Assembly (NCBI RefSeq): GCF_000768705.1
Contig: NZ_AVPJ01000003.1
Location: forward strand, 124,001 to 188,000
Length of the DNA stretch: 64,000 bases
Reading direction: 5' to 3'
DNA from: Knoellia sinensis KCTC 19936
Lineage (GTDB): Bacteria; Actinomycetota; Actinomycetes; Actinomycetales; Dermatophilaceae
Position numbers and translations under genes: made by a program. The notes under the pieces were generated by a model. That model was given only the letters and a program-made list of their open reading frames with translations, had not been told where the DNA came from and ran no database searches. Below are positions 1 through 64,000 of the stretch, in pieces. The first letter of the stretch is position 1, and the number at the start of each line of letters is the position of its first letter.

Positions 1-965
1 GCGTTGTAGTCGACACCGAGGGTGTTGGGGATCGTCAGCAGCAGCGTGTCGGCGGCGGCGATGGCCTCGTCCTCGGCGAGCTGGCGCACCAACTCGTCCG
101 GTTCGGCGGCATACGACTTCCCGAACCGCGCAAGCGAGCCATCGATCATGCCGACCTGGTCACTGCTGCGCCGGTCCGCACCGAAATAGGCGTGGTCCTG
201 CGCCGTCACCAGCGGGAAGATGCTGCGGCTCACCGACGTCCGTGGGGTGCGGTCGTGGCCGGCCTCACGCCACGCGTCGTGGAACATCTGGATCTGCTCG
301 GCCTGCAGCTGGTGGAAGGGCACCCCGGTGTCCTCGGTGAGCAGCGTCGAACTCATGAGGTTCATGCCCTGCTCCGCGGTCCAGACGGCCGTCGCGCGCG
401 TGCCGGCACCCCACCAGATGCGGTCCCGAAGACCGTCCGAGTGTGGCTCGAGGCGCAGCAGGCCGGGCGGGTTGGGGAACATCGGGCGGGGGCTGGGCTC
501 GGCGAACCCCTCGCCCTCCAAGAGGGTGAGGAACTGCGCCGTATGCCGTCGCGCCATGTCCGCGTCCGACTCGCCTTCGCGAGGTTCGTGACCGAAATGG
601 CGGTAGCCCTCGATGACCTGCTCGGGCGATCCTCGGCTGATGCCCAACTGGAGGCGCCCCTGCGCGATGAGGTCGGCGGCCCCGGCGTCCTCGGCCATGT
701 AGTGGGGGTTCTCGTAGCGCATGTCGATGACGCCTGTGCCGAGCTCGATCCGGCTCGTCCTCGCTCCGGCGGCGGCGAGCAGCGGGAAGGGCGATGCGAG
801 CTGTTGGGCAAAGTGGTGCACCCGGAAGTACGCCCCGTCTGCCCCCACCTCCTCGGCCGCCACCGCCAGCTCGATCGACTGGAGCAACACGTCGGAGGCT
901 GATCGGACAGCCGACTGCGGGTGGGGGTTCCAGTGGCCGAACGACAGGAATCCGATGTGCTTCAT
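1..965 (-). CDS. LLM-class flavin-dependent oxidoreductase (3' end outside window)
   Basis: This is a bacterial-luciferase-like TIM-barrel flavin monooxygenase that probably uses FMNH2 or F420H2; the substrate cannot be told. From the ATG at 965 the protein starts MKHIGFLSFGHWNPHPQS, followed by GAYFRVHHFAQQLASP, ELGTGVIDMRYENPHYMAEDA and LGISRGSPEQ, all typical of the family's FMN-binding barrel strands. About 321 residues are visible and no stop is reached, so only the last few C-terminal residues are missing (family about 340). It lies downstream of map on the same strand, with a gap of about 70 bases. The longer ORFs over this interval in other frames lack family similarity. Confidence 0.88.
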   Translation of the reverse strand, partial: MKHIGFLSFGHWNPHPQSAVRSASDVLLQSIELAVAAEEVGADGAYFRVHHFAQQLASPFPLLAAAGARTSRIELGTGVIDMRYENPHYMAEDAGAADLIAQGRLQLGISRGSPEQVIEGYRHFGHEPREGESDADMARRHTAQFLTLLEGEGFAEPSPRPMFPNPPGLLRLEPHSDGLRDRIWWGAGTRATAVWTAEQGMNLMSSTLLTEDTGVPFHQLQAEQIQMFHDAWREAGHDRTPRTSVSRSIFPLVTAQDHAYFGADRRSSDQVGMIDGSLARFGKSYAAEPDELVRQLAEDEAIAAADTLLLTIPNTLGVDYN

Positions 966-1037
966 ACCTGCATTCAACACCGCAGGTCGACGCCCATTCC
1001 TTGCATCGAACTCCGACCTCCGGATCCTGCCTGCGGG

Positions 1038-1886
1038 TCAGTCGAGTGGAGCGTAGGTCGCGCCGAGCTCGCGCAACATGGCCTCGCCACCGTCGATGGC
1101 GGTGAGAACCCAGAGACCCTGCGAGGTCGCCGCCACGGTGTTCTCCCAGTGGGCCGCGCGGGAGCCGTCGTTCGTCACGACCGTCCAGTCGTCCTCGAGG
1201 ACGCGGTTGGCCTCGTCGCCCAGGGTCACCATCGGCTCGATCGCGATGGTCGTGGCGTCGACGACCTTGGGGCCCTTGCCGCTCACGCGGTAGTTCGGCA
1301 CCTGCGGGTCCATGTGCATCGACGTGCCGATGCCGTGCCCGACGTAGTCCTCGACGATGCCGTACTCCCGACCGCGCCGCTCCCCCGCCGCGGTGATGCT
1401 GTCCTCGACAGCCGCGCCCACGGCATACAGGCTTTCGCCCACGGCGAGGGCGGCGATGCCCGCCCACATCGAGGCCTCGGTGTCATCGATGAGTTCGAGG
1501 TCCTCCGGTCGACCCGCCTCACGACCGCCGACGATGAGCGAGATCGCCGCGTCACCGTGCCAGCCCTCGACGATGGCGCCGCAGTCGATGGAGAGGAGGT
1601 CACCCTCCTGCAGGACACGGGATCCGGGGATGCCATGGACGACCTCCTCGTTGACCGACGTGCAGAGCGTGCCGGTGAAGCCGTGATAGCCCAGGAAGCT
1701 CGGGATACCGCCGCCGTCGCGGATGTGGGCCTCGGCGAGCGCGTCGAGTTCCTTGGTCGTCATGCCGGGCTTCACCGAAGCGCGCATGAGCTCGAGCGTC
1801 TGGCCGACGAGCAACCCGGCGGCGCGCATGAGCAGCACCTGGTCGTGGGTCTTGGCCTCGATGCGCTCACGTCCGAACAATCCCAT
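1038..1886 (-). CDS. map: Type I methionine aminopeptidase
   Basis: Removes the initiator methionine from nascent proteins, using a dinuclear metal site. The 282-residue protein has the expected metal ligands in order: Asp in LLSIDCGAIVEGWHGDAA (two Asp), His in VGHGIGTSMHMD, Glu in IAIEPMV and Glu in HWENTVA, plus the substrate His in GYHGF. The ATG at 1886 (MGLFGRER) is preferred over an in-frame TTG at 1895 because the N-terminus then matches actinobacterial homologues. In many actinobacteria map directly follows adk; here two extra genes and three inverted repeats separate them. Confidence 0.95.
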   Translation of the reverse strand: MGLFGRERIEAKTHDQVLLMRAAGLLVGQTLELMRASVKPGMTTKELDALAEAHIRDGGGIPSFLGYHGFTGTLCTSVNEEVVHGIPGSRVLQEGDLLSIDCGAIVEGWHGDAAISLIVGGREAGRPEDLELIDDTEASMWAGIAALAVGESLYAVGAAVEDSITAAGERRGREYGIVEDYVGHGIGTSMHMDPQVPNYRVSGKGPKVVDATTIAIEPMVTLGDEANRVLEDDWTVVTNDGSRAAHWENTVAATSQGLWVLTAIDGGEAMLRELGATYAPLD

Positions 1887-1926
1887 GGGGGGCAACCTAC
1901 CGGCGGCGACGCCCCTCCCCCAATCC

Positions 1927-1987
1927 GTCGACAGTAGACAAAGTCCCGCCTCGCGTATCGCGAGGCGGGACTTTGTCTACTCTCGAC
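1927..1987. repeat. 61-bp inverted repeat, copy 1
   Basis: Two 29-base arms, nearly perfect (one mismatch), around a 3-base loop. The arms carry the core AGTAGACAAAGTCCCGCCTC. It lies 30 bases past the stop of the FMN reductase gene and upstream of map. It is the same length and core as the elements at 2672 and 3770. On the minus strand it could act as a terminator or processing hairpin, but no U-run follows. Confidence 0.85.
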
Positions 1988-2016
1988 TGCTTGGGTCGGA
2001 GTTGAGGGGTGTTGGG

Positions 2017-2574
2017 TCAGGACTGGGCGGGGACCTCGTCGAGGTCGAGCACCTTGCTGTGCAGACCATCGAGCAGGCTCTTGAGTTCGTCAGTCGCACG
2101 GCCGGCGGCGACAACGTCACCCTCGACGGTGAGCTGCTCGGGGAAGCTCAGCCCGAGGTCGCCGACGACGTCCGCCTTGACGTGGCCGAGCACCTTGGCC
2201 AGGTCGGCGCGGGCGTCACCGGCTCCGCTCCAGCCGTAGCCCACGATGCCGATCGGCTTGCGGTCCCACTCGGCGAAGAGGTAGTCGACAGCGTTCTTGA
2301 TCGGAGCCGGGAAGCTGCGGTTGTACTGCGGCGTCACGACGACGATGGCGTCGGACTCGAAGATCGCGCTCGCCCAGGCCTGAGTGTGCGGCTTGGCGTA
2401 GTTGCCGTTCATCGGCATGTCCTCCTCGTCGAAGAACGGGAGGTTGATTTCGGCGAGGTCGAGGACCTTGACCTGCCACTGCTCGGGGTTCGCCTGCTGA
2501 CTCACCCACTCGGTGACCTTGTGGCCAATGCGGCCCGGACGCGTGCTGGAAACGACGATGCTGAGGTTGTTCAC
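2017..2574 (-). CDS. NADPH-dependent FMN reductase family protein
   Basis: Flavodoxin-fold NAD(P)H:FMN or quinone reductase of 185 residues, a normal length for the family. The phosphate-binding loop is at residues 8-17 (VSSTRPGRIG), and the flavin-contact motif PQYNRSFPAPIKNAVDYL is at 82-99. It is cytosolic, with no signal peptide. The physiological acceptor is unknown; quinone detoxification or flavin supply are the usual roles. It is monocistronic in appearance, with a 61-bp inverted repeat on each side. Confidence 0.87.
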   Translation of the reverse strand: MNNLSIVVSSTRPGRIGHKVTEWVSQQANPEQWQVKVLDLAEINLPFFDEEDMPMNGNYAKPHTQAWASAIFESDAIVVVTPQYNRSFPAPIKNAVDYLFAEWDRKPIGIVGYGWSGAGDARADLAKVLGHVKADVVGDLGLSFPEQLTVEGDVVAAGRATDELKSLLDGLHSKVLDLDEVPAQS

Positions 2575-2671
2575 AATTCAACTAACGGGACCGCTCGCCA
2601 GTCCATTCCCGGATCCCGACGATGTGGCTCAGTGCACACAAGGCAGCCAGGCGTCCACCCCTCCAGCACGT

Positions 2672-2732
2672 GTCGAGAGTAGGCAAACTCCCGGGTCGCA
2701 GGCGTCCGAGCGGGACTTTGGCTACTCTCGAC
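2672..2732. repeat. 61-bp inverted repeat, copy 2 (degenerate)
   Basis: Outer arms GTCGAGAGTAG / CTACTCTCGAC are perfect. The inner part is degraded (CAAACTCCCG against CGGGACTTTG, with an unpaired centre). It is exactly the same 61-base length as copies 1 and 3, and lies 8 bases past the stop of the AbiEi-like gene. Confidence 0.8.
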
Positions 2733-2740
2733 TGGCTGGT

Positions 2741-3715
2741 TCAGGCGATCATCAGGTCGCGCGGATCGAGATCCAGCGCGCGGGCGACGAACTCGAGGGT
2801 GTCGATGCGCCGCGGTGCTCGGAACACGTCGTCGGCGAAAAGTTCGCGGACGGTGTGATCCAGGGATTCGAGCAGCCGCCGTTTGGCCTCATCGGCGCTG
2901 CGTGCCTTGATATCGGCGTGCACGCTCCCCTGGTATTCCGCGGCAACCCGCTTCGCGCGCCAGAGAAGGTCCGCCTCGGCCACGTACTCCCCTGCCTCGT
3001 CCAGCACGATTCCGTTGACCTCGGGTTCGGGGAAACCTGCTCGAACGAACATCAGTCGAGACCTCGACTCCATGGGCGACTTCACGCGGGGCCGGATGAG
3101 GGTCAGCGCTTCGGTGAGCATGACCTTGCCCCGGGGTCGCACGCGTCGCCCGAGCGCGGCGTGCAAGGCCCGCACGCCGGGTGACGTCCTCGAACCGGCC
3201 CGGATCGTGACCTCCGAGCGGGCGTCGAGCCGGGCCACGATGGCGTCGCCCATCACGACGAAGTCATCCACCGTCAGCCGACCGCGTCCCAACTCCCCCA
3301 GATCGCACCACGTGTCAGCCAGCCCGATCAGGCTCAGTCCTCCCACTTCCTCGACCTCACGGATCTCCAGCCCACGATGTCCCCGGCACCCTTCCCGCGC
3401 CACCTGCCCACCACGTGTGGGGGCCATGACGTCGAGGGGGCCGTGACGGCCTTCGTCCTCGAGGAAGTGAGGGAGGGGTAGATCGCGCAGGACCGCACAG
3501 GTGACGTGCGAGAACGCGCGGGCGGACGGCATACCCATGGCGAAAGCGGCGGCTCGCTCCTCCACGGTGACCGGCGCGCGCAAGGAATGGGCGCCGTGCG
3601 TCGGATGGACGAGATCACCGCGATGGAGGCGCATGCGCGGCAGCCCGAGTTCGCGAGCGCGGGCCGTGGAGAACGGCCCGCCGGCGAGCTCCTCGGGAAG
3701 CGGCTGCGGTCGCAT
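2741..3715 (-). CDS. AbiEi-like N-terminus with Vsr/DUF559-type endonuclease-like C-terminus
   Basis: A 324-residue protein with two regions. Residues 1-200 resemble the actinobacterial type IV toxin-antitoxin AbiEi-like group (PFSTARARELGLPRMRLHRGDL, then a beta-rich part). The C-terminal part resembles a PD-(D/E)XK / DUF559 very-short-patch-repair fold, with E216 in ESRSRLMF, D249 in YVAEADLLW and E260-x-Q-G in AAEYQG. This family is abundant in actinobacteria and its function is unproven; no partner AbiEii toxin gene is adjacent. It interrupts the usual adk-map linkage, is flanked by inverted repeats at 2672 and 3770, and so looks like a cargo insertion. Confidence 0.65.
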   Translation of the reverse strand: MRPQPLPEELAGGPFSTARARELGLPRMRLHRGDLVHPTHGAHSLRAPVTVEERAAAFAMGMPSARAFSHVTCAVLRDLPLPHFLEDEGRHGPLDVMAPTRGGQVAREGCRGHRGLEIREVEEVGGLSLIGLADTWCDLGELGRGRLTVDDFVVMGDAIVARLDARSEVTIRAGSRTSPGVRALHAALGRRVRPRGKVMLTEALTLIRPRVKSPMESRSRLMFVRAGFPEPEVNGIVLDEAGEYVAEADLLWRAKRVAAEYQGSVHADIKARSADEAKRRLLESLDHTVRELFADDVFRAPRRIDTLEFVARALDLDPRDLMIA

Positions 3716-3769
3716 GAACCGAGCATGGCCGAGATCCGGAAACCCTCCGCGCGGTCATCCACAGGCCCG

Positions 3770-3830
3770 GTCGAGAGTAGTCAAAGTCCCGCCTCCCGGA
3801 GCGGGAGGCGGGACTTTGACTACTCTCGAC
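3770..3830. repeat. 61-bp inverted repeat, copy 3
   Basis: A perfect palindrome with 29-base arms and a 3-base loop, core GTCGAGAGTAGTCAAAGTCC. Compared with copy 1, paired positions have changed together (A-T to T-A in the arm, GCG/CGC to CCG/CGG near the loop). It begins about 20 bases past the adk stop. The downstream flank TGCTTGGGTCGGA is shared with copy 1. Confidence 0.87.
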
Positions 3831-3849
3831 TGCTTGGGTCGGAGGGGGT

Positions 3850-4410
3850 TCAGCTCAGGGCGGTGACGATTCGTTCGGTGACCTCGTCCATCGCGCCCAG
3901 ACCGTCGACCTCAACGAGGAGTCCACGCTCGCCATAGACCTCGACGAGCGGGGCCGTCTCGCGGCGGTAGATCGCCTGGCGCTCGCGGATGACGTCCTCA
4001 GTGTCGTCGACGCGGCCCTCGATCTCGGCCCGCTTGAGCAGACGCTCGACCACCGCGTCCTCGTCGACCGTCAGCGCGAGCACCTTGTCGAGTCCGAGAT
4101 CGCTCTTGGCGAGCATCGCGTCGAGCGCGGCAACCTGACCGGTGGTGCGGGGGTAGCCGTCGAGGAGGAAGCCCTCGGCTGCGTCGTCCTGGGCCAGACG
4201 GTCCTCGACGATCGCATTGGTGATGTCGTCGGAGACGTAGCCACCAGAGGCCGTGATCTCCTGGACCTGCTTGCCGAGCTCGGTGCCGTTCTTGATGTTG
4301 GCGCGGAAGATGTCGCCGGTGGAGATGGCGGGGATGCCGAAGTGCTCGGCGATGCGGGCAGCCTGCGTGCCCTTACCGGCCCCGGGGGGACCAAGGATGA
4401 TCAGACGCAT
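3850..4410 (-). CDS. adk: Adenylate kinase
   Basis: Catalyses ATP + AMP = 2 ADP. The 186-residue short-lid form is typical of actinobacteria. Visible motifs: P-loop GPPGAGKGT at residues 7-15, AMP-binding STGDIFR, LDGYPRT and the lid region with short [17 protein letters not shown] lacking the zinc-Cys insert. The start ATG lies one base past the secY stop, so it is translationally coupled within the secY-adk end of the spc operon. Confidence 0.96.
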
Positions 4411-4411
4411 G

Positions 4412-5728
4412 TCAGCGGAGGAACCCTTCGTAATTGCGTGTTTCGAGCTGAGCCTGGATCTGCTTCACCGTCTCGAGGCCGACGCCGACGATGATGAGGA
4501 TCGAGGTGCCGCCGAAGGGGAAGTTCTGGTTGGCCCCGACGAGGACAAGCGCGACCAGCGGGATGAGCGAGACAAGCGCGAGGTAGATCGCCCCAGGGAC
4601 CGTGATGCGGGTGAGGACGTACTGGAGGTGCGCGACGGTGGGTGCACCAGCCCGGATTCCGGGGATGAAGCCGCCGTACTTCTTCATGTTGCCGGCGACC
4701 TCCTCCGGGTTGAACGTGATCGACACGTAGAAGAACGTGAAGAAGAGGATGAGGACGGTGTAGGTGAGGGCGTACTCCCACGTGTCACCGGCGGCGAAGT
4801 TGGCGTCGATCCACTCCACCCAGCCGGGGCTCGTCCCGTCGGCCCGGCGGTTGAACTGCGCGAGCAAGGTCGGGAGCGCCAGCAGCGAGCTGGCGAAGAT
4901 CACCGGGATGACACCGGCCATGTTGACCTTGAGCGGGATGTAGGTCGACGTGCCGCCGTACTCCTTGCGGCCGACCACGCGCTTGGCGTACTGGACCGGG
5001 ATGCGCCGCTGGCTCTGCTCGACGAACACCACGAGGGCGATGATGAAGAAGCCCATGAGGATGACGCCGAGGAAGATGTCCCAGCGACCCTCACGCTGCT
5101 GGATCGCCCAGAGCGCACCGGGGAAGGTGGCGGCGATCGAGGTGAAGATGAGGATGGACATGCCGTTGCCGATGCCCTTGTCGGTCACGAGCTCACCCAT
5201 CCACATGACCACGCCGGTGCCGGCCGTCATGGTGAGGACCATGATCAGGATCGTGACCGTCGAGTCGTCCGTGAGGATGTTGGTGCACGCCGGGTTCGCG
5301 AAGAGCTGCGAGGGGTTCTGCGCGAAGGTGATGAACGTGGCCGACTGGAGGACCGCGAGTCCGATCGTCAGATAACGCGTGTACTGCGTCATCTTCGCCT
5401 GGCCGGCCTGCCCCTCCTTCTTGAGGGTCTCGAACTTGGGGATGACGACCGTCAGCAGCTGGACGATGATGCTCGCCGTGATGTACGGCATGATCCCGAG
5501 CGCGAAGATCGACAGCTGGAGCAGTGCCCCACCGCTGAAGAGGTTCGCCAGTCCAAGCAGGTCGTTGGCGTCACCCGCACCCTCCTGGCACGCCTGGATG
5601 AGCGAGTAGCTCACGCCGGGCGTCGGCACGTGGGCGCCGAGCCGGTAGATCGCGATGACCGCGAGGGTGAACAGGATCTTCCTGCGCAGGTCGGGCGTCT
5701 TGAACGCGCGGCCGAAAGCGGTGAGCAC
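4412..5728 (-). CDS. secY: Preprotein translocase subunit SecY
   Basis: Channel-forming subunit of the SecYEG translocon in the cytoplasmic membrane. It has 438 residues with about ten hydrophobic segments. Characteristic stretches include the N-terminal [19 protein letters not shown], the periplasmic [12 protein letters not shown] and the cytosolic loop [24 protein letters not shown]. It is the penultimate gene of the S10-spc superoperon. A 193-base gap with a hairpin separates it from rplO. Confidence 0.97.
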
Positions 5729-5853
5729 AGGTCCTCCAGGTGGGCGGCCAGAGCCGCGTCAAAGTGTGGTGATCGTGGTGATCGACGAACAAAGATACCC
5801 CGCGACGAGCCACGGTCGACGACCATGGTCGGTGCAAGGGGTCAAACGACGGA

Positions 5854-5904
5854 TGCCGCAAGGCGAGTTCCCGGAGTGCCTCCGGGAACCGCGCCCTGCG
5901 GCAT
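5854..5904. terminator. Composite hairpin between rplO and secY
   Basis: Inner perfect 10-bp stem (GTTCCCGGAG / CTCCGGGAAC, 3-base loop, 5867-5889) nested in an outer TGCCGCA / TGCGGCA pair. The right outer arm carries a full CGGCATAC word. It is an intrinsic-terminator-like or attenuator structure in the middle of the operon, without an obvious U tract. Confidence 0.55.
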
Positions 5905-5921
5905 ACGCACTGTGGTGAAGC

Positions 5922-6398
5922 TCAGGCCTGCGTGGCCGAGCCGCCTGCGGCCTCGATCTTCTCCTTGGCGGAGGACGAGAACGCGTTGGCGGTCACGTTG
6001 ACCGCGACGGTGATCTCGCCGGTGCCGAGCACCTTGACGAGCTGGCCACCGCGGACCGCACCCTTGGACACGAGGTCCTCGATCGTCACGTCGCCACCCT
6101 CGGGGAAGAGGGAGGAGAGCTTGTCGAGGTTCACGACCTGGTACTCGGTCTTGAACGGGTTCTTGAAGCCGCGCAGCTTCGGGAGACGCATGTGGAGGGG
6201 GGTCGAGCCACCCTCGAAGCGCTCCGGAACCTGGTAGCGAGCCTTCGTACCCTTGGTACCGCGACCAGCGGTCTTACCCTTGGAGCCCTCACCACGACCG
6301 ACACGGGTCTTGGCGGTCTTGGCACCGGGGGCAGGACGCAGGTGGTGGACCTTGAGCGCCGAAGCCTGGGTTTCGGTGGCCTTCTTGGAGTCAGCCAT
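5922..6398 (-). CDS. rplO: 50S ribosomal protein L15
   Basis: Large-subunit protein uL15, 158 residues. The Gly/Lys-rich N-terminal region ([20 protein letters not shown], then [10 protein letters not shown]) and [14 protein letters not shown] are family hallmarks. It follows rpmD by two bases, consistent with the conserved rpsE-rpmD-rplO block. Confidence 0.97.
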
Positions 6399-6400
6399 GA

Positions 6401-6586
6401 TCAGTCAACCTCCTCGACGGCAACGAGGTGCGTCACCGTCTTGACCATCCCGCGGATCTCGGGACGGTCCTCCTTGACGACGACGTCGCCAATGCGCTTG
6501 AGACCGAGGCTGCGCAGCGTGTCACGCTGGTTCTGCTTGCCGCCGATCTCCGAACGGGTCTGGGTCACCTTGAGGCGAGCCATCAC
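6401..6586 (-). CDS. rpmD: 50S ribosomal protein L30
   Basis: Small large-subunit protein uL30, 61 residues, with the conserved [20 protein letters not shown] segment and a [12 protein letters not shown] beta hairpin. Its start overlaps the rpsE stop by four bases (ATGA), so it is translationally coupled. Confidence 0.97.
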
Positions 6587-7257
6587 GCACCTGCCTTCGC
6601 GGCGTCGCGAGCCTCGGCGATACCAGCAGCCTGGGCGCGAAGCATCGCAGCCGGGGCAACCTGGTCCACCGGGAGGCCACGACGGGCCGCCACGGACTCC
6701 GGACGCTCAAGCTCCTTGAGGGCCTGAACCGTCGCGTGGACGATGTTGATCGCGTTGTCCGAGCCGAGGCTCTTGGACAGCACGTCGTGGATGCCTGCGC
6801 ACTCGAGCACCGCACGGACCGGGCCACCGGCGATGACACCGGTACCGGGGCTGGCGGGGCGGAGCATGACGACGCCGGCAGCGGCCTCACCCTGGACGGG
6901 GTGCGGGATCGTGCCCTGGATGCGCGGGACCTTGAAGAACTCCTTCTTGGCCTCCTCGACACCCTTGGCGATCGCGGCAGGAACTTCCTTCGCCTTGCCG
7001 TAGCCGACGCCCACGGTGCCGTCACCGTCACCGACGACGACGAGCGCGGTGAAGCTGAAGCGACGACCACCCTTGACGACCTTGGAGACGCGGTTGATGG
7101 TCACAACCCGCTCAAGGTACTGACTCTTCTCGGCCTCGCGGCCGCCACCACGGCGGTCGTCGCCACGGCCACCGCGACGGTCGCCGCCACGGTTGTCACT
7201 GCGGTTGTCGCCGGTGGACGACGCGGGACCGGTGCCTCGACGCTGGGGTCCTGGCAT
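6583..7257 (-). CDS. rpsE: 30S ribosomal protein S5
   Basis: Small-subunit protein uS5, at the decoding-fidelity interface with S4. At 224 residues it is longer than the usual 165-200 because of a charged, Gly/Arg-rich N-terminal extension (about residues 1-45), a common actinobacterial feature. The core shows [31 protein letters not shown] and [17 protein letters not shown]. The gap to rplR is 43 bases. Confidence 0.96.
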
Positions 7258-7300
7258 CAGATGTTCCTCATTTCAACACTGGACTGGGAGAGCATGTGGG

Positions 7301-7675
7301 TCACAGCGACAGCCCACCCTCGCGGGCGCCATCGGCGATGGCCGCAACGCGACCGTGGTACTTGTTGCCACCACGGTCGAAGACAACAGCCTCGACACCG
7401 GCCGCCTTGGCACGCTCGGCGACGAGCTCGCCGACCTTCTTGGCCTTGGCGGTCTTGTCGCCGTCGAACGAACGGAGGTCAGCCTCCATCGTCGACGCCG
7501 AAGCGACGGTCTTGCCGGCCACGTCGTCGACAACCTGGACGAAGACGTGACGCGACGAGCGCGAGACGACGAGACGGGGCCGTGCTGCCGTTCCCGAGAC
7601 GTGCTTGCGGACGCGGATGTGGCGACGGCCGCGTGCAGCGACCTTGCCCTTGGCGCGCTTGATGATCATTGCCAT
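7301..7675 (-). CDS. rplR: 50S ribosomal protein L18
   Basis: uL18 binds 5S rRNA. The 124-residue protein begins with a basic tail ([20 protein letters not shown]) and contains [20 protein letters not shown] and a C-terminal [20 protein letters not shown]. The ATG at 7675 lies 3 bases past the rplF stop; a second in-frame ATG two codons later is an alternative. Confidence 0.97.
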
Positions 7676-7678
7676 GGC

Positions 7679-8215
7679 TTACTTACCAGCCTTTCCGACC
7701 TTGCGGCGGATGTGCTCGCCGGCGTAGCGCACGCCCTTGCCCTTGTAGGGGTCGGGCTTGCGGAGCTTGCGAATGTTGGCGGCAACCTCACCGACGAGCT
7801 GCTTGTCGATGCCCTCGACCTGGAACCGCGTGGGGTTCTCGACGGTGAAGGTGATGCCCTTCGGTGCGTCGATGGTGATCGAGTGCGAGTAGCCGAGCGC
7901 GAACTCGAGCGAGCCGCCCTTGTTCTGCACGCGGTAACCCGTGCCGTGGATCTCGAGCTTCTTGACGTAGCCCTCGGTGACACCGAGAACCATGTTGTTG
8001 ATGAGCGAGCGGGTCAGGCCGTGGAGCGAACGCGACTCGCGCTCGTCGTTGGGCCGGGACACCTGGACCTCGCCGTCGGTCTTCTCGACCGTGATGGGCT
8101 GCGCCACCGTGTGTGCGAGTTCGCCCTTGGGACCCTTGACCTTGACGGTCTGGCCCTCGACGCTGACCTCGACACCCGCGGGGATGGCAACCGGAAGACG
8201 TCCGATGCGCGACAT
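7679..8215 (-). CDS. rplF: 50S ribosomal protein L6
   Basis: uL6, near the factor-binding site of the large subunit, 178 residues, made of two duplicated alpha/beta domains. Conserved starts and ends are [16 protein letters not shown] and the C-terminal [20 protein letters not shown]. It lies 11 bases after rpsH. Confidence 0.98.
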
Positions 8216-8226
8216 GTCAGATCCCC

Positions 8227-8625
8227 TTACCAGATGTAGGCGAGGACTTCCCCACCCACACCCTTGTTGGCGGCCTGCCGGTCGGTCAGAAGACCGGAGG
8301 AGGTCGAGATGATGGCGACGCCGAGTCCACCGAGCACCTTGGGAAGGTTGGTCGACTTGGCGTACACGCGCAGTCCGGGCTTGGACACGCGGCGCACACC
8401 CGCGATGGAACGCTCGCGGTTGGGGCCGTACTTGAGGTTGACGGTCAAGGTCTTGCCGACCTCGGCGTCCTCGACGGTCCAGCCGGCGATGTAACCCTCG
8501 GCCTCGAGGATCTCCGCGATGTGCGACTTGAGCTTGCTGAACGGCATGGAGACCGTGTCCTTGTGCGCCGAGTTGGCGTTCCGGACGCGGGTCAGCATGT
8601 CCGCAATCGGGTCAGTCATTGTCAT
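8227..8625 (-). CDS. rpsH: 30S ribosomal protein S8
   Basis: uS8, a primary 16S rRNA binder; in many bacteria it represses the spc operon. It has 132 residues with the N-terminal [16 protein letters not shown] and the C-terminal signature [12 protein letters not shown]. It is separated from rpsN by a 162-base gap holding an inverted repeat. Confidence 0.98.
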
Positions 8626-8703
8626 TGGGCTTCTCCGCCCTCTCTCACCGTGGTTTCATCCGGGGCTGTTGCTCCGGCTGACCTTCGATGTAGATGGTCT
8701 TGG

Positions 8704-8761
8704 GGTATGCCGCGTGAGCGGCGGGGTGAGGTAGGCGCTGGACTGTGCCCAGCGGCATACC
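8704..8761. repeat. Inverted GTATGCCGC pair between rpsN and rpsH
   Basis: GGTATGCCGC at 8704 faces GCGGCATACC ending at 8761, so the octamer occurs as an inverted pair. The interior contains a weak CTGG/CCAG hairpin. It fills the middle of the 162-base rpsN-rpsH gap. An attenuator or a repeat-derived structure is possible. Confidence 0.6.
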
Positions 8762-8787
8762 TCGTGGTCTTGTTCAGTTCTGGAAGG

Positions 8788-8973
8788 TCACCAGGACGAC
8801 TTGGTCACGCCGGGGAGCTCACCGCGGTGGGCCATCTCCCGGAGGCAGATCCGGCACAGGCCGAACTTGCGGTAGACCGAGTGGGGACGGCCGCAGCGCT
8901 GGCAGCGCGTGTAGCCGCGCACCTTGAACTTCGGCTTCTTGTTCGCCTTGTTGACAAGAGCGGTCTTGGCCAT
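8788..8973 (-). CDS. rpsN: 30S ribosomal protein S14, zinc-binding type
   Basis: uS14 of the short C+ (type Z) form, 61 residues. Two zinc knuckles are visible, CQRCGRPH and CRICLRE, so this paralogue needs zinc. Its start lies one base past the rplE stop. Bacteria with this form sometimes keep a zinc-free paralogue elsewhere; none is in this window. Confidence 0.97.
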
Positions 8974-8974
8974 G

Positions 8975-9547
8975 TCACTTCTCCTTGAACGGGAAGCCGA
9001 GCGCCTTGAGCAGCGCGCGTCCCTCGTCGTCGTTCGTCGCGGTGGTGACGATGGTGATGTCCATGCCCCGGACGCGGTCGATCTTGTCCTGGTCGATCTC
9101 GTGGAACATCGACTGCTCCGTGAGGCCGAACGTGTAGTTGCCGCGGCCGTCGAACTGGGTCGGGCTCATGCCACGGAAGTCGCGGATGCGGGGAAGCGCG
9201 ACCGAGATGAGTCGGTCGAGGAACTCCCACATGCGGTCGCCGCGCAGCGTGGTGTGCGTGCCGATCGGCATGCCCTCACGCAGCTTGAACTGGGCGATGG
9301 ACTTGCGCGCCTTGGTAACGACCGGCTTCTGACCGGTGATCGCCGTGAGGTCGCGAACCGCGCCCTCGATGAGCTTGCTGTCCTTCGCCGCGTCGCCGAC
9401 ACCCATGTTGACGACGACCTTGACGACGCCGGGAACCTGCATGACGTTGGCGTAGCCGAACTGCTCGTGCAGGTTGGCCTTGATCTCGTCGGTGTAGCGC
9501 TCCTTCAGGCGGGGGCGCACAGCGGTGGTCTCAGTCATCTGGCTCAC
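8975..9547 (-). CDS. rplE: 50S ribosomal protein L5
   Basis: uL5, part of the 5S RNP, 190 residues. Conserved stretches include [20 protein letters not shown], the [20 protein letters not shown] segment and [18 protein letters not shown]. It overlaps the rplX stop by four bases. Confidence 0.98.
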
Positions 9548-9891
9548 AGGTCCTTGCCCGAGCGCACGCCAACGCGGGTGCGGGTCGCCTTCTGGCGGCC
9601 GTCGCGCTCAACGGTCTCGACGCGGGTCTTGGTACGGGTCGGCTTCTTGTCCTCGGGGTCGACGACCTGCACGTTGCTCACGTGGATCGGCGCCTCCTGG
9701 ACGATGAGGCCACCGGTCTGGCTGCCACGGGCAGTCTGGCCGGCCTTGGTGTGACGGGTGACGCGGTTGACACCCTCGACGAGGACGCGGCTCTTCTCGC
9801 GGTCGACGGAGATGACCTTGCCGGTCGTGCCCTTGTCCTTGCCGGCGAGCACCTGGACGGTGTCGCCCTTCTTGATGCGGAACTTCGACAT
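9544..9891 (-). CDS. rplX: 50S ribosomal protein L24
   Basis: uL24, an assembly-initiator protein, 115 residues, with a KOW motif near the N-terminus ([20 protein letters not shown]) and the conserved [12 protein letters not shown]. It starts two bases past the rplN stop. Confidence 0.97.
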
Positions 9892-9893
9892 GG

Positions 9894-10262
9894 TCAGAGC
9901 ACCTCCGGGGCCAGCGAGATGATCTTCATGAACTTCTTGTCGCGCAGCTCACGACCCACCGGGCCGAAGATGCGGGTACCACGGGGGTCACCGTCGGTCT
10001 TGAGGATCACTGCGGCGTTCTCATCGAACTTGATGTAGGAACCGTCGGCGCGACGGCGCTCCTTCTTGGTGCGGACGATGACCGCCTTGACGACGTCGCC
10101 CTTCTTGACGTTGCCGCCGGGGATGGCGTCCTTCACCGTGGCGACGATCGTGTCGCCAATACCGGCATACCGGCGACCCGAGCCACCGAGAACACGGATG
10201 CACAAGATCTCCTTGGCACCAGTGTTGTCGGCGACGCGCACTCGCGACTCCTGCTGGATCAC
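9894..10262 (-). CDS. rplN: 50S ribosomal protein L14
   Basis: uL14 forms an intersubunit bridge and binds RsfS. It has 122 residues, starting [20 protein letters not shown], with [11 protein letters not shown]-like basic loop and the C-terminal [19 protein letters not shown] 104-base gap with a strong hairpin precedes it. Confidence 0.98.
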
Positions 10263-10338
10263 TTATCTGTCTCCTATACGTCGTGCTGGTTCTCTGCTTG
10301 GCCGCGGGGCGGCAGAGCCTGGCCGAACTTCGGGGGGC

Positions 10339-10360
10339 GCGGGGGGCCGAAGCCCCCCGC
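10339..10360 (-). terminator. UUCG-tetraloop hairpin between rpsQ and rplN
   Basis: Perfect 9-bp all-GC stem (GCGGGGGGC / GCCCCCCGC). Read on the transcribed strand the loop is TTCG, the exceptionally stable tetraloop. It lies just past the rpsQ stop. No U-run follows, so partial termination, pausing or mRNA end protection are all possible. Confidence 0.6.
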
Positions 10361-10366
10361 AAAGTT

Positions 10367-10657
10367 TTACTTGGCCTTCTCGAGGATCTCGACCACGCGC
10401 CAGCGCTTGGTCGCCGAGAGGGGGCGGGTCTCCATGATGAGGACGCGGTCACCGATGCCGGCAACGTTCTCCTCGTCGTGCGCCTTGACCTTGCTGGAGC
10501 GACGCAGCACCTTGCCGTAGAGCGCGTGCTTCACGCGGTCCTCGACCTCGACAACGACGGTCTTGTCCATCTTGTCGCTGACGACGTAGCCCTGGCGGGT
10601 CTTGCGGTAGTTGCGTGCCTCGGCAGCCACGGTCTCGTCCTTCACGTTCTCACTCAC
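10367..10657 (-). CDS. rpsQ: 30S ribosomal protein S17
   Basis: uS17, an early-assembly 16S binder, 96 residues. The core [20 protein letters not shown] and the C-terminal [18 protein letters not shown] identify it. Its start overlaps the rpmC stop by four bases. Confidence 0.97.
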
Positions 10658-10911
10658 TTGCTCTCCTCCGACTCGGCCGACTCGGCGGGAGCGGAACCAA
10701 TGCCAAGCTCGCGCTCACGCATCTCGGTGTAGATCCGGGCGATGTCCTTGCGGACGGCGCGGAGACGACCGTGGTTGTCGAGCTGTCCCGTTGCGGACTG
10801 GAACCGCAGGTTGAACAGCTCTTCCTTGGCCTTGCGCAGCTCGTCGACGAGACGGTCGTCGTCGAATCCACGCAGCTCCTTGGAGATCAGGTCCTTGGAA
10901 CCGACTGCCAT
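10654..10911 (-). CDS. rpmC: 50S ribosomal protein L29
   Basis: uL29 sits at the tunnel exit and is part of the trigger-factor/SRP docking site. At 85 residues it is slightly long owing to an acidic Ser/Glu tail ([11 protein letters not shown]). The core [20 protein letters not shown] and [13 protein letters not shown] is typical. Its start overlaps the rplP stop region by one base. Confidence 0.97.
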
Positions 10912-11330
10912 CAGAAGTCACCACCCTCACGCTGGACGAAGCGGCACTTCATCGGCAGCTTGTGCATGGCCAGGCGCATGGCTTCGCGCGCGACCTCTTC
11001 GGACACACCGGAGATCTCGAACATGATGCGTCCGGGCTTGACGTTGGCGATCCACCACTCGGGCGAACCCTTACCGGAACCCATGCGGGTCTCAGCCGGC
11101 TTCTTGGTCAGCGGGCGGTCGGGGTAGATGTTGATCCACACCTTTCCTCCACGCTTCATGTAGCGAGTCATCGCAATACGAGCGGACTCGATCTGGCGGT
11201 TGGTGACGTATGCCGGCTCGAGAGCCTGGAGGCCGTAGTCACCGAACGCGATGGTCGTCCCACCCTTGGCAGCGCCGGAACGACCCGGGTGGTGCTGCTT
11301 GCGGTGCTTGACGCGACGGGGAATCAACAT
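10911..11330 (-). CDS. rplP: 50S ribosomal protein L16
   Basis: uL16 contacts the A-site tRNA elbow. It has 139 residues, starting [16 protein letters not shown], with [20 protein letters not shown] and the C-terminal [13 protein letters not shown]. One-base overlap with the rpsC stop. Confidence 0.98.
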
Positions 11331-12139
11331 CAGTTGGACGCTCCCTCAGTGCTCTCCGCCGGGGCGGCGGCGGGGGCCTCGGTGGCCTGGCCTGCGTCCT
11401 GGCGGTCGCCGCGACGAGCGCGGGCAGGACGGTCGGCACCATCGCGACGCGGGCCGCGGCCCTGGCGCGGCGCGGTGGCCTGCTGGGCAGCGAGCTCACG
11501 CGCGGTGAGGTCACCCTTGTAGATCCAGACCTTCACGCCGATGCGGCCGAAGGTGGTGCGGGCCTCGTAGAAGCCCACGTCGATGTTCGCGCGAAGCGTG
11601 TGCAGCGGCACGCGACCCTCGCGGTAGAACTCGGTGCGCGACATCTCGGCGCCGCCGAGACGGCCGGAGACCTGGACGCGGATGCCCCTGGCACCGGCGC
11701 GGGTCGCCGACTGCATGCTCTTGCGCATGGCGCGACGGAACGAGACGCGAGCAGAGAGCTGCTCGGCGACGCCCTGGGCGACGAGCTGAGCATCGGTCTC
11801 GGGGTTCTTGACCTCGAGGATGTTCAGCTGGACCTGCTTGCCCGTGAGCTTCTCGAGCTCGCCGCGGATGCGGTCGGCCTCGGCGCCACGGCGACCGATG
11901 ACGATGCCGGGACGTGCCGTGTGGATGTCCACGCGGACGCGGTCACGGGTGCGCTCGATCTCGACCTTGGAGATGCCGGCGCGCTCCATGCCCTCGGACA
12001 TGAGCTTGCGGATGGCGACGTCTTCCTTGACGTAGTCGCGGTAGCGCTGACCCTCCTTGGTGGAGTCAGCGAACCAGCGGCTGCGGTGCTCGGACGTGAT
12101 ACCCAGACGGAAGCCGTGCGGGTTGACCTTCTGACCCAT
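11330..12139 (-). CDS. rpsC: 30S ribosomal protein S3
   Basis: uS3 forms the mRNA entry channel with S4 and S5. The KH domain is seen as [20 protein letters not shown]. The N-terminus is [14 protein letters not shown]. At 269 residues it carries a C-terminal extension of about 50 residues rich in Arg, Ala and Glu, common in actinobacteria. It abuts rplV. Confidence 0.97.
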
Positions 12140-12537
12140 TAGCGGTTGCCTCCCTTGCTGGGCTTGGGCGCGACGACCACGGTGATGTGGCTCGTGCGCT
12201 TGTTGATACGCGAGGCGCGACCCTGCGCACGCGGACGGAAACGCTTCATCGTGGCGCCCTCGTCGACGAAGGCGGACGTGATGACGAGCTCGCGCTCGTC
12301 GAAACGCTCGGCGGTCTTGTCGGCCTTGACCCGCGCGTTGGCGATGGCGCTCTCGAGCACCTTCAGGATCGGGTCGGACGCACCCTGCGGGGCGAAGCGC
12401 AGCGTGGCGATGGCCTCGCTGGCGTTCTTGCCGCGGATGAGGTCGATGACGCGACGCGCCTTCTGCGGGGTCACCCGGACGTGGCGGGCCTGGGCCCGGG
12501 CCTCCAGGGTGATCTCGGTGGTGGTGTTGGTGGCCAT
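12139..12537 (-). CDS. rplV: 50S ribosomal protein L22
   Basis: uL22 lines the peptide exit tunnel. It has 132 residues with [20 protein letters not shown] and the beta-hairpin/tail [20 protein letters not shown]. Its start abuts the rpsS stop. Confidence 0.98.
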
Positions 12538-12818
12538 CAGCGGCGCCGGCCCTTCTTGTCGTCCTTCACGTGACCCTTGAAGGTGCGCGTGGGTGCGAAC
12601 TCGCCGAGCTTGTGGCCGACCATCGACTCGGTGACGAACACCGGGACGTGCTTGCGGCCGTCGTGGACGGCGAGGGTGTGGCCGAGCATGTCCGGGCTGA
12701 TGACCGAACGGCGCGACCAGGTCTTGATGACGTTCTTGGTGCCCGCTTCGTTCTGGACGTCCACCTTCTTCTGAAGGTGGTCGTCGATGAAGGGGCCCTT
12801 CTTCAAGCTACGAGGCAT
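12537..12818 (-). CDS. rpsS: 30S ribosomal protein S19
   Basis: uS19 forms the head of the small subunit with S13. It has 93 residues, starting [38 protein letters not shown] and [14 protein letters not shown] are diagnostic. It begins 18 bases after rplB. Confidence 0.98.
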
Positions 12819-12836
12819 GTGTCAATGGCTCCTATG

Positions 12837-13673
12837 TCAGCGCTTCTTGCCGGTGCGGCGTCGGCGGACGATCATCTTGTCGCTCGGCTTGCCGGGGCGA
12901 CGGGTGCGGCCCTCCGGCTTGCCCCAGGGGCTCACCGGGTGACGGCCACCGGAGGTGCGGCCTTCGCCACCACCGTGCGGGTGGTCGACCGGGTTCATGA
13001 CGACACCACGGACGGTCGGGCGCTTGCCCTTCCAGCGCATGCGGCCGGCCTTGCCCCAGTTGATGTTGGACTGCTCGGCGTTGCCGACCTCGCCGATCGT
13101 CGCGCGGCAGCGCGCGTCGACGTTGCGGATCTCACCGGACGGCATACGCAGCTGGGCGTAGGGACCGTCCTTGGCGACGAGCTGGACCCGGACGCCGGCC
13201 GAACGCGCGATCTTCGCGCCGCCACCGGGGCGGAGCTCGACGGCGTGGATGACCGTACCCGTCGGGATGTTGCGCAGCGGCAGGCTGTTGCCGGGCTTGA
13301 TGTCAGCGCCGGGGCCGTTCTCGATGTTGGCGCCCTGCTCCAGACCCTTGGGGGCCAGGATGTAGCGCTTCTCGCCGTCGGCGTAGTGCAGCAGCGCGAT
13401 GCGGGCGGTGCGGTTGGGGTCGTACTCGATGTGAGCGACCTTGGCCGGGATGCCGTCCTTGTCGTGGCGACGGAAGTCGATGAGGCGGTAGGCGCGCTTG
13501 TGGCCACCACCGATGTGACGCGTCGTGATGCGGCCGTTGTTGTTGCGACCACCGCTCTTGGTGAGCGGGCGGACCAGCGACTTCTCAGGCGTGGTGCGCG
13601 TGATCTCGACGAAGTCGGCGACGCTTGAGCCGCGACGGCCAGGCGTCGTCGGCTTGTACTTGCGGATACCCAT
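12837..13673 (-). CDS. rplB: 50S ribosomal protein L2
   Basis: uL2 is near the peptidyl-transferase centre. With the ATG at 13673 the protein is [17 protein letters not shown] and 278 residues, the standard length; the ORF stays open upstream to 13793 but that extension has no homology. [20 protein letters not shown] carries the conserved His close to the catalytic centre. Confidence 0.98.
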
Positions 13674-13704
13674 GTCGTGTTTCCTTAAGTTCCTCAGTCG
13701 TCTC

Positions 13705-14013
13705 TCAGGCGCCGGCGCTGCCGAAGATGTCGATCGTGCCCTCGCGGAGGGTGACGATCGCGCGCTTGGTGTCCTTGCGCTTGCCCAGGCCAAAGCGCGT
13801 ACGACGCGTCTTGCCCTTGCGGTTCAGCGTGTGGACCGAGTCGACCTTGACGCCGAAGATGTTCTCCACGGCGATCTTGATCTCGGTCTTGTTGGCACGC
13901 GGGTCCACGATGAACGTGTACTTGCCCTCGTCGAGGAGTCCGTAGGACTTCTCGGAGACGACCGGTGCGATCAGGATGTCGCGGGGGTCCTTACCCGTGA
14001 TTGCGGAGCTCAC
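13705..14013 (-). CDS. rplW: 50S ribosomal protein L23
   Basis: uL23, the main tunnel-exit docking protein, 102 residues, with [20 protein letters not shown] and [15 protein letters not shown]. It overlaps the rplD stop by four bases. Confidence 0.97.
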
Positions 14014-15026
14014 TTCTCCTCCTCGGAGATCTGCTGGGCGGCCTCGCCACCGGCGGGGACAAACCCGGCGGCCTTGGCGGCGTCCGCGCTGCGGAACCAG
14101 ACCTCGGCCTCAGTGGCGTCGTACCAGCGCGAACCGGGCACGTGGTACTTCATCGAGTCCTTGTTGCCCTTGACGTCGAAGCCCTCGGGAGCGGAACCGT
14201 CCTCGAGCTTGGCGTGGCTGTCGGGGCCGAAGCCCTCAGCGGCGTCCTCGGCCGGAGCCTCGGTGACCTCGGCCTCGGCCTCGGCCTCGGCCTCGACGAC
14301 CTTGGCCGGCTTCTCAGCCTTGGCCGGCTTCTCAGCCTTGTCGGCCTTCGGCGCCTTCGCGGCCTTGGCCGGCTTCTCGGCGGCGGCCTCGACAACCTCG
14401 ACCTTGACGTCGGCGGCCTGGGTCTTGGCGACCGGACCGGCAACGAACGTGTCGAGCGCGGCCTGGGTGAAGACCACGTCGTCGGCGCAGAGGACGTCGT
14501 AGGTGTTGAGCTGGTCGACCGCGATGACGTGGACGTGGTCCAGGTTGCGAACCGACTTCATCGACACGACGTCGCTGCGGTCGAGCACGACCAGGAGGTT
14601 CGCGCGCTCGGTCAGACCCGAGAGCAGCGAAACGGCTTCCTTGGTCGAGGGGGCGTCACCCTGGACGAGCGAGGCCACGACGTGGATACGGCCGTGACGC
14701 GCCCGGTCGGAGAGGGCACCGCGCAGGGCGGCAGCCTTCATCTTCTTGGGGGTGCGCTGCGAGTAGTCACGCGGCGTGGGGCCGTGGACGACGCCACCGC
14801 CGGTCCAGTGCGGCGCGCGGGTCGAGCCCGCACGGGCGCGGCCGGTGCCTTTCTGGCGGTGCGGCTTGCGTCCACCACCGCGGACCTCGCCGCGGGACTT
14901 GGTCGAGTGCGTGCCCTGGCGCGCGGCGGCGAGCTGGGCGACGACGACCTGGTGGATGAGCGGGACGTTGGTCTGCACGTCGAAGATCTCGGCGGGCAGG
15001 TCGGCCTTGACGATCTGTGCGGTCAT
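14010..15026 (-). CDS. rplD: 50S ribosomal protein L4 with long C-terminal extension
   Basis: uL4 lines the exit tunnel and in E. coli represses the S10 operon. Residues 1 to about 200 are a complete L4 ([18 protein letters not shown] at 50-67, the [12 protein letters not shown] helix, a C-terminal Rossmann-like half). The protein then continues for about 138 residues: a Lys/Ala/Glu-rich linker (201-262) and a compact tail (about 266-338) with [20 protein letters not shown] near 287-306. This tail resembles the small actinobacterial sunset-type C-terminal domain; that match is from memory. The ATG at 15026 has AGGGAG about ten bases upstream; a GTG at 15035 overlapping the rplC stop is the alternative. 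Confidence 0.94.
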
Positions 15027-15031
15027 CGAGG

Positions 15032-15688
15032 TCACGCTCCCTTCACGGCGTTGCGAACGAGCACAACCGCACCGCGGGGACCGGGGACGGCGCCCTTGAC
15101 GAGCAGCAGGCCCTTCTCGGCGTCCACGGCGTGGATCGTGAGGTTCTGGGTGGTCTGGCGCACGCCACCCATGCGGCCGGCCATGCGCATGCCCTTGAAG
15201 ACACGACCCGGGGTGGCGCAGCCACCGATGGAGCCCGGCTTGCGGTGGTTCTTGTGTGCACCGTGGGAGGACGAGACGCCGTGGAAGCCGTGACGCTTCA
15301 TGACACCGGCGAAGCCCTTGCCCTTGGTGGTGCCGGAGACGTCGACGGCCTGACCGGCCTCGAACGTCTCGGCGGTGAGCTCCTGACCCAGCGAGTACTC
15401 GGCAGCGTCCGCGGTGCGGAGCTCGACGAGGTGACGGCGCGGCGTGACGCCGGCCTTCTCGAAGTGGCCGGTGAGCGGCTTGGTCACCTTGCGCGGGTCG
15501 ATCGCACCGAAGGCGATCTGCACGGCGCTGTAGCCATCGGTCTCGGCGTTGCGCACCTGCGTGACGACGCAGGGGCCGGCCTCGATGACGGTGACGGGGA
15601 CGAGCCGGTTGTCGGCGTCCCACACCTGGGTCATGCCGAGCTTCTTGCCCAGCACACCCTTCACGGTCTTGGTAGCAATGTCAGTCAT
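15032..15688 (-). CDS. rplC: 50S ribosomal protein L3
   Basis: uL3, an early-assembly protein reaching the peptidyl-transferase centre. It has 218 residues with [14 protein letters not shown] at the start and the [20 protein letters not shown] loop, including the Gln/His tip. It starts 10 bases after rpsJ. Confidence 0.98.
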
Positions 15689-15698
15689 CAGTCAACCC

Positions 15699-16007
15699 TC
15701 AGAGCTTGATCTCGATGTTGACGTCAGCCGGCAGATCGAGTCGCATCAACGAGTCGACAGCCTTGGGCGTCGGGTCGATGATGTCGATGAGGCGCTTGTG
15801 GGTGCGCATCTCGAAGTGCTCGCGGCTGTCCTTGTACTTGTGCGGCGAACGGATGACCACGAAGACGTTCTTCTCCGTGGGCAGCGGCACAGGGCCGACC
15901 ACCGTCGCGCCGGCACGGGTCACCGTGTCGACGATCTTCCGCGCCGAGTTGTCGATGACCTCGTGGTCATACGACTTCAAGCGGATGCGGATCTTCTGTC
16001 CCGCCAT
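15699..16007 (-). CDS. rpsJ: 30S ribosomal protein S10
   Basis: uS10/NusE acts in the ribosome and in NusB/NusG antitermination. It has 102 residues with [20 protein letters not shown] and [16 protein letters not shown]. It is the first gene of the S10 superoperon; its promoter must lie in the 480-base gap upstream. Confidence 0.98.
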
Positions 16008-16490
16008 CTTGGCTTCCGTCTCTCTCTCGCCGTCTTCTTACTTCTGTCATGTGCCGGTCCCGGCTCCGACCCCCGAGGTCGGGCGTGTCGCGCCCGCTCC
16101 GCGGCCCGATGGCATACGCATTCCTGCGTCGTACCGTCGGATGGTTCGAAACTTCCGGTGAACCGGGTTTGCCTTGGGCCTGCCGTGTGTCGCCCCGGCG
16201 CCTGGCCGGTTCGGTGTGTTGTCACGAGCAGTGGCGGCCGCGCATCTCTCGAGAGGTCGAGGGGACGCACATCCGCACCAAGCAACCCGCCAAGTGTGCC
16301 AGAGCGGAGGGCGACCTACCAAATCGAGGTGGCGAGGCACGGCATACCGGCACAGATGGCGCGTCGCCGTGGCGAGTTTCCTGCCCAAAGCCGTGACGTA
16401 TGCCGTCCGCTCACCTTCGCGCTTCCCCGCCCTTCGGCGGTCCTCCCGTTCGAATCGTGGCGTCTCCTGACCGAACCTGTCGTGGACCGG
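16008..16490. other. S10 leader / intergenic region
   Basis: 483 bases without a convincing gene; the ORFs present are off-frame and low-complexity. It contains three CGGCATAC-type words (16111, 16341, 16398), one inside an 18-base string, GACGTATGCCGTCCGCTC at 16395, identical to the start of mceE. The S10 operon promoter and any L4-dependent leader are expected here, but no clear -35/-10 pair could be assigned by eye. Confidence 0.6.
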
Positions 16491-17176
16491 TCAGTCCGTT
16501 CCGCCGTCAGGCGAAGGCCGACGTGCCTGCGACAGGGCCCACTCGTCCCAGACGGTCAGTTGGTCACTCGGTTGGACCGCCGCCGCACCCGGCAACCGCT
16601 CGAGAACCCGGTCCACCAACGCATCTGGCCCGCCGACGAACGTTGCGACCAGGTCCGTGTCACCTCCCACGAGCCACTCGCGTGAGGTCGGCCAGAAGAG
16701 GTCGGGAGACAGGCCCCACCGCTGGTGGGGCACGTCCAGAACGTCCAGATCGTCGATGGTGGCCTCGAACAGCAGGTAGCCACGGTGAGGCAGCTGAAGT
16801 CGAGGCAGTTCCTCCACCTCTGGGGGAAGGCCGCAGGCACTGGCGACTGCTCGCCGGTGGCAAGATCGAAGGTCACGGCGCCCACGCCGAAGAGCCCGCC
16901 GTACCCCTCCCACAGGCCCGCCACGCACGGACCCGCATCGTCGCCGATGGCACCTCGCAGAGCCGAAGACAGCTGCCGCGGGAGATCTTCATCAGGCACG
17001 TCCCCAGGCTCGAGCGCGACGTGAGGAATGACGGCATACGCATCGAAGGTCTCGCCGACGACCGCGCCCACGGTCCCCCACGTGCCGAGCAAGGGCGCGA
17101 TCCACTCCCCCTCGCGCGCGGACGCGGGCATGAGGTCACCCCAGGAACGGATCGGCATAGAGGCAGGATGCCGCAC
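16491..17176 (-). pseudogene. Frameshifted hypothetical protein (two overlapping frames)
   Basis: The N-terminal half is read from 17176 (about REGEWIAPLLGTWGTVGAVV through AVTFDLATGEQSPVP). The C-terminal half lies in the next frame (GLPPEVEELPRLQLPHRGYL, LVATFVGGPDALVDRVLE, WDEWAL, stop at 16491). Together they match the layout of a common uncharacterised actinobacterial family that has GTVG..VGE.F.AYA, HRGYLLFE and LVATFVGG..AL boxes. The switch falls near a CCCCC run at about 16832. It may be a real one-base indel (pseudogene) or a sequencing error. Confidence 0.65.
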
Positions 17177-17227
17177 CTCGCCCCTGCGACGAGGCTGTGC
17201 ACGGCTGGCACCAGCCGCGGCATGCGG

Positions 17228-17261
17228 AAGGGCCCCGCCTGCCGAAGCAGACGGGGCCCTT
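17228..17261 (-). terminator. Terminator hairpin after tuf
   Basis: Arms AAGGGCCCCG / CGGGGCCCTT (10 bp) around a 14-base loop that itself contains CTGC-CGAA-GCAG. It lies 36 bases past the tuf stop on the transcribed strand. There is no strong U tract. Confidence 0.7.
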
Positions 17262-17296
17262 CTCGAGTGCGTCAGTGACGCAGTCGGTCAGTCAGA

Positions 17297-18493
17297 TCAC
17301 TTGGTGATCTTGGTGACGCGACCGGCGCCGACGGTCCGGCCACCCTCACGGATGGCGAACTTGAGGCCCTCTTCCATGGCGATCGGCTGGATGAGCTCGA
17401 CCGACATCTCGGTGTTGTCACCGGGCATGACCATCTCGGTGCCCTCGGGCAGCGTGACGACGCCGGTGACGTCCGTGGTGCGGAAGTAGAACTGCGGGCG
17501 GTAGTTGTCGTAGAACGGCGTGTGACGGCCGCCCTCGTCCTTGGAGAGGATGACAACGTTGGCCTCGAAGTTCGTGTGCGGGGTGATCGAGCCCGGCTTG
17601 ACGATGACCTGGCCACGCTCCACCTCCTCGCGCTTGATGCCACGGATGAGGAGGCCGACGTTCTCGCCAGCGCGACCCTCGTCGAGGAGCTTGCGGAACA
17701 TCTCGATGCCGGTGACCGTGGTCTTGGTCGCGGGACCCTCGTGGATACCGACGATCTCGACGTCCTCGTTCACGTTGAGGACACCGCGCTCGATACGACC
17801 GGTGACAACGGTGCCACGACCGGTGATCGTGAAGACGTCCTCGACGGGCATGAGGAACGGCTTGTCGATGTCGCGCTCGGGCTCCGGGATCGACTCGTCG
17901 ACCGCGTCCATGAGCTCGATGACCGTGTTGCCCCACTCGGCGTCGCCCTCGAGCGCCTTGAGCGCCGAGACCTTCACCACGGGGACGTCGTCGCCGGGGA
18001 ACTCGTAGGTCGAGAGGAGCTCACGAACCTCCATCTCGACGAGCTCGAGGAGCTCCTCGTCCTCGACCATGTCGGCCTTGTTGAGCGCCACGACGATGTA
18101 GGGGACACCAACCTGGCGGGCCAGGATGATGTGCTCCTTCGTCTGCGGCATGGGGCCGTCGGTGGCGGCGACGACGAGAATCGCACCGTCCATCTGGGCC
18201 GCACCCGTGATCATGTTCTTCACGTAGTCCGCGTGACCGGGGCAGTCAACGTGCGCGTAGTGACGCTTCTCGGTCTGGTACTCGATGTGCGCGATGGAGA
18301 TGGTGATACCGCGCTGCTTCTCCTCGGGCGCCTTGTCGATGTCGTCGAACGCGAACTGCGGGTTCAGGTCCGGGTACTTGTCGTGCAGGACCTTGGAGAT
18401 CGCAGCCGTCAGCGTCGTCTTACCGTGGTCGATGTGACCAATGGTGCCGATGTTGACGTGCGGCTTGGTCCGCTCGAACTTTGCCTTCGCCAC
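17297..18493 (-). CDS. tuf: Elongation factor Tu
   Basis: GTPase that delivers aminoacyl-tRNA to the ribosome. It has 398 residues. G1 is [10 protein letters not shown]3 is [10 protein letters not shown]4 is NKAD, and the C-terminal beta barrels end in [15 protein letters not shown]. It is last in the rpsL-rpsG-fusA-tuf operon, with a 137-base gap after fusA that may hold its own promoter; a TAGACT box lies just past the fusA stop. It is the only tuf in the window. Confidence 0.98.
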
Positions 18494-18630
18494 TTGATGT
18501 CCTCCTCAGGACTCTTCTTGGTGAAACGCTTCACGACCTGGCAGGACGTGGCGTCGTACTTGGGGTGTGGTTGGTCTGGAACTGTGGCTTGCGCCGTGTG
18601 CCAGACCCGGACCAGCGACCAGTCTAGCGG

Positions 18631-20748
18631 TCACTCGCCTCGGGTCTTGGCGATGATCTCTTCGGCCACGGACTTGGGAACCTCGGCGTAGGAGTCGAAC
18701 TCCATCGAGTAGTTCGCCCGGCCCTGCGTCTTCGACCGGAGGTCGCCGACGTAACCGAACATCTCCGACAGCGGGACAAGGCCCTTGACGACCTTGGCAC
18801 CGCTGATGTCCTCCATGGCCTGGATGTGGCCACGGCGCGAGTTGATGTCGCCGATGACGTCGCCCATGTACTCCTCGGGCGTACGCACCTCAACGGCCAT
18901 CATCGGCTCGAGGAGCACGGGGTCGGCCTTGCGGACGGCCTCCTTGAGTGCCATCGAGCCAGCGATCTTGAACGCCATCTCCGAGGAGTCGACGTCGTGG
19001 TAGGCACCATCGAGCAGCGAGGCCTTGATGCCCACGAGCGGGTAGCCGGCGAGCACGCCGTACTGCATCGCGTCCTGGATACCGGCGTCGACCGACGGGA
19101 TGTACTCGCGCGGGACGCGACCACCGGTGACCTTGTTGTCGAACTCGTAGAGCTCGCCACCCTCGGTGGTGTCGAGGGGCTCGAGGCTGATCTGCACCTT
19201 GGCGAACTGACCGGATCCACCGGTCTGCTTCTTGTGGGTGTAGTCGTGCTTCTCGACCGTGCGACGGATGGTCTCGCGGTAGGCGACCTGCGGCTTGCCG
19301 ACGTTGGCCTCGACCTTGAACTCGCGCTTCATGCGGTCGACGAGGATGTCGAGGTGGAGCTCGCCCATGCCGGCGATGATCGTCTGGCCCGTGTCCTCGT
19401 CGAGGTGGACCTGGAAGGTCGGGTCCTCGGCCGAGAGCTTCTGGATGGCCGTGGAGAGCTTCTCCTGGTCACCCTTGGTCTTGGGCTCGATCGCGACCTG
19501 GATGACCGGGTCGGGGAACGACATCGACTCGAGGACGATCTGGTTGTCCGGGTCGCTCAGGGTGTCACCGGTGGTGGTGTCCTTGAGGCCGATCGCGGCG
19601 TAGATGTGACCCGCGAGGGCCTCCTCGACCGGGTTCTCCTTGTTGGCGTGCATCTGGAAGAGCTTGCCGACGCGCTCCTTGCGGCCCTTGGTCGTGTTGA
19701 CGACCGGCGAGCCGGCGGCGATGCGACCGGAGTAGACGCGGATGAAGGTGAGCGTGCCGAAGAACGGGTGCGCGGCAACCTTGAACGCGAGGGCGGAGAA
19801 GGGCTCGTCCTTGGACGGCTTGCGGGTCATCTCGACCGTCTCGTCGCCGGCCTTGTGTCCCACCATGGCGGGAACGTCGAGCGGCGAGGGGAGGTAGTCG
19901 ACGACCGCGTCGAGCATCGGCTGAACGCCACGGTTCTTGAACGCCGAGCCACAGAGGATCGGGTAGAGCTCCGAGGTGACGGTCAGCTGGCGGATGCCGG
20001 CCTTGATCTCGGCGACCGTGAGCTCCTCGCCGCTGAGGTACTTCTCCATGAGCTCGTCGTCGGACTCGGCGACACGCTCGATGAGGTGGTGGCGGTACTC
20101 CTCGGCCTTGGCCTGGAGGTCCGCGGGGATCTCCTGGACTTCGTACTTGGCGCCCATGGTCACGTCACCCTTGGCGTCGCCGGGCCACACGAGGGCGCGC
20201 ATCTCGACGAGGTCGATGACGCCGATGAAGTCGTTCTCGGCACCGATGGGGAGCTGGATGACGAGCGGCTCCGCACCGAGGCGGTCCTTGATCGTCTGCA
20301 CGGTGAAGTAGAAGTCCGCGCCGAGCTTGTCCATCTTGTTGACGAACGCGATGCGGGGGACGTCGTACTTGTCGGCCTGACGCCACACGGTCTCGGACTG
20401 GGGCTCGACGCCCTCCTTGCCGTCGAACACGGCAACGGCACCGTCGAGGACGCGCAGCGAGCGCTCAACCTCAACGGTGAAGTCGACGTGACCGGGGGTG
20501 TCGATGATGTTGACCTGGTTGTTGTTCCAGAAAGAGGTCACGGCGGCAGACGTGATCGTGATGCCGCGCTCCTTCTCCTGCTCCATCCAGTCGGTCGTGG
20601 AGGCGCCGTCGTGCGTCTCACCGATCTTGTGGTTGACGCCGGTGTAGAAGAGGATGCGCTCCGTCGTCGTCGTCTTGCCGGCGTCGATGTGCGCCATGAT
20701 GCCGATGTTGCGGACCTTCGTCAGGTCCGTCAGGACGTCGAGTGCCAC
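18631..20748 (-). CDS. fusA: Elongation factor G
   Basis: Translocation GTPase, 705 residues, five domains. G1 [16 protein letters not shown]3 DTPGHVDF, G4 NKMDKLGA; domain IV has [11 protein letters not shown] and domain V ends with the [17 protein letters not shown] type sequence. It is encoded between rpsG and tuf, as in the str operon. Confidence 0.98.
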
Positions 20749-20780
20749 TCGGTTTCTCTCATCTCGCTCGTTGCGGAAGT

Positions 20781-20844
20781 TCTGCGGTGTGCAGCCCTGC
20801 AGTGGTGCAGTCCTGCGGTGGTGCTGTCATGCGGTGTGCGGTCT
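20781..20844. repeat. Imperfect 16-base tandem repeats in the rpsG-fusA gap
   Basis: About four consecutive units of roughly 15-16 bases: CTGCGGTGTGCAGCC, CTGCAGTGGTGCAGTC, CTGCGGTGGTGCTGTC and ATGCGGTGTGCGGTCT. They fill the middle of the gap between rpsG and fusA, just before a perfect hairpin. No coding potential. Confidence 0.6.
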
Positions 20845-20857
20845 GAGGACCGCGGTT

Positions 20858-20896
20858 CGGTATGCCGGGTGCGCAAGGCGCGCACCCGGCATACCG
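20858..20896. terminator. Perfect CGGTATGCC hairpin between rpsG and fusA
   Basis: 17-bp perfect stem (CGGTATGCCGGGTGCGC / its complement) with a 5-base loop. It contains the CGGCATAC word in both arms and starts 6 bases past the rpsG stop in the direction of transcription. It could partly terminate or protect the rpsL-rpsG message ahead of fusA. Confidence 0.7.
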
Positions 20897-20901
20897 GGAA
20901 A

Positions 20902-21372
20902 TCACCAGCGGTAGTGCGCGAAGGCCCGGTTGGACTCGGCCATCTTGTGCGTGTCCTCGCGACGCTTGACAGCGGCGCCGAGGCCGTTGGAGGCGTCGAG
21001 GATCTCGTTCATGAGGCGCTCGGTCATCGTCTTCTCACGACGCTGACGCGAGTAGCCCACGAGCCAGCGCAGCGACAGCGTCACGGCGCGGTTGGGCTTG
21101 ACCTCGATCGGGACCTGGTAGGTCGCACCGCCGACGCGGCGGGACTTGACCTCGAGGGTCGGCTTGATGTTGTCGAGCGCACGCTTGAGCGTGAGCACGG
21201 GGTCCGTGCCCGTCTTCTCGCGGCAGCCCTCGAGGGCGCCATAGACGATCGTCTCGGCGATGGACTTCTTGCCATCGAGGAGGATCTTGTTGACGAGCTG
21301 GGTCACGAGCGGGCTCTGGTAGACCGGGTCGATGACGAGGGGGCGCTTCGGAGCGGGGCCCTTACGAGGCAT
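20902..21372 (-). CDS. rpsG: 30S ribosomal protein S7
   Basis: uS7 nucleates assembly of the 30S head; in E. coli it is the str-operon repressor. It has 156 residues, starting [18 protein letters not shown], with [20 protein letters not shown] and the C-terminal [21 protein letters not shown]. It abuts rpsL. Confidence 0.98.
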
Positions 21373-21746
21373 TACTTCTTCTCCTTCTTGGCGCCGTAGC
21401 GGCTGCGAGCCTGCTTGCGGTTCTTGACACCCTGGGTGTCGAGCGAGCCACGGATGATCTTGTAGCGGACGCCGGGAAGGTCCTTCACACGGCCACCACG
21501 GACGAGCACGATGGAGTGCTCCTGGAGGTTGTGGCCCTCACCGGGGATGTAGGCCGTGACCTCGATGCCGGAGGTGAGCTTGACGCGCGCGACCTTGCGG
21601 AGCGCGGAGTTCGGCTTCTTGGGGGTGGTGGTGTACACGCGCGTGCACACACCGCGGCGCTGCGGCGAGCCCTTGAGGGCAGGAGTGGAGACCTTGGAGG
21701 TCTTGTCCTGCCGGCCCTTGCGCACCAGCTGGTTGATGGTAGGCAA
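21372..21746 (-). CDS. rpsL: 30S ribosomal protein S12
   Basis: uS12, a decoding-centre protein of 124 residues. [16 protein letters not shown] retains Lys at the positions whose mutation gives streptomycin resistance (K43), and [14 protein letters not shown] retains the second (K88 region), so the sequence is the sensitive wild type. It is first in the str operon; its promoter should be in the 398-base gap upstream. Confidence 0.98.
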
Positions 21747-22144
21747 CCTGGTTCCTTTGTCTGGTCGTTGTCACAGCGGATGCTGCAACTCCTTGAGGTG
21801 TCCGGCGCTCGACCCCCGCGGTCGGGTGTGTCGCACCGGTTGCTCGTCCCTGCACTCCCCTTTTACAGGCCTCATCGACGGTGTCGAATCAGTCGTGGTG
21901 TGGGGCGCCCGGCACGAGGTGGGCGGCCTGGCGCTCTCGCGCTCGGCACGTGTGTTCTGGTCCTAGCCAGACACGGTTCTCAACGATACCGGTATGCCGT
22001 GAGCGCACCAAATCGCGCCGACCTCACCTCCCAGCGCACCTGCGGACGACGCCGCCACCGTTCGGGGGCTGCGTGACGATTCGCCACCCCCAGGAAGCCC
22101 GACAGGTCACAGACCACCCGACAGACGGGCCCTGGTGACGTGGA
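21747..22144. other. str operon leader / intergenic region
   Basis: 398 bases between rpsL and the GNAT gene without a supported gene. It holds one GTATGCCGTGAGCGCACC element at 21992. On the minus strand TTGAGA at about 21983 could be a -35-like box for rpsL, but no -10 box at good spacing was found. Confidence 0.55.
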
Positions 22145-22678
22145 TCAATCGTCGAGGCGCTCGAACGCGGGTGCGTAGCGGAACGGCCCCGCCTGTTCGG
22201 GCCGCCACGCACGCAGGGTCTTGATCTGGAAGTACTTCGACTCCCACGAGCCGGGCGAGCCCACGCCCAGGGCGGCAGCCTCGACGAAGCCGAAGTAGCC
22301 GTAGTAGTCCGGGTCGCCCAGCAGGACGACGGCGGCATCGCCTCGCTGCTCCGCGGATGCGATGACCGATGCCATGAGGGCGGCTCCAATCCCCTGCCGT
22401 TGCAAGGTGGGGCGCACCGAGATCGGGCCCAGCCCCACCGAGGGCTCCTCCCCCATGGTCGCCAGGGAGCACATCACGTGGCCCACGACCTCACCGTCGA
22501 GTTCGGCAACGAACGTGAGCTCGTCGATGACGTCGCCGTCGCCCCGGAGCTCGTCGACGAGACCGGACTCGACCGAGCGTGCCGCGCCGTCGACCCGAGG
22601 GAACGCGTCGTCATGCAGGGCCGCGATCGCCGCGAAGTCTTCGGGGCGCTCACGCCGGATGATCATGTCGTCACGCAT
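22145..22678 (-). CDS. GNAT family N-acetyltransferase
   Basis: Acetyl-CoA-dependent acyltransferase of 177 residues, substrate unknown. It has the GNAT beta-strand pattern, with the acetyl-CoA loop at ISVRPTLQRQGIGAALM (R/Q-x-x-G-I/A) and the C-terminal VVLLGDPDYYGYFGFVEA, typical of the YhbS/predicted N-acetyltransferase group. It sits alone between the rpoC and str operons; an inverted repeat lies just upstream. Confidence 0.88.
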   Translation of the reverse strand: MRDDMIIRRERPEDFAAIAALHDDAFPRVDGAARSVESGLVDELRGDGDVIDELTFVAELDGEVVGHVMCSLATMGEEPSVGLGPISVRPTLQRQGIGAALMASVIASAEQRGDAAVVLLGDPDYYGYFGFVEAAALGVGSPGSWESKYFQIKTLRAWRPEQAGPFRYAPAFERLDD

Positions 22679-22699
22679 GCGCCCACCCTCTCACCCCCA

Positions 22700-22755
22700 C
22701 TCGCAACGTCAGTGTCAACGGTCGTTCTAGCAGCCATTGACGCTGACGTTGCGAG
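22700..22755. repeat. 19-bp inverted repeat upstream of the GNAT gene
   Basis: CTCGCAACGTCAGTGTCAA at 22700-22718 faces its near-exact complement at 22737-22755 (one mismatch, 18-base spacer). It lies between the GNAT start and the rpoC terminator. It could be an operator for the GNAT gene or a second terminator for rpoC. Confidence 0.6.
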
Positions 22756-22773
22756 GGAACTCGGGGACAGACG

Positions 22774-22818
22774 AAGGGCGGGTATGCCGTGTGGTGACCA
22801 CACGGCATACCCGCCCTT
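22774..22818 (-). terminator. rpoC terminator: 45-base perfect palindrome with CGGCATAC in both arms
   Basis: A perfect palindrome of 45 bases centred at 22796 (arms AAGGGCGGGTATGCCGTGTGG), 27 bases past the rpoC stop. Each arm carries one CGGCATAC word. On the transcribed strand it is a very stable hairpin ending in TT; a functional terminator is likely. Confidence 0.75.
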
Positions 22819-22844
22819 GTCGTTCAGAGGCTCAGCTCAGAGCA

Positions 22845-26735
<3,891 letters not shown>

Positions 26736-26791
26736 GTGGTTCCTTCTCTCGTGTCTCTTGCTAAATCAGAATGTGGGTCAGAAAAAGCTGG

Positions 26792-26846
26792 CGTATGCCG
26801 TGCGCTCACCGAGCGCTGCGTGCGTCAGGTGAGCGCACGGCATACG
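26792..26846 (-). repeat. 19-bp inverted repeat between rpoB and rpoC
   Basis: CGTATGCCGTGCGCTCACC faces its perfect complement (26828-26846) with a 17-base loop. Both arms contain the CGGCATAC word and the extended GTATGCCGTSCGCTCA form. It lies three bases past the rpoB stop and upstream of rpoC, where it could affect rpoC level by partial termination or mRNA processing. Confidence 0.75.
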
Positions 26847-26848
26847 GA

Positions 26849-29800
26849 TCAGACCTCTTCGACCGAACTGGGCTCGCGGCGCGACAGGTCGATGCCGAGC
26901 TCTTCCGCAGCGCGGAAGACGTCGTCCTCGGCCTCACGCATCTCGATCGCCTGGCCATCGCTGGACAGGACCTCGACGTTGAGGCAGAGGCTCTGCATCT
27001 CCTTGATGAGCACCTTGAAGGACTCGGGGATGCCGGGCTCGGGGATGTTGTCGCCCTTGACGATGGCCTCGTAGACCTTGACACGACCGTTGACGTCGTC
27101 CGACTTGATCGTGAGCAGCTCCTGCAGTGCGTAGGCCGCACCGTAGGCCTCGAGCGCCCAGACCTCCATCTCACCGAAGCGCTGGCCACCGAACTGGGCC
27201 TTACCGCCGAGCGGCTGCTGGGTGATCATCGAGTACGGACCCGTGCTGCGCGCGTGGATCTTGTCGTCCACGAGGTGGTGCAGCTTGAGGATGTACATGT
27301 AGCCGACCGACACGTGCTCGGGGTACGGCTCACCGGAGCGGCCGTCGAAGAGCTGGGTCTTGCCGGAGCTGTCGATGAGGCGGACACCGTCACGCGTCTT
27401 GCGCGTGCTGTCGAGGAGACCGACGATCTCGTTCTCGCGCACACCGTCGAAGACGGGGGACGCGACACGGGTGCCGGGCTCGGCGGCGCGAGCGTCGGCG
27501 GGGATGAGGTCGGCCCACTCGGGGTTGCCCTCGATCTCCCAACCGCGGCTCGCGGCCCAACCCAGGTGCAGCTCGAGGATCTGGCCGATGTTCATTCGAC
27601 CGGGGACACCGAGCGGGTTGAGCACGACGTCGACCGGCGTGCCGTCCTCGAGGAACGGCATGTCCTCGACGGGCAGGATCTTGGAGATGACGCCCTTGTT
27701 GCCGTGGCGGCCGGCGAGCTTGTCACCATCGGTGATCTTGCGCTTGTTGGCCACGTAGACACGCACGAGCTGGTTGACGCCCGGGGGCAGCTCGTCGCCG
27801 TCGTCCTTGTCGAAGACCTTGACCGCGATGACCGTGCCGGTCTCACCGTGAGGGACCTTGAGCGAGGTGTCGCGCACCTCGCGGGCCTTCTCACCGAAGA
27901 TGGCGCGGAGCAGGCGCTCCTCCGGGGTCAGCTCGGTCTCACCCTTGGGCGTGACCTTGCCGACGAGGAGGTCGCCGTCGCGGACCTCGGCACCGATGCG
28001 GATGATCCCGCGCTCGTCGAGGTCGGCGAGGACCTCGTCGGAGACGTTGGGGATGTCGCGGGTGATCTCCTCCGGGCCGAGCTTGGTGTCGCGGGCGTCG
28101 ACCTCGTGCTCCTCGATGTGAATCGAGGAGAGGACGTCGTCCTGCACCAGACGCTGGCTGAGGATGATCGCGTCCTCGTAGTTGTGGCCTTCCCACGGCA
28201 TGAACGCCACGAGGAGGTTGCGGCCGAGAGCCATCTCGCCACCGTCGGTCGCGGGACCGTCGGCGATGAGGCCACCCTTCTCGAGTCGGTCACCCTCGGC
28301 CACGACCACGCGCTGGTTGTAGCTGTTGCCCTGGTTGGAGCGGGTGAACTTGTCGATGCGGTAGGTCCGCGACGTGCCGTCGTCGGCGGCGACCGTCACG
28401 AGGTCAGCGGAGACCTCCGTGACGACACCGGCCTTCTCGGCCACGACGACGTCACCGGAGTCGACCGCGGCGCGGAACTCCATACCGGTGCCGACGAGCG
28501 GAGCCTCGGACTTCACGAGCGGCACGGCCTGACGCTGCATGTTGGAACCCATGAGCGCACGGTTGGCGTCGTCGTGCTCGAGGAACGGGATGAGCGCGGT
28601 TGCGGCCGAGACCATCTGGCGCGCGGAGACGTCGATGTAGTCGACCTCGTCGGCCGGGACGTACTCGACCTCGCCACCCTTGACGCGCACGAGGACGCGC
28701 TCGTGGGCGAAGCGCTCACCGGCTGCGTCGAGCGTCGCGTTCGCCTGGGCGATGACGTGCTCGTCCTCCTCATCCGCCGAGAGGTAGTGCACCTCGTCGG
28801 TGATGCGGCCCTTGACGACCTTGCGGTAGGGCGTCTCGATGAAGCCGAAGGCGTTGATGCGACCGTAGGACGCGAGCGAGCCGATCAGACCGATGTTGGG
28901 ACCTTCAGGGGTCTCGATCGGGCACATGCGGCCGTAGTGCGACGGGTGGACGTCACGGACCTCCATGCCGGCGCGGTCACGGGAGAGACCACCCGGGCCG
29001 AGCGCGGACAGACGACGCTTGTGCGTCAGCCCGGACAGCGGGTTGTTCTGGTCCATGAACTGCGACAGCTGCGAGGTGCCGAAGAACTCCTTGATCGACG
29101 CCACCACCGGGCGGATGTTGATCAGGGTCTGCGGCGTGATCGCCTCGACGTCCTGGGTCGTCATGCGCTCGCGGACGACGCGCTCCATCCGGGACAGGCC
29201 GGTGCGGACCTGGTTCTGGATGAGCTCGCCGACGTTGCGCAGGCGACGGTTGCCGAAGTGGTCGATGTCGTCGGTCTCGACGCGGATGTCGATGGCCTCG
29301 CCCTTGCGGCTGCCGGGCAGGGTCTCGTCACCGTTGTGCAGCGCCACGATGTACTTGATCGTCGCGACGATGTCGTCGATCGCGAGGGTCGAGTTCGTGA
29401 GCTCGCCGTCGAGGCCGAGCTTCTTGTTGATCTTGTAGCGACCCACCTTGGCGAGGTCGTAGCGCTTGCCGTTGAAGTAGAGGTTGTCGAGCAGGTTCTG
29501 CGCGGCCTCACGGGTCGGCGGTTCGCCCGGACGGAGCTTGCGGTAGATGTCGAGCAGCGCGTCGTCCTGGCCCTCGGTGTTGTCCTTGTCGAGGGTGAGC
29601 TCGATGGACTCGTAGCCGGCGAACTCCTCGCGGATCTGGGCCTCGGTCATGCCGAGGGCCTTGAGGAGGACGGTGACGGACTGCTTGCGCTTGCGGTCGA
29701 CGCGGACGCCGACCATGTCGCGCTTGTCGATCTCGAACTCGAGCCAGGCGCCACGGCTCGGGATGATCTTGGCGGTGTAGATGTCCTTGTCGGACGTCTT

Positions 29801-30337
29801 GTCGGCCGTGCGCTCGAAGTAGACACCCGGGCTGCGGACGAGCTGGGAGACGACGACGCGCTCGGTGCCGTTGATGATGAAGGTGCCGCGCTCGGTCATG
29901 AGCGGGAAGTCGCCCATGAAGACCGTCTGGCTCTTGATCTCACCAGTGGTGTTGTTCATGAACTCCGCGGTGACGAACAGGGGCGCGGAGTAGGTCTGGT
30001 CGCGCTCCTTGCAGTCCTCGATGGAGTACTTGACATCTTCGAAGCGGTGGTCGCGGAACGACAGCGACATGGAGCCACTGAAGTCCTCGATGGGGGAGAT
30101 CTCCTCGAAGATCTCCTCGAGTCCCGAACGCTCGGGGACGTCGTCGCGGCCGGCTTCGAGCGCCTCAGCGACGCGCTCCTGCCACCGCTCGTTGCCGAGG
30201 AGCCAGTCGAAGCTCTCGGTCTGCAGGGCGAGGAGGTCAGGGACCTCCAGGGGCTCACGGATCTTGCCGAACGAGAGACGGCCCGAAGCCGTCATTGCGG
30301 TGGTCACGGTCTTGGACGCGGTGCGCGAGGCAGCCAA
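26849..30337 (-). CDS. rpoB: DNA-directed RNA polymerase subunit beta
   Basis: 1162 residues. The rifampicin region reads [20 protein letters not shown] then [11 protein letters not shown], with D516, H526 and S531 equivalents intact, so the wild-type sensitive form. I choose the TTG at 30337 because GGAAGGA lies six bases before it and the next residues [10 protein letters not shown] match actinobacterial homologues. The ORF is open upstream to 30511 without homology. Its promoter lies in the 529-base gap, separate from rplJL. Confidence 0.96.
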
Positions 30338-30795
30338 GGATGGTCCTTCCACTGGCCATGTGTCTTTACGGTGGTCGCACGGCTCACGGCTCCCGACGGC
30401 TCGGCGTCGATCGGCACAGTGCGGGAGCCGGGTTGCGGCGGGGGCACAGCGGAGATCGCTCGACGAGAGCAGAAGGAGGTCATGGGCAGGGCAAAGCAAC
30501 AGTCTAGACAAAAAGGGCGCAACAGTCCAGCCCTGTCAATCTCGCCGCTGGGCGGGACTCGGGTCAGGTCAGCCGTCGTGCGCGAGAAGCACACGGTGTG
30601 ACCCGCAAAGAATGACTCCCCCACGGGCGCACGTCAAGCGTTGCACCCGGCATACGCGCAGGTTTCTGCCGAGTCGAGCCCCACTTTCCCGCCCCATGAG
30701 GGAAGGTGCGGGGCCCGGAGGCCGAAGAAGCCTCCGGACCCCGAAGGTGCTCTCATGGGGAGCAAAAGTTCCTTCGCACCAGGGTGCCGCATGCG
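30338..30795. other. rpoB leader region
   Basis: Intergenic part between rplL and rpoB without a gene. On the minus strand a TAGACT box at 30506-30501 looks like an actinobacterial -10 element. TTGACA at 30539-30534 is 27 bases away, too far to be its -35, so the -35 is uncertain. The region also holds the composite hairpin at 30692-30760 and one CGGCATAC word at 30649. Confidence 0.5.
30692..30760. promoter_or_regulatory. Nested long hairpin between rplL and rpoB
   Basis: Inner stem GGGGCCCGGAGGC / GCCTCCGGACCCC (13 bp, one mismatch, 7-base loop, 30710-30742) within an outer CCCCATGAG / CTCATGGGG pair (30692-30760). It is distinct from the rplL terminator 36 bases away. It may be an attenuator or second terminator preceding rpoB. 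Confidence 0.5.
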
Positions 30796-30835
30796 GAACG
30801 GGCGGGACGGATCCGTGGATCCGTCCCGCCCGTTC
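30796..30835 (-). terminator. rplL terminator, 19-bp perfect hairpin
   Basis: GAACGGGCGGGACGGATCC and its exact complement, two-base gap at the apex (so an effective 4-6 base loop). It lies 31 bases past the rplL stop. It separates rplJL from rpoBC. Confidence 0.75.
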
Positions 30836-30866
30836 GCGGAGTGGTTGAGCCTCTAGGAGGCTCGGC

Positions 30867-31256
30867 TCACTTGAGCTCGACCGTGGCGCCTGCGCCCTCG
30901 AGCTGCTCCTTGGCCTTCTCGGCCGCAGCCTTGTCGACCTTCTCGAGGACGGGCTTCGGGGCGCCGTCGACGAGGTCCTTGGCCTCCTTGAGACCGAGGG
31001 AGGTCAGCGCGCGGACCTCCTTGATGACGGCGATCTTCTTGTCGCCGGCCGCGGCGAGGATGACGTCGAACTCGTCCTGCTCCTCGGCAGCGGCAGCGTC
31101 GCCGCCACCGGCGGCGGCAGCGACACCGGCAACCGCGACGGGCGCGGCGGCGGTGACGTTGAAGGTGTCCTCGAACTGCTTGACGAACTCGGAGAGCTCG
31201 ATGAGGGTCATCTCCTTGAAGGCCTCAAGGAGCTCGTCGGTGCTGAGCTTGGCCAT
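30867..31256 (-). CDS. rplL: 50S ribosomal protein L7/L12
   Basis: bL12, the stalk protein that recruits translation GTPases. It has 129 residues: an N-terminal dimerisation part ([20 protein letters not shown]), an Ala-rich hinge and the globular [20 protein letters not shown] domain. It lies 74 bases after rplJ; the gap has one GTATGCCG word. Confidence 0.98.
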
Positions 31257-31330
31257 GATGGCGCCTTTCTACTGTGTGTATGCCGTGAGTGGCGGTGGTG
31301 TTTTCCTGGACTCAACCGGATGGCTGGGTC

Positions 31331-31957
31331 TCAGGCGTCGTCGCCACCCGTGGCGACGTCTTCGGTGGCCTCGGCCGGTGCGGCCTCGGCGGGGGTCTCC
31401 TCAACAGCGGTCTCGGCCGCGGGAGCGGCGACAGCCGGACCCTCGGTCTCGACCTTGGCGCGCAGCGCGTCGACGACCCGAGCGGTCTGCGACAGCGGCG
31501 CGGCGAAGAGGTAGACAGCCTGGCTGAGCGACGCGTTCATGGCGCCGGCCAGCTTGGCAAGAAGCACCTCGCGGGACTCGAGGTCCGCGAGCTTCGTGAT
31601 CTCCGCGGCCGAGAGGGCCTTGCCCTCGAGCAGGCCGCTCTTGATCACGAGGAGGGGGTTTGCCTTGGCGAAGTCACGCAGACCCTTGGCAGCCTCGACC
31701 GGGTCACCCTCAACGAAGGCGATGGCCGACGGTCCCACGAGCTGGCCGTCGAAGGCCGTGACTCCGGCCTCCTTGGCGGCAAGCTCGGTCAGCGTGTTCT
31801 TGACCACGGCGTAGGTCGCGTTGCCACGAAGGGCGCCACGAAGCTCGGTGATCTGAGCCACCGAGAGCCCGCGGTACTCCGTGAGAACAGCGGCGTTGGA
31901 GCTACGGAACTTCTCCGCGAGCTCGGCGATCGCCGCGGACTTGTCTGCACGAGACAT
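31331..31957 (-). CDS. rplJ: 50S ribosomal protein L10
   Basis: uL10, the base of the L7/L12 stalk. It has 208 residues, longer than the usual 165-175 because of an Ala/Glu-rich C-terminal tail (about 35 residues, [19 protein letters not shown]). The core has [20 protein letters not shown]. It is expected to repress rplJL by binding its leader. Confidence 0.96.
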
Positions 31958-32209
31958 TCGGGCCTCCTTCCGTCGGTACGACCTCCGGCGAAGACCCGCG
32001 TGAAACAGATCGAGCCCCGGCGCAGGGCGCGGGGCTCAGGCAATGCGATCTCACACGTCGCACTGATCGAAACTCGGGCCTGCGCTGGTTGCCCGCTCTC
32101 GCGGAACCTTCGGTCTGGTGCGGGTGCACCGGACAACCGGCGGTCTTTGGTCGAGGGCAACCTTAGGTGAGCGGACGGCATACGACCAAATCGGCCACCC
32201 TCTGATCGA
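31958..32209 (-). promoter_or_regulatory. Candidate L10 leader upstream of rplJ
   Basis: Untranslated region upstream of rplJ, without a gene. It contains a GAGCCCCG / CGGGGCTC stem-loop (32012-32037) with a 10-base apical part and further GC-rich complementary segments up to about 32170. L10(L12)4 autoregulatory leaders are widespread here. I have not checked the kink-turn consensus. It also carries one GAGCGGACGGCATACG element (32168-32183). Confidence 0.45.
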
Positions 32210-32265
32210 CTTCGTGCCCCGTTGGGACAACTCGCCGAAGCTCGTCGTCCCAACGGGGCACGAAG
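32210..32265 (-). terminator. Perfect 19-bp hairpin after the lipoprotein gene
   Basis: CTTCGTGCCCCGTTGGGAC and its exact complement (18-base loop), nine bases past the lipoprotein stop. It is a good candidate terminator for that gene and insulates it from rplJ. Confidence 0.72.
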
Positions 32266-32273
32266 CCGATGTC

Positions 32274-33056
32274 TCAGCTGGCGCCGGAGGGGAAGCTCAT
32301 CGGCCCGACCTGGTCGGCGGGCGGCTCGGTGATGTCGACCTTCTTGCCCCAGTCGCTGTAGGCCACCTTGATCTCCTGGCCACCGGCCATGGTCGAGATG
32401 GTGACGGGGCGGTCCTCCTTGTCGAGGACGTAGGTGATCGTGAACTTCGTCTGCGCGGGTGCGCTGGCCGAGGGGCTTGGACTCGGCGAGGCGGTGGCGC
32501 CCAGGGCCTTCGCGGCCTCGACCTCGAACTCGTAGGTCGTGTTGTCGCCGTCCTTGGACTTCACCTTCGCCTCGGTGCCCTTGAGGTTGCCGGCCATCTT
32601 GGCCGGGTCGCTCACGCCGCCCTCGGCCATGTTCTTGAACATCTGGCTGATCGGGTCGGAGGCCTTCGGGTCGATCTTGACCCACGGCTTGGCCTGCCCG
32701 GGAAGACCCTTGAGGTAGACGAAGTCACCGATGGCGATGATCTCCATGGCCTGGCCCTGGACCGGGACGTTGGTGTGCTGCTCGAGCTTGCCGTCGACGT
32801 AGCGGAAGTCGCCCTTGGCGCTCTCCCCGCCGGTCTCCATGGCCATCGTGCCGCTTCCGGCCTTCTGCATGGCAGTGGCCATCCGCTTGGCGAGGTCCCC
32901 GGCGTCGATCGTGTCGCCGGAGGCGGCCTTCTCGGAGGTGCTGGTGGACGTGTCCTTGTCGCCGGATCCGGTGTCGGACGAGCCGCACGCACCGAGTGCG
33001 AGCAGGCCGGCGAGGGCAAGTGCAGCACCACTGGAGCGGCGCAGGGTGATCTTCAT
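32274..33056 (-). CDS. LppX/LprAFG-like lipoprotein
   Basis: A 260-residue surface lipoprotein. It has an N-terminal signal peptide with a lipobox LALGAC (lipidated Cys near residue 24) followed by a Ser/Thr/Asp-rich linker. The rest matches the LppX_LprAFG beta-sheet fold that binds hydrophobic or lipid ligands (SGTMAMETGGESAKGDFRYV, GDFVYLKGLP, KFTITYVLDKEDRPVTI). A second low-complexity Ser/Pro/Ala stretch lies near residue 195. It follows the Mce operon on the same strand (gap 111 bases), which fits a role in envelope lipid handling, but co-transcription is not shown. Confidence 0.85.
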   Translation of the reverse strand: MKITLRRSSGAALALAGLLALGACGSSDTGSGDKDTSTSTSEKAASGDTIDAGDLAKRMATAMQKAGSGTMAMETGGESAKGDFRYVDGKLEQHTNVPVQGQAMEIIAIGDFVYLKGLPGQAKPWVKIDPKASDPISQMFKNMAEGGVSDPAKMAGNLKGTEAKVKSKDGDNTTYEFEVEAAKALGATASPSPSPSASAPAQTKFTITYVLDKEDRPVTISTMAGGQEIKVAYSDWGKKVDITEPPADQVGPMSFPSGAS

Positions 33057-33167
33057 GGTTCCTCCACGTTGGGTCCCTCGAGGGTAACCGCGTTCCCGCG
33101 ACGGCCGTTCACGCCGCCGGGACGTGGACCCGCCCGGCTCGCCGGCCGGGGCCGGGAGCCGAGGGGA

Positions 33168-33917
33168 TCAGTAGGCCTTGAGCGAGGAGATGAGCCACCG
33201 GTTGCCGACGCGCTCCATCGTCGCGATGACACGGTTCTGGTCGATCGAGGGTTCCTTCTGCGCATCGCTGGTGCGGGCCTGGTTGACGAACGCTTGGATG
33301 GTCACGCTGTCGTCGGTCTGCGACATCACCCCGACCTCGTAGGCGCGGGCCTTGACCACGGTGTTGTCCTTCTGGGCGAGCGGGACGATGGTCTTGGTCA
33401 TCGTCTCGCCGAACTCCTTCTTGAAGCCGCCGGTGAGGAGCGCCTGGCTCGCGGGGAGCTGCTCGGTCATCGTTGCGTGGTTGTAGCTGAGGACCTGCTC
33501 CAGCGAAGAACGCGCTGTCGCACTGGCCGCGGAGGCTTCGCGGTTGCGGGCCTCCGGGTCCTCGCGGGTCACCATCAGGACCGTCGCCAGCAGGGCGAGC
33601 GCCACGGCAAGCGCGATCCCGGGGACGAGGAGCGCCCTGCGACCTGCCCCTCTGTCCACCTCCCCTACCGGGCCGTCAGTGCTGTGATCGCGACCCTTCC
33701 GGCCCGGTAGGTCGGATGCTTCGGCGTCGGCCGGCTCAACGACCGGGGCTTCCTCCCCGGCTACGGCACGGTCGTCCTCTGCACCTACCGGGCCGTCAGT
33801 GCTGTGATCGCGACCCTTCCCGCCCGGTAGGTCGGGGGTCTGGTCAGGGGAATGTTCGCGTGAGGGGCGCCGGCGCTCGCCAGCGACGCGGGGGCGACGA
33901 TTAGCCGACGAACTCAA
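33168..33917 (-). CDS. Mce-associated membrane protein with duplicated palindromic element
   Basis: Last gene of the Mce operon. From the TTG at 33917 (GGAAGGTGGAG upstream, overlapping the end of the preceding gene) it is 249 residues. Residues 1 to about 90 are a charged disordered N-terminal tail. A single membrane segment (VPGIALAVALALLATVLMV) follows, then a NTF2-like periplasmic domain (SYNHATMTEQLPASQALLTG) of the Mas type. There is no in-frame ATG, and the only GTG lies just before the membrane segment, so the true start could be there. The disordered tail contains the 12-residue peptide KGRDHSTDGPVG twice, encoded by a 51-bp repeat. Confidence 0.8.
   Translation of the reverse strand: MSSSANRRPRVAGERRRPSREHSPDQTPDLPGGKGRDHSTDGPVGAEDDRAVAGEEAPVVEPADAEASDLPGRKGRDHSTDGPVGEVDRGAGRRALLVPGIALAVALALLATVLMVTREDPEARNREASAASATARSSLEQVLSYNHATMTEQLPASQALLTGGFKKEFGETMTKTIVPLAQKDNTVVKARAYEVGVMSQTDDSVTIQAFVNQARTSDAQKEPSIDQNRVIATMERVGNRWLISSLKAY
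33665..33715. repeat. 51-bp palindromic repeat, copy A (in CDS)
   Basis: CTACCGGGCC at the start faces GGCCCGGTAG near the end, so the element is itself an inverted repeat with a conserved centre GTCAGTGCTGTGATCGCGAC. It matches the element at 33785 at 50 of 51 positions, exactly 120 bases apart, so both copies are in the same reading frame. Confidence 0.85.
33785..33835. repeat. 51-bp palindromic repeat, copy B (in CDS)
   Basis: Second copy of the element at 33665, with a single substitution (G to C) in the right arm. It encodes DLPGGKGRDHSTDGPVG in the disordered N-terminal tail of the Mce-associated protein. Confidence 0.85.
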
Positions 33918-34392
33918 GGCGCTCCACCTTCCACTGCTCGCCCACTCGGCGGAGGCCGAGCTTGGTGCGATAGGTCTTCTTCTCCCCTTGTGGCACAACG
34001 GTATTGGTCGTCGGCGCGATGATTCCGACGATCACGGTCGCCGAGTCACGGTCACCGTCGACAAGGGCGGCCTCGGACCGCTCGACGCTGCTCACCGACT
34101 TGTTCTCGACGATGACCTTCTTGAGGTCTTCGAGCTGCTGGGAGTAGCTCGTGAGGAACTCACCCGTCGCGCCCGCCTTGACTCGACCGGTGTCCTGGTC
34201 GACCTTGCGGTAGTCGATCGTCGCGAAGTTCACGGCGAGCTGGCGCCCCGCGGCCAGGGCCTCGGTCTGGGCCTGCTCGGTCTGCCGGGTGTCCCACCAG
34301 GCTCGGCCGCGTGTGGCCGCGAGGGCGACCGTGGCGACGAGTGCGAGCACCGTGAAGGCCCACATCATCCGGACGGTTGTCGTACGGCTCAT
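33901..34392 (-). CDS. Mce-associated membrane protein
   Basis: 163 residues from the ATG at 34392, which overlaps the mceF stop by four bases. It has one N-terminal membrane segment (MMWAFTVLALVATVALAAT) and a periplasmic NTF2-like domain (FATIDYRKVDQDTGRVKAGA, KKTYRTKLGLRRVGEQWKVE). Such Mas proteins accompany Mce complexes and stabilise them; the exact role here is inferred. The upstream ORF extension has no homology. Confidence 0.85.
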   Translation of the reverse strand: MSRTTTVRMMWAFTVLALVATVALAATRGRAWWDTRQTEQAQTEALAAGRQLAVNFATIDYRKVDQDTGRVKAGATGEFLTSYSQQLEDLKKVIVENKSVSSVERSEAALVDGDRDSATVIVGIIAPTTNTVVPQGEKKTYRTKLGLRRVGEQWKVERLEFVG

Positions 34393-35660
34393 CGAGCTGC
34401 CTCCTGCATCATCCACGACCATGAATCTGCGCCCGCTGCACCGCCGGTGGGCGCGAGGGGTGCGGAGATCTGCGGGCTGCCCTCGGCGAACGCGTCGTTC
34501 CCGAGCGGGAGCAACTGACCACCCATGGCGAGCGGGTGCGAGGACGCAACACCACTCCGGGGTCGGGGTGCGTTCTGTGCGCCACGCACGTTGGACGCCG
34601 ACCCACGGGGCAGGGTGCACCCAGCCGAGGCGTTGACCGGCGGAAGGTTCTGGGTCTGGTTGGGGTCGATCTTCTTGGTCCCTTCATAGCCACGGGTGCA
34701 GGCGGCTGGCTGCATCCCGGTCTGGAGCCCGAAGTGGGCGGTGCCGTCACCCGGGACGACGGTGAAGCTGCCGGCCACGGCCTCCGGATAGGTCACGAAC
34801 ATCTGCTCGATGCCGTCGATCCGCGAGGTGGTCACCTGACCCACGGTGATGAGGTTGGCGATGAGCACGCCGAGGTTGGCCTCGTTGTCCTTGATGAGGG
34901 TCTCGAGCTCCTTCGACGCCACCACGCCTCGATCGAGGATGAGCCGGAGGTCCGCGTCGGACTTCTGCAGCGTCTCCGACAGGTTGGCGAAGTCGGTGGC
35001 GAAGTTCTTGATCTCCGGCGCCGTCTCCCGCTGGGTGTCGAGGACGGTCTTGCTCTGCTGGAGCAGACGCACGGTCTCGGGCAGCGCGTCGATGGCGGCC
35101 TGGGTGAGCAGGTCCCCGTTGTCGATGAGTCGTCCCAGATCAGGGCCGGAGCCTTCGAATCCGGTCCCGAGTTCGTCGATCACGGTGCGCAGGTCCTCTT
35201 GGTCCACCGACTTCACCGTCTTGTCGACGTGCAGCAGGAGTTCGTCGACTCGGATCGGGTATGCCGTGTCCTTGCGTGGGATGACATCTCCCGTTGCGAG
35301 GACGGGGCCTCCGAAGGACCGGGGCTGGAGGTCGAGGTACTGCTCGCCGACCGCCGAGCGGTTCTCGACGACGGCCTTGGTGTCCTTGGGGACTTCGGCG
35401 CCGCGGTCGAGCTGGGCCTGCACGAGGACGCCGTCCTTCTCGAGCTCGAGGCCTGTCACCCTGCCGACCTTGACGCCACGGTAGGTGACCTCGGAGCCGA
35501 CGAAGATGCCTCCGGACTGGGCGAAGCTCGCGGAGAACTCCGCTCCTCCGCCGAGCAACCGCTGGGTGAGGCCCACGTAGTTCGCCGACAGGATCGAGAC
35601 ACCGACGATGGTGATGAGCAGGAAGGCAGCAAGCTGCGCCTTGGTCAGGGTGCGGATCAT
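34389..35660 (-). CDS. mceF: Mce family protein MceF
   Basis: Periplasmic Mce/MlaD-domain subunit of the import complex, 423 residues. One N-terminal membrane anchor (FLLITIVGVSILSANYV), then the MlaD domain (GIFVGSEVTYRGVKVGRVTG, YLDLQP), a helical coiled region and a C-terminal disordered tail. It starts at ATG 35660, overlapping the mceE stop by four bases. Sixth of six mce genes; subunit letter assigned by order. Confidence 0.9.
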   Translation of the reverse strand: MIRTLTKAQLAAFLLITIVGVSILSANYVGLTQRLLGGGAEFSASFAQSGGIFVGSEVTYRGVKVGRVTGLELEKDGVLVQAQLDRGAEVPKDTKAVVENRSAVGEQYLDLQPRSFGGPVLATGDVIPRKDTAYPIRVDELLLHVDKTVKSVDQEDLRTVIDELGTGFEGSGPDLGRLIDNGDLLTQAAIDALPETVRLLQQSKTVLDTQRETAPEIKNFATDFANLSETLQKSDADLRLILDRGVVASKELETLIKDNEANLGVLIANLITVGQVTTSRIDGIEQMFVTYPEAVAGSFTVVPGDGTAHFGLQTGMQPAACTRGYEGTKKIDPNQTQNLPPVNASAGCTLPRGSASNVRGAQNAPRPRSGVASSHPLAMGGQLLPLGNDAFAEGSPQISAPLAPTGGAAGADSWSWMMQEAAR

Positions 35661-36886
35661 GCGGCACCGCCTCCGTAGAGCGTGGTCCACGATCGGTCGG
35701 CACCGGCCGAGCCACCGGTGCACAGCGGCGGACACAGCGGGTTGCGCGGTGGCGTCGTGCCCGTCGGCCGGGGAGTGCTCGTCGGAACGTTCGGGACGGG
35801 AACGGGGGCTGACGGCATCGGGACCGGTGGCACGGGCAGAGTCGGCCCCTTCGGCAGCGTGAGTCCGGGGATGGGGCTGCCGGGAACCCCGTTCTCGAGG
35901 AGCTTGAACTCGCGCAGGTCGAGGTCTGCAGTGACTCCGAGGTTGACGTAGTCACCCTTGATCGCCTCGAGCGTCTTGTCGGGGAAGGGGTACGTCAGCA
36001 GCAGCTGGAGCGACTGCGGGAGGGCATCGCCGGCCTTGTTGAGCTGCGTGAGGATCGGCGCCAGCGCCTTGAGGTTGGCCAGCGTGTCCTCCTTGGACCC
36101 CTGAATGACCGTGGTGCCGACGGCCCCGAGGCGACTCAGCGCCTGAAGCATCTGGGTCAGCTGGACGCGCTGGTCGGCGAGGACCTTGAGCCCCTTGGGG
36201 ATCTCCTGAAGCGTTGTGGCGATGAGTTCCTTCTGCTCGGCGAGGCGGGCGGCCAGTTTGTCGACCATCTCGATCGCGCGCACGATCTCGGCCTTCTGGT
36301 CCTCAAGTCCCCCGATGAAGGTGTTGAGCTCGCCGATGAGGTGCTTGATCTCGTGGGTGTTGCCCCGCAGCGCGTTGTTGAGCTCGCGCTCGATGACACC
36401 GAGCTGTGCGATGCCGCCGCCGTTGAGCAGCAACGACATCGCCGAGAGGACCTCTTCGACCTCGGGGTTGCGGTTGGTGCGCTCGAGCGGAATCAGGTCA
36501 CCCTCGGAGAGGGTTCCCTCGGCCTTGCCGCGCACCGGCCCGGACAGCGCGATGTATTTCTCACCGAGCAGCGAGGACTGCTTGAGCTCGGCGGTGGCGT
36601 TGTCCGGCAGCTTGCTCGACTCGGGGATCGAGAGCGTGACTCGGGCAGTCCACCCGTTGAGCTCGATCTTCTCGACCTGGCCGACGGCCACCTCGTTGAT
36701 CTTCACCGCGGACTTGGGCACCAGGTCGAGGACGTCGGCGAAATCGACCTTGACGGTCATCGACGGACCTTCGCCCTTGGCCCCTCCGGGAAGGGGTAGG
36801 TCGAATGCACCCTGGCACGAGGACAGAACCAGTGCGCTGGCCACGGCGATGGTGACGGCGCGAGCCGAGCGGACGGCATACGTCAT
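35657..36886 (-). CDS. mceE: Mce family lipoprotein MceE
   Basis: 409 residues. The signal peptide ends in a lipobox-like LVLSSC, so this is the lipidated Mce subunit (LprK-type position). The MlaD domain covers VDFADVLDLVPKSAVKINEV and KYIALS, followed by a long helical region and a Pro/Thr-rich C-terminus. AAGGAGGA precedes the ATG at 36886. Codons 2-7 (TYAVRS) contain the extended CGGCATAC element, identical over 18 bases to one in the S10 leader. The ORF stays open upstream to 37171 without homology. Confidence 0.9.
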   Translation of the reverse strand: MTYAVRSARAVTIAVASALVLSSCQGAFDLPLPGGAKGEGPSMTVKVDFADVLDLVPKSAVKINEVAVGQVEKIELNGWTARVTLSIPESSKLPDNATAELKQSSLLGEKYIALSGPVRGKAEGTLSEGDLIPLERTNRNPEVEEVLSAMSLLLNGGGIAQLGVIERELNNALRGNTHEIKHLIGELNTFIGGLEDQKAEIVRAIEMVDKLAARLAEQKELIATTLQEIPKGLKVLADQRVQLTQMLQALSRLGAVGTTVIQGSKEDTLANLKALAPILTQLNKAGDALPQSLQLLLTYPFPDKTLEAIKGDYVNLGVTADLDLREFKLLENGVPGSPIPGLTLPKGPTLPVPPVPMPSAPVPVPNVPTSTPRPTGTTPPRNPLCPPLCTGGSAGADRSWTTLYGGGAA

Positions 36887-38151
36887 GGCTTGTCCTCCTT
36901 GGGAAGGAGGCCGCCGAGCGTGGCGTCGGCACCTCGAATGGTGACGTCCACGGTCTCGGCCGTCGGCTTCTCCGGCGATGCCGCGGCAGCGCTGGGGGCC
37001 AGGGTCGCTGCGACCCCGGGGACGGTGAACGCGGCAGGAAGTGCGGACAGGCCGGGCAGGTTGAGCACTCCGGGCACCGGAAGACCGCCCTTGGGGATGG
37101 TTCGCTGCAGGAGAGTGCAGAGGTTGGGGTTCGCGTTCCCCGTGCCAGTCGGCCCCGTGAGCAGTGAGCACAGGATCAGGGCCGGGTCGTCGAGGCCCTC
37201 GATGTTGCTGCGGGTGTCGAGCGTGCCCGACGCCGGGTTGTAGGCGAGTTGCAGGTTCGAGAGGGCCCCTGGAGCGTTGTCGAGCGTCTTGGCCAGGGCG
37301 TCGCGCTTGGACGCCACCGCAGTGGTGAGGCCCGTGAGCTGCTCGACGTCCTTGGTGAGCACGGTGCGGTTGTCCTTGACGAAGCTCGAGATCTCGTTGA
37401 GCGCCACGGCGAGGTTCTTGAGCGCCGCCTCGAGGTCGTCACGTTCGCCGTCGAGCTGGTCCGAGACCTTGGACAGGTCGGTGTTGAGTCGCCGGACCTG
37501 TTCGTCGTTCTTGGCGAGCATCCCGGTGAAGGTCTCGAGGTTCTTGACCGTGGCGAACAGGTCACCACGACCTTCCGCGAACGTCTGGACCGCCTGTGAG
37601 AGACCGCGATTCATGTCGTTGAGGTTCTGGCCGTTGCCCTTGAGGTTGCGGGCACTCGTGTCGAGCATCCGGGTGAGAGCACCCTCCTTGTTGGCTCCCT
37701 CGGGGCCCAGGGCGACCATCAACTCGTCGAGGGTCTGCGAGATCCGGTCCAGCTCCACGGGAACGGCGGTGCGCTCTCGGGGAATGGTCGCTCCGTCCTT
37801 CATGACCGCGCCGCTCGTGTAGGCCGGGAGCAGCTGCACGTAGCGGTCACTCACCAGCGAGGGTGCGACAACGGCCGCCTTCGCGTCGGCGGGCACCTTG
37901 ACGTCCTCGTCGACCTCGAAGGTGACCCGGACCGTCTCGCCTCGCGGCTCGACCTCGGTGACCTGGCCGACGTGGACTCCGAGGACCCGAACGTCCGATC
38001 CGGGGAAGAGGCCCACCGCGCGCGAGAAGTCGCCGGTCACGGTGACCTTGTCGCCTCGGGGCCACCAGACGAACGCGGCCGCCACGAGGCCCACGACGAC
38101 GAGGGCCGCGATGACCTTGGGCAGGATGCTCGGCTTCTGTCCGTGCTTCAT
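36883..38151 (-). CDS. mceD: Mce family protein MceD
   Basis: 422 residues from ATG 38151 (MKHGQKPSILPK). Membrane anchor VIAALVVVGLVAAAFVWW, MlaD domain (VTGDFSRAVGLFPGSDVRVL, YVQLLPAY), then long helices and a Pro/Ala-rich tail. It overlaps the stops of both neighbours by four bases. Confidence 0.9.
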   Translation of the reverse strand: MKHGQKPSILPKVIAALVVVGLVAAAFVWWPRGDKVTVTGDFSRAVGLFPGSDVRVLGVHVGQVTEVEPRGETVRVTFEVDEDVKVPADAKAAVVAPSLVSDRYVQLLPAYTSGAVMKDGATIPRERTAVPVELDRISQTLDELMVALGPEGANKEGALTRMLDTSARNLKGNGQNLNDMNRGLSQAVQTFAEGRGDLFATVKNLETFTGMLAKNDEQVRRLNTDLSKVSDQLDGERDDLEAALKNLAVALNEISSFVKDNRTVLTKDVEQLTGLTTAVASKRDALAKTLDNAPGALSNLQLAYNPASGTLDTRSNIEGLDDPALILCSLLTGPTGTGNANPNLCTLLQRTIPKGGLPVPGVLNLPGLSALPAAFTVPGVAATLAPSAAAASPEKPTAETVDVTIRGADATLGGLLPKEDKP

Positions 38152-39119
38152 CGGCTCACCGTCCCGACGGGAACCGTGAGGTTCTGGATGTAGGTGTCGA
38201 ACCACTGACCCGTACCCAGTGCACTCGCGAAGACCCGCGTGAACGGGACCATGGCGTCGATGGTCTTGGTGAGGTCGGCTTCGTGTTTGCGCAGCGTCTC
38301 GAGGACCTTGTTGAGTTCCGCGAGCGCGGGCCCCAGCGCTGCACGGTTGTCGCGCACGAGCCCGGTGATCTGCACGGCCATCGCGCTCGTGTTGGTGAAC
38401 AGCGTGTGGATGGCTTCGCGGCGCTCATAGAGCTCGGCCAGGAGCAGGTCGGCGTCGACGATGATCTTCTCGATGACCTTGTTCTGGTCCGCCAACGTGC
38501 CCGACACCGAGTTGCTCGCCTTGAGCAGCGCCTTGAGTTCGGTGTCCCGGCTGGCGATGGTGCGTGAGAGTCGGGTCAGTCCGTCGAGCGCGAGCCTGAC
38601 GTTCTCGGGGGTGCCGGAGAACTCGGTCGCGAGGGTGTCGAGGGAGTCCGCCAACTGCTCGGTGTCGATGCTCTCGGTGGTCTCGGTGAGGTCGGAGAAC
38701 GCATCGATGATGTCGTAGCTCGACACCGTGCGCGATGTCGGGATCGTCGCGCCCTCCGGCATCTGGCCCCGGCCCTTGGGCTCGAGTGAGACGTACTTCT
38801 GGCCGAGCAGGGTCTTCATCCGGATCGAGGCGCCTGACTCCGGGCCGAAGGACACGTCCTCGGTGATGCGGAAGTCGACGTCGACCTTGTTGCCCGCAAG
38901 GCGCACGTCGGTGACCTTGCCGACTCGGACGCCGGCGATGCGGACGTCGTCCCCCACTCGGAGTCCGCCTGCTTCGGTGAACGACGCGACATAGGAGTCA
39001 CCACCGCCGATGATGGGGAGCTTCGAGGCGTTGAACGCGGCGAAGAGGACGAGACCGATGGCGATGAGGCCCGCGATCCCGATCGGCAATGGGTCTCGCG
39101 AACGGAACGGCGTGTTCAT
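38148..39119 (-). CDS. mceC: Mce family protein MceC
   Basis: 323 residues from ATG 39119. Membrane anchor IAGLIAIGLVLFAAFNAS, then SYVASFTEAGGLRVGDDVRI and KYVSLEPKG of the MlaD domain, followed by the helical part. Shorter C-terminus than MceD-F. ATGA overlap with the mceB stop. Confidence 0.9.
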   Translation of the reverse strand: MNTPFRSRDPLPIGIAGLIAIGLVLFAAFNASKLPIIGGGDSYVASFTEAGGLRVGDDVRIAGVRVGKVTDVRLAGNKVDVDFRITEDVSFGPESGASIRMKTLLGQKYVSLEPKGRGQMPEGATIPTSRTVSSYDIIDAFSDLTETTESIDTEQLADSLDTLATEFSGTPENVRLALDGLTRLSRTIASRDTELKALLKASNSVSGTLADQNKVIEKIIVDADLLLAELYERREAIHTLFTNTSAMAVQITGLVRDNRAALGPALAELNKVLETLRKHEADLTKTIDAMVPFTRVFASALGTGQWFDTYIQNLTVPVGTVSR

Positions 39120-40144
39120 CGGCACCTCGCAGCAGCGACGTTGTAGCCCAGCCCACCCGGGGTCGGTCCGGTGGGCAGGAGCAGGTTCTCGACGTCGAAC
39201 CGGCAGAGATAGAAGTTGAACCAGGACCCGTAGGTCGTCGTCCGCGTGATCGTGGCGATCTTCTCCGGCGACCCGGTGATGAACTTCTCGTACAGAGCCG
39301 TGTTGGCGGGCTCGTTGAGGTTCTTGGCCAACGCACCGAGCTGGGCGATGTCGGTCTTGAGGTCCGGTCGGCCGGCGGCCAGCAACTGCGCGGTCTCGTC
39401 GGCCACGGAGTTGATGTTGGTGAGCGACTCGCCGATGGCCTTGCGGTCAGCCGCCAGCCCGGAGACGAAGCGCTGCAACTGGATGAGCAGCTCGCCGAGT
39501 GCGCTGTCGTGCCGCTCGACGGTGGTGAGCACGGTCGTGAGGTTGGTGATGACGCGGCCGATGACCTCGTCTCGATCCGCCAACGTCCCGGTGAGCGAGG
39601 CGGTCTGGCCGAGCAGCGTGTTGATGTTGCCGCCCTCACCCTGGAGCACCGAGATGATCTGCGCCGAGAGCTCGTTGACGTCCTTCGGGGACAGGGCCGC
39701 GAACAGCGGCTTGAACCCGTTGAAGAGGACGGTGAGATCGAGCGCGGGGTGGGTGCGTTCCAGGGGGATGGTGTCACCGTCCTTGAGCGCAGTGGCCTCC
39801 CCCGGTCCCTGCGTCAGGGCGATGTAGCGCTCGCCGACGAGGTTGCGGTACTTGATCGTCGCGACCGTTCCACGAGTCAGAGTGCTGCTGGAGAGGACGT
39901 CGAACGTGACGTCCGCATGGGTGCGATCACCCGCGACCTTGATGTCCTTGACCGTGCCGACACGCACGCCGGCGATGCGGACCTCGTGGCCCTTGGCCAG
40001 TCCCGTGACGTCGGTGAACACCGCCTTGAACGCGTTGCGATCGCCGGGCTGGATGTTGGCGATCGTTGCCGCGAGGGTGCCCGTGGCGAGAATCGTCACG
40101 AGGGCGAAGATCAGGAACTTCACCAGACTCGGGGTCGTCTTCAC
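39116..40144 (-). CDS. mceB: Mce family protein MceB
   Basis: 342 residues. Membrane anchor LVKFLIFALVTILATGTLAA, MlaD domain (FTDVTGLAKGHEVRIAGVRV, LVGERYIALTQ), then helices ending RFDVENLLLPTGPTPGGL. ATGA overlap with the mceA stop. Confidence 0.9.
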   Translation of the reverse strand: MKTTPSLVKFLIFALVTILATGTLAATIANIQPGDRNAFKAVFTDVTGLAKGHEVRIAGVRVGTVKDIKVAGDRTHADVTFDVLSSSTLTRGTVATIKYRNLVGERYIALTQGPGEATALKDGDTIPLERTHPALDLTVLFNGFKPLFAALSPKDVNELSAQIISVLQGEGGNINTLLGQTASLTGTLADRDEVIGRVITNLTTVLTTVERHDSALGELLIQLQRFVSGLAADRKAIGESLTNINSVADETAQLLAAGRPDLKTDIAQLGALAKNLNEPANTALYEKFITGSPEKIATITRTTTYGSWFNFYLCRFDVENLLLPTGPTPGGLGYNVAAARCR

Positions 40145-41451
40145 TGGTTCACCACCATTCCCCGCAGCATCGGCCCGGCGAGCAGAGTTGCCAGCGAGGC
40201 ATCCTCCCCCTGCTTCACACCGACCAGCGCGCCCACGACCTTCTGCTCCTCGATCGTCCCGGCAACGCCTGCGTCCACCGCGGGGATCCGAGCAGCCCCG
40301 GGCGCGAGGAACGCCTGCGGCAACGTCGACATGGATGCCCCAGTCGTGGCCCCATCGGTGCCGTCATCGAACTTGGTCGCGCCGGCCGGATTGGCCTGGC
40401 TCCCCCTCGTGTTGTTGGGCAGGCCATGGCAGTTGGGTGCGCGCTTCTCGCCCCACGCCGGCTCCTCGCCCGGGTGGTACGGCTCCCGCTGTGGCGCCAT
40501 CTCGAGGGTGATGTGGAAGACACCGTCGCGCACGATGCCCTCCGCGCGAGGGAGGAACCTGACGAGGCCCTGCGTGAAGCACGGATAGATCGGCGAGTGC
40601 TTCGCCAGCACCTGGAGGGTAGGCCGCTGGACCCGACCCACCTGGATGATCCGGTTCTGGTTCGTCTCCAGGAACCCCGCGGTCGTGTTGGCGAAGCCGG
40701 CCGTGCCGGCGAGGAAGCCCGAGAGCTCCTTCTGCTTCTCGACAATGGTGGCATTGGTCGTGAGCAGCGCCTTCGCCGCGCGGAGCAGCTCGGGTGCCGC
40801 CACGGCATACGTGCTTGCCAGATCGGCCAAACCGGAGATGTCGGCCTGGATCGTCGGCATGTGCGGGTTGAGCTGGGTGAAGTACTCGTCGACGAGGACG
40901 AGGTTCTTGCCGAGCTTCGTCCCCCGCCCGTCGAGCGCCGTCGCGAGAGCGTTGAGGGTGGCTGCGAGCTTCGCCGGCTCGATCGAGCGCAGCAGCGGCA
41001 GGAGGTCCTCGAAGACCTGCTCCAGTTCGATGGCCACCGTCGTGCGGTCCTGGGGGATCACGTCACCCGCGCGGATCGCCCGCCCGGGCTCCCCCGCGGG
41101 TGCCACCAGGTCGACATAGCGCTCACCGAAGAGGGTCTTGGGCAACAGGCGGGCGCTCACCTTGGCCGGGATGAGGGGGACCATCTCCGGCTTGAGGGCC
41201 AGGTGCAGCGTCGCCCCTGCAGGCGTGGAGTCGATGCTGCGCACCTCCCCGACGATCAGTCCGCGGATCTTGACGTCCGATGCGGCCTGCATCTGGCTGC
41301 CGATGCGGTCGGTGTTGAGGGTCACCTCCACGACGTCCGTGAACACCTTCTTGAAGGATGCAATGGAGAGGCTGAGGAGGAGGGCGATGACGAGTAGGAA
41401 CGCCACGCCATAGGTGCGGTGACCGAGTCGTCCGAGAGTGGAATTGGCCAT
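40141..41451 (-). CDS. mceA: Mce family protein MceA
   Basis: 436 residues from ATG 41451 (MANSTLGRLGHRTYGV). Membrane anchor AFLLVIALLLSLSIASF, MlaD domain (VTLNTDRIGSQMQAASDVKI, LFGERYVDLVAP), helical region and a C-terminal domain (HSPIYPCFTQG) typical of MceA. First of the six mce genes, two bases after the second permease gene. The ORF runs upstream to 41490 inside yrbE without homology. Confidence 0.9.
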   Translation of the reverse strand: MANSTLGRLGHRTYGVAFLLVIALLLSLSIASFKKVFTDVVEVTLNTDRIGSQMQAASDVKIRGLIVGEVRSIDSTPAGATLHLALKPEMVPLIPAKVSARLLPKTLFGERYVDLVAPAGEPGRAIRAGDVIPQDRTTVAIELEQVFEDLLPLLRSIEPAKLAATLNALATALDGRGTKLGKNLVLVDEYFTQLNPHMPTIQADISGLADLASTYAVAAPELLRAAKALLTTNATIVEKQKELSGFLAGTAGFANTTAGFLETNQNRIIQVGRVQRPTLQVLAKHSPIYPCFTQGLVRFLPRAEGIVRDGVFHITLEMAPQREPYHPGEEPAWGEKRAPNCHGLPNNTRGSQANPAGATKFDDGTDGATTGASMSTLPQAFLAPGAARIPAVDAGVAGTIEEQKVVGALVGVKQGEDASLATLLAGPMLRGMVVNQ

Positions 41452-41453
41452 GG

Positions 41454-42281
41454 CTAACCCGCGATCCTCACGGTGGTTGTCGCGCCCCACACCGCGAGCG
41501 AGAAGAAGAAGTCGACGACGTTCACGGCGACGATCGAGGTCCGCACGGCCTTGCCGACGGCCACGCCCACACCTGCGGGACCACCGCTGGCGTTGTAGCC
41601 GTAGTAGCAGTGGATCAGGATGATGATCACGGCGAAGACGAGCACCTTGAGGAACGAATAGAGGATGTCTATCGGCGGTAAGAACAGATGGAAGTAGTGG
41701 TCATAGGTGCCCTTGGACTGCCCGAAGTAGTCGGTGACGATGAAGCGCGTCGCGGCATAGGACGACAGCAGACCAATGACATAGAGCGGGATGACGGCGA
41801 TGAAGCCCGCGATCATTCGCGTCGTCACGAGGAACGGCAGTGACGGAATGCCCATGACCTCGAGGGCGTCGACCTCCTCCGAGATCCGCATCGCGCCGAG
41901 TTGGGCGGTGAAGCCACAACCCACCGTGGCAGCGAGGGCGAGTCCGGCGACGAGGGGCGCGATCTCACGGGTGTTGAGGTAGGCCGCGAGGAAGCCGGCG
42001 AAGGCACCGGTGCCGAGTTGGTTCAGGGACGAGTAGCCCTGGAGGCCGACCTGGCTTCCGGTGAAGAACGCCATGAAGGTGAGCACGCCGACCGTGCCAC
42101 CGATGACGCTCAGGGCGCCCGTGCCGAGGGAGACCTCGGCGAGAAGCCGCAAGATCTCCTTCTTGTAGCGGCGGATCGTGCGCGGGCTCCAGGACAGGGA
42201 GCGCACGTAGAAGTGCATCTGGTCGCTCAGGCCGTCGAGCGTCTTGCCCGGGAGCGCGGCGAGGTCCTTGGTACGGGTCAT
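41454..42281 (-). CDS. yrbEB: YrbE/MlaE-family permease, second
   Basis: 275 residues, about six membrane segments. MlaE family signatures: GTVGVLTFMAFFTGSQVGLQ, LGAMRISEEVDALEVMGI and IPLYVIGLLSSY. It forms the heterodimeric channel of the Mce ABC importer with the preceding permease. The gap to the first permease gene is 14 bases. Confidence 0.93.
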   Translation of the reverse strand: MTRTKDLAALPGKTLDGLSDQMHFYVRSLSWSPRTIRRYKKEILRLLAEVSLGTGALSVIGGTVGVLTFMAFFTGSQVGLQGYSSLNQLGTGAFAGFLAAYLNTREIAPLVAGLALAATVGCGFTAQLGAMRISEEVDALEVMGIPSLPFLVTTRMIAGFIAVIPLYVIGLLSSYAATRFIVTDYFGQSKGTYDHYFHLFLPPIDILYSFLKVLVFAVIIILIHCYYGYNASGGPAGVGVAVGKAVRTSIVAVNVVDFFFSLAVWGATTTVRIAG

Positions 42282-42295
42282 CGTTGATCCACCCC

Positions 42296-43063
42296 TCAGA
42301 CCTTCTGCGGAACGATTTGGAAGTAGATGGCCGAGACGACGAAGTTGATGACGAAGAGCAGCATGAAGGTGATGACGACCGCTTGGTTCACGGCGTCACC
42401 CACGCCCTTCGGGCCTCCGCCGGCCGTCAGACCCTTGTAGGACGCGACGATGGCCGCCACGGCCCCGAACAGGAGGGCTTTGATCTCCGACGTCCACAGG
42501 TCGGCCAGCTGGGCCAACGCCGTGAACGACGCGAGATAGGCACCAGGGGTGCCGCCCTGGATGATGACGTTGAAGAAGTAGCCACCGGCGACGCCCACGA
42601 CGGACACGAGCCCGTTGAGCAGCACCGCGACGAGCATGCAGGCCAGCACCCGGGGCACGACCAGGCGCTGGATCGGACTGATCCCGAGCACCTCCATCGC
42701 GTCGATCTCATCGCGGATCTTGCGTGAGCCGAGGTCGGCACAGATCGCCGAACCACCGGCACCGGCCACCAGCAGGGCGGTGACGATCGGGGACGCCTCG
42801 CGAACGACGGCGAGAACGCTCGCCGCGCCGGTGAACGACTGCGCGCCGAGCTGGCGGGTCAGCGTGCCGAGCTGCAGCGCGATGACCGCGCCGAACGGGA
42901 TGGAAACCAGCGCCGTTGGGACGATGGTCACGGACGCGATGAACCAGCACTGCTGGATGAACTCCTTGGTCTGGAACGGCCGCTTCGGCAGCGCCACCAG
43001 GATGTCGAGCGTCATCGCGAAGAGCGCGCCGGCCTGCTTGACGGGGCCGGTGATGACGTTCAT
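42296..43063 (-). CDS. yrbEA: YrbE/MlaE-family permease, first
   Basis: 255 residues from ATG 43063 (MNVITGPVKQAGALFA), overlapping the ATPase stop by four bases. MlaE features: IPFGAVIALQLGTLTRQLGA, ADLGSRKIRDEIDAMEVLGI and GVAGGYFFNVIIQGG. It is the first permease of the Mce system. The ORF extends upstream to 43177 without homology. Confidence 0.93.
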   Translation of the reverse strand: MNVITGPVKQAGALFAMTLDILVALPKRPFQTKEFIQQCWFIASVTIVPTALVSIPFGAVIALQLGTLTRQLGAQSFTGAASVLAVVREASPIVTALLVAGAGGSAICADLGSRKIRDEIDAMEVLGISPIQRLVVPRVLACMLVAVLLNGLVSVVGVAGGYFFNVIIQGGTPGAYLASFTALAQLADLWTSEIKALLFGAVAAIVASYKGLTAGGGPKGVGDAVNQAVVITFMLLFVINFVVSAIYFQIVPQKV

Positions 43064-44055
43064 GTCGCCGCACCCAGCGCCGTGGACACCTCGACCGACT
43101 GTGAGACGCCGGGCACCCCGGCATTGCCCGACAGGAAGGACCCGGGCGGTGGCGTGACGCCGTGGGCGCGGCACCACTCCCCCGCCGGCTTCGCCGCCCG
43201 ACGGGGCCTGCCGTCGCTCGTGCCGAGTTGGAGCGGGATCGGGGGAAGCGGCGGCAGCTCCTGACCGGACTCGGCAGCAAGCTCGTCGGCGTCCTTCTCC
43301 TCGGACATCCCGATCGGGCCGATCGTCTGGGCGTTGAGGAACTGACGCACCACCGGCTCCTCCGAGCTGAGCAGCATCTCGCGCGGCCCGAACATCGCGA
43401 GGTGCTTGTGATAGAGCAGGCCGATGTTGTCCGGCACCGTCCGGGTCGAGTTGATGTCGTGCGTGACGATGAGGAAGGTCGCGTCGATCTGCGCGTTGAG
43501 GTCGATGAAGAGCTGGTTGATGTAGGACGTGCGCACAGGGTCCAGACCCGAATCCGGCTCGTCGATGAGGAGGATCTCGGGGTCGAGCACGAGGGCCCGC
43601 GCCAGGCCCGCACGCTTGCGCATGCCACCCGAGATCTCACCCGGGAGCTTGTCCTCGGCGCCGGACAGGCCGACGAGGTCCATCTTCTCGAGGACGATGC
43701 GGCGCACCTCGGACTCCGACTTCTTCGTGTGCTCCCGCAGCGGGAAGGCCACGTTGTCGTAGAGGTTCATCGAGCCGAAGAGTGCGCCGTCCTGGAACAG
43801 GACACCGAAGAGCTTGCGCACCTCGTAGAGGTCGTGCTCCTTGAGCGTCACGAGGTCGTCGCCATTGATGACGATCGAGCCCGCGTCGGGCTTGAGCAGA
43901 CCAACCAAGGTCTTGAGGAAGACCGACTTGCCCGTGCCTGACGGGCCGAGCATCACGGAGATCTCCCCCGCGGGGAGGGTCAGGGTGACGTCGTTCCAGA
44001 TCTTTTGCGAGCCAAAGGACTTCGTCAGTCCGGTGACCTCGATGGCGACACCCAT
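43060..44055 (-). CDS. mceG: Mce-system ABC ATPase (MceG/Mkl)
   Basis: 331-residue ATPase that powers Mce import. Walker A GPSGTGKS, signature ISGGMRKRAGLARAL, Walker B ILLIDEPDSGLDP, H-loop VTHDINST. The C-terminal tail of about 70 residues (DELAAESGQELPPLPPIPL and beyond) is longer than in generic MlaF ATPases; such tails are known in actinobacterial Mkl proteins. It is first in an 11-gene operon (with yrbE, yrbE, mceA-F and two Mas genes), so Mkl is encoded with its permease here. In M. tuberculosis mkl is known to sit near rplA/rplJ, which fits the location. Confidence 0.93.
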   Translation of the reverse strand: MGVAIEVTGLTKSFGSQKIWNDVTLTLPAGEISVMLGPSGTGKSVFLKTLVGLLKPDAGSIVINGDDLVTLKEHDLYEVRKLFGVLFQDGALFGSMNLYDNVAFPLREHTKKSESEVRRIVLEKMDLVGLSGAEDKLPGEISGGMRKRAGLARALVLDPEILLIDEPDSGLDPVRTSYINQLFIDLNAQIDATFLIVTHDINSTRTVPDNIGLLYHKHLAMFGPREMLLSSEEPVVRQFLNAQTIGPIGMSEEKDADELAAESGQELPPLPPIPLQLGTSDGRPRRAAKPAGEWCRAHGVTPPPGSFLSGNAGVPGVSQSVEVSTALGAAT

Positions 44056-44331
44056 GCAGCACTCACTCTCCAGCCCGTTGCGAAGCCGGGGACGCCGCCA
44101 GGGCAGGGGACCCGAGGCGGCGGTGCAACTGGGCTCCGGCGAAGTTACCCCGGGTTACTTCCGGGGGCAACCGCTGGGAGGCGAGACGAAGGACACGTCA
44201 CACCGAGCCAAGCACGACAAGGGCCCTCACCCGAACGGACGAGGGCCTTCCTGACTCGAAATGGTCACATGCAGTCGGCGAATGTGGGCCACGCCCGGCG
44301 GCCAGTGGAGCCACGACCCTGGCTGCACACG
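44056..44331. other. Mce operon promoter region
   Basis: Intergenic, no gene. It includes a hairpin at 44218-44249 (AAGGGCCCTC / GAGGGCCTT with one bulge), which may be a second terminator for rplA, and then GC-rich DNA leading to the mceG start. The operon promoter should lie here; no boxes could be assigned with confidence. Confidence 0.5.
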
Positions 44332-44367
44332 ACAACGGCCCCCGTTCCGGAGAACGGGGGCCGTTGT
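44332..44367 (-). terminator. rplA terminator, 16-bp perfect hairpin
   Basis: ACAACGGCCCCCGTTC / its complement with a 4-base loop, 14 bases past the rplA stop. It isolates the rplKA unit from the Mce operon. Confidence 0.75.
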
Positions 44368-44381
44368 GCGAGGGGAGAGGA

Positions 44382-45104
44382 TCAGGCGTCAGCCTGAGCG
44401 TCGTCCTCGAGGAGGTTGCGGGTCTTGGTGAAGTCCAGCGGGACACCCGGGCCCATCGTCGTCGACATCGTGGCCTTGCTGATGTAGCGGCCCTTCGACG
44501 ACGCCGGCTTGAGACGGAGGATCTCCTCCAGAGCCGCGGCGTAGTTCTCGACCAGGGCCTTCTCGTCGAAGGAGGCCTTGCCGATGATGAAGTGGAGGTT
44601 CGAGTGCTTGTCGACGCGGAACTCGATCTTGCCGCCCTTGATGTCGGAGACGGCCTTGGCCGTGTCCATCGTGACCGTGCCGGTCTTCGGGTTCGGCATG
44701 AGGCCGCGGGGGCCGAGGACCTTTCCGAGGCGACCAACCTTGCCCATGAGGTCAGGCGTGGCAACGATCGCGTCGAAGTCGAGCCAGCCGCCGGCGACCT
44801 TCTCGAGGAGGTCGTCGGAGCCGACGAAGTCCGCACCGGCAGCGCGGGCGGCCTCGGCCTTGTCGCCGTTGGCGAACACGAGGACGCGGGCCGTCTTGCC
44901 CGTGCCGTGGGGCAGGTTCACGGTGCCGCGGACCATCTGGTCGGCCTTGCGGGGGTCGACGCCGAGTCGCATCGCGACCTCGACGGTCTCGTCGTACTTG
45001 GCCTTGGCGCCGGCCTTCGCGAGGCGGACGGCCTCGAGGGGGCTGTAGACCTTGTCGGCCGCGATCTTCTCGGCGGACGCGCGGTAGCTCTTGCTGCGCT
45101 TCAT
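44382..45104 (-). CDS. rplA: 50S ribosomal protein L1
   Basis: uL1 of the mobile L1 stalk, 240 residues. The conserved [17 protein letters not shown] near the centre and [19 protein letters not shown] are diagnostic. In many bacteria L1 represses rplKA by binding the leader of rplK. A 146-base gap with a perfect CGGCATAC hairpin separates it from rplK. Confidence 0.98.
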
Positions 45105-45189
45105 TTCTGCTCCTGGTGATTCAGGGGTGGAGTTGTGGTCCGGGCCTGCGCTGGCCCTCCCACGCGCTTCGCTCAGGTGAGAGAAGCTT

Positions 45190-45231
45190 TTCGGTATGCC
45201 GTCCGCTCAGCCGAGCGGACGGCATACCGAA
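45190..45231 (-). repeat. 19-bp hairpin between rplK and rplA with paired CGGCATAC words
   Basis: TTCGGTATGCCGTCCGCTC and its exact complement (4-base loop). Both arms contain the octamer and the extended form GAGCGGACGGCATAC. It sits 20 bases past the rplK stop in the middle of the rplKA message. A role in attenuating rplA or processing is possible. Confidence 0.75.
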
Positions 45232-45250
45232 CGTTGTTGGTGACCGAAGG

Positions 45251-45685
45251 TCACTTGAGGTCGGTCGTGATGCCCATCTGGCGCGCGGTGCCGGCGATGA
45301 TCTTCATCGCGGCCTCGACGTCGTTGGCGTTGAGGTCGGGCATCTTCTGCTCGGCGATCTCGCGGACCTGGTCGACCGTGAGGTTGGCGACCTTGGTCTT
45401 GTGCGGCTCGCCGGAGCCCTTCTGGACGCCCGCGGCCTTCTTGATCAGCTCGGACGCCGGCGGCGTCTTGGTGATGAAGGTGAAGGAGCGGTCTTCGAAG
45501 ACGGTGATGACGACGGGGATGATGTTGCCCCGCTGGTGCTCGGTCGCAGCGTTGTACGCCTTGACGAACTCCATGATGTTGACGCCGTGCTGACCGAGGG
45601 CGGGACCGACGGGCGGAGCCGGGGTGGCCGCACCGGCCTGGATCTGCAGGTTGATGTAACCCGCGACCTTCTTCTTGGGAGGCAT
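45251..45685 (-). CDS. rplK: 50S ribosomal protein L11
   Basis: uL11 at the factor-binding/GTPase-associated centre, 144 residues. [20 protein letters not shown] and [17 protein letters not shown] carry the conserved proline helix, [15 protein letters not shown] the thiostrepton region. It lies 70 bases after nusG. Confidence 0.98.
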
Positions 45686-45755
45686 GCTCTGTGTTTCCTA
45701 ACTTGGTGGTGGGCCTACGCCGTGGGCGATGACCCGGTTGCAGCGCCGACGAGCG

Positions 45756-46688
45756 TCAGATCTTGGCGACCTGGCTGAACGACAGCTCGACCGGGGTCTC
45801 CCGGCCGAAGATGGAGACGAGAACCTTGAGCTTCTGGCTCTCGGCGTTGATCTCGGAGATCGTCGCCGGAAGGGTCTCGAAGGGGCCGTCCATGACGGTG
45901 ACCGACTCGCCGACCTCGAAGTCGACGACGGGAGCAGCCGAGGCAGCATCGCCGGCGGCGGGCGTCGTGCCGGGCGCGGCGGCGGCGGCCGCGGCGATCT
46001 CGAGGTCAGCAGGCTTGATCATGGTGTAGACCTCGTCGAGGCTCAGCGGCACCGGCTGGTGCGCGTTGCCGACGAAGCCCGTGACACCGGGCGTGTGGCG
46101 CACGGCGCCCCACGACTCGTCGGTGAGGTCCATGCGGACGAGGACGTATCCGGGCATCCGGACCCGGCGGACCAGCTTGCGCTGACCGCTCTTGATCTCG
46201 GTGACCTCCTCCATGGGGACCTCGATCTCGAAGATGTAGTCCTCCATGTTGAGGGACTGGATCCGAGTCTCGAGGTTGGTCTTCACGCGGTTCTCGTAGC
46301 CCGCGTAGGAGTGGATGACGTACCAGTCACCGAACTTGGAGGCGAGGTCGTCCTTGAACGCCTGGATCGGATCGACGTCGGTGGGGACGACGTCGCCGTC
46401 CTCGTCGGACTGGGTCGTCGCGGCGGCGAGAACACCCTCGCTGGGGGCCTCGTCCTCGTCGTCCTCGTCACCGGCGTCGTGCTCGGCGGCCGCGTCGTCG
46501 GCGGCTGCGTCGTCGGCGGCCTCGTCGGACGTGGAGTCCGCGGCCTCATCCGCCTCGGCGGTCTCGCCAGACTCAGTGGCCTCGCTGGTCTCTTCGGTCT
46601 CAACCTCCGCGTCGAGCACCTCGATCTCGGGGTCGCCAGAGGCTGACTCGGCGACGGAGTTGCCGTTGGACGTCCACTGGTCGGACAC
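45756..46688 (-). CDS. nusG: Transcription antitermination protein NusG
   Basis: Couples RNA polymerase to the ribosome and Rho. At 310 residues it is long: an acidic N-terminal extension (residues 1 to about 110, rich in Glu, Asp, Ala), the NGN domain from [19 protein letters not shown] (122 onward), an Ala-rich linker, and a C-terminal KOW domain ([20 protein letters not shown], ending [11 protein letters not shown]). Acidic extensions are known in actinobacterial NusG. It follows secE by 73 bases. Confidence 0.96.
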
Positions 46689-46761
46689 GTGCAGACCTAC
46701 TTCCTGTGCAGCGTTTGTTTCAACGTGGTGCGGGGGCGACCTCGATGGAGGCAGCTGTCGT

Positions 46762-47037
46762 TCAGTCGCCGCCGTTGCCGAAGACGAGAGCGACGAGCTT
46801 CTGGAACCCGAAGTCCAGGCCGGAGACGAGCGCCATCATCACGGAGACGAACACGATGACCACGATCGTGTAGTTCCACAGCTCGGAGCGCGTGGGACGA
46901 ACCACCTTGCGGAGCTCGGCCAGGATCTCGCTGATGAACACAGCCAAGGACCGGAAGAGCCGCGAAACGGGGTTGCCGCTCTTGCCGGCCGACTTGTTCG
47001 TCTGCCGCGAGCGGCGGGACTCGCCCACTTCCGTCAC
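46762..47037 (-). CDS. secE: Preprotein translocase subunit SecE
   Basis: Essential SecYEG stabilising subunit, 91 residues, single-span type. A conserved amphipathic helix ([20 protein letters not shown]) precedes the C-terminal membrane segment ([20 protein letters not shown]). It is encoded just after tRNA-Trp, the usual tRNA-Trp-secE-nusG order of actinobacteria. Confidence 0.96.
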
Positions 47038-47068
47038 GATTCCTCTTCTCCGAAATGATCTGAACTTG

Positions 47069-47141
47069 CAGGGCAGGAGGGACTCGAACCCCCAACCGCC
47101 GGTTTTGGAGACCGGTGCTCTACCAATTGAGCCACTGCCCT
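47069..47141 (-). tRNA. tRNA-Trp (CCA)
   Basis: 73 bases forming a complete cloverleaf. Acceptor AGGGCAG/CTGCCCT, anticodon loop CTCCAAA, T arm GGTTCGAGTCC. Discriminator G, no encoded CCA. The gene precedes secE. Confidence 0.95.
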
Positions 47142-47285
47142 AGGAACGCACCCGTTGGGTGGGAGGTTCCGCGGCGACCACAGGCATGACGAATCATGGT
47201 GCGTTCACCGAGGGAACAGCATACGTGACGCCCCGGCCCGACGCGAAACCGCGACGGGCAGGGCGCCGGCCGGCGCCTCAGCGCG

Positions 47286-48107
47286 TCAGCCCGGCTCGCC
47301 CGCCTCTGCCTCCACACGCTGCAGCCAGTCGCGGAAGAGGGACTCCGTCAGTCCACGCAGTTCGAACTGCGCGTTGTGCCCGGCCCGGTCGAGCACCGCG
47401 AAAGTCGCTCGCGGGTAGTGCTCGATGAGCTCCCACTGGTCGCGATACCCGACCGACGAGTCCTGGCGCCCGAGCAGCCACAACGTCGGACGGTCGAAGG
47501 TGCGCCCCTCCTCGGGAAGGTGGCCCAGATCCCATCGTTCGGCAATGCGCGCCATTCCCTGCTCGTCCGCGAGCGCGAGGCCAGGTGCCACGTCAGCGGC
47601 GAACGCGGCATACGTCTCTGGGGTCTGGATGACCGCGTTGTCCTCGAACTCGCGGCGGCTCTGCGCGTCGAGGGTGTCCAAGAAGACCTCGTCCCGCTCG
47701 AGCACGACTCCGGGCGCCCTGGAGCGGGAAGCACGCTCCACCACCGGTCCCACGGGGCACACGAGCGCGAGGCCGCGCACCTGCCCGGGGCGGCGACGCA
47801 CGATTTCACGAGCGACGTAGCCGCCGTACGACTCCCCGACGAGGAGGAAGGTCGCGTCGCCCAGCCGCTCGTCGAGCATGGCCTCGACGCGGTCCACGAC
47901 GTCCGCGCTCGAAGCCGCGTCACCAACGGGTGAGCGGCCCATCGCCGGAAGGTCCGGGTAGATGCGGCGGTAGCCGGACACCTGCGCAAACAGGGGCTCG
48001 AGGAAGCCGGTCATGATCCGGTGGTCCGGAGTCCAGCCATGGATTGCGACGACGGGGATGCCCTGAGCGGGGCCGCGCTCGACGACGTGAAGGGCCGGTG
48101 TTGACAT
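47286..48107 (-). CDS. Alpha/beta-fold hydrolase
   Basis: 273 residues from ATG 48107 (MSTPALHVVERGPAQG). Oxyanion HGWTP near 23-27, nucleophile elbow GESYGG with Ser93, acid Asp216 in LLGRQDSSVG, and His244 in DRAGHNAQFE. A complete serine-hydrolase triad; substrate unknown (esterase/epoxide-hydrolase-like). It follows the sigma/ABC operon by about 55 bases on the same strand. Confidence 0.88.
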   Translation of the reverse strand: MSTPALHVVERGPAQGIPVVAIHGWTPDHRIMTGFLEPLFAQVSGYRRIYPDLPAMGRSPVGDAASSADVVDRVEAMLDERLGDATFLLVGESYGGYVAREIVRRRPGQVRGLALVCPVGPVVERASRSRAPGVVLERDEVFLDTLDAQSRREFEDNAVIQTPETYAAFAADVAPGLALADEQGMARIAERWDLGHLPEEGRTFDRPTLWLLGRQDSSVGYRDQWELIEHYPRATFAVLDRAGHNAQFELRGLTESLFRDWLQRVEAEAGEPG

Positions 48108-48162
48108 GGGTCGATCCTCACATCGGGGATCGGGAGCCCAGAGGCCGGTGGCTACACGTGCC

Positions 48163-48789
48163 TCATGACCTGTCGCTGGCACCCCACAGGAGGGCCGCGA
48201 GACCCACACCGGCGACGACCAACCAGAACACGGTCGTCGACGCCTGCGTGCCCGACAGGTCGAAGGCCTCCACCCGCCACGGGAGTGGGACCACTCCGAG
48301 GCCCATGACGCTCAGCACCAGACCCGCTGTGACGCCGCCTGCCGGCTCGAGTTGTCCCCGCCGAACGAGCACCGCGGACAGCCCCACTCCGGCGAGGACC
48401 AGGCTGCACCCCACCAGCGCCTGGGCCCACCAGAGCGGGACTGCCACGGTCGGTTGGGAACGCCACACCACGGCATACGCCATCCAGACGGTCACCAGGA
48501 CGAGGCCGAGAGTGGCGCGCACAGCCGTCCGCCGCGCATGACCGGTCGGCGTCGCGGCGACCACGATGGCCGCCGGCTGGTCCATCGCGAAGCACGCTGC
48601 GCCGGCCAGCAGCGCCGCGCCCAGCCAGCCCGGAAGGGCCCCGGGCCCGCGCGGCCACAGCGTGAGGTCGAGCGCGAGGAGGAGGGCTGCCGCGCCAGCC
48701 GCGACCGACAACGGCCCCCATGCCACCGCCCTCAACTCGGCCCGCGCTGCGTCGAGCGGGATCACGAGAGGGTCCAACGCGGATCCCAC
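48163..48789 (-). CDS. Hypothetical multi-pass membrane protein
   Basis: About 208 residues with about six hydrophobic segments (LSVAAGAAALLLALDLTLW, LGLVLVTVWMAYAVVW, WAQALVGCSLVLAGVGLS, FWLVVAGVGLAALLW). It is not a family I recognise. It is last in the ECF/anti-sigma/ABC operon, probably a third membrane component. The GTG at 48789 gives 208 residues; a GTG at 48765 would give a GTGA overlap with the upstream stop like the other junctions. Confidence 0.6.
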   Translation of the reverse strand: MGSALDPLVIPLDAARAELRAVAWGPLSVAAGAAALLLALDLTLWPRGPGALPGWLGAALLAGAACFAMDQPAAIVVAATPTGHARRTAVRATLGLVLVTVWMAYAVVWRSQPTVAVPLWWAQALVGCSLVLAGVGLSAVLVRRGQLEPAGGVTAGLVLSVMGLGVVPLPWRVEAFDLSGTQASTTVFWLVVAGVGLAALLWGASDRS

Positions 48790-49703
48790 GGACCGTAGTG
48801 GCCCACCTGGCCGGTCAGGACCGTGAGGGCCAAGGCCAGGATGGTGAGGCCCCCCACGATCAGAGCTGCCCTGACGAGGGTTCGGCGCAGCTCACCCGTT
48901 GAGCCGTGCGCGCAGGCCGCGATCGCGGCGAGCAGGCACAGACCGACGAGGTAGGCGAAACGCCAGTAGTGGTTCCCGCCCTGGGTCCACGAGACGCCCT
49001 CGGTGTTGTAGGCCACCAAGGTGAAGGGTGCCGTGTGGTGGAGCAACCGCTCCCACACGGAGGTGTCCCGCACCACGCCGCTGAGGACCGACCACAGGAT
49101 CAGACCGACGGCCGTGATGGCGCCGGCGGTCGGCCACCGCCACCAACGAGCCACGGCCACGCCGAGGAGGGGGCCACCGAGAGCAGCAAGGACACCCTGC
49201 AGGACGATCGCGGCCAGTTCGCCGCTGGTGAACTCGCCCCAACTCATGCTCTGAACCGGCGGGTCGACCATCCAGCGGGTGAACTCGAAAACACCTGCGA
49301 GCAGGGCGATCCCCGCGGGAACGAGACAGGCGAGGCACAAGGCCAGGCTGCGCTGGAAGGCGCTGGCCGGGGCGGCGAGCACCACGTCACCGGCGCGCGA
49401 TGCCCCCTTGGTGACGCGGTTCATCGCGATGAGCCCTCCCAATCCGAGCATGAACGCCGGAAGTACCGGCCAGTCGAGGTTGGACTCGGTCCCGCCCCCC
49501 TCGGTGATGACGTAATCGGCGTTCGCGTACTCGTTGACGGAGCCCATCACCGCGGTGAGCACGAACAGGAGGACGGCGATGATGAACACCGGCTGCCGGA
49601 GCAGTCGACCGACCTCGATGCGCGTGAGGGTGCGCACCACGCCCTGCGCGCCCGCGGCCGGTTGCGGAACGGCGTCCAAGACGGGGGCGGATGCAGCAGA
49701 CAT
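48762..49703 (-). CDS. ABC-2-type transporter permease
   Basis: Membrane partner of the upstream ATPase, 313 residues from ATG 49703 (MSAASAPVLDAVPQPAAGA). About six to seven membrane segments, starting with QPVFIIAVLLFVLTAVMGSV; the N-terminal residues read LTRIEVGRLLRQPVF, typical of ABC-2 exporters. It abuts the ATPase stop with a short overlap. Substrate unknown. Confidence 0.83.
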   Translation of the reverse strand: MSAASAPVLDAVPQPAAGAQGVVRTLTRIEVGRLLRQPVFIIAVLLFVLTAVMGSVNEYANADYVITEGGGTESNLDWPVLPAFMLGLGGLIAMNRVTKGASRAGDVVLAAPASAFQRSLALCLACLVPAGIALLAGVFEFTRWMVDPPVQSMSWGEFTSGELAAIVLQGVLAALGGPLLGVAVARWWRWPTAGAITAVGLILWSVLSGVVRDTSVWERLLHHTAPFTLVAYNTEGVSWTQGGNHYWRFAYLVGLCLLAAIAACAHGSTGELRRTLVRAALIVGGLTILALALTVLTGQVGHYGPWDPRWTLS

Positions 49704-50575
49704 CACGCCACCTCCATGTCGACGCTGTCGCGCTCTCCGCCGCGCAGCAGCAGATAGGCGTCCTCGAGCGTCGGCTCGGCGAGTTCGACACCCTGGGGTG
49801 CGTCCATGGCCACGTGGCGGAACCGACCCGTGCCAGTGCGCCAGGAACTGAGCGCATTCGGCGACTCGACATCGGCCAGCCAGACCCGACCGGCAGCCTG
49901 CGCCACCAGGTCTCGGACCGACCCGTCGTAGCGGATCCGCCCCGAGTCGAGCACGATGACCCGCTCGCACAGCGCCGCCACGTCCTCCGTCTGGTGCGTC
50001 GCGAGCAGAATCGTGGACCGCTGACCGGCCGAGGACAGCACCCCGCGCAGCGAGGCCCGCTGCTCCGGGTCGAGGCCGTTCGTGGGTTCGTCGAGGATGA
50101 GCAACTCAGGAGAGCCGATGAGCGACTGCGCCAGAGCGACTCGGCGGCGCTGCCCTCCCGAGAGACGCCGCATCTTCTTGCCCGCCAGATCAGCCATCCC
50201 CACCAGATCGAGGACGCGCCTGACCTCGGCGTGACGGCCGGGGCGGTCGCTCCACTCCTTGAGCGCGGCGACGTAGTCGACGAACTCGAACGCCGTGAAG
50301 CCCCTCGGATACCCCACCTCCTGCGGGAGGTATCCGAGCCGGCGACGGATCTCGATCCGATCGTCGGACGAGTCGGGGTCGAGGCCCAGGATGCGGCACC
50401 GCCCCTCGGTCGGGGGCAGGACGGTGGCGAGGAGCCGCAACAACGTGGTCTTGCCAGCACCGTTGGGGCCGAGGAGCCCGGTGACTCCGGGTTCGAGGGC
50501 CACGTCGACTCGGTCAAGGGCAATGCCCTTCCCATGGCGCCGGGTGACTCCTGTGAACGTGACGGTGGTACTCAT
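49703..50575 (-). CDS. ABC transporter ATP-binding protein
   Basis: 290 residues. Walker A GPNGAGKT, Q-loop YLPQEVGYPRGFTAFEFVDY, signature LSGGQRRRVALAQSLIGSP, Walker B LLILDEPTNGLDPEQR, H-loop ATHQTEDVA. It is an exporter-type (ABC-2) ATPase, possibly for a peptide or antibiotic-like compound. Start ATG 50575 overlaps the anti-sigma stop by four bases. Confidence 0.93.
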   Translation of the reverse strand: MSTTVTFTGVTRRHGKGIALDRVDVALEPGVTGLLGPNGAGKTTLLRLLATVLPPTEGRCRILGLDPDSSDDRIEIRRRLGYLPQEVGYPRGFTAFEFVDYVAALKEWSDRPGRHAEVRRVLDLVGMADLAGKKMRRLSGGQRRRVALAQSLIGSPELLILDEPTNGLDPEQRASLRGVLSSAGQRSTILLATHQTEDVAALCERVIVLDSGRIRYDGSVRDLVAQAAGRVWLADVESPNALSSWRTGTGRFRHVAMDAPQGVELAEPTLEDAYLLLRGGERDSVDMEVA

Positions 50576-51426
50576 GCCGTTCCTCCCATCTGGGACAAGC
50601 GATCCGACCGGAGTGCGACGACGACTGCCGCCGCGAGAGCGATGAGGACATAGATGGGGAGCACGCCCCCGGCCAGGAGGTCGATGGTGGCCTGACCCCC
50701 CGATGCGCGACGCCCCTGCGCGACGACCGTTCCGCTGACGACGATCCACGCGATGGCCACCCCAGCAGCCGCGCGCGCCACCGGCCACCATGTGGCAAGT
50801 GCGAGGGTCAGGGCGACACCCGCGAGCGACGGCACCAACCACGCGACCGCCTGCCACGCAGGACCCGGCAGCAACGCGCCGGCGAGGGCAGACAAAGGCA
50901 GTGCGGTCGCGATCACGGCCACGGACCTGAGCAGGACGAGTCGGAGCGGTGAGAACGGGCTCGCGACGACGATCTCCCAGCTCGGGTCAGCGTCCTGGCC
51001 GAACGCCGTCGACACTGCGAGGACGGGCACCAACGGTGCGGTCCAGAGGAAGAGCAGGGTCGCGCCTTCCCCGCCCGCTGCCGCAGCCAGGATCGCGAAG
51101 ACCAGGCACAGCAGGATGCCGAGCAACCATGCGCCGCGCGCCGTCGGCGCCGATCGCACGAGGACGGCATCACGGTCGGTCAGGCCCAGCCGAATGAGGA
51201 CGCGCTCGGCAAGCGACGTCGACGGCGCCGACACTTCGGTCGCGATGCGGTCCCAGACGCCCCTCAGGGGCTCGGGGTCGGTCAGCGTGGCCACGACTTC
51301 ACGGCACTCCGCACACCGCACGAGATGCTGCTCGATCGACGCAGCGACGGTGGGCGTGCCCCTGCCTTCCATGTATGCCGTGAGCAGCTCTTCGTTCGCG
51401 TGCCACGTCCGCTGGTCCTGGCTCAT
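50572..51426 (-). CDS. Zinc-finger anti-sigma-like membrane protein
   Basis: 284 residues. The N-terminal zinc finger HLVRCAECREVV (H34, C38, C41) fits the ZAS/anti-sigma signature, and about six membrane segments follow, so it is a polytopic rather than the usual single-span form. It overlaps the sigma gene stop by four bases, an arrangement typical of a cognate sigma/anti-sigma pair. The polytopic domain may sense the exporter state. Confidence 0.78.
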   Translation of the reverse strand: MSQDQRTWHANEELLTAYMEGRGTPTVAASIEQHLVRCAECREVVATLTDPEPLRGVWDRIATEVSAPSTSLAERVLIRLGLTDRDAVLVRSAPTARGAWLLGILLCLVFAILAAAAGGEGATLLFLWTAPLVPVLAVSTAFGQDADPSWEIVVASPFSPLRLVLLRSVAVIATALPLSALAGALLPGPAWQAVAWLVPSLAGVALTLALATWWPVARAAAGVAIAWIVVSGTVVAQGRRASGGQATIDLLAGGVLPIYVLIALAAAVVVALRSDRLSQMGGTA

Positions 51427-51977
51427 GGAGTTCCTCCCGCGAGGTCGGCTCGTAGCTGCGCCTTGGCGCGGTGCAAGCGTGTCTTGACGGTGTTCTGGGG
51501 GATGCCCAGGAGGCTGGCGGCCTCACGGCTGGTGAGCCCGTCGAGGACTGTTGCTTCGACGACTGCGCGCATCTCGGGACTCAGCCGGTCCAGTGCTCCG
51601 CCGAGGTCGCCGTACTCGATGCCGAGGAGGACGCGTTCCTCGGCACTCTCTGTGACCCCCGACTCGGCCACGTCGTCGAAACCGCCCTGTCGCACTGCGC
51701 TCGGCGAGCGGAGCCGGGACACGAGTCGACGAATCGCGATCCCCCACAGCCACGCAGCCACCTCTCCGTCTCCACGCCAGGACCCGCTCGAGCGCCAGAC
51801 CGCGGTGAAGCAGTCCTGGAGCGCGTCGGCCACGACGTCCGGGTCGCTGCACCGCCGGTGGAGCCGTGCGGAGAGCCAGGGGGCGTGCCGGTCGTACAAC
51901 AGGCGCAGCGAGTCGAGGTCCCCCGACTGGAGGGCCCGGATCAGCTCCGCATCCGCGGGCCCGTCACCGTGCGCCAT
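51423..51977 (-). CDS. ECF-type RNA polymerase sigma factor
   Basis: 184 residues from ATG 51977. Sigma2 region LRLLYDRHAPWLSARLHRRC and ADALQDCFTAVWRS, sigma4 helix-turn-helix LDGLTSREAASLLGIPQNTV followed by KTRLHRAKAQLRADL. It is first in the operon with anti-sigma, ABC ATPase, permease and membrane gene. A GGGAACC element sits upstream, but the -10 at the right spacing is not clear, so autoregulation is only likely. Confidence 0.9.
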   Translation of the reverse strand: MAHGDGPADAELIRALQSGDLDSLRLLYDRHAPWLSARLHRRCSDPDVVADALQDCFTAVWRSSGSWRGDGEVAAWLWGIAIRRLVSRLRSPSAVRQGGFDDVAESGVTESAEERVLLGIEYGDLGGALDRLSPEMRAVVEATVLDGLTSREAASLLGIPQNTVKTRLHRAKAQLRADLAGGTP

Positions 51978-52105
51978 ACAAAGACTGTCGCAGTGTCCGA
52001 CACCAAGGGTTCCCTTCTCCGGAACTTTCCTTCGTGGACGACGCCACGAGTCTCGGAGGGTGGGGAGCCCTGTCCAGCCGATCCGAGGTCTGGGACGATG
52101 GCGCG

Positions 52106-53401
52106 GTGACCGAGCAGACCACCGTTGCCCCCCTGTCGTCCCTCTCCCCCGCTGAACTCGAGGCGTTCCTCGCAAGCCAGCGCACGGCATACACGGATCT
52201 TCAGAATCGCGGACTCAAGCTCGACCTGACGCGCGGGAAGCCGTCGGCCGAGCAGCTCGACCTCTGCAACGAGCTCCTCAGCCTGCCCAAGGGCCACAAG
52301 GACGCGAGCGGAACCGACGTCCGCAACTACGGCGGGCTCTCAGGTCTCCCAGAACTGCGTGCCATGTTTGCCGACCTCCTGTGGGTCGAGCCCGAGCAGG
52401 TCATCGCCGGCGGCAACTCCAGCCTGACGATGATGCACGACTGCCTCGTCCAGCTGCTGCTCCACGGCGGACCCGACTCCCCGCGGCCGTGGTCGCAGGA
52501 GGAGACGGTGAAGTTCGTCTGCCCCGTACCGGGCTACGACCGGCACTTCACGATGCTGGCGTCCTACGGCATCGAGATGGTCCCCGTCGCGATGCATGAG
52601 GACGGGCCCGACATGGCGGCCGTGCGCGAGCTCGTCAAGGACCCCTCGGTCAAGGGCATCTGGGTCGTCCCGACCTATGCGAACCCGTCCGGCGCGGTGT
52701 GCTCGCAGGAGGTCGCCAGCGAGCTGGCGTCGATGGAGACGGCGGCACCGGACTTCCGCATCTTCTGGGACAACGCCTACGCCTTCCACCACCTCACCGA
52801 GGACGAGGCCAAGAGCGCCGACATCATCACCCTGGCATCGGGGTCGGGGCACCCCAACCGCCCGCTGATGTTCGCGTCCACGTCCAAGATCACCTTCGCC
52901 GGTGCAGGCGTGGCGTTCTTCGCGGCGTCGAAGGCCAACGTCGACTGGTACCTCGGTCACCAGCAGTTCGCCTCGATCGGGCCCGACAAGGTCAACCAGC
53001 TGCGCCACATCCAGTTCTTCGGTTCGGCCGACGGCGTGCGCGAGCACATGGCACGGCACCGCGCGATCCTCGCTCCGAAGTTCGCTGCGGTCGACGATGC
53101 CCTGACGTCCGCCCTGTCCGGGCGCGACGTCGCGACGTGGTCAAAGCCGTCGGGTGGCTACTTCGTCAACCTCGACGTGCTGGACGGGACGGCATCGCGT
53201 GTGGTCGAGCTCGCCAAGGGCGCGGGCATCGCGTTGACGCCGGCCGGTGCGTCGTACCCCCACGGCAACGACCCGGACGACCGCAACATCCGCCTGGCGC
53301 CGTCGTTCCCCGTCCTCGACGAGGTCGAGACGGCCATGGCGGGGGTCGCGACATGCGTGCTCCTTGCTGCTGCCGAGAAGCTGTCCGGCACGCAGGGCTG
53401 A
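52106..53401 (+). CDS. AspT-type aspartate aminotransferase (class I-like, MocR/PF12897 group)
   Basis: PLP enzyme of 431 residues from the GTG at 52106 (VTEQTTVAPLSSLSPAELEA). The PLP lysine is in STSKITFAGAG; the cofactor pocket shows GGNSSLTMMHD and YANPSGAV, and WDNAYAFHHLTEDE. It matches the family of C. glutamicum AspT, which makes aspartate from oxaloacetate. It is divergent from the sigma factor gene, with a 128-base gap. Confidence 0.87.
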   Translation: MTEQTTVAPLSSLSPAELEAFLASQRTAYTDLQNRGLKLDLTRGKPSAEQLDLCNELLSLPKGHKDASGTDVRNYGGLSGLPELRAMFADLLWVEPEQVIAGGNSSLTMMHDCLVQLLLHGGPDSPRPWSQEETVKFVCPVPGYDRHFTMLASYGIEMVPVAMHEDGPDMAAVRELVKDPSVKGIWVVPTYANPSGAVCSQEVASELASMETAAPDFRIFWDNAYAFHHLTEDEAKSADIITLASGSGHPNRPLMFASTSKITFAGAGVAFFAASKANVDWYLGHQQFASIGPDKVNQLRHIQFFGSADGVREHMARHRAILAPKFAAVDDALTSALSGRDVATWSKPSGGYFVNLDVLDGTASRVVELAKGAGIALTPAGASYPHGNDPDDRNIRLAPSFPVLDEVETAMAGVATCVLLAAAEKLSGTQG

Positions 53402-53432
53402 CCTGACGGGTCGGTCCGTGCAAGGCTGGGGC

Positions 53433-53936
53433 ATGAGCGATCAGTCCGAGCACTCCGGAACCGAGAACTTCGACACCGAACTGGGCTCGATGAGCCTGGA
53501 TGACGCCGTGGATGCTGGCGACGGTCAGCCAGACCTCCTCGACTCGAGCGAGGGCGACAGCCTGCCCGTGAGCCCACCGGACCGCCAGCCGCGCGCCACC
53601 GAGTGGGGCACGACCGCGTCCGAGCAGGCGCAGGAGGAGACGATCGACCAGCGCATCGCGCAGGAGGAGCCGGATCCGGCCTCGGCCTACGGCGCGCCCG
53701 ACAACGAGTCCGGGCTGGACGACGGCCCACGGGTCGGCGGTGACGACGAGGACGCGATCTCCGCGGACGACGACTTCCTCGGGGAGCCGAGCGAGGACCT
53801 CGATGGTGGTTCCCTGACCACCCCGGACGAGGGCGTCCGTCCTGATGACGAGGGTGCCCTCGTGGGCGACGAAGGCACCGGATCCGGCGGGGCCGAGACG
53901 GCCGAGGAGTCGGCCATGCGCGTCGTCGAGGAGTGA
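53433..53936 (+). CDS. DUF5709 family protein
   Basis: 167 residues, strongly acidic. The conserved ATEWGTTASEQAQEETIDQR and IAQEEPD core matches the DUF5709 pattern of actinobacteria; the function is unknown. Its stop overlaps the start of the adenosine deaminase gene (GTGA), so the two are translationally coupled. Confidence 0.8.
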   Translation: MSDQSEHSGTENFDTELGSMSLDDAVDAGDGQPDLLDSSEGDSLPVSPPDRQPRATEWGTTASEQAQEETIDQRIAQEEPDPASAYGAPDNESGLDDGPRVGGDDEDAISADDDFLGEPSEDLDGGSLTTPDEGVRPDDEGALVGDEGTGSGGAETAEESAMRVVEE

Positions 53937-54973
53937 GCGAGCGCGACACCGCAGCGCTGCCCAAGGCGCACCTGCACCTGCACTTCACCGGCTCGATGCG
54001 CGTCGAGACCGTCCGCGAGATGGCGCGCGCCCACGGGCTCCGGCTGCCGTCCGCCCTGGAGGCCGACTGGCCGGTGACGTTCGAGACCCGCGACGAACGT
54101 GGCTGGTTCCGGTTCCAGAGCCTCTATGACGCCGCCCGACACTGCGTGCGAGGAGAGGCCGACATGCGTCGAATCGTGCGGGAGGCCGCACTCGACGATG
54201 GCGCCGAGGGGTCGCGCTGGCTGGAGCTGCAGGTCGACCCCACGTCCTATGCACCCTTCGTGGGTGGCATCACCCCGGCGATCGAGATCGTGCTCGACGA
54301 AGCCGCTGAGATATCCCGCGAGGCAGGGGCGGCGCAGGTGGGCATCATCGTCGCGGCTTCGCGGATGCGCCACGAACTGGAGGCGCGCACCTTGGCGCGG
54401 CTGGCGGTGCGGTATGCCGGTGAAGGAGCGGGTGCCGTCGTCGGCTTCGGTCTGAGCAACGATGAGCGGCGCGGGGAGACGGAGGCCTTCGCGCCCGCCT
54501 TCGCGATCGCGCGCCGGGCCGGGCTGGCCTTGGTGCCGCACGCCGGTGAACTGCTGGGACCGGACGCGGTGGACCGGACACTCACGTCCTTGGTCCCGGA
54601 CCGGTTGGGCCACGGGGTGCGGTCGGTGGAGGACCCGCGGACCCTGGACCGGCTGGTCGCCGATGGGGTGGCACTCGAGGTCTGCCCCGGGAGCAACATC
54701 TCCCTCGGCGTCTACGACGAGATCGAGGAGGTCCCGTTGCGGCGCTTGGTCGACGCGGGTGCGACCGTGGCGCTGGGGGCGGATGACCCGCTGATCTTCG
54801 GATCGCGTTTGCAGGCGCAGTACGAAGTGGCGCGCTTGCTCGAGTTCTCCGACGCCGAGCTGGCCGAGCTCGCGCGTGGCTCGCTGCGCGCGTCGCGTGC
54901 GCCGGCAGAGGTGCGCGACACGGCATACGCGGACATCGACGCCTGGTTGGGCGAAGAGGCGACCGTCGGCTGA
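53933..54973 (+). CDS. add: Adenosine deaminase
   Basis: Hydrolyses adenosine or deoxyadenosine to inosine. 346 residues from the GTG at 53933. Zinc ligands are in HLHLHFTGS (about residues 13-21), in VPHAGELLGP and in LGADDP; the catalytic Glu is in HAGE and a further His in RLGHGVRS. It lacks the usual T in the TDDP motif (ADDP here) but keeps both Asp residues. Confidence 0.93.
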   Translation: MSERDTAALPKAHLHLHFTGSMRVETVREMARAHGLRLPSALEADWPVTFETRDERGWFRFQSLYDAARHCVRGEADMRRIVREAALDDGAEGSRWLELQVDPTSYAPFVGGITPAIEIVLDEAAEISREAGAAQVGIIVAASRMRHELEARTLARLAVRYAGEGAGAVVGFGLSNDERRGETEAFAPAFAIARRAGLALVPHAGELLGPDAVDRTLTSLVPDRLGHGVRSVEDPRTLDRLVADGVALEVCPGSNISLGVYDEIEEVPLRRLVDAGATVALGADDPLIFGSRLQAQYEVARLLEFSDAELAELARGSLRASRAPAEVRDTAYADIDAWLGEEATVG

Positions 54974-55018
54974 GAGGCACGCGGCGGACGCGCGATCGGT
55001 CGGCGGACGCGGTCGGGC

Positions 55019-55082
55019 GGACGGGCGGGCGCGGTCGGGCGGACGGGCGGGCGGACGGGCGGGCGGACGGGCGGGCGGACGG
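55019..55082. repeat. 12-base GGACGGGCGGGC tandem repeat
   Basis: Unit GGACGGGCGGGC occurs at 55019, then after a 10-base interruption (GCGGTCGGGC) three times in a row (55041-55076) with a partial fourth unit. It is extremely G-rich on the plus strand and C-rich on the minus. Confidence 0.8.
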
Positions 55083-55107
55083 ACTCGAATCCATGTCGGC
55101 CCAGGAC

Positions 55108-55140
55108 GTGTCTTTGCTCCCGCTGGCGATGCAAAGACAC
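55108..55140. terminator. GTGTCTTTGC hairpin after add
   Basis: Perfect 10-bp stem, GTGTCTTTGC / GCAAAGACAC, 13-base loop. The same half-site recurs at 55203 (GTGTCTTTGCTCC) and CAAAGACAC at 55920. It could be the add terminator or part of a small repeat family. Confidence 0.45.
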
Positions 55141-55316
55141 GTTCGTTGCTCTGGAGTCCGGACGCAATCGCACGTTGCCCGTCCGAGCCGCAGCGAATGG
55201 GGGTGTCTTTGCTCCAGCACGGCGGGGCAAGGAGGGCTGTGCGTTGTCCACAGGAGCCGGCGGGGGCGAGGGGTCGTCCACAGATGTGTCCAGTGCTCTG
55301 GTGCGACGCCGGACGG

Positions 55317-55868
55317 ATGGCCGAGCGTCGGTGCATGACACCGGAACAGAGAGCAGAACAGGATCTGGCCGACCATGCGGCCGCAGCCAGGGAGTTGACG
55401 GTCGCGGGCGCGGTCGGTCTGGCGTTGCGTGACCACCGACGGCGGCTCGGGCTGTCGCAACGGGCCTACGCAGCGGTGCGACATCGCGCACCCAGCCTCA
55501 TCGCCCGCCTCGAGACGGCTGCGGGGCGCTTCCGGCTCGATGATGTCGTCGAGGCGCTGGCGGGGACGGGATTCGCACTGGCGGTGGTCCGGCTCGCGGA
55601 GACCGAGGGCGCGGTCAGTTCAGCGACGATCGTCGACCCCATGGACTGGCCGCTCACCGAGCTCATCGCACGAGTCCGCGACGGCAGCAGGCGATTCCCC
55701 GCCCACCACGAGACCCGCTCGGTCATCAATCCGCCCGCATGGTGGTGGCATCGGGAGTTCTTCGTCGGGAAGGGGCCGGAACCGCGGTGGTATGCGCCGC
55801 GGACGGCATCCCCGCAGTCGACGTCTGGGCCCTCTCCGGACCAGGACGCGAGAGACGAGGCAGCCTGA
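55317..55868 (+). CDS. HTH (XRE-like) DNA-binding protein
   Basis: 183 residues from ATG 55317 (MAERRCMTPEQRAEQDL); a second ATG at 55335 would give 177. The XRE-type helix-turn-helix is at AGAVGLALRDHRRRLGLSQR and ARLETAAGRFRLDDVVEALA. The C-terminal half (PMDWPLTELIARVRDGSRRF) is not a domain I recognise. It may regulate a local promoter. Neither start has a clear ribosome site. Confidence 0.65.
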   Translation: MAERRCMTPEQRAEQDLADHAAAARELTVAGAVGLALRDHRRRLGLSQRAYAAVRHRAPSLIARLETAAGRFRLDDVVEALAGTGFALAVVRLAETEGAVSSATIVDPMDWPLTELIARVRDGSRRFPAHHETRSVINPPAWWWHREFFVGKGPEPRWYAPRTASPQSTSGPSPDQDARDEAA

Positions 55869-55979
55869 GCCGACGGGCAACCCGAGTTTCCGTCAGCCCT
55901 CTTGCGTCACCTCATGAGGCAAAGACACTCCGCCGCATGGAGGATGCAGAGGGCCGGCCACCCGGCAACGGGCGCGACG

Positions 55980-57053
55980 TCAGAGTTCGTGGCCGACGAA
56001 CACCGGCTCGTTGACCAACGTCACCCCGAAGCGGTCGTGCACCCCGTCGCGCACCTGGCGGGCCAACGCAGCCACATCGGAAGCAGCCGCCGAGCCACGG
56101 TTCGTCACGGCCAACGTGTGCTTCGTGGAGAGCGCCGCCGGTCCCGGCATCCCGAAGCCCTTGCCGAAGCCGGCCTTGTCGATGAGCCACGCAGCGCTCG
56201 TCTTGACGTCCCCGCTGGCATCCGCGAACCGCGGAGGGGTCGGTCCGTCCTCGCCGAGTTCGGCGCGCACCCGCTCGGTCAACGCCTCGAAGCGCACCGA
56301 CGACATGATCGGGTTGGTGAAGAACGAACCACAGCTCCACGTGTCGTGATCGCTGGCGTCGAGCACCATTCCGCGACGACGCCGTTGCTCGAGCACGCCC
56401 TCGCGCGCCTGAGCGAGTGGCACCCGCTTCCCCACCTCGACGCCCAACCCCGACGCGAGATCGGCATAGGCAATGGGCTGCGAGAGCTCACTCAGAGCGA
56501 ACTGGAACGTCACGTCGAGGACCACGAAGTCCGAACCGGCCTTGAAGATCGAGTGGCGATAGGTGAAGGCGCACTCCGCGGCCGTGAACGTCCGCACGTC
56601 CTGCGATCGGCGGTCGAAGACGCGCACGCGCGCGATGGTCTGCGCGACCTCCTGGCCATAGGCGCCGACGTTCTGCACCGGCGTCGCACCCGCAGATCCC
56701 GGTATGCCGGAGAGCGCCTCGATTCCCGACCAGCCTTCGTCGACCGCCCGGCTCACGACGTCGTCCCACACCTCGCCGGCGGCGACCCGGACCATCACAC
56801 CGCCGCACGCATCGTCGGACTCCACCTCGATGCCGGACGTCGCGACCTTGAGCACCGTTCCGGCGAAGCCGCTGTCGGCGATGACGAGGTTGGACCCGCC
56901 ACCGAGCACGAGCAGCGGCTCCTCGGCGTCGTCGACCTCGCGAACGGTGTCGACGATCTCGTCGATGGTCTCGGCGACGACGAGGCGCTGGGCGGGACCG
57001 CCGACTCGCATCGTCGTGTGCTCCGCCAAGGGTGCGTCGTGGAACTCCTGCAT
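55980..57053 (-). CDS. murB: UDP-N-acetylenolpyruvoylglucosamine reductase
   Basis: FAD/NADPH enzyme of peptidoglycan precursor synthesis, 357 residues from ATG 57053. FAD-binding VLGGGSNLVIADSGFAGTVL, GIEALSGIPGSAGATPVQNV, YRHSIFK, and the catalytic Ser in WSCGSFFTNP. The start overlaps the stop of the MaoC-like gene by four bases. The ORF is open upstream to 57296, without homology. Confidence 0.95.
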   Translation of the reverse strand: MQEFHDAPLAEHTTMRVGGPAQRLVVAETIDEIVDTVREVDDAEEPLLVLGGGSNLVIADSGFAGTVLKVATSGIEVESDDACGGVMVRVAAGEVWDDVVSRAVDEGWSGIEALSGIPGSAGATPVQNVGAYGQEVAQTIARVRVFDRRSQDVRTFTAAECAFTYRHSIFKAGSDFVVLDVTFQFALSELSQPIAYADLASGLGVEVGKRVPLAQAREGVLEQRRRRGMVLDASDHDTWSCGSFFTNPIMSSVRFEALTERVRAELGEDGPTPPRFADASGDVKTSAAWLIDKAGFGKGFGMPGPAALSTKHTLAVTNRGSAAASDVAALARQVRDGVHDRFGVTLVNEPVFVGHEL

Positions 57054-57475
57054 CAGTCGAGCTGGACGATCGCCGTGCACCGACCGAGGACCTTGTCGCC
57101 GCCTGCGGTGGCCGTGAGGTCGACGGTCGCACGGCGCGATTCCGGGTCCACACTCTTGACGACCCCGTCGATGACGACGTCGGCTCCGGTGGTCGGCACG
57201 ACGACCGGCTTGGTGAACCGGGTGCCGAACTCGATGACGCGTCCAGCGCCGCCCACCCACTCGGACACGACCGAGCCTGCCGCACCCAGCGTCCACATGC
57301 CGTGCGCGATGACATCGGGCAGGCCGACGGACTTCGCGAACTCCTCGTCCTGGTGGATGGGGTTCTGGTCGCCCGACGCATGCGCGTAGGCCACGAGCGT
57401 CTCCCGGGAGACGGGAACCGTCACCGGTGCGATCACGTCGCCGGCCTCGGTCTCTGCTGCGGTGCGGACAGTCAC
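57053..57475 (-). CDS. MaoC-like hydratase (HadB-like)
   Basis: 140 residues from GTG 57475 (VTVRTAAETEAGDV). Hotdog-fold MaoC dehydratase with the conserved ASGDQNPIHQDEEFAKSVGL and VIAHGMWTLGAAG. It is the HadB-position partner of the next gene, forming a (3R)-hydroxyacyl-ACP dehydratase-like pair, even though this organism probably makes no mycolates. The GTG overlaps the stop of the upstream gene (GTGA). Confidence 0.86.
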   Translation of the reverse strand: MTVRTAAETEAGDVIAPVTVPVSRETLVAYAHASGDQNPIHQDEEFAKSVGLPDVIAHGMWTLGAAGSVVSEWVGGAGRVIEFGTRFTKPVVVPTTGADVVIDGVVKSVDPESRRATVDLTATAGGDKVLGRCTAIVQLD

Positions 57476-57921
57476 TGGTCCTCCCCTCCCCGAACGACGA
57501 TGGTGCTGGTCGAGGTGCACACCGGCTCCCCGTCCGCCGTCAGCTCCGTGCGGGTCGTGATCATCGCGTGCCCACCCGCCATGCGGATCGAGTCGATCGT
57601 CAGCTCACCCATGAGTGCGTCGCCTGCGGTGATCGGCCGGTGGTGGACGAACCGCTGCTCGCCGTGCACGACCCGGCCGTAGTCGATGCCCGCTTCGGGG
57701 TCCTGGACGTAGGCGCGGTCGCACTGCTGCGCGATCGTCACGGCGAACGTCGGCGGCGCGATGACATCCGCATACCCCGCCGCGCGCGCCACCTCGGCGT
57801 CGCGGTGCAGGGGGTCATCCGAGCCCACCGCGTCGGCGAAGGCGGCAATCTGATCGGCGCTCACGGCATACGGGCCGCTCGGCGGATAGGACCGACCCTG
57901 GAAGTCTGCGTTCACGGGCAT
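57472..57921 (-). CDS. MaoC N-terminal-like hydratase subunit (HadA-like)
   Basis: 149 residues from ATG 57921 (MPVNADFQGRSYPPSGPYAV). FAS1-type MaoC dehydratase N-terminal domain: AFADAVGSDDPLHRDAEVAR, VIAPPTFAVTIAQQCDRAYV and VHGEQRFVHHRPITAGD. Its active-site loop is altered relative to HadB, as is usual in HadA. It lies between rpmG and the HadB-like gene, the order rpmG-hadA-hadB-murB. Confidence 0.86.
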   Translation of the reverse strand: MPVNADFQGRSYPPSGPYAVSADQIAAFADAVGSDDPLHRDAEVARAAGYADVIAPPTFAVTIAQQCDRAYVQDPEAGIDYGRVVHGEQRFVHHRPITAGDALMGELTIDSIRMAGGHAMITTRTELTADGEPVCTSTSTIVVRGGEDQ

Positions 57922-57965
57922 GCGCACACTCTTTCAGATTGCGGAACGACGAACAGACCCGGGAA

Positions 57966-58007
57966 CGACGAAGCCGCCCGGCACCGTGAGGTGGGGCGGC
58001 TTCGTCG
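57966..58007 (-). terminator. rpmG terminator hairpin
   Basis: CGACGAAGCCGCCC and GGGCGGCTTCGTCG, a 14-bp perfect stem with a 14-base loop, 26 bases past the rpmG stop. Confidence 0.7.
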
Positions 58008-58032
58008 AAACGAGGCGTGCGAAGCGCTGGGG

Positions 58033-58200
58033 TCAGCGGGTCTCGCGGTGCTCGGTGTGCTTCTTGCAGCGGGGGCAGAACTTCGCCAGCTCGAGCCGGT
58101 CGGGGTCGTTCCGACGGTTCTTCTTGGTGATGTAGTTGCGCTCCTTGCACTCCGTGCACGCCATGGTGATCTTGGGGCGGACGTCAGTGGCCTTGGCCAT
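58033..58200 (-). CDS. rpmG: 50S ribosomal protein L33, zinc-binding type
   Basis: bL33 of 55 residues from ATG 58200 ([20 protein letters not shown]). Two Cys pairs, CTEC and CPRC, give the zinc-binding C+ form. The ORF is open upstream to 58281 without homology. It lies between two tRNA genes and the hadA-like gene. Confidence 0.95.
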
Positions 58201-58324
58201 CGGGGCAACCTGCTCTCGGGAAAGTCGATCTGAAGTGGTCAGTCGCGCCAGCTCGCGAAGAGATTCGCGCGACGCCAGCACAACAGAGTACGCGACTTCG
58301 GGTATTCCCCGAAATCGCGCTGAG

Positions 58325-58398
58325 TAGCGGGAGCGGGGCTCGATCCCGCGACCTCACGATTATGAGTCGTGCGCTCTAACCAGCTGAGCTACCCCGCC
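58325..58398 (-). tRNA. tRNA-Met (CAT)
   Basis: 74 bases, cloverleaf with anticodon loop CTCATAA. Acceptor GGCGGGG pairs with TCCCGCT using G-U pairs at both ends, T arm GCGGG-ATCGAGC-CCCGC. It could be elongator Met; the G1-U72 wobble pair is unusual. Initiator status is not decided. Confidence 0.88.
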
Positions 58399-58440
58399 TT
58401 GGGGGCCGTAGGTCATCGCTCACGCGATGGCCTGGACCAG

Positions 58441-58513
58441 AGCCCCCTGTCGGAATCGAACCGACGACCTTTTCCTTACCATGGAAACGCTCTGCCGACT
58501 GAGCTAAGGGGGC
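58441..58513 (-). tRNA. tRNA-Thr (GGT)
   Basis: 73 bases, cloverleaf with anticodon loop ATGGTAA (anticodon GGT), stem TTTCC/GGAAA. Acceptor GCCCCCT/AGGGGGC, discriminator U. No encoded CCA. It lies 42 bases from tRNA-Met on the same strand. Confidence 0.93.
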
Positions 58514-58629
58514 GTTTCAGGCACCGGGTCAGACCCGGGCTGAGTGCGTCGGGAATGCTACACGGACTCTGGCGCGAGGACGAAATCCGACCCCTCACGG
58601 TCCCGAACCACGCGGTTTCGCAGCGCCGC

Positions 58630-59682
58630 TCACGCCTCTGAGGTCTGCAGGTCGATGACCGTGAGCCCCGCAGTCTGGGCCGGGCCGTCCATGGCCGCGA
58701 GCGCTTCACCTGCCTGCTCCAACGTCACGACGGCGCCGACGAGTCGCTCGGGTCGCAGCGTGCCGTCCGCGATGAGCTCCAGCATGGCGGGGTACTCATG
58801 TGCGGCCATTCCGTGGGACCCGAAGATCTCCAACTCCTGCGCGACGACCTGGTCCATCGGCAGGGGTGCGGAGGCCGCTTCACCGAGGAGCAGCCCGATC
58901 TGGACGTGCCGGCCGCGCCGTCGCAGCGATGCGACCGAGGCCGCCGCGGTCACGGGGCTACCGAGCGCATCCACCGACACGTGGGCACCCCCACCCGTGA
59001 GTTCCTGCACGGCGGCCGCCGGGTCAGCACTGGACCCGGCATCCACGACATGTTCGGCACCCAACTCGCGCGCCCGTTCCAGGGCCGCTGCGGCAACGTC
59101 AACTGCGACGACGCGGGCGCCGAGCGCCCTGCCGATCATCACCGCTGACAGGCCCACGCCGCCACAACCATGGACGGCGAGCCAGTCGCCCGGACGCAAC
59201 CGGCCATGGGCCGTGAGCGCCCGGAACGCGGTGGCGAACGGGCAGCCGAGCGACGCCGCTGTCACGAAGTCGATCGAGTCCGGCAGCGCCACGAGATTGA
59301 CGTCGGCCGCGCGAATGGCCACTCGCTCTGCGAAGGACCCCGGGTCGGTGAACCCGGGCTGGGTCTGGTCGGGACACACCTGCGCCTCTCCTGCCAGACA
59401 GAACTCGCACACACCGCAGCCGCACACGAACGGCACCGTGACCCGATCCCCACGGTGCCAGCGCGTGACGTCGGCGCCGACCTCGACCACCGTCCCGGCA
59501 AACTCGTGGCCCGGGATGTTCGGGAGCGGGACGGGGTCATGGCCCTTCCACGCATGCCAGTCCGAGCGGCACACCCCGGTTGCACCGACCGCGACGATCG
59601 CGCCGTCCGGCGGGCAGTGGGGTTCGGGCACGTCTGTCACGGCCGGGAATTCGCCGATGGCGGAGTAGACGACGGCTTTCAT
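58630..59682 (-). CDS. Zinc-dependent alcohol dehydrogenase
   Basis: 350 residues from ATG 59682 (MKAVVYSAIGEFPAVTDV). Catalytic zinc Cys38 in GVCRSD, His59-Glu60 in PGHE; structural zinc Cys at 89, 92, 95, 103 (CGCGVCEFC then C). Rossmann VHGCGGVGLSAVMIGRAL. MDR superfamily alcohol dehydrogenase; substrate unknown. Confidence 0.92.
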   Translation of the reverse strand: MKAVVYSAIGEFPAVTDVPEPHCPPDGAIVAVGATGVCRSDWHAWKGHDPVPLPNIPGHEFAGTVVEVGADVTRWHRGDRVTVPFVCGCGVCEFCLAGEAQVCPDQTQPGFTDPGSFAERVAIRAADVNLVALPDSIDFVTAASLGCPFATAFRALTAHGRLRPGDWLAVHGCGGVGLSAVMIGRALGARVVAVDVAAAALERARELGAEHVVDAGSSADPAAAVQELTGGGAHVSVDALGSPVTAAASVASLRRRGRHVQIGLLLGEAASAPLPMDQVVAQELEIFGSHGMAAHEYPAMLELIADGTLRPERLVGAVVTLEQAGEALAAMDGPAQTAGLTVIDLQTSEA

Positions 59683-59715
59683 GCCCACAGTCTGATCTCG
59701 TGGCAGTCTGGCGAC

Positions 59716-60258
59716 ATGACCGACTCCCAGGATGCGCGCCCGGAGACAGAGCTGGCCGACACGACCGAGGCGGACGAACGAGTTCTGGCGTTCTGGGAAC
59801 GTGCCCGGCCACACGCGATCCGCGGTGTCGTCCCGGCCTACATGGGACCGTCACCGCTGGAGTCGGTGACACCGCCCGCGTGGTCGTTCGGAGCGACCCC
59901 GGAGCACGCCGACGAGCTGCTCGATCTCGTGCTCGCCGGGACCAAGACCGCCACGTCCGGAGCCCTGTGGGACTACGAAGCCGAGGACGAGCCCCTGCCC
60001 GAGGTGGGGACCCTGAGCATCGTCCTCGATGCTTCCGGGACACCCCGTGCACTCCTCGAGACGACCGACGTGCAGGTCGTGCCCTTCGACGAGGTGGACG
60101 AGGAGTTCGCCCGCCTCGAGGGTGAGGGCGACCTGTCCCTGGCCCACTGGCGTCGAGTGCACGAGGAGTTCTTCACCGAGGTGGCCGACCACGACCGCGG
60201 CTTCGCCCAGGACATGCCCGTGGTCTGCGAGCAGTTCCGCGTGGTCTACACGGACTGA
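59716..60258 (+). CDS. ASCH domain protein
   Basis: 180 residues from ATG 59716. The ASCH fold (RNA/nucleotide-associated) is seen as AGTKTATSGALWDYEAEDEP, the beta-barrel GTLSIVLDASGTPRALLETT and SLAHWRRVHEEFF. It is divergent from the alcohol dehydrogenase gene and convergent with the SpeE-like gene, 19 bases away. Confidence 0.85.
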   Translation: MTDSQDARPETELADTTEADERVLAFWERARPHAIRGVVPAYMGPSPLESVTPPAWSFGATPEHADELLDLVLAGTKTATSGALWDYEAEDEPLPEVGTLSIVLDASGTPRALLETTDVQVVPFDEVDEEFARLEGEGDLSLAHWRRVHEEFFTEVADHDRGFAQDMPVVCEQFRVVYTD

Positions 60259-60277
60259 GCGCGCCGAGCTGGTTGGC

Positions 60278-61891
60278 TCAGTAGCCCTGCCAGTTGCCCT
60301 GTCGCTCAAGGATGGTCGGCTCGAGCAGCGTCGAGGGCGAGAGCGGCATGGCGGCGCGGTCCTTCGGGAAGGTCTGGGCCGCCTCGAGAGTGTCCGCATC
60401 GAGGAACCGCGTGGTGGGTGCGTCCGCCGGCATCCGCAGCTCCGGGGCCGGTCCGTGCGTCGCGAGGAAGAATCCCCAGTCACCGAACGACGGAACGTCC
60501 ACGTGGTATGCCGTGGGGCTCAGTCCCGCTGCCCGCAGCGACGCCGCTGTGGTCCAGTACGCCTCGGGCGCGAAGTAGGGCGACCCCGCCTGGACGACGA
60601 CGCGACCGCCGGGGGCGAGTGCCCGCCGGACGAGCCCGTAGGTCTCGACCGAGTACAGCTTCGCGGTCGCCACGTCGTCGGCGTCGGGCATGTCGGCGAT
60701 GACGACATCGAACTCTTGCTGGTTCGCGCGGAGCCACGCGAAGGCGTCGGCGTGGACCACGTGCAGGCGCGGGTCGGCGAACGCGTCGTCGTTGAGAGTG
60801 CGCAGGGTCGGGTCCTGACGGGCGAGTCGGACGACGGCCGGGTCGAGGTCGACCAGCGTCACGGACGCCACATCGTCGTAGCCCAGGAGTTCACGGGCAG
60901 CCAGGCCGTCTCCGCCGCCGAGCACGAGGGCCCTCTGCCGCCGCCCGGACATCGCCGGGTGCACGAGTGCCTCGTGATAGCGGTATTCGTCCACCGAGGA
61001 GAACTGCAGGTCGCCGTTCAGGAACAGCCGGGTGTCCTTGCCCTTCATGCTGCGCGTCACGACGATCTCCTGGTACGCGCTGCGCTCCGAGTGCACGACC
61101 GGGTCTCGGAAGATGCGCTGCCGAGCCGTCGCCTCGAACGTCGACGCCAGACCGGCGAGGGCGAGCAGGGTCGCAAGGGTCAGGACCAGTGCGCCGGCCA
61201 CAAGCACGCGGGCCCGCCGACCTATGGACGTCCGAAAGAGGCCCAAGGTGACCGCGGCGCCGGCGGCTGCGTTGACCGCCCCGACCACGAGAGTGCCCTC
61301 GAGCAACCCGAGCCATGGCAGCAGGACGAAGGGGAAGGCCATTCCGCCCACGAGCGCCCCGACGTAGTCCGCCGCGAAGAGGTCGGCCACCGCCGACGAG
61401 GCTTCCTGACGTCGGATCCGCTGGAGCAGGGTCATGAGCAGCGGAATCTCGGCACCGATGAGGAGGCCGATCGCGAGCGCAAGAACGACGAGCATCGGCT
61501 GGTAGAGCGACCACCACGCGAACGCGGCATAGAGGACCAGGACGCTGGTGCCACCGACCAGGGCAAGCACGATCTCGACGGCGGCGAAAGCGACCGCAGC
61601 ATGCCGGGTCAGCGGCTTGGCAGCCAGGGATCCGATGCCCATCGCGAAGACCATGAGCGCCAGGACGACCGACGCCTGCGTGATGGTGTTGCCGAGCAGG
61701 TAGGACCCGAGCGCAACGAGCGCCAACTCGTAGACGAGGCCACAGGCGGCGCAGACGAACACCGCCGCGAGCACCAGTGAGCGCCGCAGCCGTGCGCGAC
61801 CGCTGAGCCGACCGCCCGCGGGGCCGCCAGGGGCTTCCGGGGCGTCGTCGTTGTGCGCGTCGGCGCGGTCGTTGACGAGGTTGGCGCTCAC
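60278..61891 (-). CDS. Membrane polyamine aminopropyltransferase (spermidine synthase-like)
   Basis: 537 residues. The N-terminal half is a membrane domain with about seven to eight hydrophobic segments, starting LVLAAVFVCAACGLVYELAL. The C-terminal half is a spermidine-synthase fold with LVLGGGDGLAARELLGYDDV as the SAM loop, SVTLVDLDPAVVRLA, and DMPDADDVATAKLYS in place of the usual D-x-x-DP, so substrate may differ. Membrane-fused SpeE proteins are known. Last gene of a five-gene operon with DUF350, lipoprotein, DUF2617 and DUF4178. Confidence 0.85.
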   Translation of the reverse strand: MSANLVNDRADAHNDDAPEAPGGPAGGRLSGRARLRRSLVLAAVFVCAACGLVYELALVALGSYLLGNTITQASVVLALMVFAMGIGSLAAKPLTRHAAVAFAAVEIVLALVGGTSVLVLYAAFAWWSLYQPMLVVLALAIGLLIGAEIPLLMTLLQRIRRQEASSAVADLFAADYVGALVGGMAFPFVLLPWLGLLEGTLVVGAVNAAAGAAVTLGLFRTSIGRRARVLVAGALVLTLATLLALAGLASTFEATARQRIFRDPVVHSERSAYQEIVVTRSMKGKDTRLFLNGDLQFSSVDEYRYHEALVHPAMSGRRQRALVLGGGDGLAARELLGYDDVASVTLVDLDPAVVRLARQDPTLRTLNDDAFADPRLHVVHADAFAWLRANQQEFDVVIADMPDADDVATAKLYSVETYGLVRRALAPGGRVVVQAGSPYFAPEAYWTTAASLRAAGLSPTAYHVDVPSFGDWGFFLATHGPAPELRMPADAPTTRFLDADTLEAAQTFPKDRAAMPLSPSTLLEPTILERQGNWQGY

Positions 61892-61903
61892 GGCAAGGAC
61901 TCG

Positions 61904-62335
61904 TCAGCTGATCGCGGCGGCGACGATCAGCGCGACCGAGATGTGTGAGCTCGCGCCCACGATCGCCGCAGGGTGCCGTTCGTGGTCGGTGACCAGGTCG
62001 CCGAGTCGGCCGGGCGTGAACGCGTCGATGACGAGGAAGCAGACAGCCATGAGCGCGAGGCCGATCAGCCCGTAGACACCCGTCGAGATGAGGCCTTCGG
62101 CGAGCCCGTCATAGCTGGATCGGATTGCAGTCACGACGATGATGGCGACCGCGAGCATGTTCGACGCGAGCAGGACGGCTGCGTTGTTGTTGCGCTTGTC
62201 CCAGATGAGCTCGCGCAGGCTGCCGGGCGTCAGGGCGTCCACCACGCCATACCCGGCGGCCATCAGCAGCAGGCCGATCGCGCCGAATGCAGCGATCGCT
62301 CCGGCGTCGTACAGCAGATCTCCAGCGTCCATCAT
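61904..62335 (-). CDS. DUF350 membrane protein
   Basis: 143 residues, two tandem DUF350 (YjfL-type) units of two membrane segments each, with VVDALTPGSLRELI and VIDAFTPGRLGDLV as the repeated turn. Ten bases upstream of the SpeE-like gene. This family commonly accompanies polyamine-type enzymes. Confidence 0.87.
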   Translation of the reverse strand: MMDAGDLLYDAGAIAAFGAIGLLLMAAGYGVVDALTPGSLRELIWDKRNNNAAVLLASNMLAVAIIVVTAIRSSYDGLAEGLISTGVYGLIGLALMAVCFLVIDAFTPGRLGDLVTDHERHPAAIVGASSHISVALIVAAAIS

Positions 62336-62401
62336 GTGCGTGCCTCTCAGGTGTGTCGTGCGGTGTCGAAGGGTTGACGAAAAGGTGTGGGGAGCGGCGA
62401 A

Positions 62402-62635
62402 CTACTTGCCGAAGCCGGAGCCGCCACCGCGAATCCGGCTGCCGCCGGAGCCGTAGTAGCTCCTGCTGCCGTCGCGGTCGCAGGCCTCACGCGCCTGCGC
62501 GTCGGACGGCGTGACGCCCGTGAGGGTGCGTTGGTGCTCTTTGTAGCCCTGCATGCATTCCTCGTCGTCGCCACACCCCGTGAGCAGGGTCGCCGTGGTG
62601 AGGGCGACGAGCAGGGTGGTCAGCGGGCGTCTCAT
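62402..62635 (-). CDS. Small lipoprotein
   Basis: 77 residues. Signal peptide MRRPLTTLLVALTTATLLTG with lipobox LLTGC, then a short EECMQGYKEHQRTLTG part and a Ser/Gly-rich tail (GSGGSRIRGGGSGFGK). ATGA overlap with the DUF2617 stop. Function unknown; likely an envelope component of the operon. Confidence 0.75.
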   Translation of the reverse strand: MRRPLTTLLVALTTATLLTGCGDDEECMQGYKEHQRTLTGVTPSDAQAREACDRDGSRSYYGSGGSRIRGGGSGFGK

Positions 62636-63192
62636 GAGGACTCCTCCGGGTGAGTGGGGTGGTTGGGGTGCGCCTCGTGGCCGACGGGTCGGACACGAGT
62701 GCGGGTCTGCACGACTTGGCCGTGCTGGGGGTAGACGTGCCAGGTGGTCCATCGAGCCCCGCCGTCGGGTGTCGGCTCGGCGTGCAGTGCGGTGACTGCG
62801 TGGTGGTCGCCGGGGAAGCACGCTGTGAGCGCGCCGGGGCGGCCCCGGAGGCCTTCCATGAGGGCGTCGACGCGGGCGCGCAGGGGCCCTGCCGCGAGTT
62901 CCTCCACTTGCGTCGTCAACTCGTACACCCACGGCGCGCCGGCAACCTGGGTACGCACCCCTGGCCTGGGCAGGGGCTCCCCCCGGCCGGGCACGTACGC
63001 CACCGTTTCGATCAGGGCGGGCATTCCGGGTCCGTCGAGCACCACTTGGTGAGAGGCACCGAGAATGCGCATTTCCAGCGGTAGGCCGACGGGACGGCGG
63101 GTCGCGACGGCCGGCAGTTCGCCGTGTGCGAGGGACCAGCGCAGGTCCTCGGCGCGGGTGTCGAGGTAGGGCAGGTCAAGATCGTGGTGCAT
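62632..63192 (-). CDS. DUF2617 family protein
   Basis: 186 residues from ATG 63192 (MHHDLDLPYLDTRAEDLRW). The family pattern is seen as EMRILGASHQVVL and LTACFPGDHHAVTAL. Cytosolic, function unknown. It overlaps both neighbours (17 bases with DUF4178, 4 bases with the lipoprotein gene). Confidence 0.8.
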   Translation of the reverse strand: MHHDLDLPYLDTRAEDLRWSLAHGELPAVATRRPVGLPLEMRILGASHQVVLDGPGMPALIETVAYVPGRGEPLPRPGVRTQVAGAPWVYELTTQVEELAAGPLRARVDALMEGLRGRPGALTACFPGDHHAVTALHAEPTPDGGARWTTWHVYPQHGQVVQTRTRVRPVGHEAHPNHPTHPEESS

Positions 63193-63667
63193 CGTCGCCC
63201 TCCCGGAAGGCCCTGACCGCCGCGGCCGGCAGAGCGCGACCCGTGCTGACGTCCCACGGGAGCGTCCCGAACCGCTCGAACGACAGACGGTCGTCCTTGT
63301 GGCGGTAGTCCGCGTACTCACACCGCCCGGATGGCCCGTAGGGCGTACGCCCCTCGGTCAGGTACTCGGCCTCCCCCTTCTCGCGCCGCGTCCAGCGCCG
63401 CCCATCGACCCGCATCCAGCGGCCGTCCGGCTGCGTCACCTGCACGGTGAGGTCCGGGCGCGGAGTCCACAGCCTGACGGTGAGCTGACCCTCGTCGTCC
63501 TCGACCGACAGCCACTGACCGCCGAGTCCGGCGCCCTGGAGCAGGTGCTCGGACCACACGAAGCCGTCCTGCCTGAGCCATACGGAGCCGACGACAGTGG
63601 CCGAGGTCTCGGCCACGTGGACGACGAAACCGGGCTCGAGGTCGACGAGGGGCACAGTGGTGCGCAT
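63176..63667 (-). CDS. DUF4178 family protein
   Basis: 163 residues from ATG 63667 (MRTTVPLVDLEPGFVV). WSEHLL, QWLSVEDDEGQLTVRLWTP and PSGRCEYADYRHKDDRLSFE follow the DUF4178 pattern. First gene of the operon; the 180-base gap upstream holds its promoter. Such families occur with DUF350 and polyamine enzymes in envelope-stress contexts. Confidence 0.8.
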   Translation of the reverse strand: MRTTVPLVDLEPGFVVHVAETSATVVGSVWLRQDGFVWSEHLLQGAGLGGQWLSVEDDEGQLTVRLWTPRPDLTVQVTQPDGRWMRVDGRRWTRREKGEAEYLTEGRTPYGPSGRCEYADYRHKDDRLSFERFGTLPWDVSTGRALPAAAVRAFREGDDAPRS

Positions 63668-63847
63668 GGTTCCTTCGCTGGTCGGTGGGGAGGGCCAGGG
63701 GTCAGACCCCTCCACCAGCAGGTGGCGCCTCCCCCGGCCCGGAATACTAGACGGGAACCGTCACCGACCCGCGAGGTTGTCCCCAACCACCGCTCGGGAA
63801 CGTCACAGGACGCAGGGAAGCTTCGCTGCGTTGTGTGAAGTGTGCGA

Positions 63848-64000
63848 TCACAGGTCGGCCAGCGCGGTCCAGGCTTCCACGAGCGATGGCCCGTACCACG
63901 TGATCAAGCGTCCGTTGACCAAGCGAGTTGCGGTGCGGGAGAACGCTTCTGGCCCGTCACCCTCCGTGAAGACATACGGCTCGTCGGGCAGCAGCACGAG
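63848..64000 (-). CDS. Helical-backbone metal/cobalamin receptor, 3' end
   Basis: Only the last 50 residues are in the window: LVLLPDEPYVFTEGDGPEAF, VNGRLITWYGPSLVEAWTAL, then stop. This resembles the C-terminus of BtuF-like cobalamin/metal-binding receptors. Its 5' end lies beyond 64000. Confidence 0.6.
   Translation of the reverse strand, partial: LVLLPDEPYVFTEGDGPEAFSRTATRLVNGRLITWYGPSLVEAWTALADL

Follow-up and report, generated by a model that had tools for sequence, protein, structure and literature searches.

A non-palindromic octamer as a candidate DNA-uptake signal in an actinobacterial family

The short non-palindromic word CGGCATAC is strongly enriched in the genome of Knoellia sinensis, both within and between genes, and we propose, with a probability of about 0.6, that it is the signal of a DNA-uptake-sequence system that evolved independently in Gram-positive actinobacteria. 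This reading is favoured by the strand balance of the word, its dialects within one family, its terminator-like inverted pairs, its retention at synonymous codon positions, the near absence of the word from two polysaccharide-gene regions, and the presence of comEA-comEC and Tad loci. The preliminary description of the window (the whole stretch of 64,000 nucleotides analysed here) had seen the nearest parallel in uptake sequences, which we uphold; its view that nucleoid, repair or regulator sites are equally possible is not borne out.

Abundance and placement of the word

Recounting the window (67.4% GC) returned 38 copies of the heptamer GGCATAC/GTATGCC, 23 on the forward and 15 on the reverse strand, and 37 copies of the octamer CGGCATAC, exactly as first tallied. 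The chance expectation given earlier, two to three octamers per 64 kb, was too high; the computed value is 0.73, and the largest count in 100 dinucleotide shuffles was 3. The 9-mer ACGGCATAC occurs 25 times against 0.14 expected. The preliminary description had listed heptamer positions, which lie at most one base from the octamer starts used here. Over the entire genome (3.99 Mb) the octamer totals 2,485 copies (1,234 and 1,251 by strand), about one per 1.6 kb, compared to only 68 (33 and 35) for the reversed word, so that the excess withstood the genome-wide count that had been named beforehand as its test. All word copies were kept in the counts and none was excluded.

Among all octamers in 464 kb of this genome, CGGCATAC and its shifted form ACGGCATA rank at the top over third- and fourth-order Markov backgrounds. 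The extended form is VCGGCATACV, with A preferred in front and T absent next to the core, in addition to weaker preferences for A at 6 and 11 bases upstream of the word. The strands are balanced, with 91 of 174 and 48 of 89 copies on the forward strand in contig stretches of 320 and 144 kb, which were not placed on replichores, and with 1,399 and 1,406 copies by strand in the single-contig relative G003. One-mismatch forms of ACGGCATAC within the octamer core are scarce, numbering 79 against ~56 expected beside 164 perfect 9-mers (summed). This scarcity counts against uptake, as an uptake sequence that drifts is expected to be surrounded by many near matches.

A separate gene caller based on a simple codon model placed all 18 sites previously named intergenic outside genes. 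Altogether 20 of the 38 heptamer sites fall outside called genes, which leave 12.7% of the window free, the two additional ones being 3528 and 17033 (octamers 3527..3534 and 17032..17039, both on the forward strand), where this simple caller may have missed a gene. The intergenic enrichment extends beyond the window: in the 464 kb, window included, 92 of 263 copies lie between genes, which make up 15.7% of the sequence, and 171 lie in called genes, giving a density about three times higher between genes than within them. Tandem spacers have the highest density (1.57 per kb), followed by divergent (1.25) and convergent ones (0.72). Single intergenic words of the window sit at 5899..5906 and 30648..30655 on the forward strand, and the site at 16111..16117 (forward, intergenic) is the heptamer GGCATAC only, with T in front.

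Copies in genes are in excess as well: the 409 called genes hold 164 coding copies compared to 18.4 ± 4.3 upon synonymous codon shuffling (200 shuffles, largest 30), an excess of about nine times. Codon usage or composition alone, for which one might cite that 138 of 168 coding copies are read as Tyr-Ala or Ala-Tyr, thus has a virtually negligible probability; it is refuted by the shuffling and by the rarity of the reversed word, and the two dipeptides together are just 1.1 times as frequent as expected. In the window, genic words occur on the forward strand at 107..114, 1421..1428, 47606..47613, 48471..48478, 52185..52192, 54921..54928 and 57864..57871, and on the reverse strand at 541..548, 51373..51380, 54412..54419, 56702..56709 and 60506..60513, besides those compared with a relative below. 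Two 20-kb polysaccharide-gene regions within the 464 kb have one internal word each, and two such word-poor regions arose in 4 of 5,000 simulations; these regions may represent acquired DNA.

Hairpins and terminator-like pairs

Intergenic copies tend to follow genes closely. Of those adjoining a gene 3' end, 50 of 72 lie within 60 nt of it, compared to 22% of random intergenic places. Of 26 close word pairs, 19 lie between genes with the reverse word first and the forward word second, which is the hairpin order. The 17 hairpins have a mean folding energy of -35.6 kcal/mol versus -15.7 kcal/mol when shuffled, and their flanks are T-rich on both sides.

Four hairpins in the window have words as their arms. 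The intergenic hairpin at 20860..20894 (reverse word at 20860, forward word at 20887) has a 61-nt fold of -43.7 kcal/mol (z -7.5), and both of its words are changed in the relative G008, whereas that at 45194..45227 (reverse at 45194, forward at 45220; -39.6 kcal/mol, z -8.3) keeps both words in G008. Downstream of rpoC, the hairpin at 22782..22810 (-48.9 kcal/mol, z -10.7) has both arms replaced by CGGCACAC in G008, such that the word is lost and the pairing kept. The fourth, in the rpoB-rpoC spacer at 26793..26845 (-51.2 kcal/mol, z -7.8), is made of the word in 12 of the 26 other genomes read as well, hence in 13 of 27 in total; these 27 come from 30 fetched loci, of which G109, G062 and G019 were left out since they gave no match to the start motif that the reading relied on. 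In the word-free genus g2, all five genomes have a GC-rich rpoB-rpoC hairpin without the word. Two further intergenic pairs are an inverted one at 8705..8760 (reverse at 8705, forward at 8753), of which the first word is changed and the second kept in G008, and one in the opposite order at 16340..16405 (forward at 16340, reverse at 16398).

Judging from placement, folding and T-rich flanks, the facing pairs behind genes may serve as transcription terminators. Convergent spacers are not enriched and are in fact the least dense, though bidirectional terminators should serve best there, which counts against uptake with terminator pairs.

Dialects, conservation and uptake genes among relatives

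We surveyed 148 genomes of the family, probably Dermatophilaceae in GTDB. The distribution of the word is patchy, with at least 100 copies of ACGGCATAC in 76 of the 148 genomes and at most 77 in the other 72; this 9-mer misses genus g16, in which G023 has 49 copies and yet 1,142 of CGGCATAC, with G in front. The patchiness reaches into genera: in g39, G083 differs in the word from G046 and G102, and in g56, G154 differs from the remaining members. In other families of the order, none of 272 genomes has more than 177 copies of CGGCATAC. Whereas CGGCATAC is the dialect of most sampled word-bearing genera, genera g4 and g41, and more weakly g44, use CGNCATAC. A third dialect, CGGCATCC, reaches 2,099 to 4,480 copies in six of the 148 genomes (g17, g40 and g53), and none of the remaining 142 exceeds 1,336. 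As CGGCATCC is GC-rich, its controls too are numerous, with 126 to 512 copies per genome; the six dialect genomes surpass their controls by a factor of 8.7-17, compared to at most 6.6 (G019) elsewhere. Candidate dialects CGGCGTAC/CGTCGTAC in G056 and CGCCGTAC/CGTCGTAC in G083 are only 4-7 times expected, and CCGCATCG in G072 is likewise weak; in 40 kb of G056, no reverse-forward pair within 60 bp was found for CGGCGTAC/CGTCGTAC.

Between the genome under study and G008, 20 sites could be aligned, and the word is kept at 14 of them (P ~0.003 relative to permuted words, assuming independent sites). The kept sites include genic words at 10163..10170, 13140..13147, 36874..36881 and 40803..40810 (forward) and at 11208..11215 and 35259..35266 (reverse), as well as intergenic words at 21992..21999 and 31278..31285 (both reverse), whereas the intergenic word at 32176..32183 (forward) is lost. 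Within genus g53, a comparison of G109 with G060/G092 (20 kb of G109 aligned with 33 kb of relatives) does not support an in-place switch of dialect: CGGCATCC is common to both sides at two places (9183 and 9200 of L177), and the remaining listed sites lie at different places. Word positions mostly differ between g53 species, an observation that, together with the lack of an in-place switch, counts against uptake. In an RpoC tree of 34 rows, word-free g2 falls in one supported group with the word-bearing g1, g13, g36, g53 and g55, so that word losses or repeated gains are needed, although the inner fork is open.

The look-up of competence genes recommended in the preliminary description found comEA-comEC, and the genome also has three Tad-pilus loci. 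It lacks PilM, the marker of type IVa pili, which counts against uptake. A type IVa pilus as reader of the word was rejected, as PilM_2 occurs in only 4 of the 148 family genomes, and the genome under study is among the 144 that lack it. ComEC is found in 147 of 148 genomes and HHH_3, the ComEA domain, in all 148 (one below the cut-off), with and without the word. None of ComEC, HHH_3 and RcpC in the 148 genomes, nor the T2SSE ATPases in 25 genomes, separates word-bearing from word-free genomes, and the Flp-type RcpC does not follow the word across the 148. That these genes do not separate the two groups, and that the candidate receptor is a postulate, also counts against uptake. G050, the sole genome without a ComEC match and with a weak HHH_3 match, yet has 616 copies of ACGGCATAC; it is a 760-contig draft, and com genes may therefore be missing from the assembly.

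Proposed mechanism, alternatives and known systems

We propose that word-bearing DNA would be bound by a receptor at the cell surface, for which a component of a Tad/Flp-type competence pilus, or else ComEA, is the likeliest candidate; one strand would then be passed inward by ComEA-ComEC. Recombination would favour alleles carrying the word, which could thereby build up over time wherever tolerated, namely at synonymous coding positions and downstream of genes, where a facing pair could double as a transcription terminator. As receptor specificity drifts between genera, the genomic word would follow, giving rise to dialects. We put at slightly better than even the chance that such an independent system exists, reads the word with a receptor based on a Tad/Flp pilus or on ComEA rather than with a type IVa minor pilin, and has three or more dialects that keep genera genetically apart. 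It has long been asked why, of all families, just Neisseriaceae and Pasteurellaceae tag their own DNA for uptake. If the uptake reading is true, the present family would join them as the third known to do so, and as the first that does not belong to the Gram-negative Proteobacteria; it would be an independent case in which both pilus and envelope differ. Comparison with closely related genera that have another dialect or none could then be used to test how such systems arise, what they cost and how they are lost, and natural transformation might become a genetic tool for the host family.

A word that is dense and genome-wide, with a strictly defined core, few near matches and sites conserved in G008, might alternatively be the binding site, kept chromosome-wide, of an architectural or segregation protein (nucleoid-associated or SMC/FtsK/MatP/Noc-like), whose gain or loss could account for the patchy family distribution. 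We regard this as unlikely, because the lack of orientation bias along contigs argues against translocase-read signals such as KOPS, and neither the facing pairs behind genes nor the near absence from the two polysaccharide-gene regions is expected from it. Chi-type signals favour one strand of each replichore, and Chi and KOPS alike are skewed in orientation with respect to replication. A Chi-like signal for recombination, read by a nuclease of the RecBCD/AddAB/AdnAB type, would fit an 8-base, non-palindromic, clade-specific word over-represented in genes; however, the strand balance of the 320- and 144-kb stretches weakens any such repair or segregation signal and the enrichment of facing pairs stays unexplained, making it very unlikely.

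Distinctly unlikely, too, is a tie to a candidate DNA methyltransferase or a related self-marking system, by analogy with the cyanobacterial highly iterated palindrome HIP1, which the cited passages link to orphan methyltransferases (PMC4390886). Such a tie would agree with the sharp preference for a single word and with the patchiness between and within genera, but not with a non-palindromic word or with hairpins placed behind genes. Those hairpins and their T-rich flanks might instead suggest that the word is primarily a transcription terminator or a mobile REP-like element spread between genes. This is highly improbable and largely refuted by the genic majority of copies, far above synonymous expectation, which differs from the intergenic confinement of REP-like elements and likewise weakens a regulator site; moreover, the word-free g2 builds its rpoB-rpoC hairpin from other sequences.

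Returning to the uptake reading, the word shares with known uptake sequences its copy number, strand balance, dialects in related genera and encoded uptake machinery. Haemophilus USS has about one copy per 1-2 kb, similar to the density found here, and a cloud of one-mismatch copies, which is lacking here and which we do not hold as defining. The literature matches listed for the letters of the word itself were all unrelated to uptake, and those listed for the host family contained no report of transformation. According to the passages cited from a 2025 paper, Neisseriaceae and Pasteurellaceae are the only families known for self-DNA uptake tags. As far as the cited passages go, DUS and USS comprise hundreds to thousands of motifs, with inverted repeats as terminators and with dialects (PMC12616744, PMC3630211). 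Like the Neisseriaceae DUS described there, the present word is short, non-palindromic, both genic and intergenic in thousands of copies, and organized in inverted terminator-like pairs with dialects differing by few bases within the family (PMC3630211, PMC12616744). It differs in sequence, phylum, envelope and the paucity of near matches, and its uptake role is predicted from sequence. As the type IVa pilus marker is absent, the genome offers no context for a ComP-type minor pilin, and we therefore class the word as working like the Neisseria/Pasteurella form, not as a member of it.

Similar to HIP1, it is a genome-wide iterated octamer of unequal frequency across members of the lineage (PMC4390886, passages cited), whereas it is non-palindromic and organized as terminator-like pairs. 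In Micrococcus luteus, another actinobacterium, transformation needs tad genes and ComEC, and the cited passages describe comEA-comEC and tad clusters resembling those found here (PMC4322843); the present genome differs in having three Tad loci, and those passages mention no uptake word for M. luteus. The Pasteurellaceae USS shares no sequence with the present word, and resembles it in combining a short core with weaker flank preferences and in having two types within the family, as described in the passages cited (PMC12616744). Compared to the A/T-rich run downstream of the extended USS in the same source, the present word has single preferred upstream A positions and no T beside the core.

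Abundance and sequence definition of the word

The octamer CGGCATAC (the word) is truly over-represented throughout the Knoellia sinensis genome and is present across much of one family, probably GTDB Dermatophilaceae. The window (G000:C12:124001-188000, from an assembly of 3,987,063 bases in 61 contigs) contains 37 copies, compared to 0.73 expected from 100 dinucleotide shuffles with a maximum of 3. The preliminary description had listed 38 GGCATAC/GTATGCC heptamers (23 on the plus and 15 on the minus strand), a count that proved accurate, and had staked its claim of over-representation on the genome-wide numbers. Across the entire assembly, the word matches 1,234 times in the forward and 1,251 times in the reverse direction, against 33 and 35 for the reversed word (same letters read backwards), and that claim therefore stands.

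Further analysis covered 464 kb of this assembly, namely 320 kb of contig C1 and 144 kb of C12, window included. Here CGGCATAC and ACGGCATA, shifted by one base, are the top two over-represented octamers under third- and fourth-order Markov models, with z-scores of 74-80 and 31-39 for these two, compared to 16.6 and 10.8 for the top octamers that do not overlap it. The core of the 9-mer form ACGGCATAC is sharp: variants substituted at any of its three C, its two G or its T have 0-4 copies each. The only variants exceeding twice the expectation with more than 10 copies have C in place of one or the other A of CATAC (11 vs 3.4 and 23 vs 8.7 expected). The preceding base is more commonly A than C or G, whereas T is nearly absent both before and after the word; a weaker preference for A at positions -6 and -11 is alike in coding and intergenic copies.

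Alignment of 39 kb against the relative G008, the RpoC of which is 98% identical, revealed that 6/6 coding and 8/14 intergenic words are intact, compared to 57% and 29% of permuted words; the joint chance is ~0.003 assuming independent sites, and hairpin arms are not fully independent. On C1, the regions at 35.6-56.2 kb and 218.2-239.9 kb each contain a single internal word, and two comparable word-poor 20-kb regions arose in 4 of 5,000 simulations. Among 20 proteins scanned from these regions, 18 have a Pfam family match (one under its cut-off), 13 of which are glycosyltransferases or other polysaccharide/sugar-nucleotide proteins. Polysaccharide clusters are often gained horizontally, and we infer that both regions were acquired in this way.

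Placement in genes, spacers and hairpins

Genes were called with a simple codon-model caller; its genes span 84% of the 464 kb, and it overlooks some in atypical regions. By these calls, 92 of the 263 copies lie between genes, where 15.7% of the sequence is found. The 72.9 kb of intergenic sequence thus has 1.26 copies per kb, compared to 0.44 per kb inside genes. Of 168 coding copies with an assigned frame, 138 (80 + 58) fall in one of the two frames encoding Tyr-Ala or Ala-Tyr. Synonymous codon shuffling within each of 409 genes leaves 18.4 ± 4.3 copies, with a maximum of 30 among 200 shuffles, compared to 164 observed. When the genes of the C1 and C12 stretches are ranked by codon preference, the strongest fifth carries 0.136 copies per kb, about four times fewer than the weakest three fifths (0.53-0.58), as if words were least tolerated in highly expressed genes.

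Among neighbouring words no more than 100 bp apart, 19 of 26 pairs are intergenic with a minus, plus order. Where intergenic copies adjoin the 3' end of a gene, 50/72 lie within 60 nt of it, compared to 22% of intergenic positions drawn at random. The mean folding energy of the 17 hairpins of this kind within 70 bp is -35.6 kcal/mol (-15.7 after shuffling), and their outer flanks are T-rich on both sides (6.0 and 5.9 T per 22 nt vs 3.6 expected). Four hairpins of the window reach fold z-scores of -7.5 to -10.7. One observation weighs against reading these hairpins as simple terminators: spacers between convergent genes are poorer in words (0.72 per kb) than tandem (1.57) or divergent (1.25) ones.

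The rpoB-rpoC spacer, readable in 27 genomes out of 30 loci, contains an inverted word pair in 13, namely all six of genus g1, both of g36, both of g51, those of g52 and g61 and one of five of g42. In the word-free genus g2, all five genomes have a GC-rich hairpin at this place in which the word pair is missing. Three g42 genomes instead have GTGTGCCG...CGGCACAC, with both arms altered together, and the hairpin downstream of rpoC shows the same kind of paired change in G008. These paired changes suggest that the stem, into which the word seems to have been fitted, is under a constraint of its own.

A putative role in DNA uptake

Sequence-specific DNA uptake is the best candidate mechanism for the word, at a probability of about 0.6. 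The testable features resemble those of the DNA uptake sequence of Neisseriaceae and the uptake signal sequence of Pasteurellaceae, except that near-match copies are scarce, convergent spacers are not favoured and a type IVa pilus is missing. We propose that the word works like these systems without filing it as a member, its uptake role and receptor being putative. The remaining weight lies mainly with a chromosome protein, methylation or Chi. Chi and KOPS are less probable given the strand balance of the word inside contig stretches, taken irrespective of replichore, with 91/174 copies on the plus strand in C1 and 48/89 in C12.

The assembly encodes comEA (SLBB plus HHH) and comEC side by side at L188:9896-13236, and three Tad-type loci: L242 with RcpC, Flp pilins and TadE; L243 with a DUF4244 pilin and TadE and T2SSF matches under cut-off; and L244 with three TadE/TadG-like proteins, one under cut-off. 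The type IVa marker PilM has no match in it. Transformation of Micrococcus luteus is reported to need tad genes, and its genome has comEA/comEC orthologues (PMC4322843). Among the com and Tad marker genes surveyed, none distinguishes word-bearing from word-free genomes, which leaves pattern, not co-occurrence, as the basis for tying the word to uptake. The word-bearing G050 (genus g43; 616 ACGGCATAC), a 760-contig draft, lacks a ComEC match and has a weak HHH_3 match. The word-free G014 (g7) has ComEC and HHH_3 and, unlike the other 24 searched genomes, no T2SSE/Tad ATPase above cut-off. Open-licence literature on uptake sequences and transformation yielded no actinobacterial uptake word among the matches listed.

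Distribution among relatives and related words

The word is common in 9/9 searched genomes of the source's own genus, and 23.9 kb of the best-matching named relative, Janibacter limosus (RpoC 87%), has 0 copies; the assignment to Dermatophilaceae as the probable family comes from this relative. Of the 148 genomes in the family, 76 have at least 100 copies of ACGGCATAC, and the remaining 72 have at most 77. Genera g39 (6, 276 and 893 copies) and g56 (9 in one genome, 103 to 781 in others) are uneven. Outside the family, the highest count of CGGCATAC among 272 genomes of its order is 177, in a genome with 135 reversed words.

Sampling of 20-100 kb from 31 additional genomes and one named locus revealed related words (dialects): CGNCATAC in g4 and g41 and, more weakly, g44, and CGGCATCC in g40 and in one g53 genome, G109. 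Counts over whole genomes confirm CGGCATCC, with 4,480 copies in G109, 3,949 in G047 and 3,816 and 3,838 in g17. The other two g53 genomes have 2,195 and 2,099 along with 462 and 436 ACGGCATAC, and the remaining 142 of the 148 have at most 1,336. A dialect switch in place between G109 and its g53 relatives is unsupported, as orthologous words mostly fail to coincide. G109 also has stretches of ~40-90 bases (L177: 9303-9351, 14309-14397 and 15949-16030) with many dispersed partners, 74-100% identical, in the same genome; the dialect word is not their building block.

Two g2 genomes, G009 and G132, have 1,336 and 1,210 CGGCATCC, about fourfold the reversed control and above other searched g2 genomes; a weak or decaying second dialect is only a lead here, as other genera have similar ratios. 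CGGCGTAC/CGTCGTAC in G056 (L136-L138, L196-L197) and CGCCGTAC/CGTCGTAC in G083 (L122-L123, L194-L195) occur at 4-7 times expectation, and are perhaps further dialects or mere composition. G098 of g11 (L116-L118, L201-L202) has a TCCGCACCTACTC-like word, with 15 copies of TCCGCACCTA in 100 kb (0.1 expected), which is probably a longer repeat. A similar word is possible in Microbacteriaceae, where 24 kb each of Homoserinibacter gongjuensis (L041) and Gryllotalpicola ginsengisoli (L042) contain 24 copies of CGCATCCG (3.4 expected) and 15 of ACGGATGC/GCATCCGT (1.2 expected). Nocardioides jejuensis (L025, 24 kb) has AAACCCGGGTTT-type words, including 8 copies of AACCCGGGT vs 0.1 expected. In addition, the rpoC matches at G058:C6:737470-741351 and G104:C7:198776-202654 each contain one in-frame TGA.
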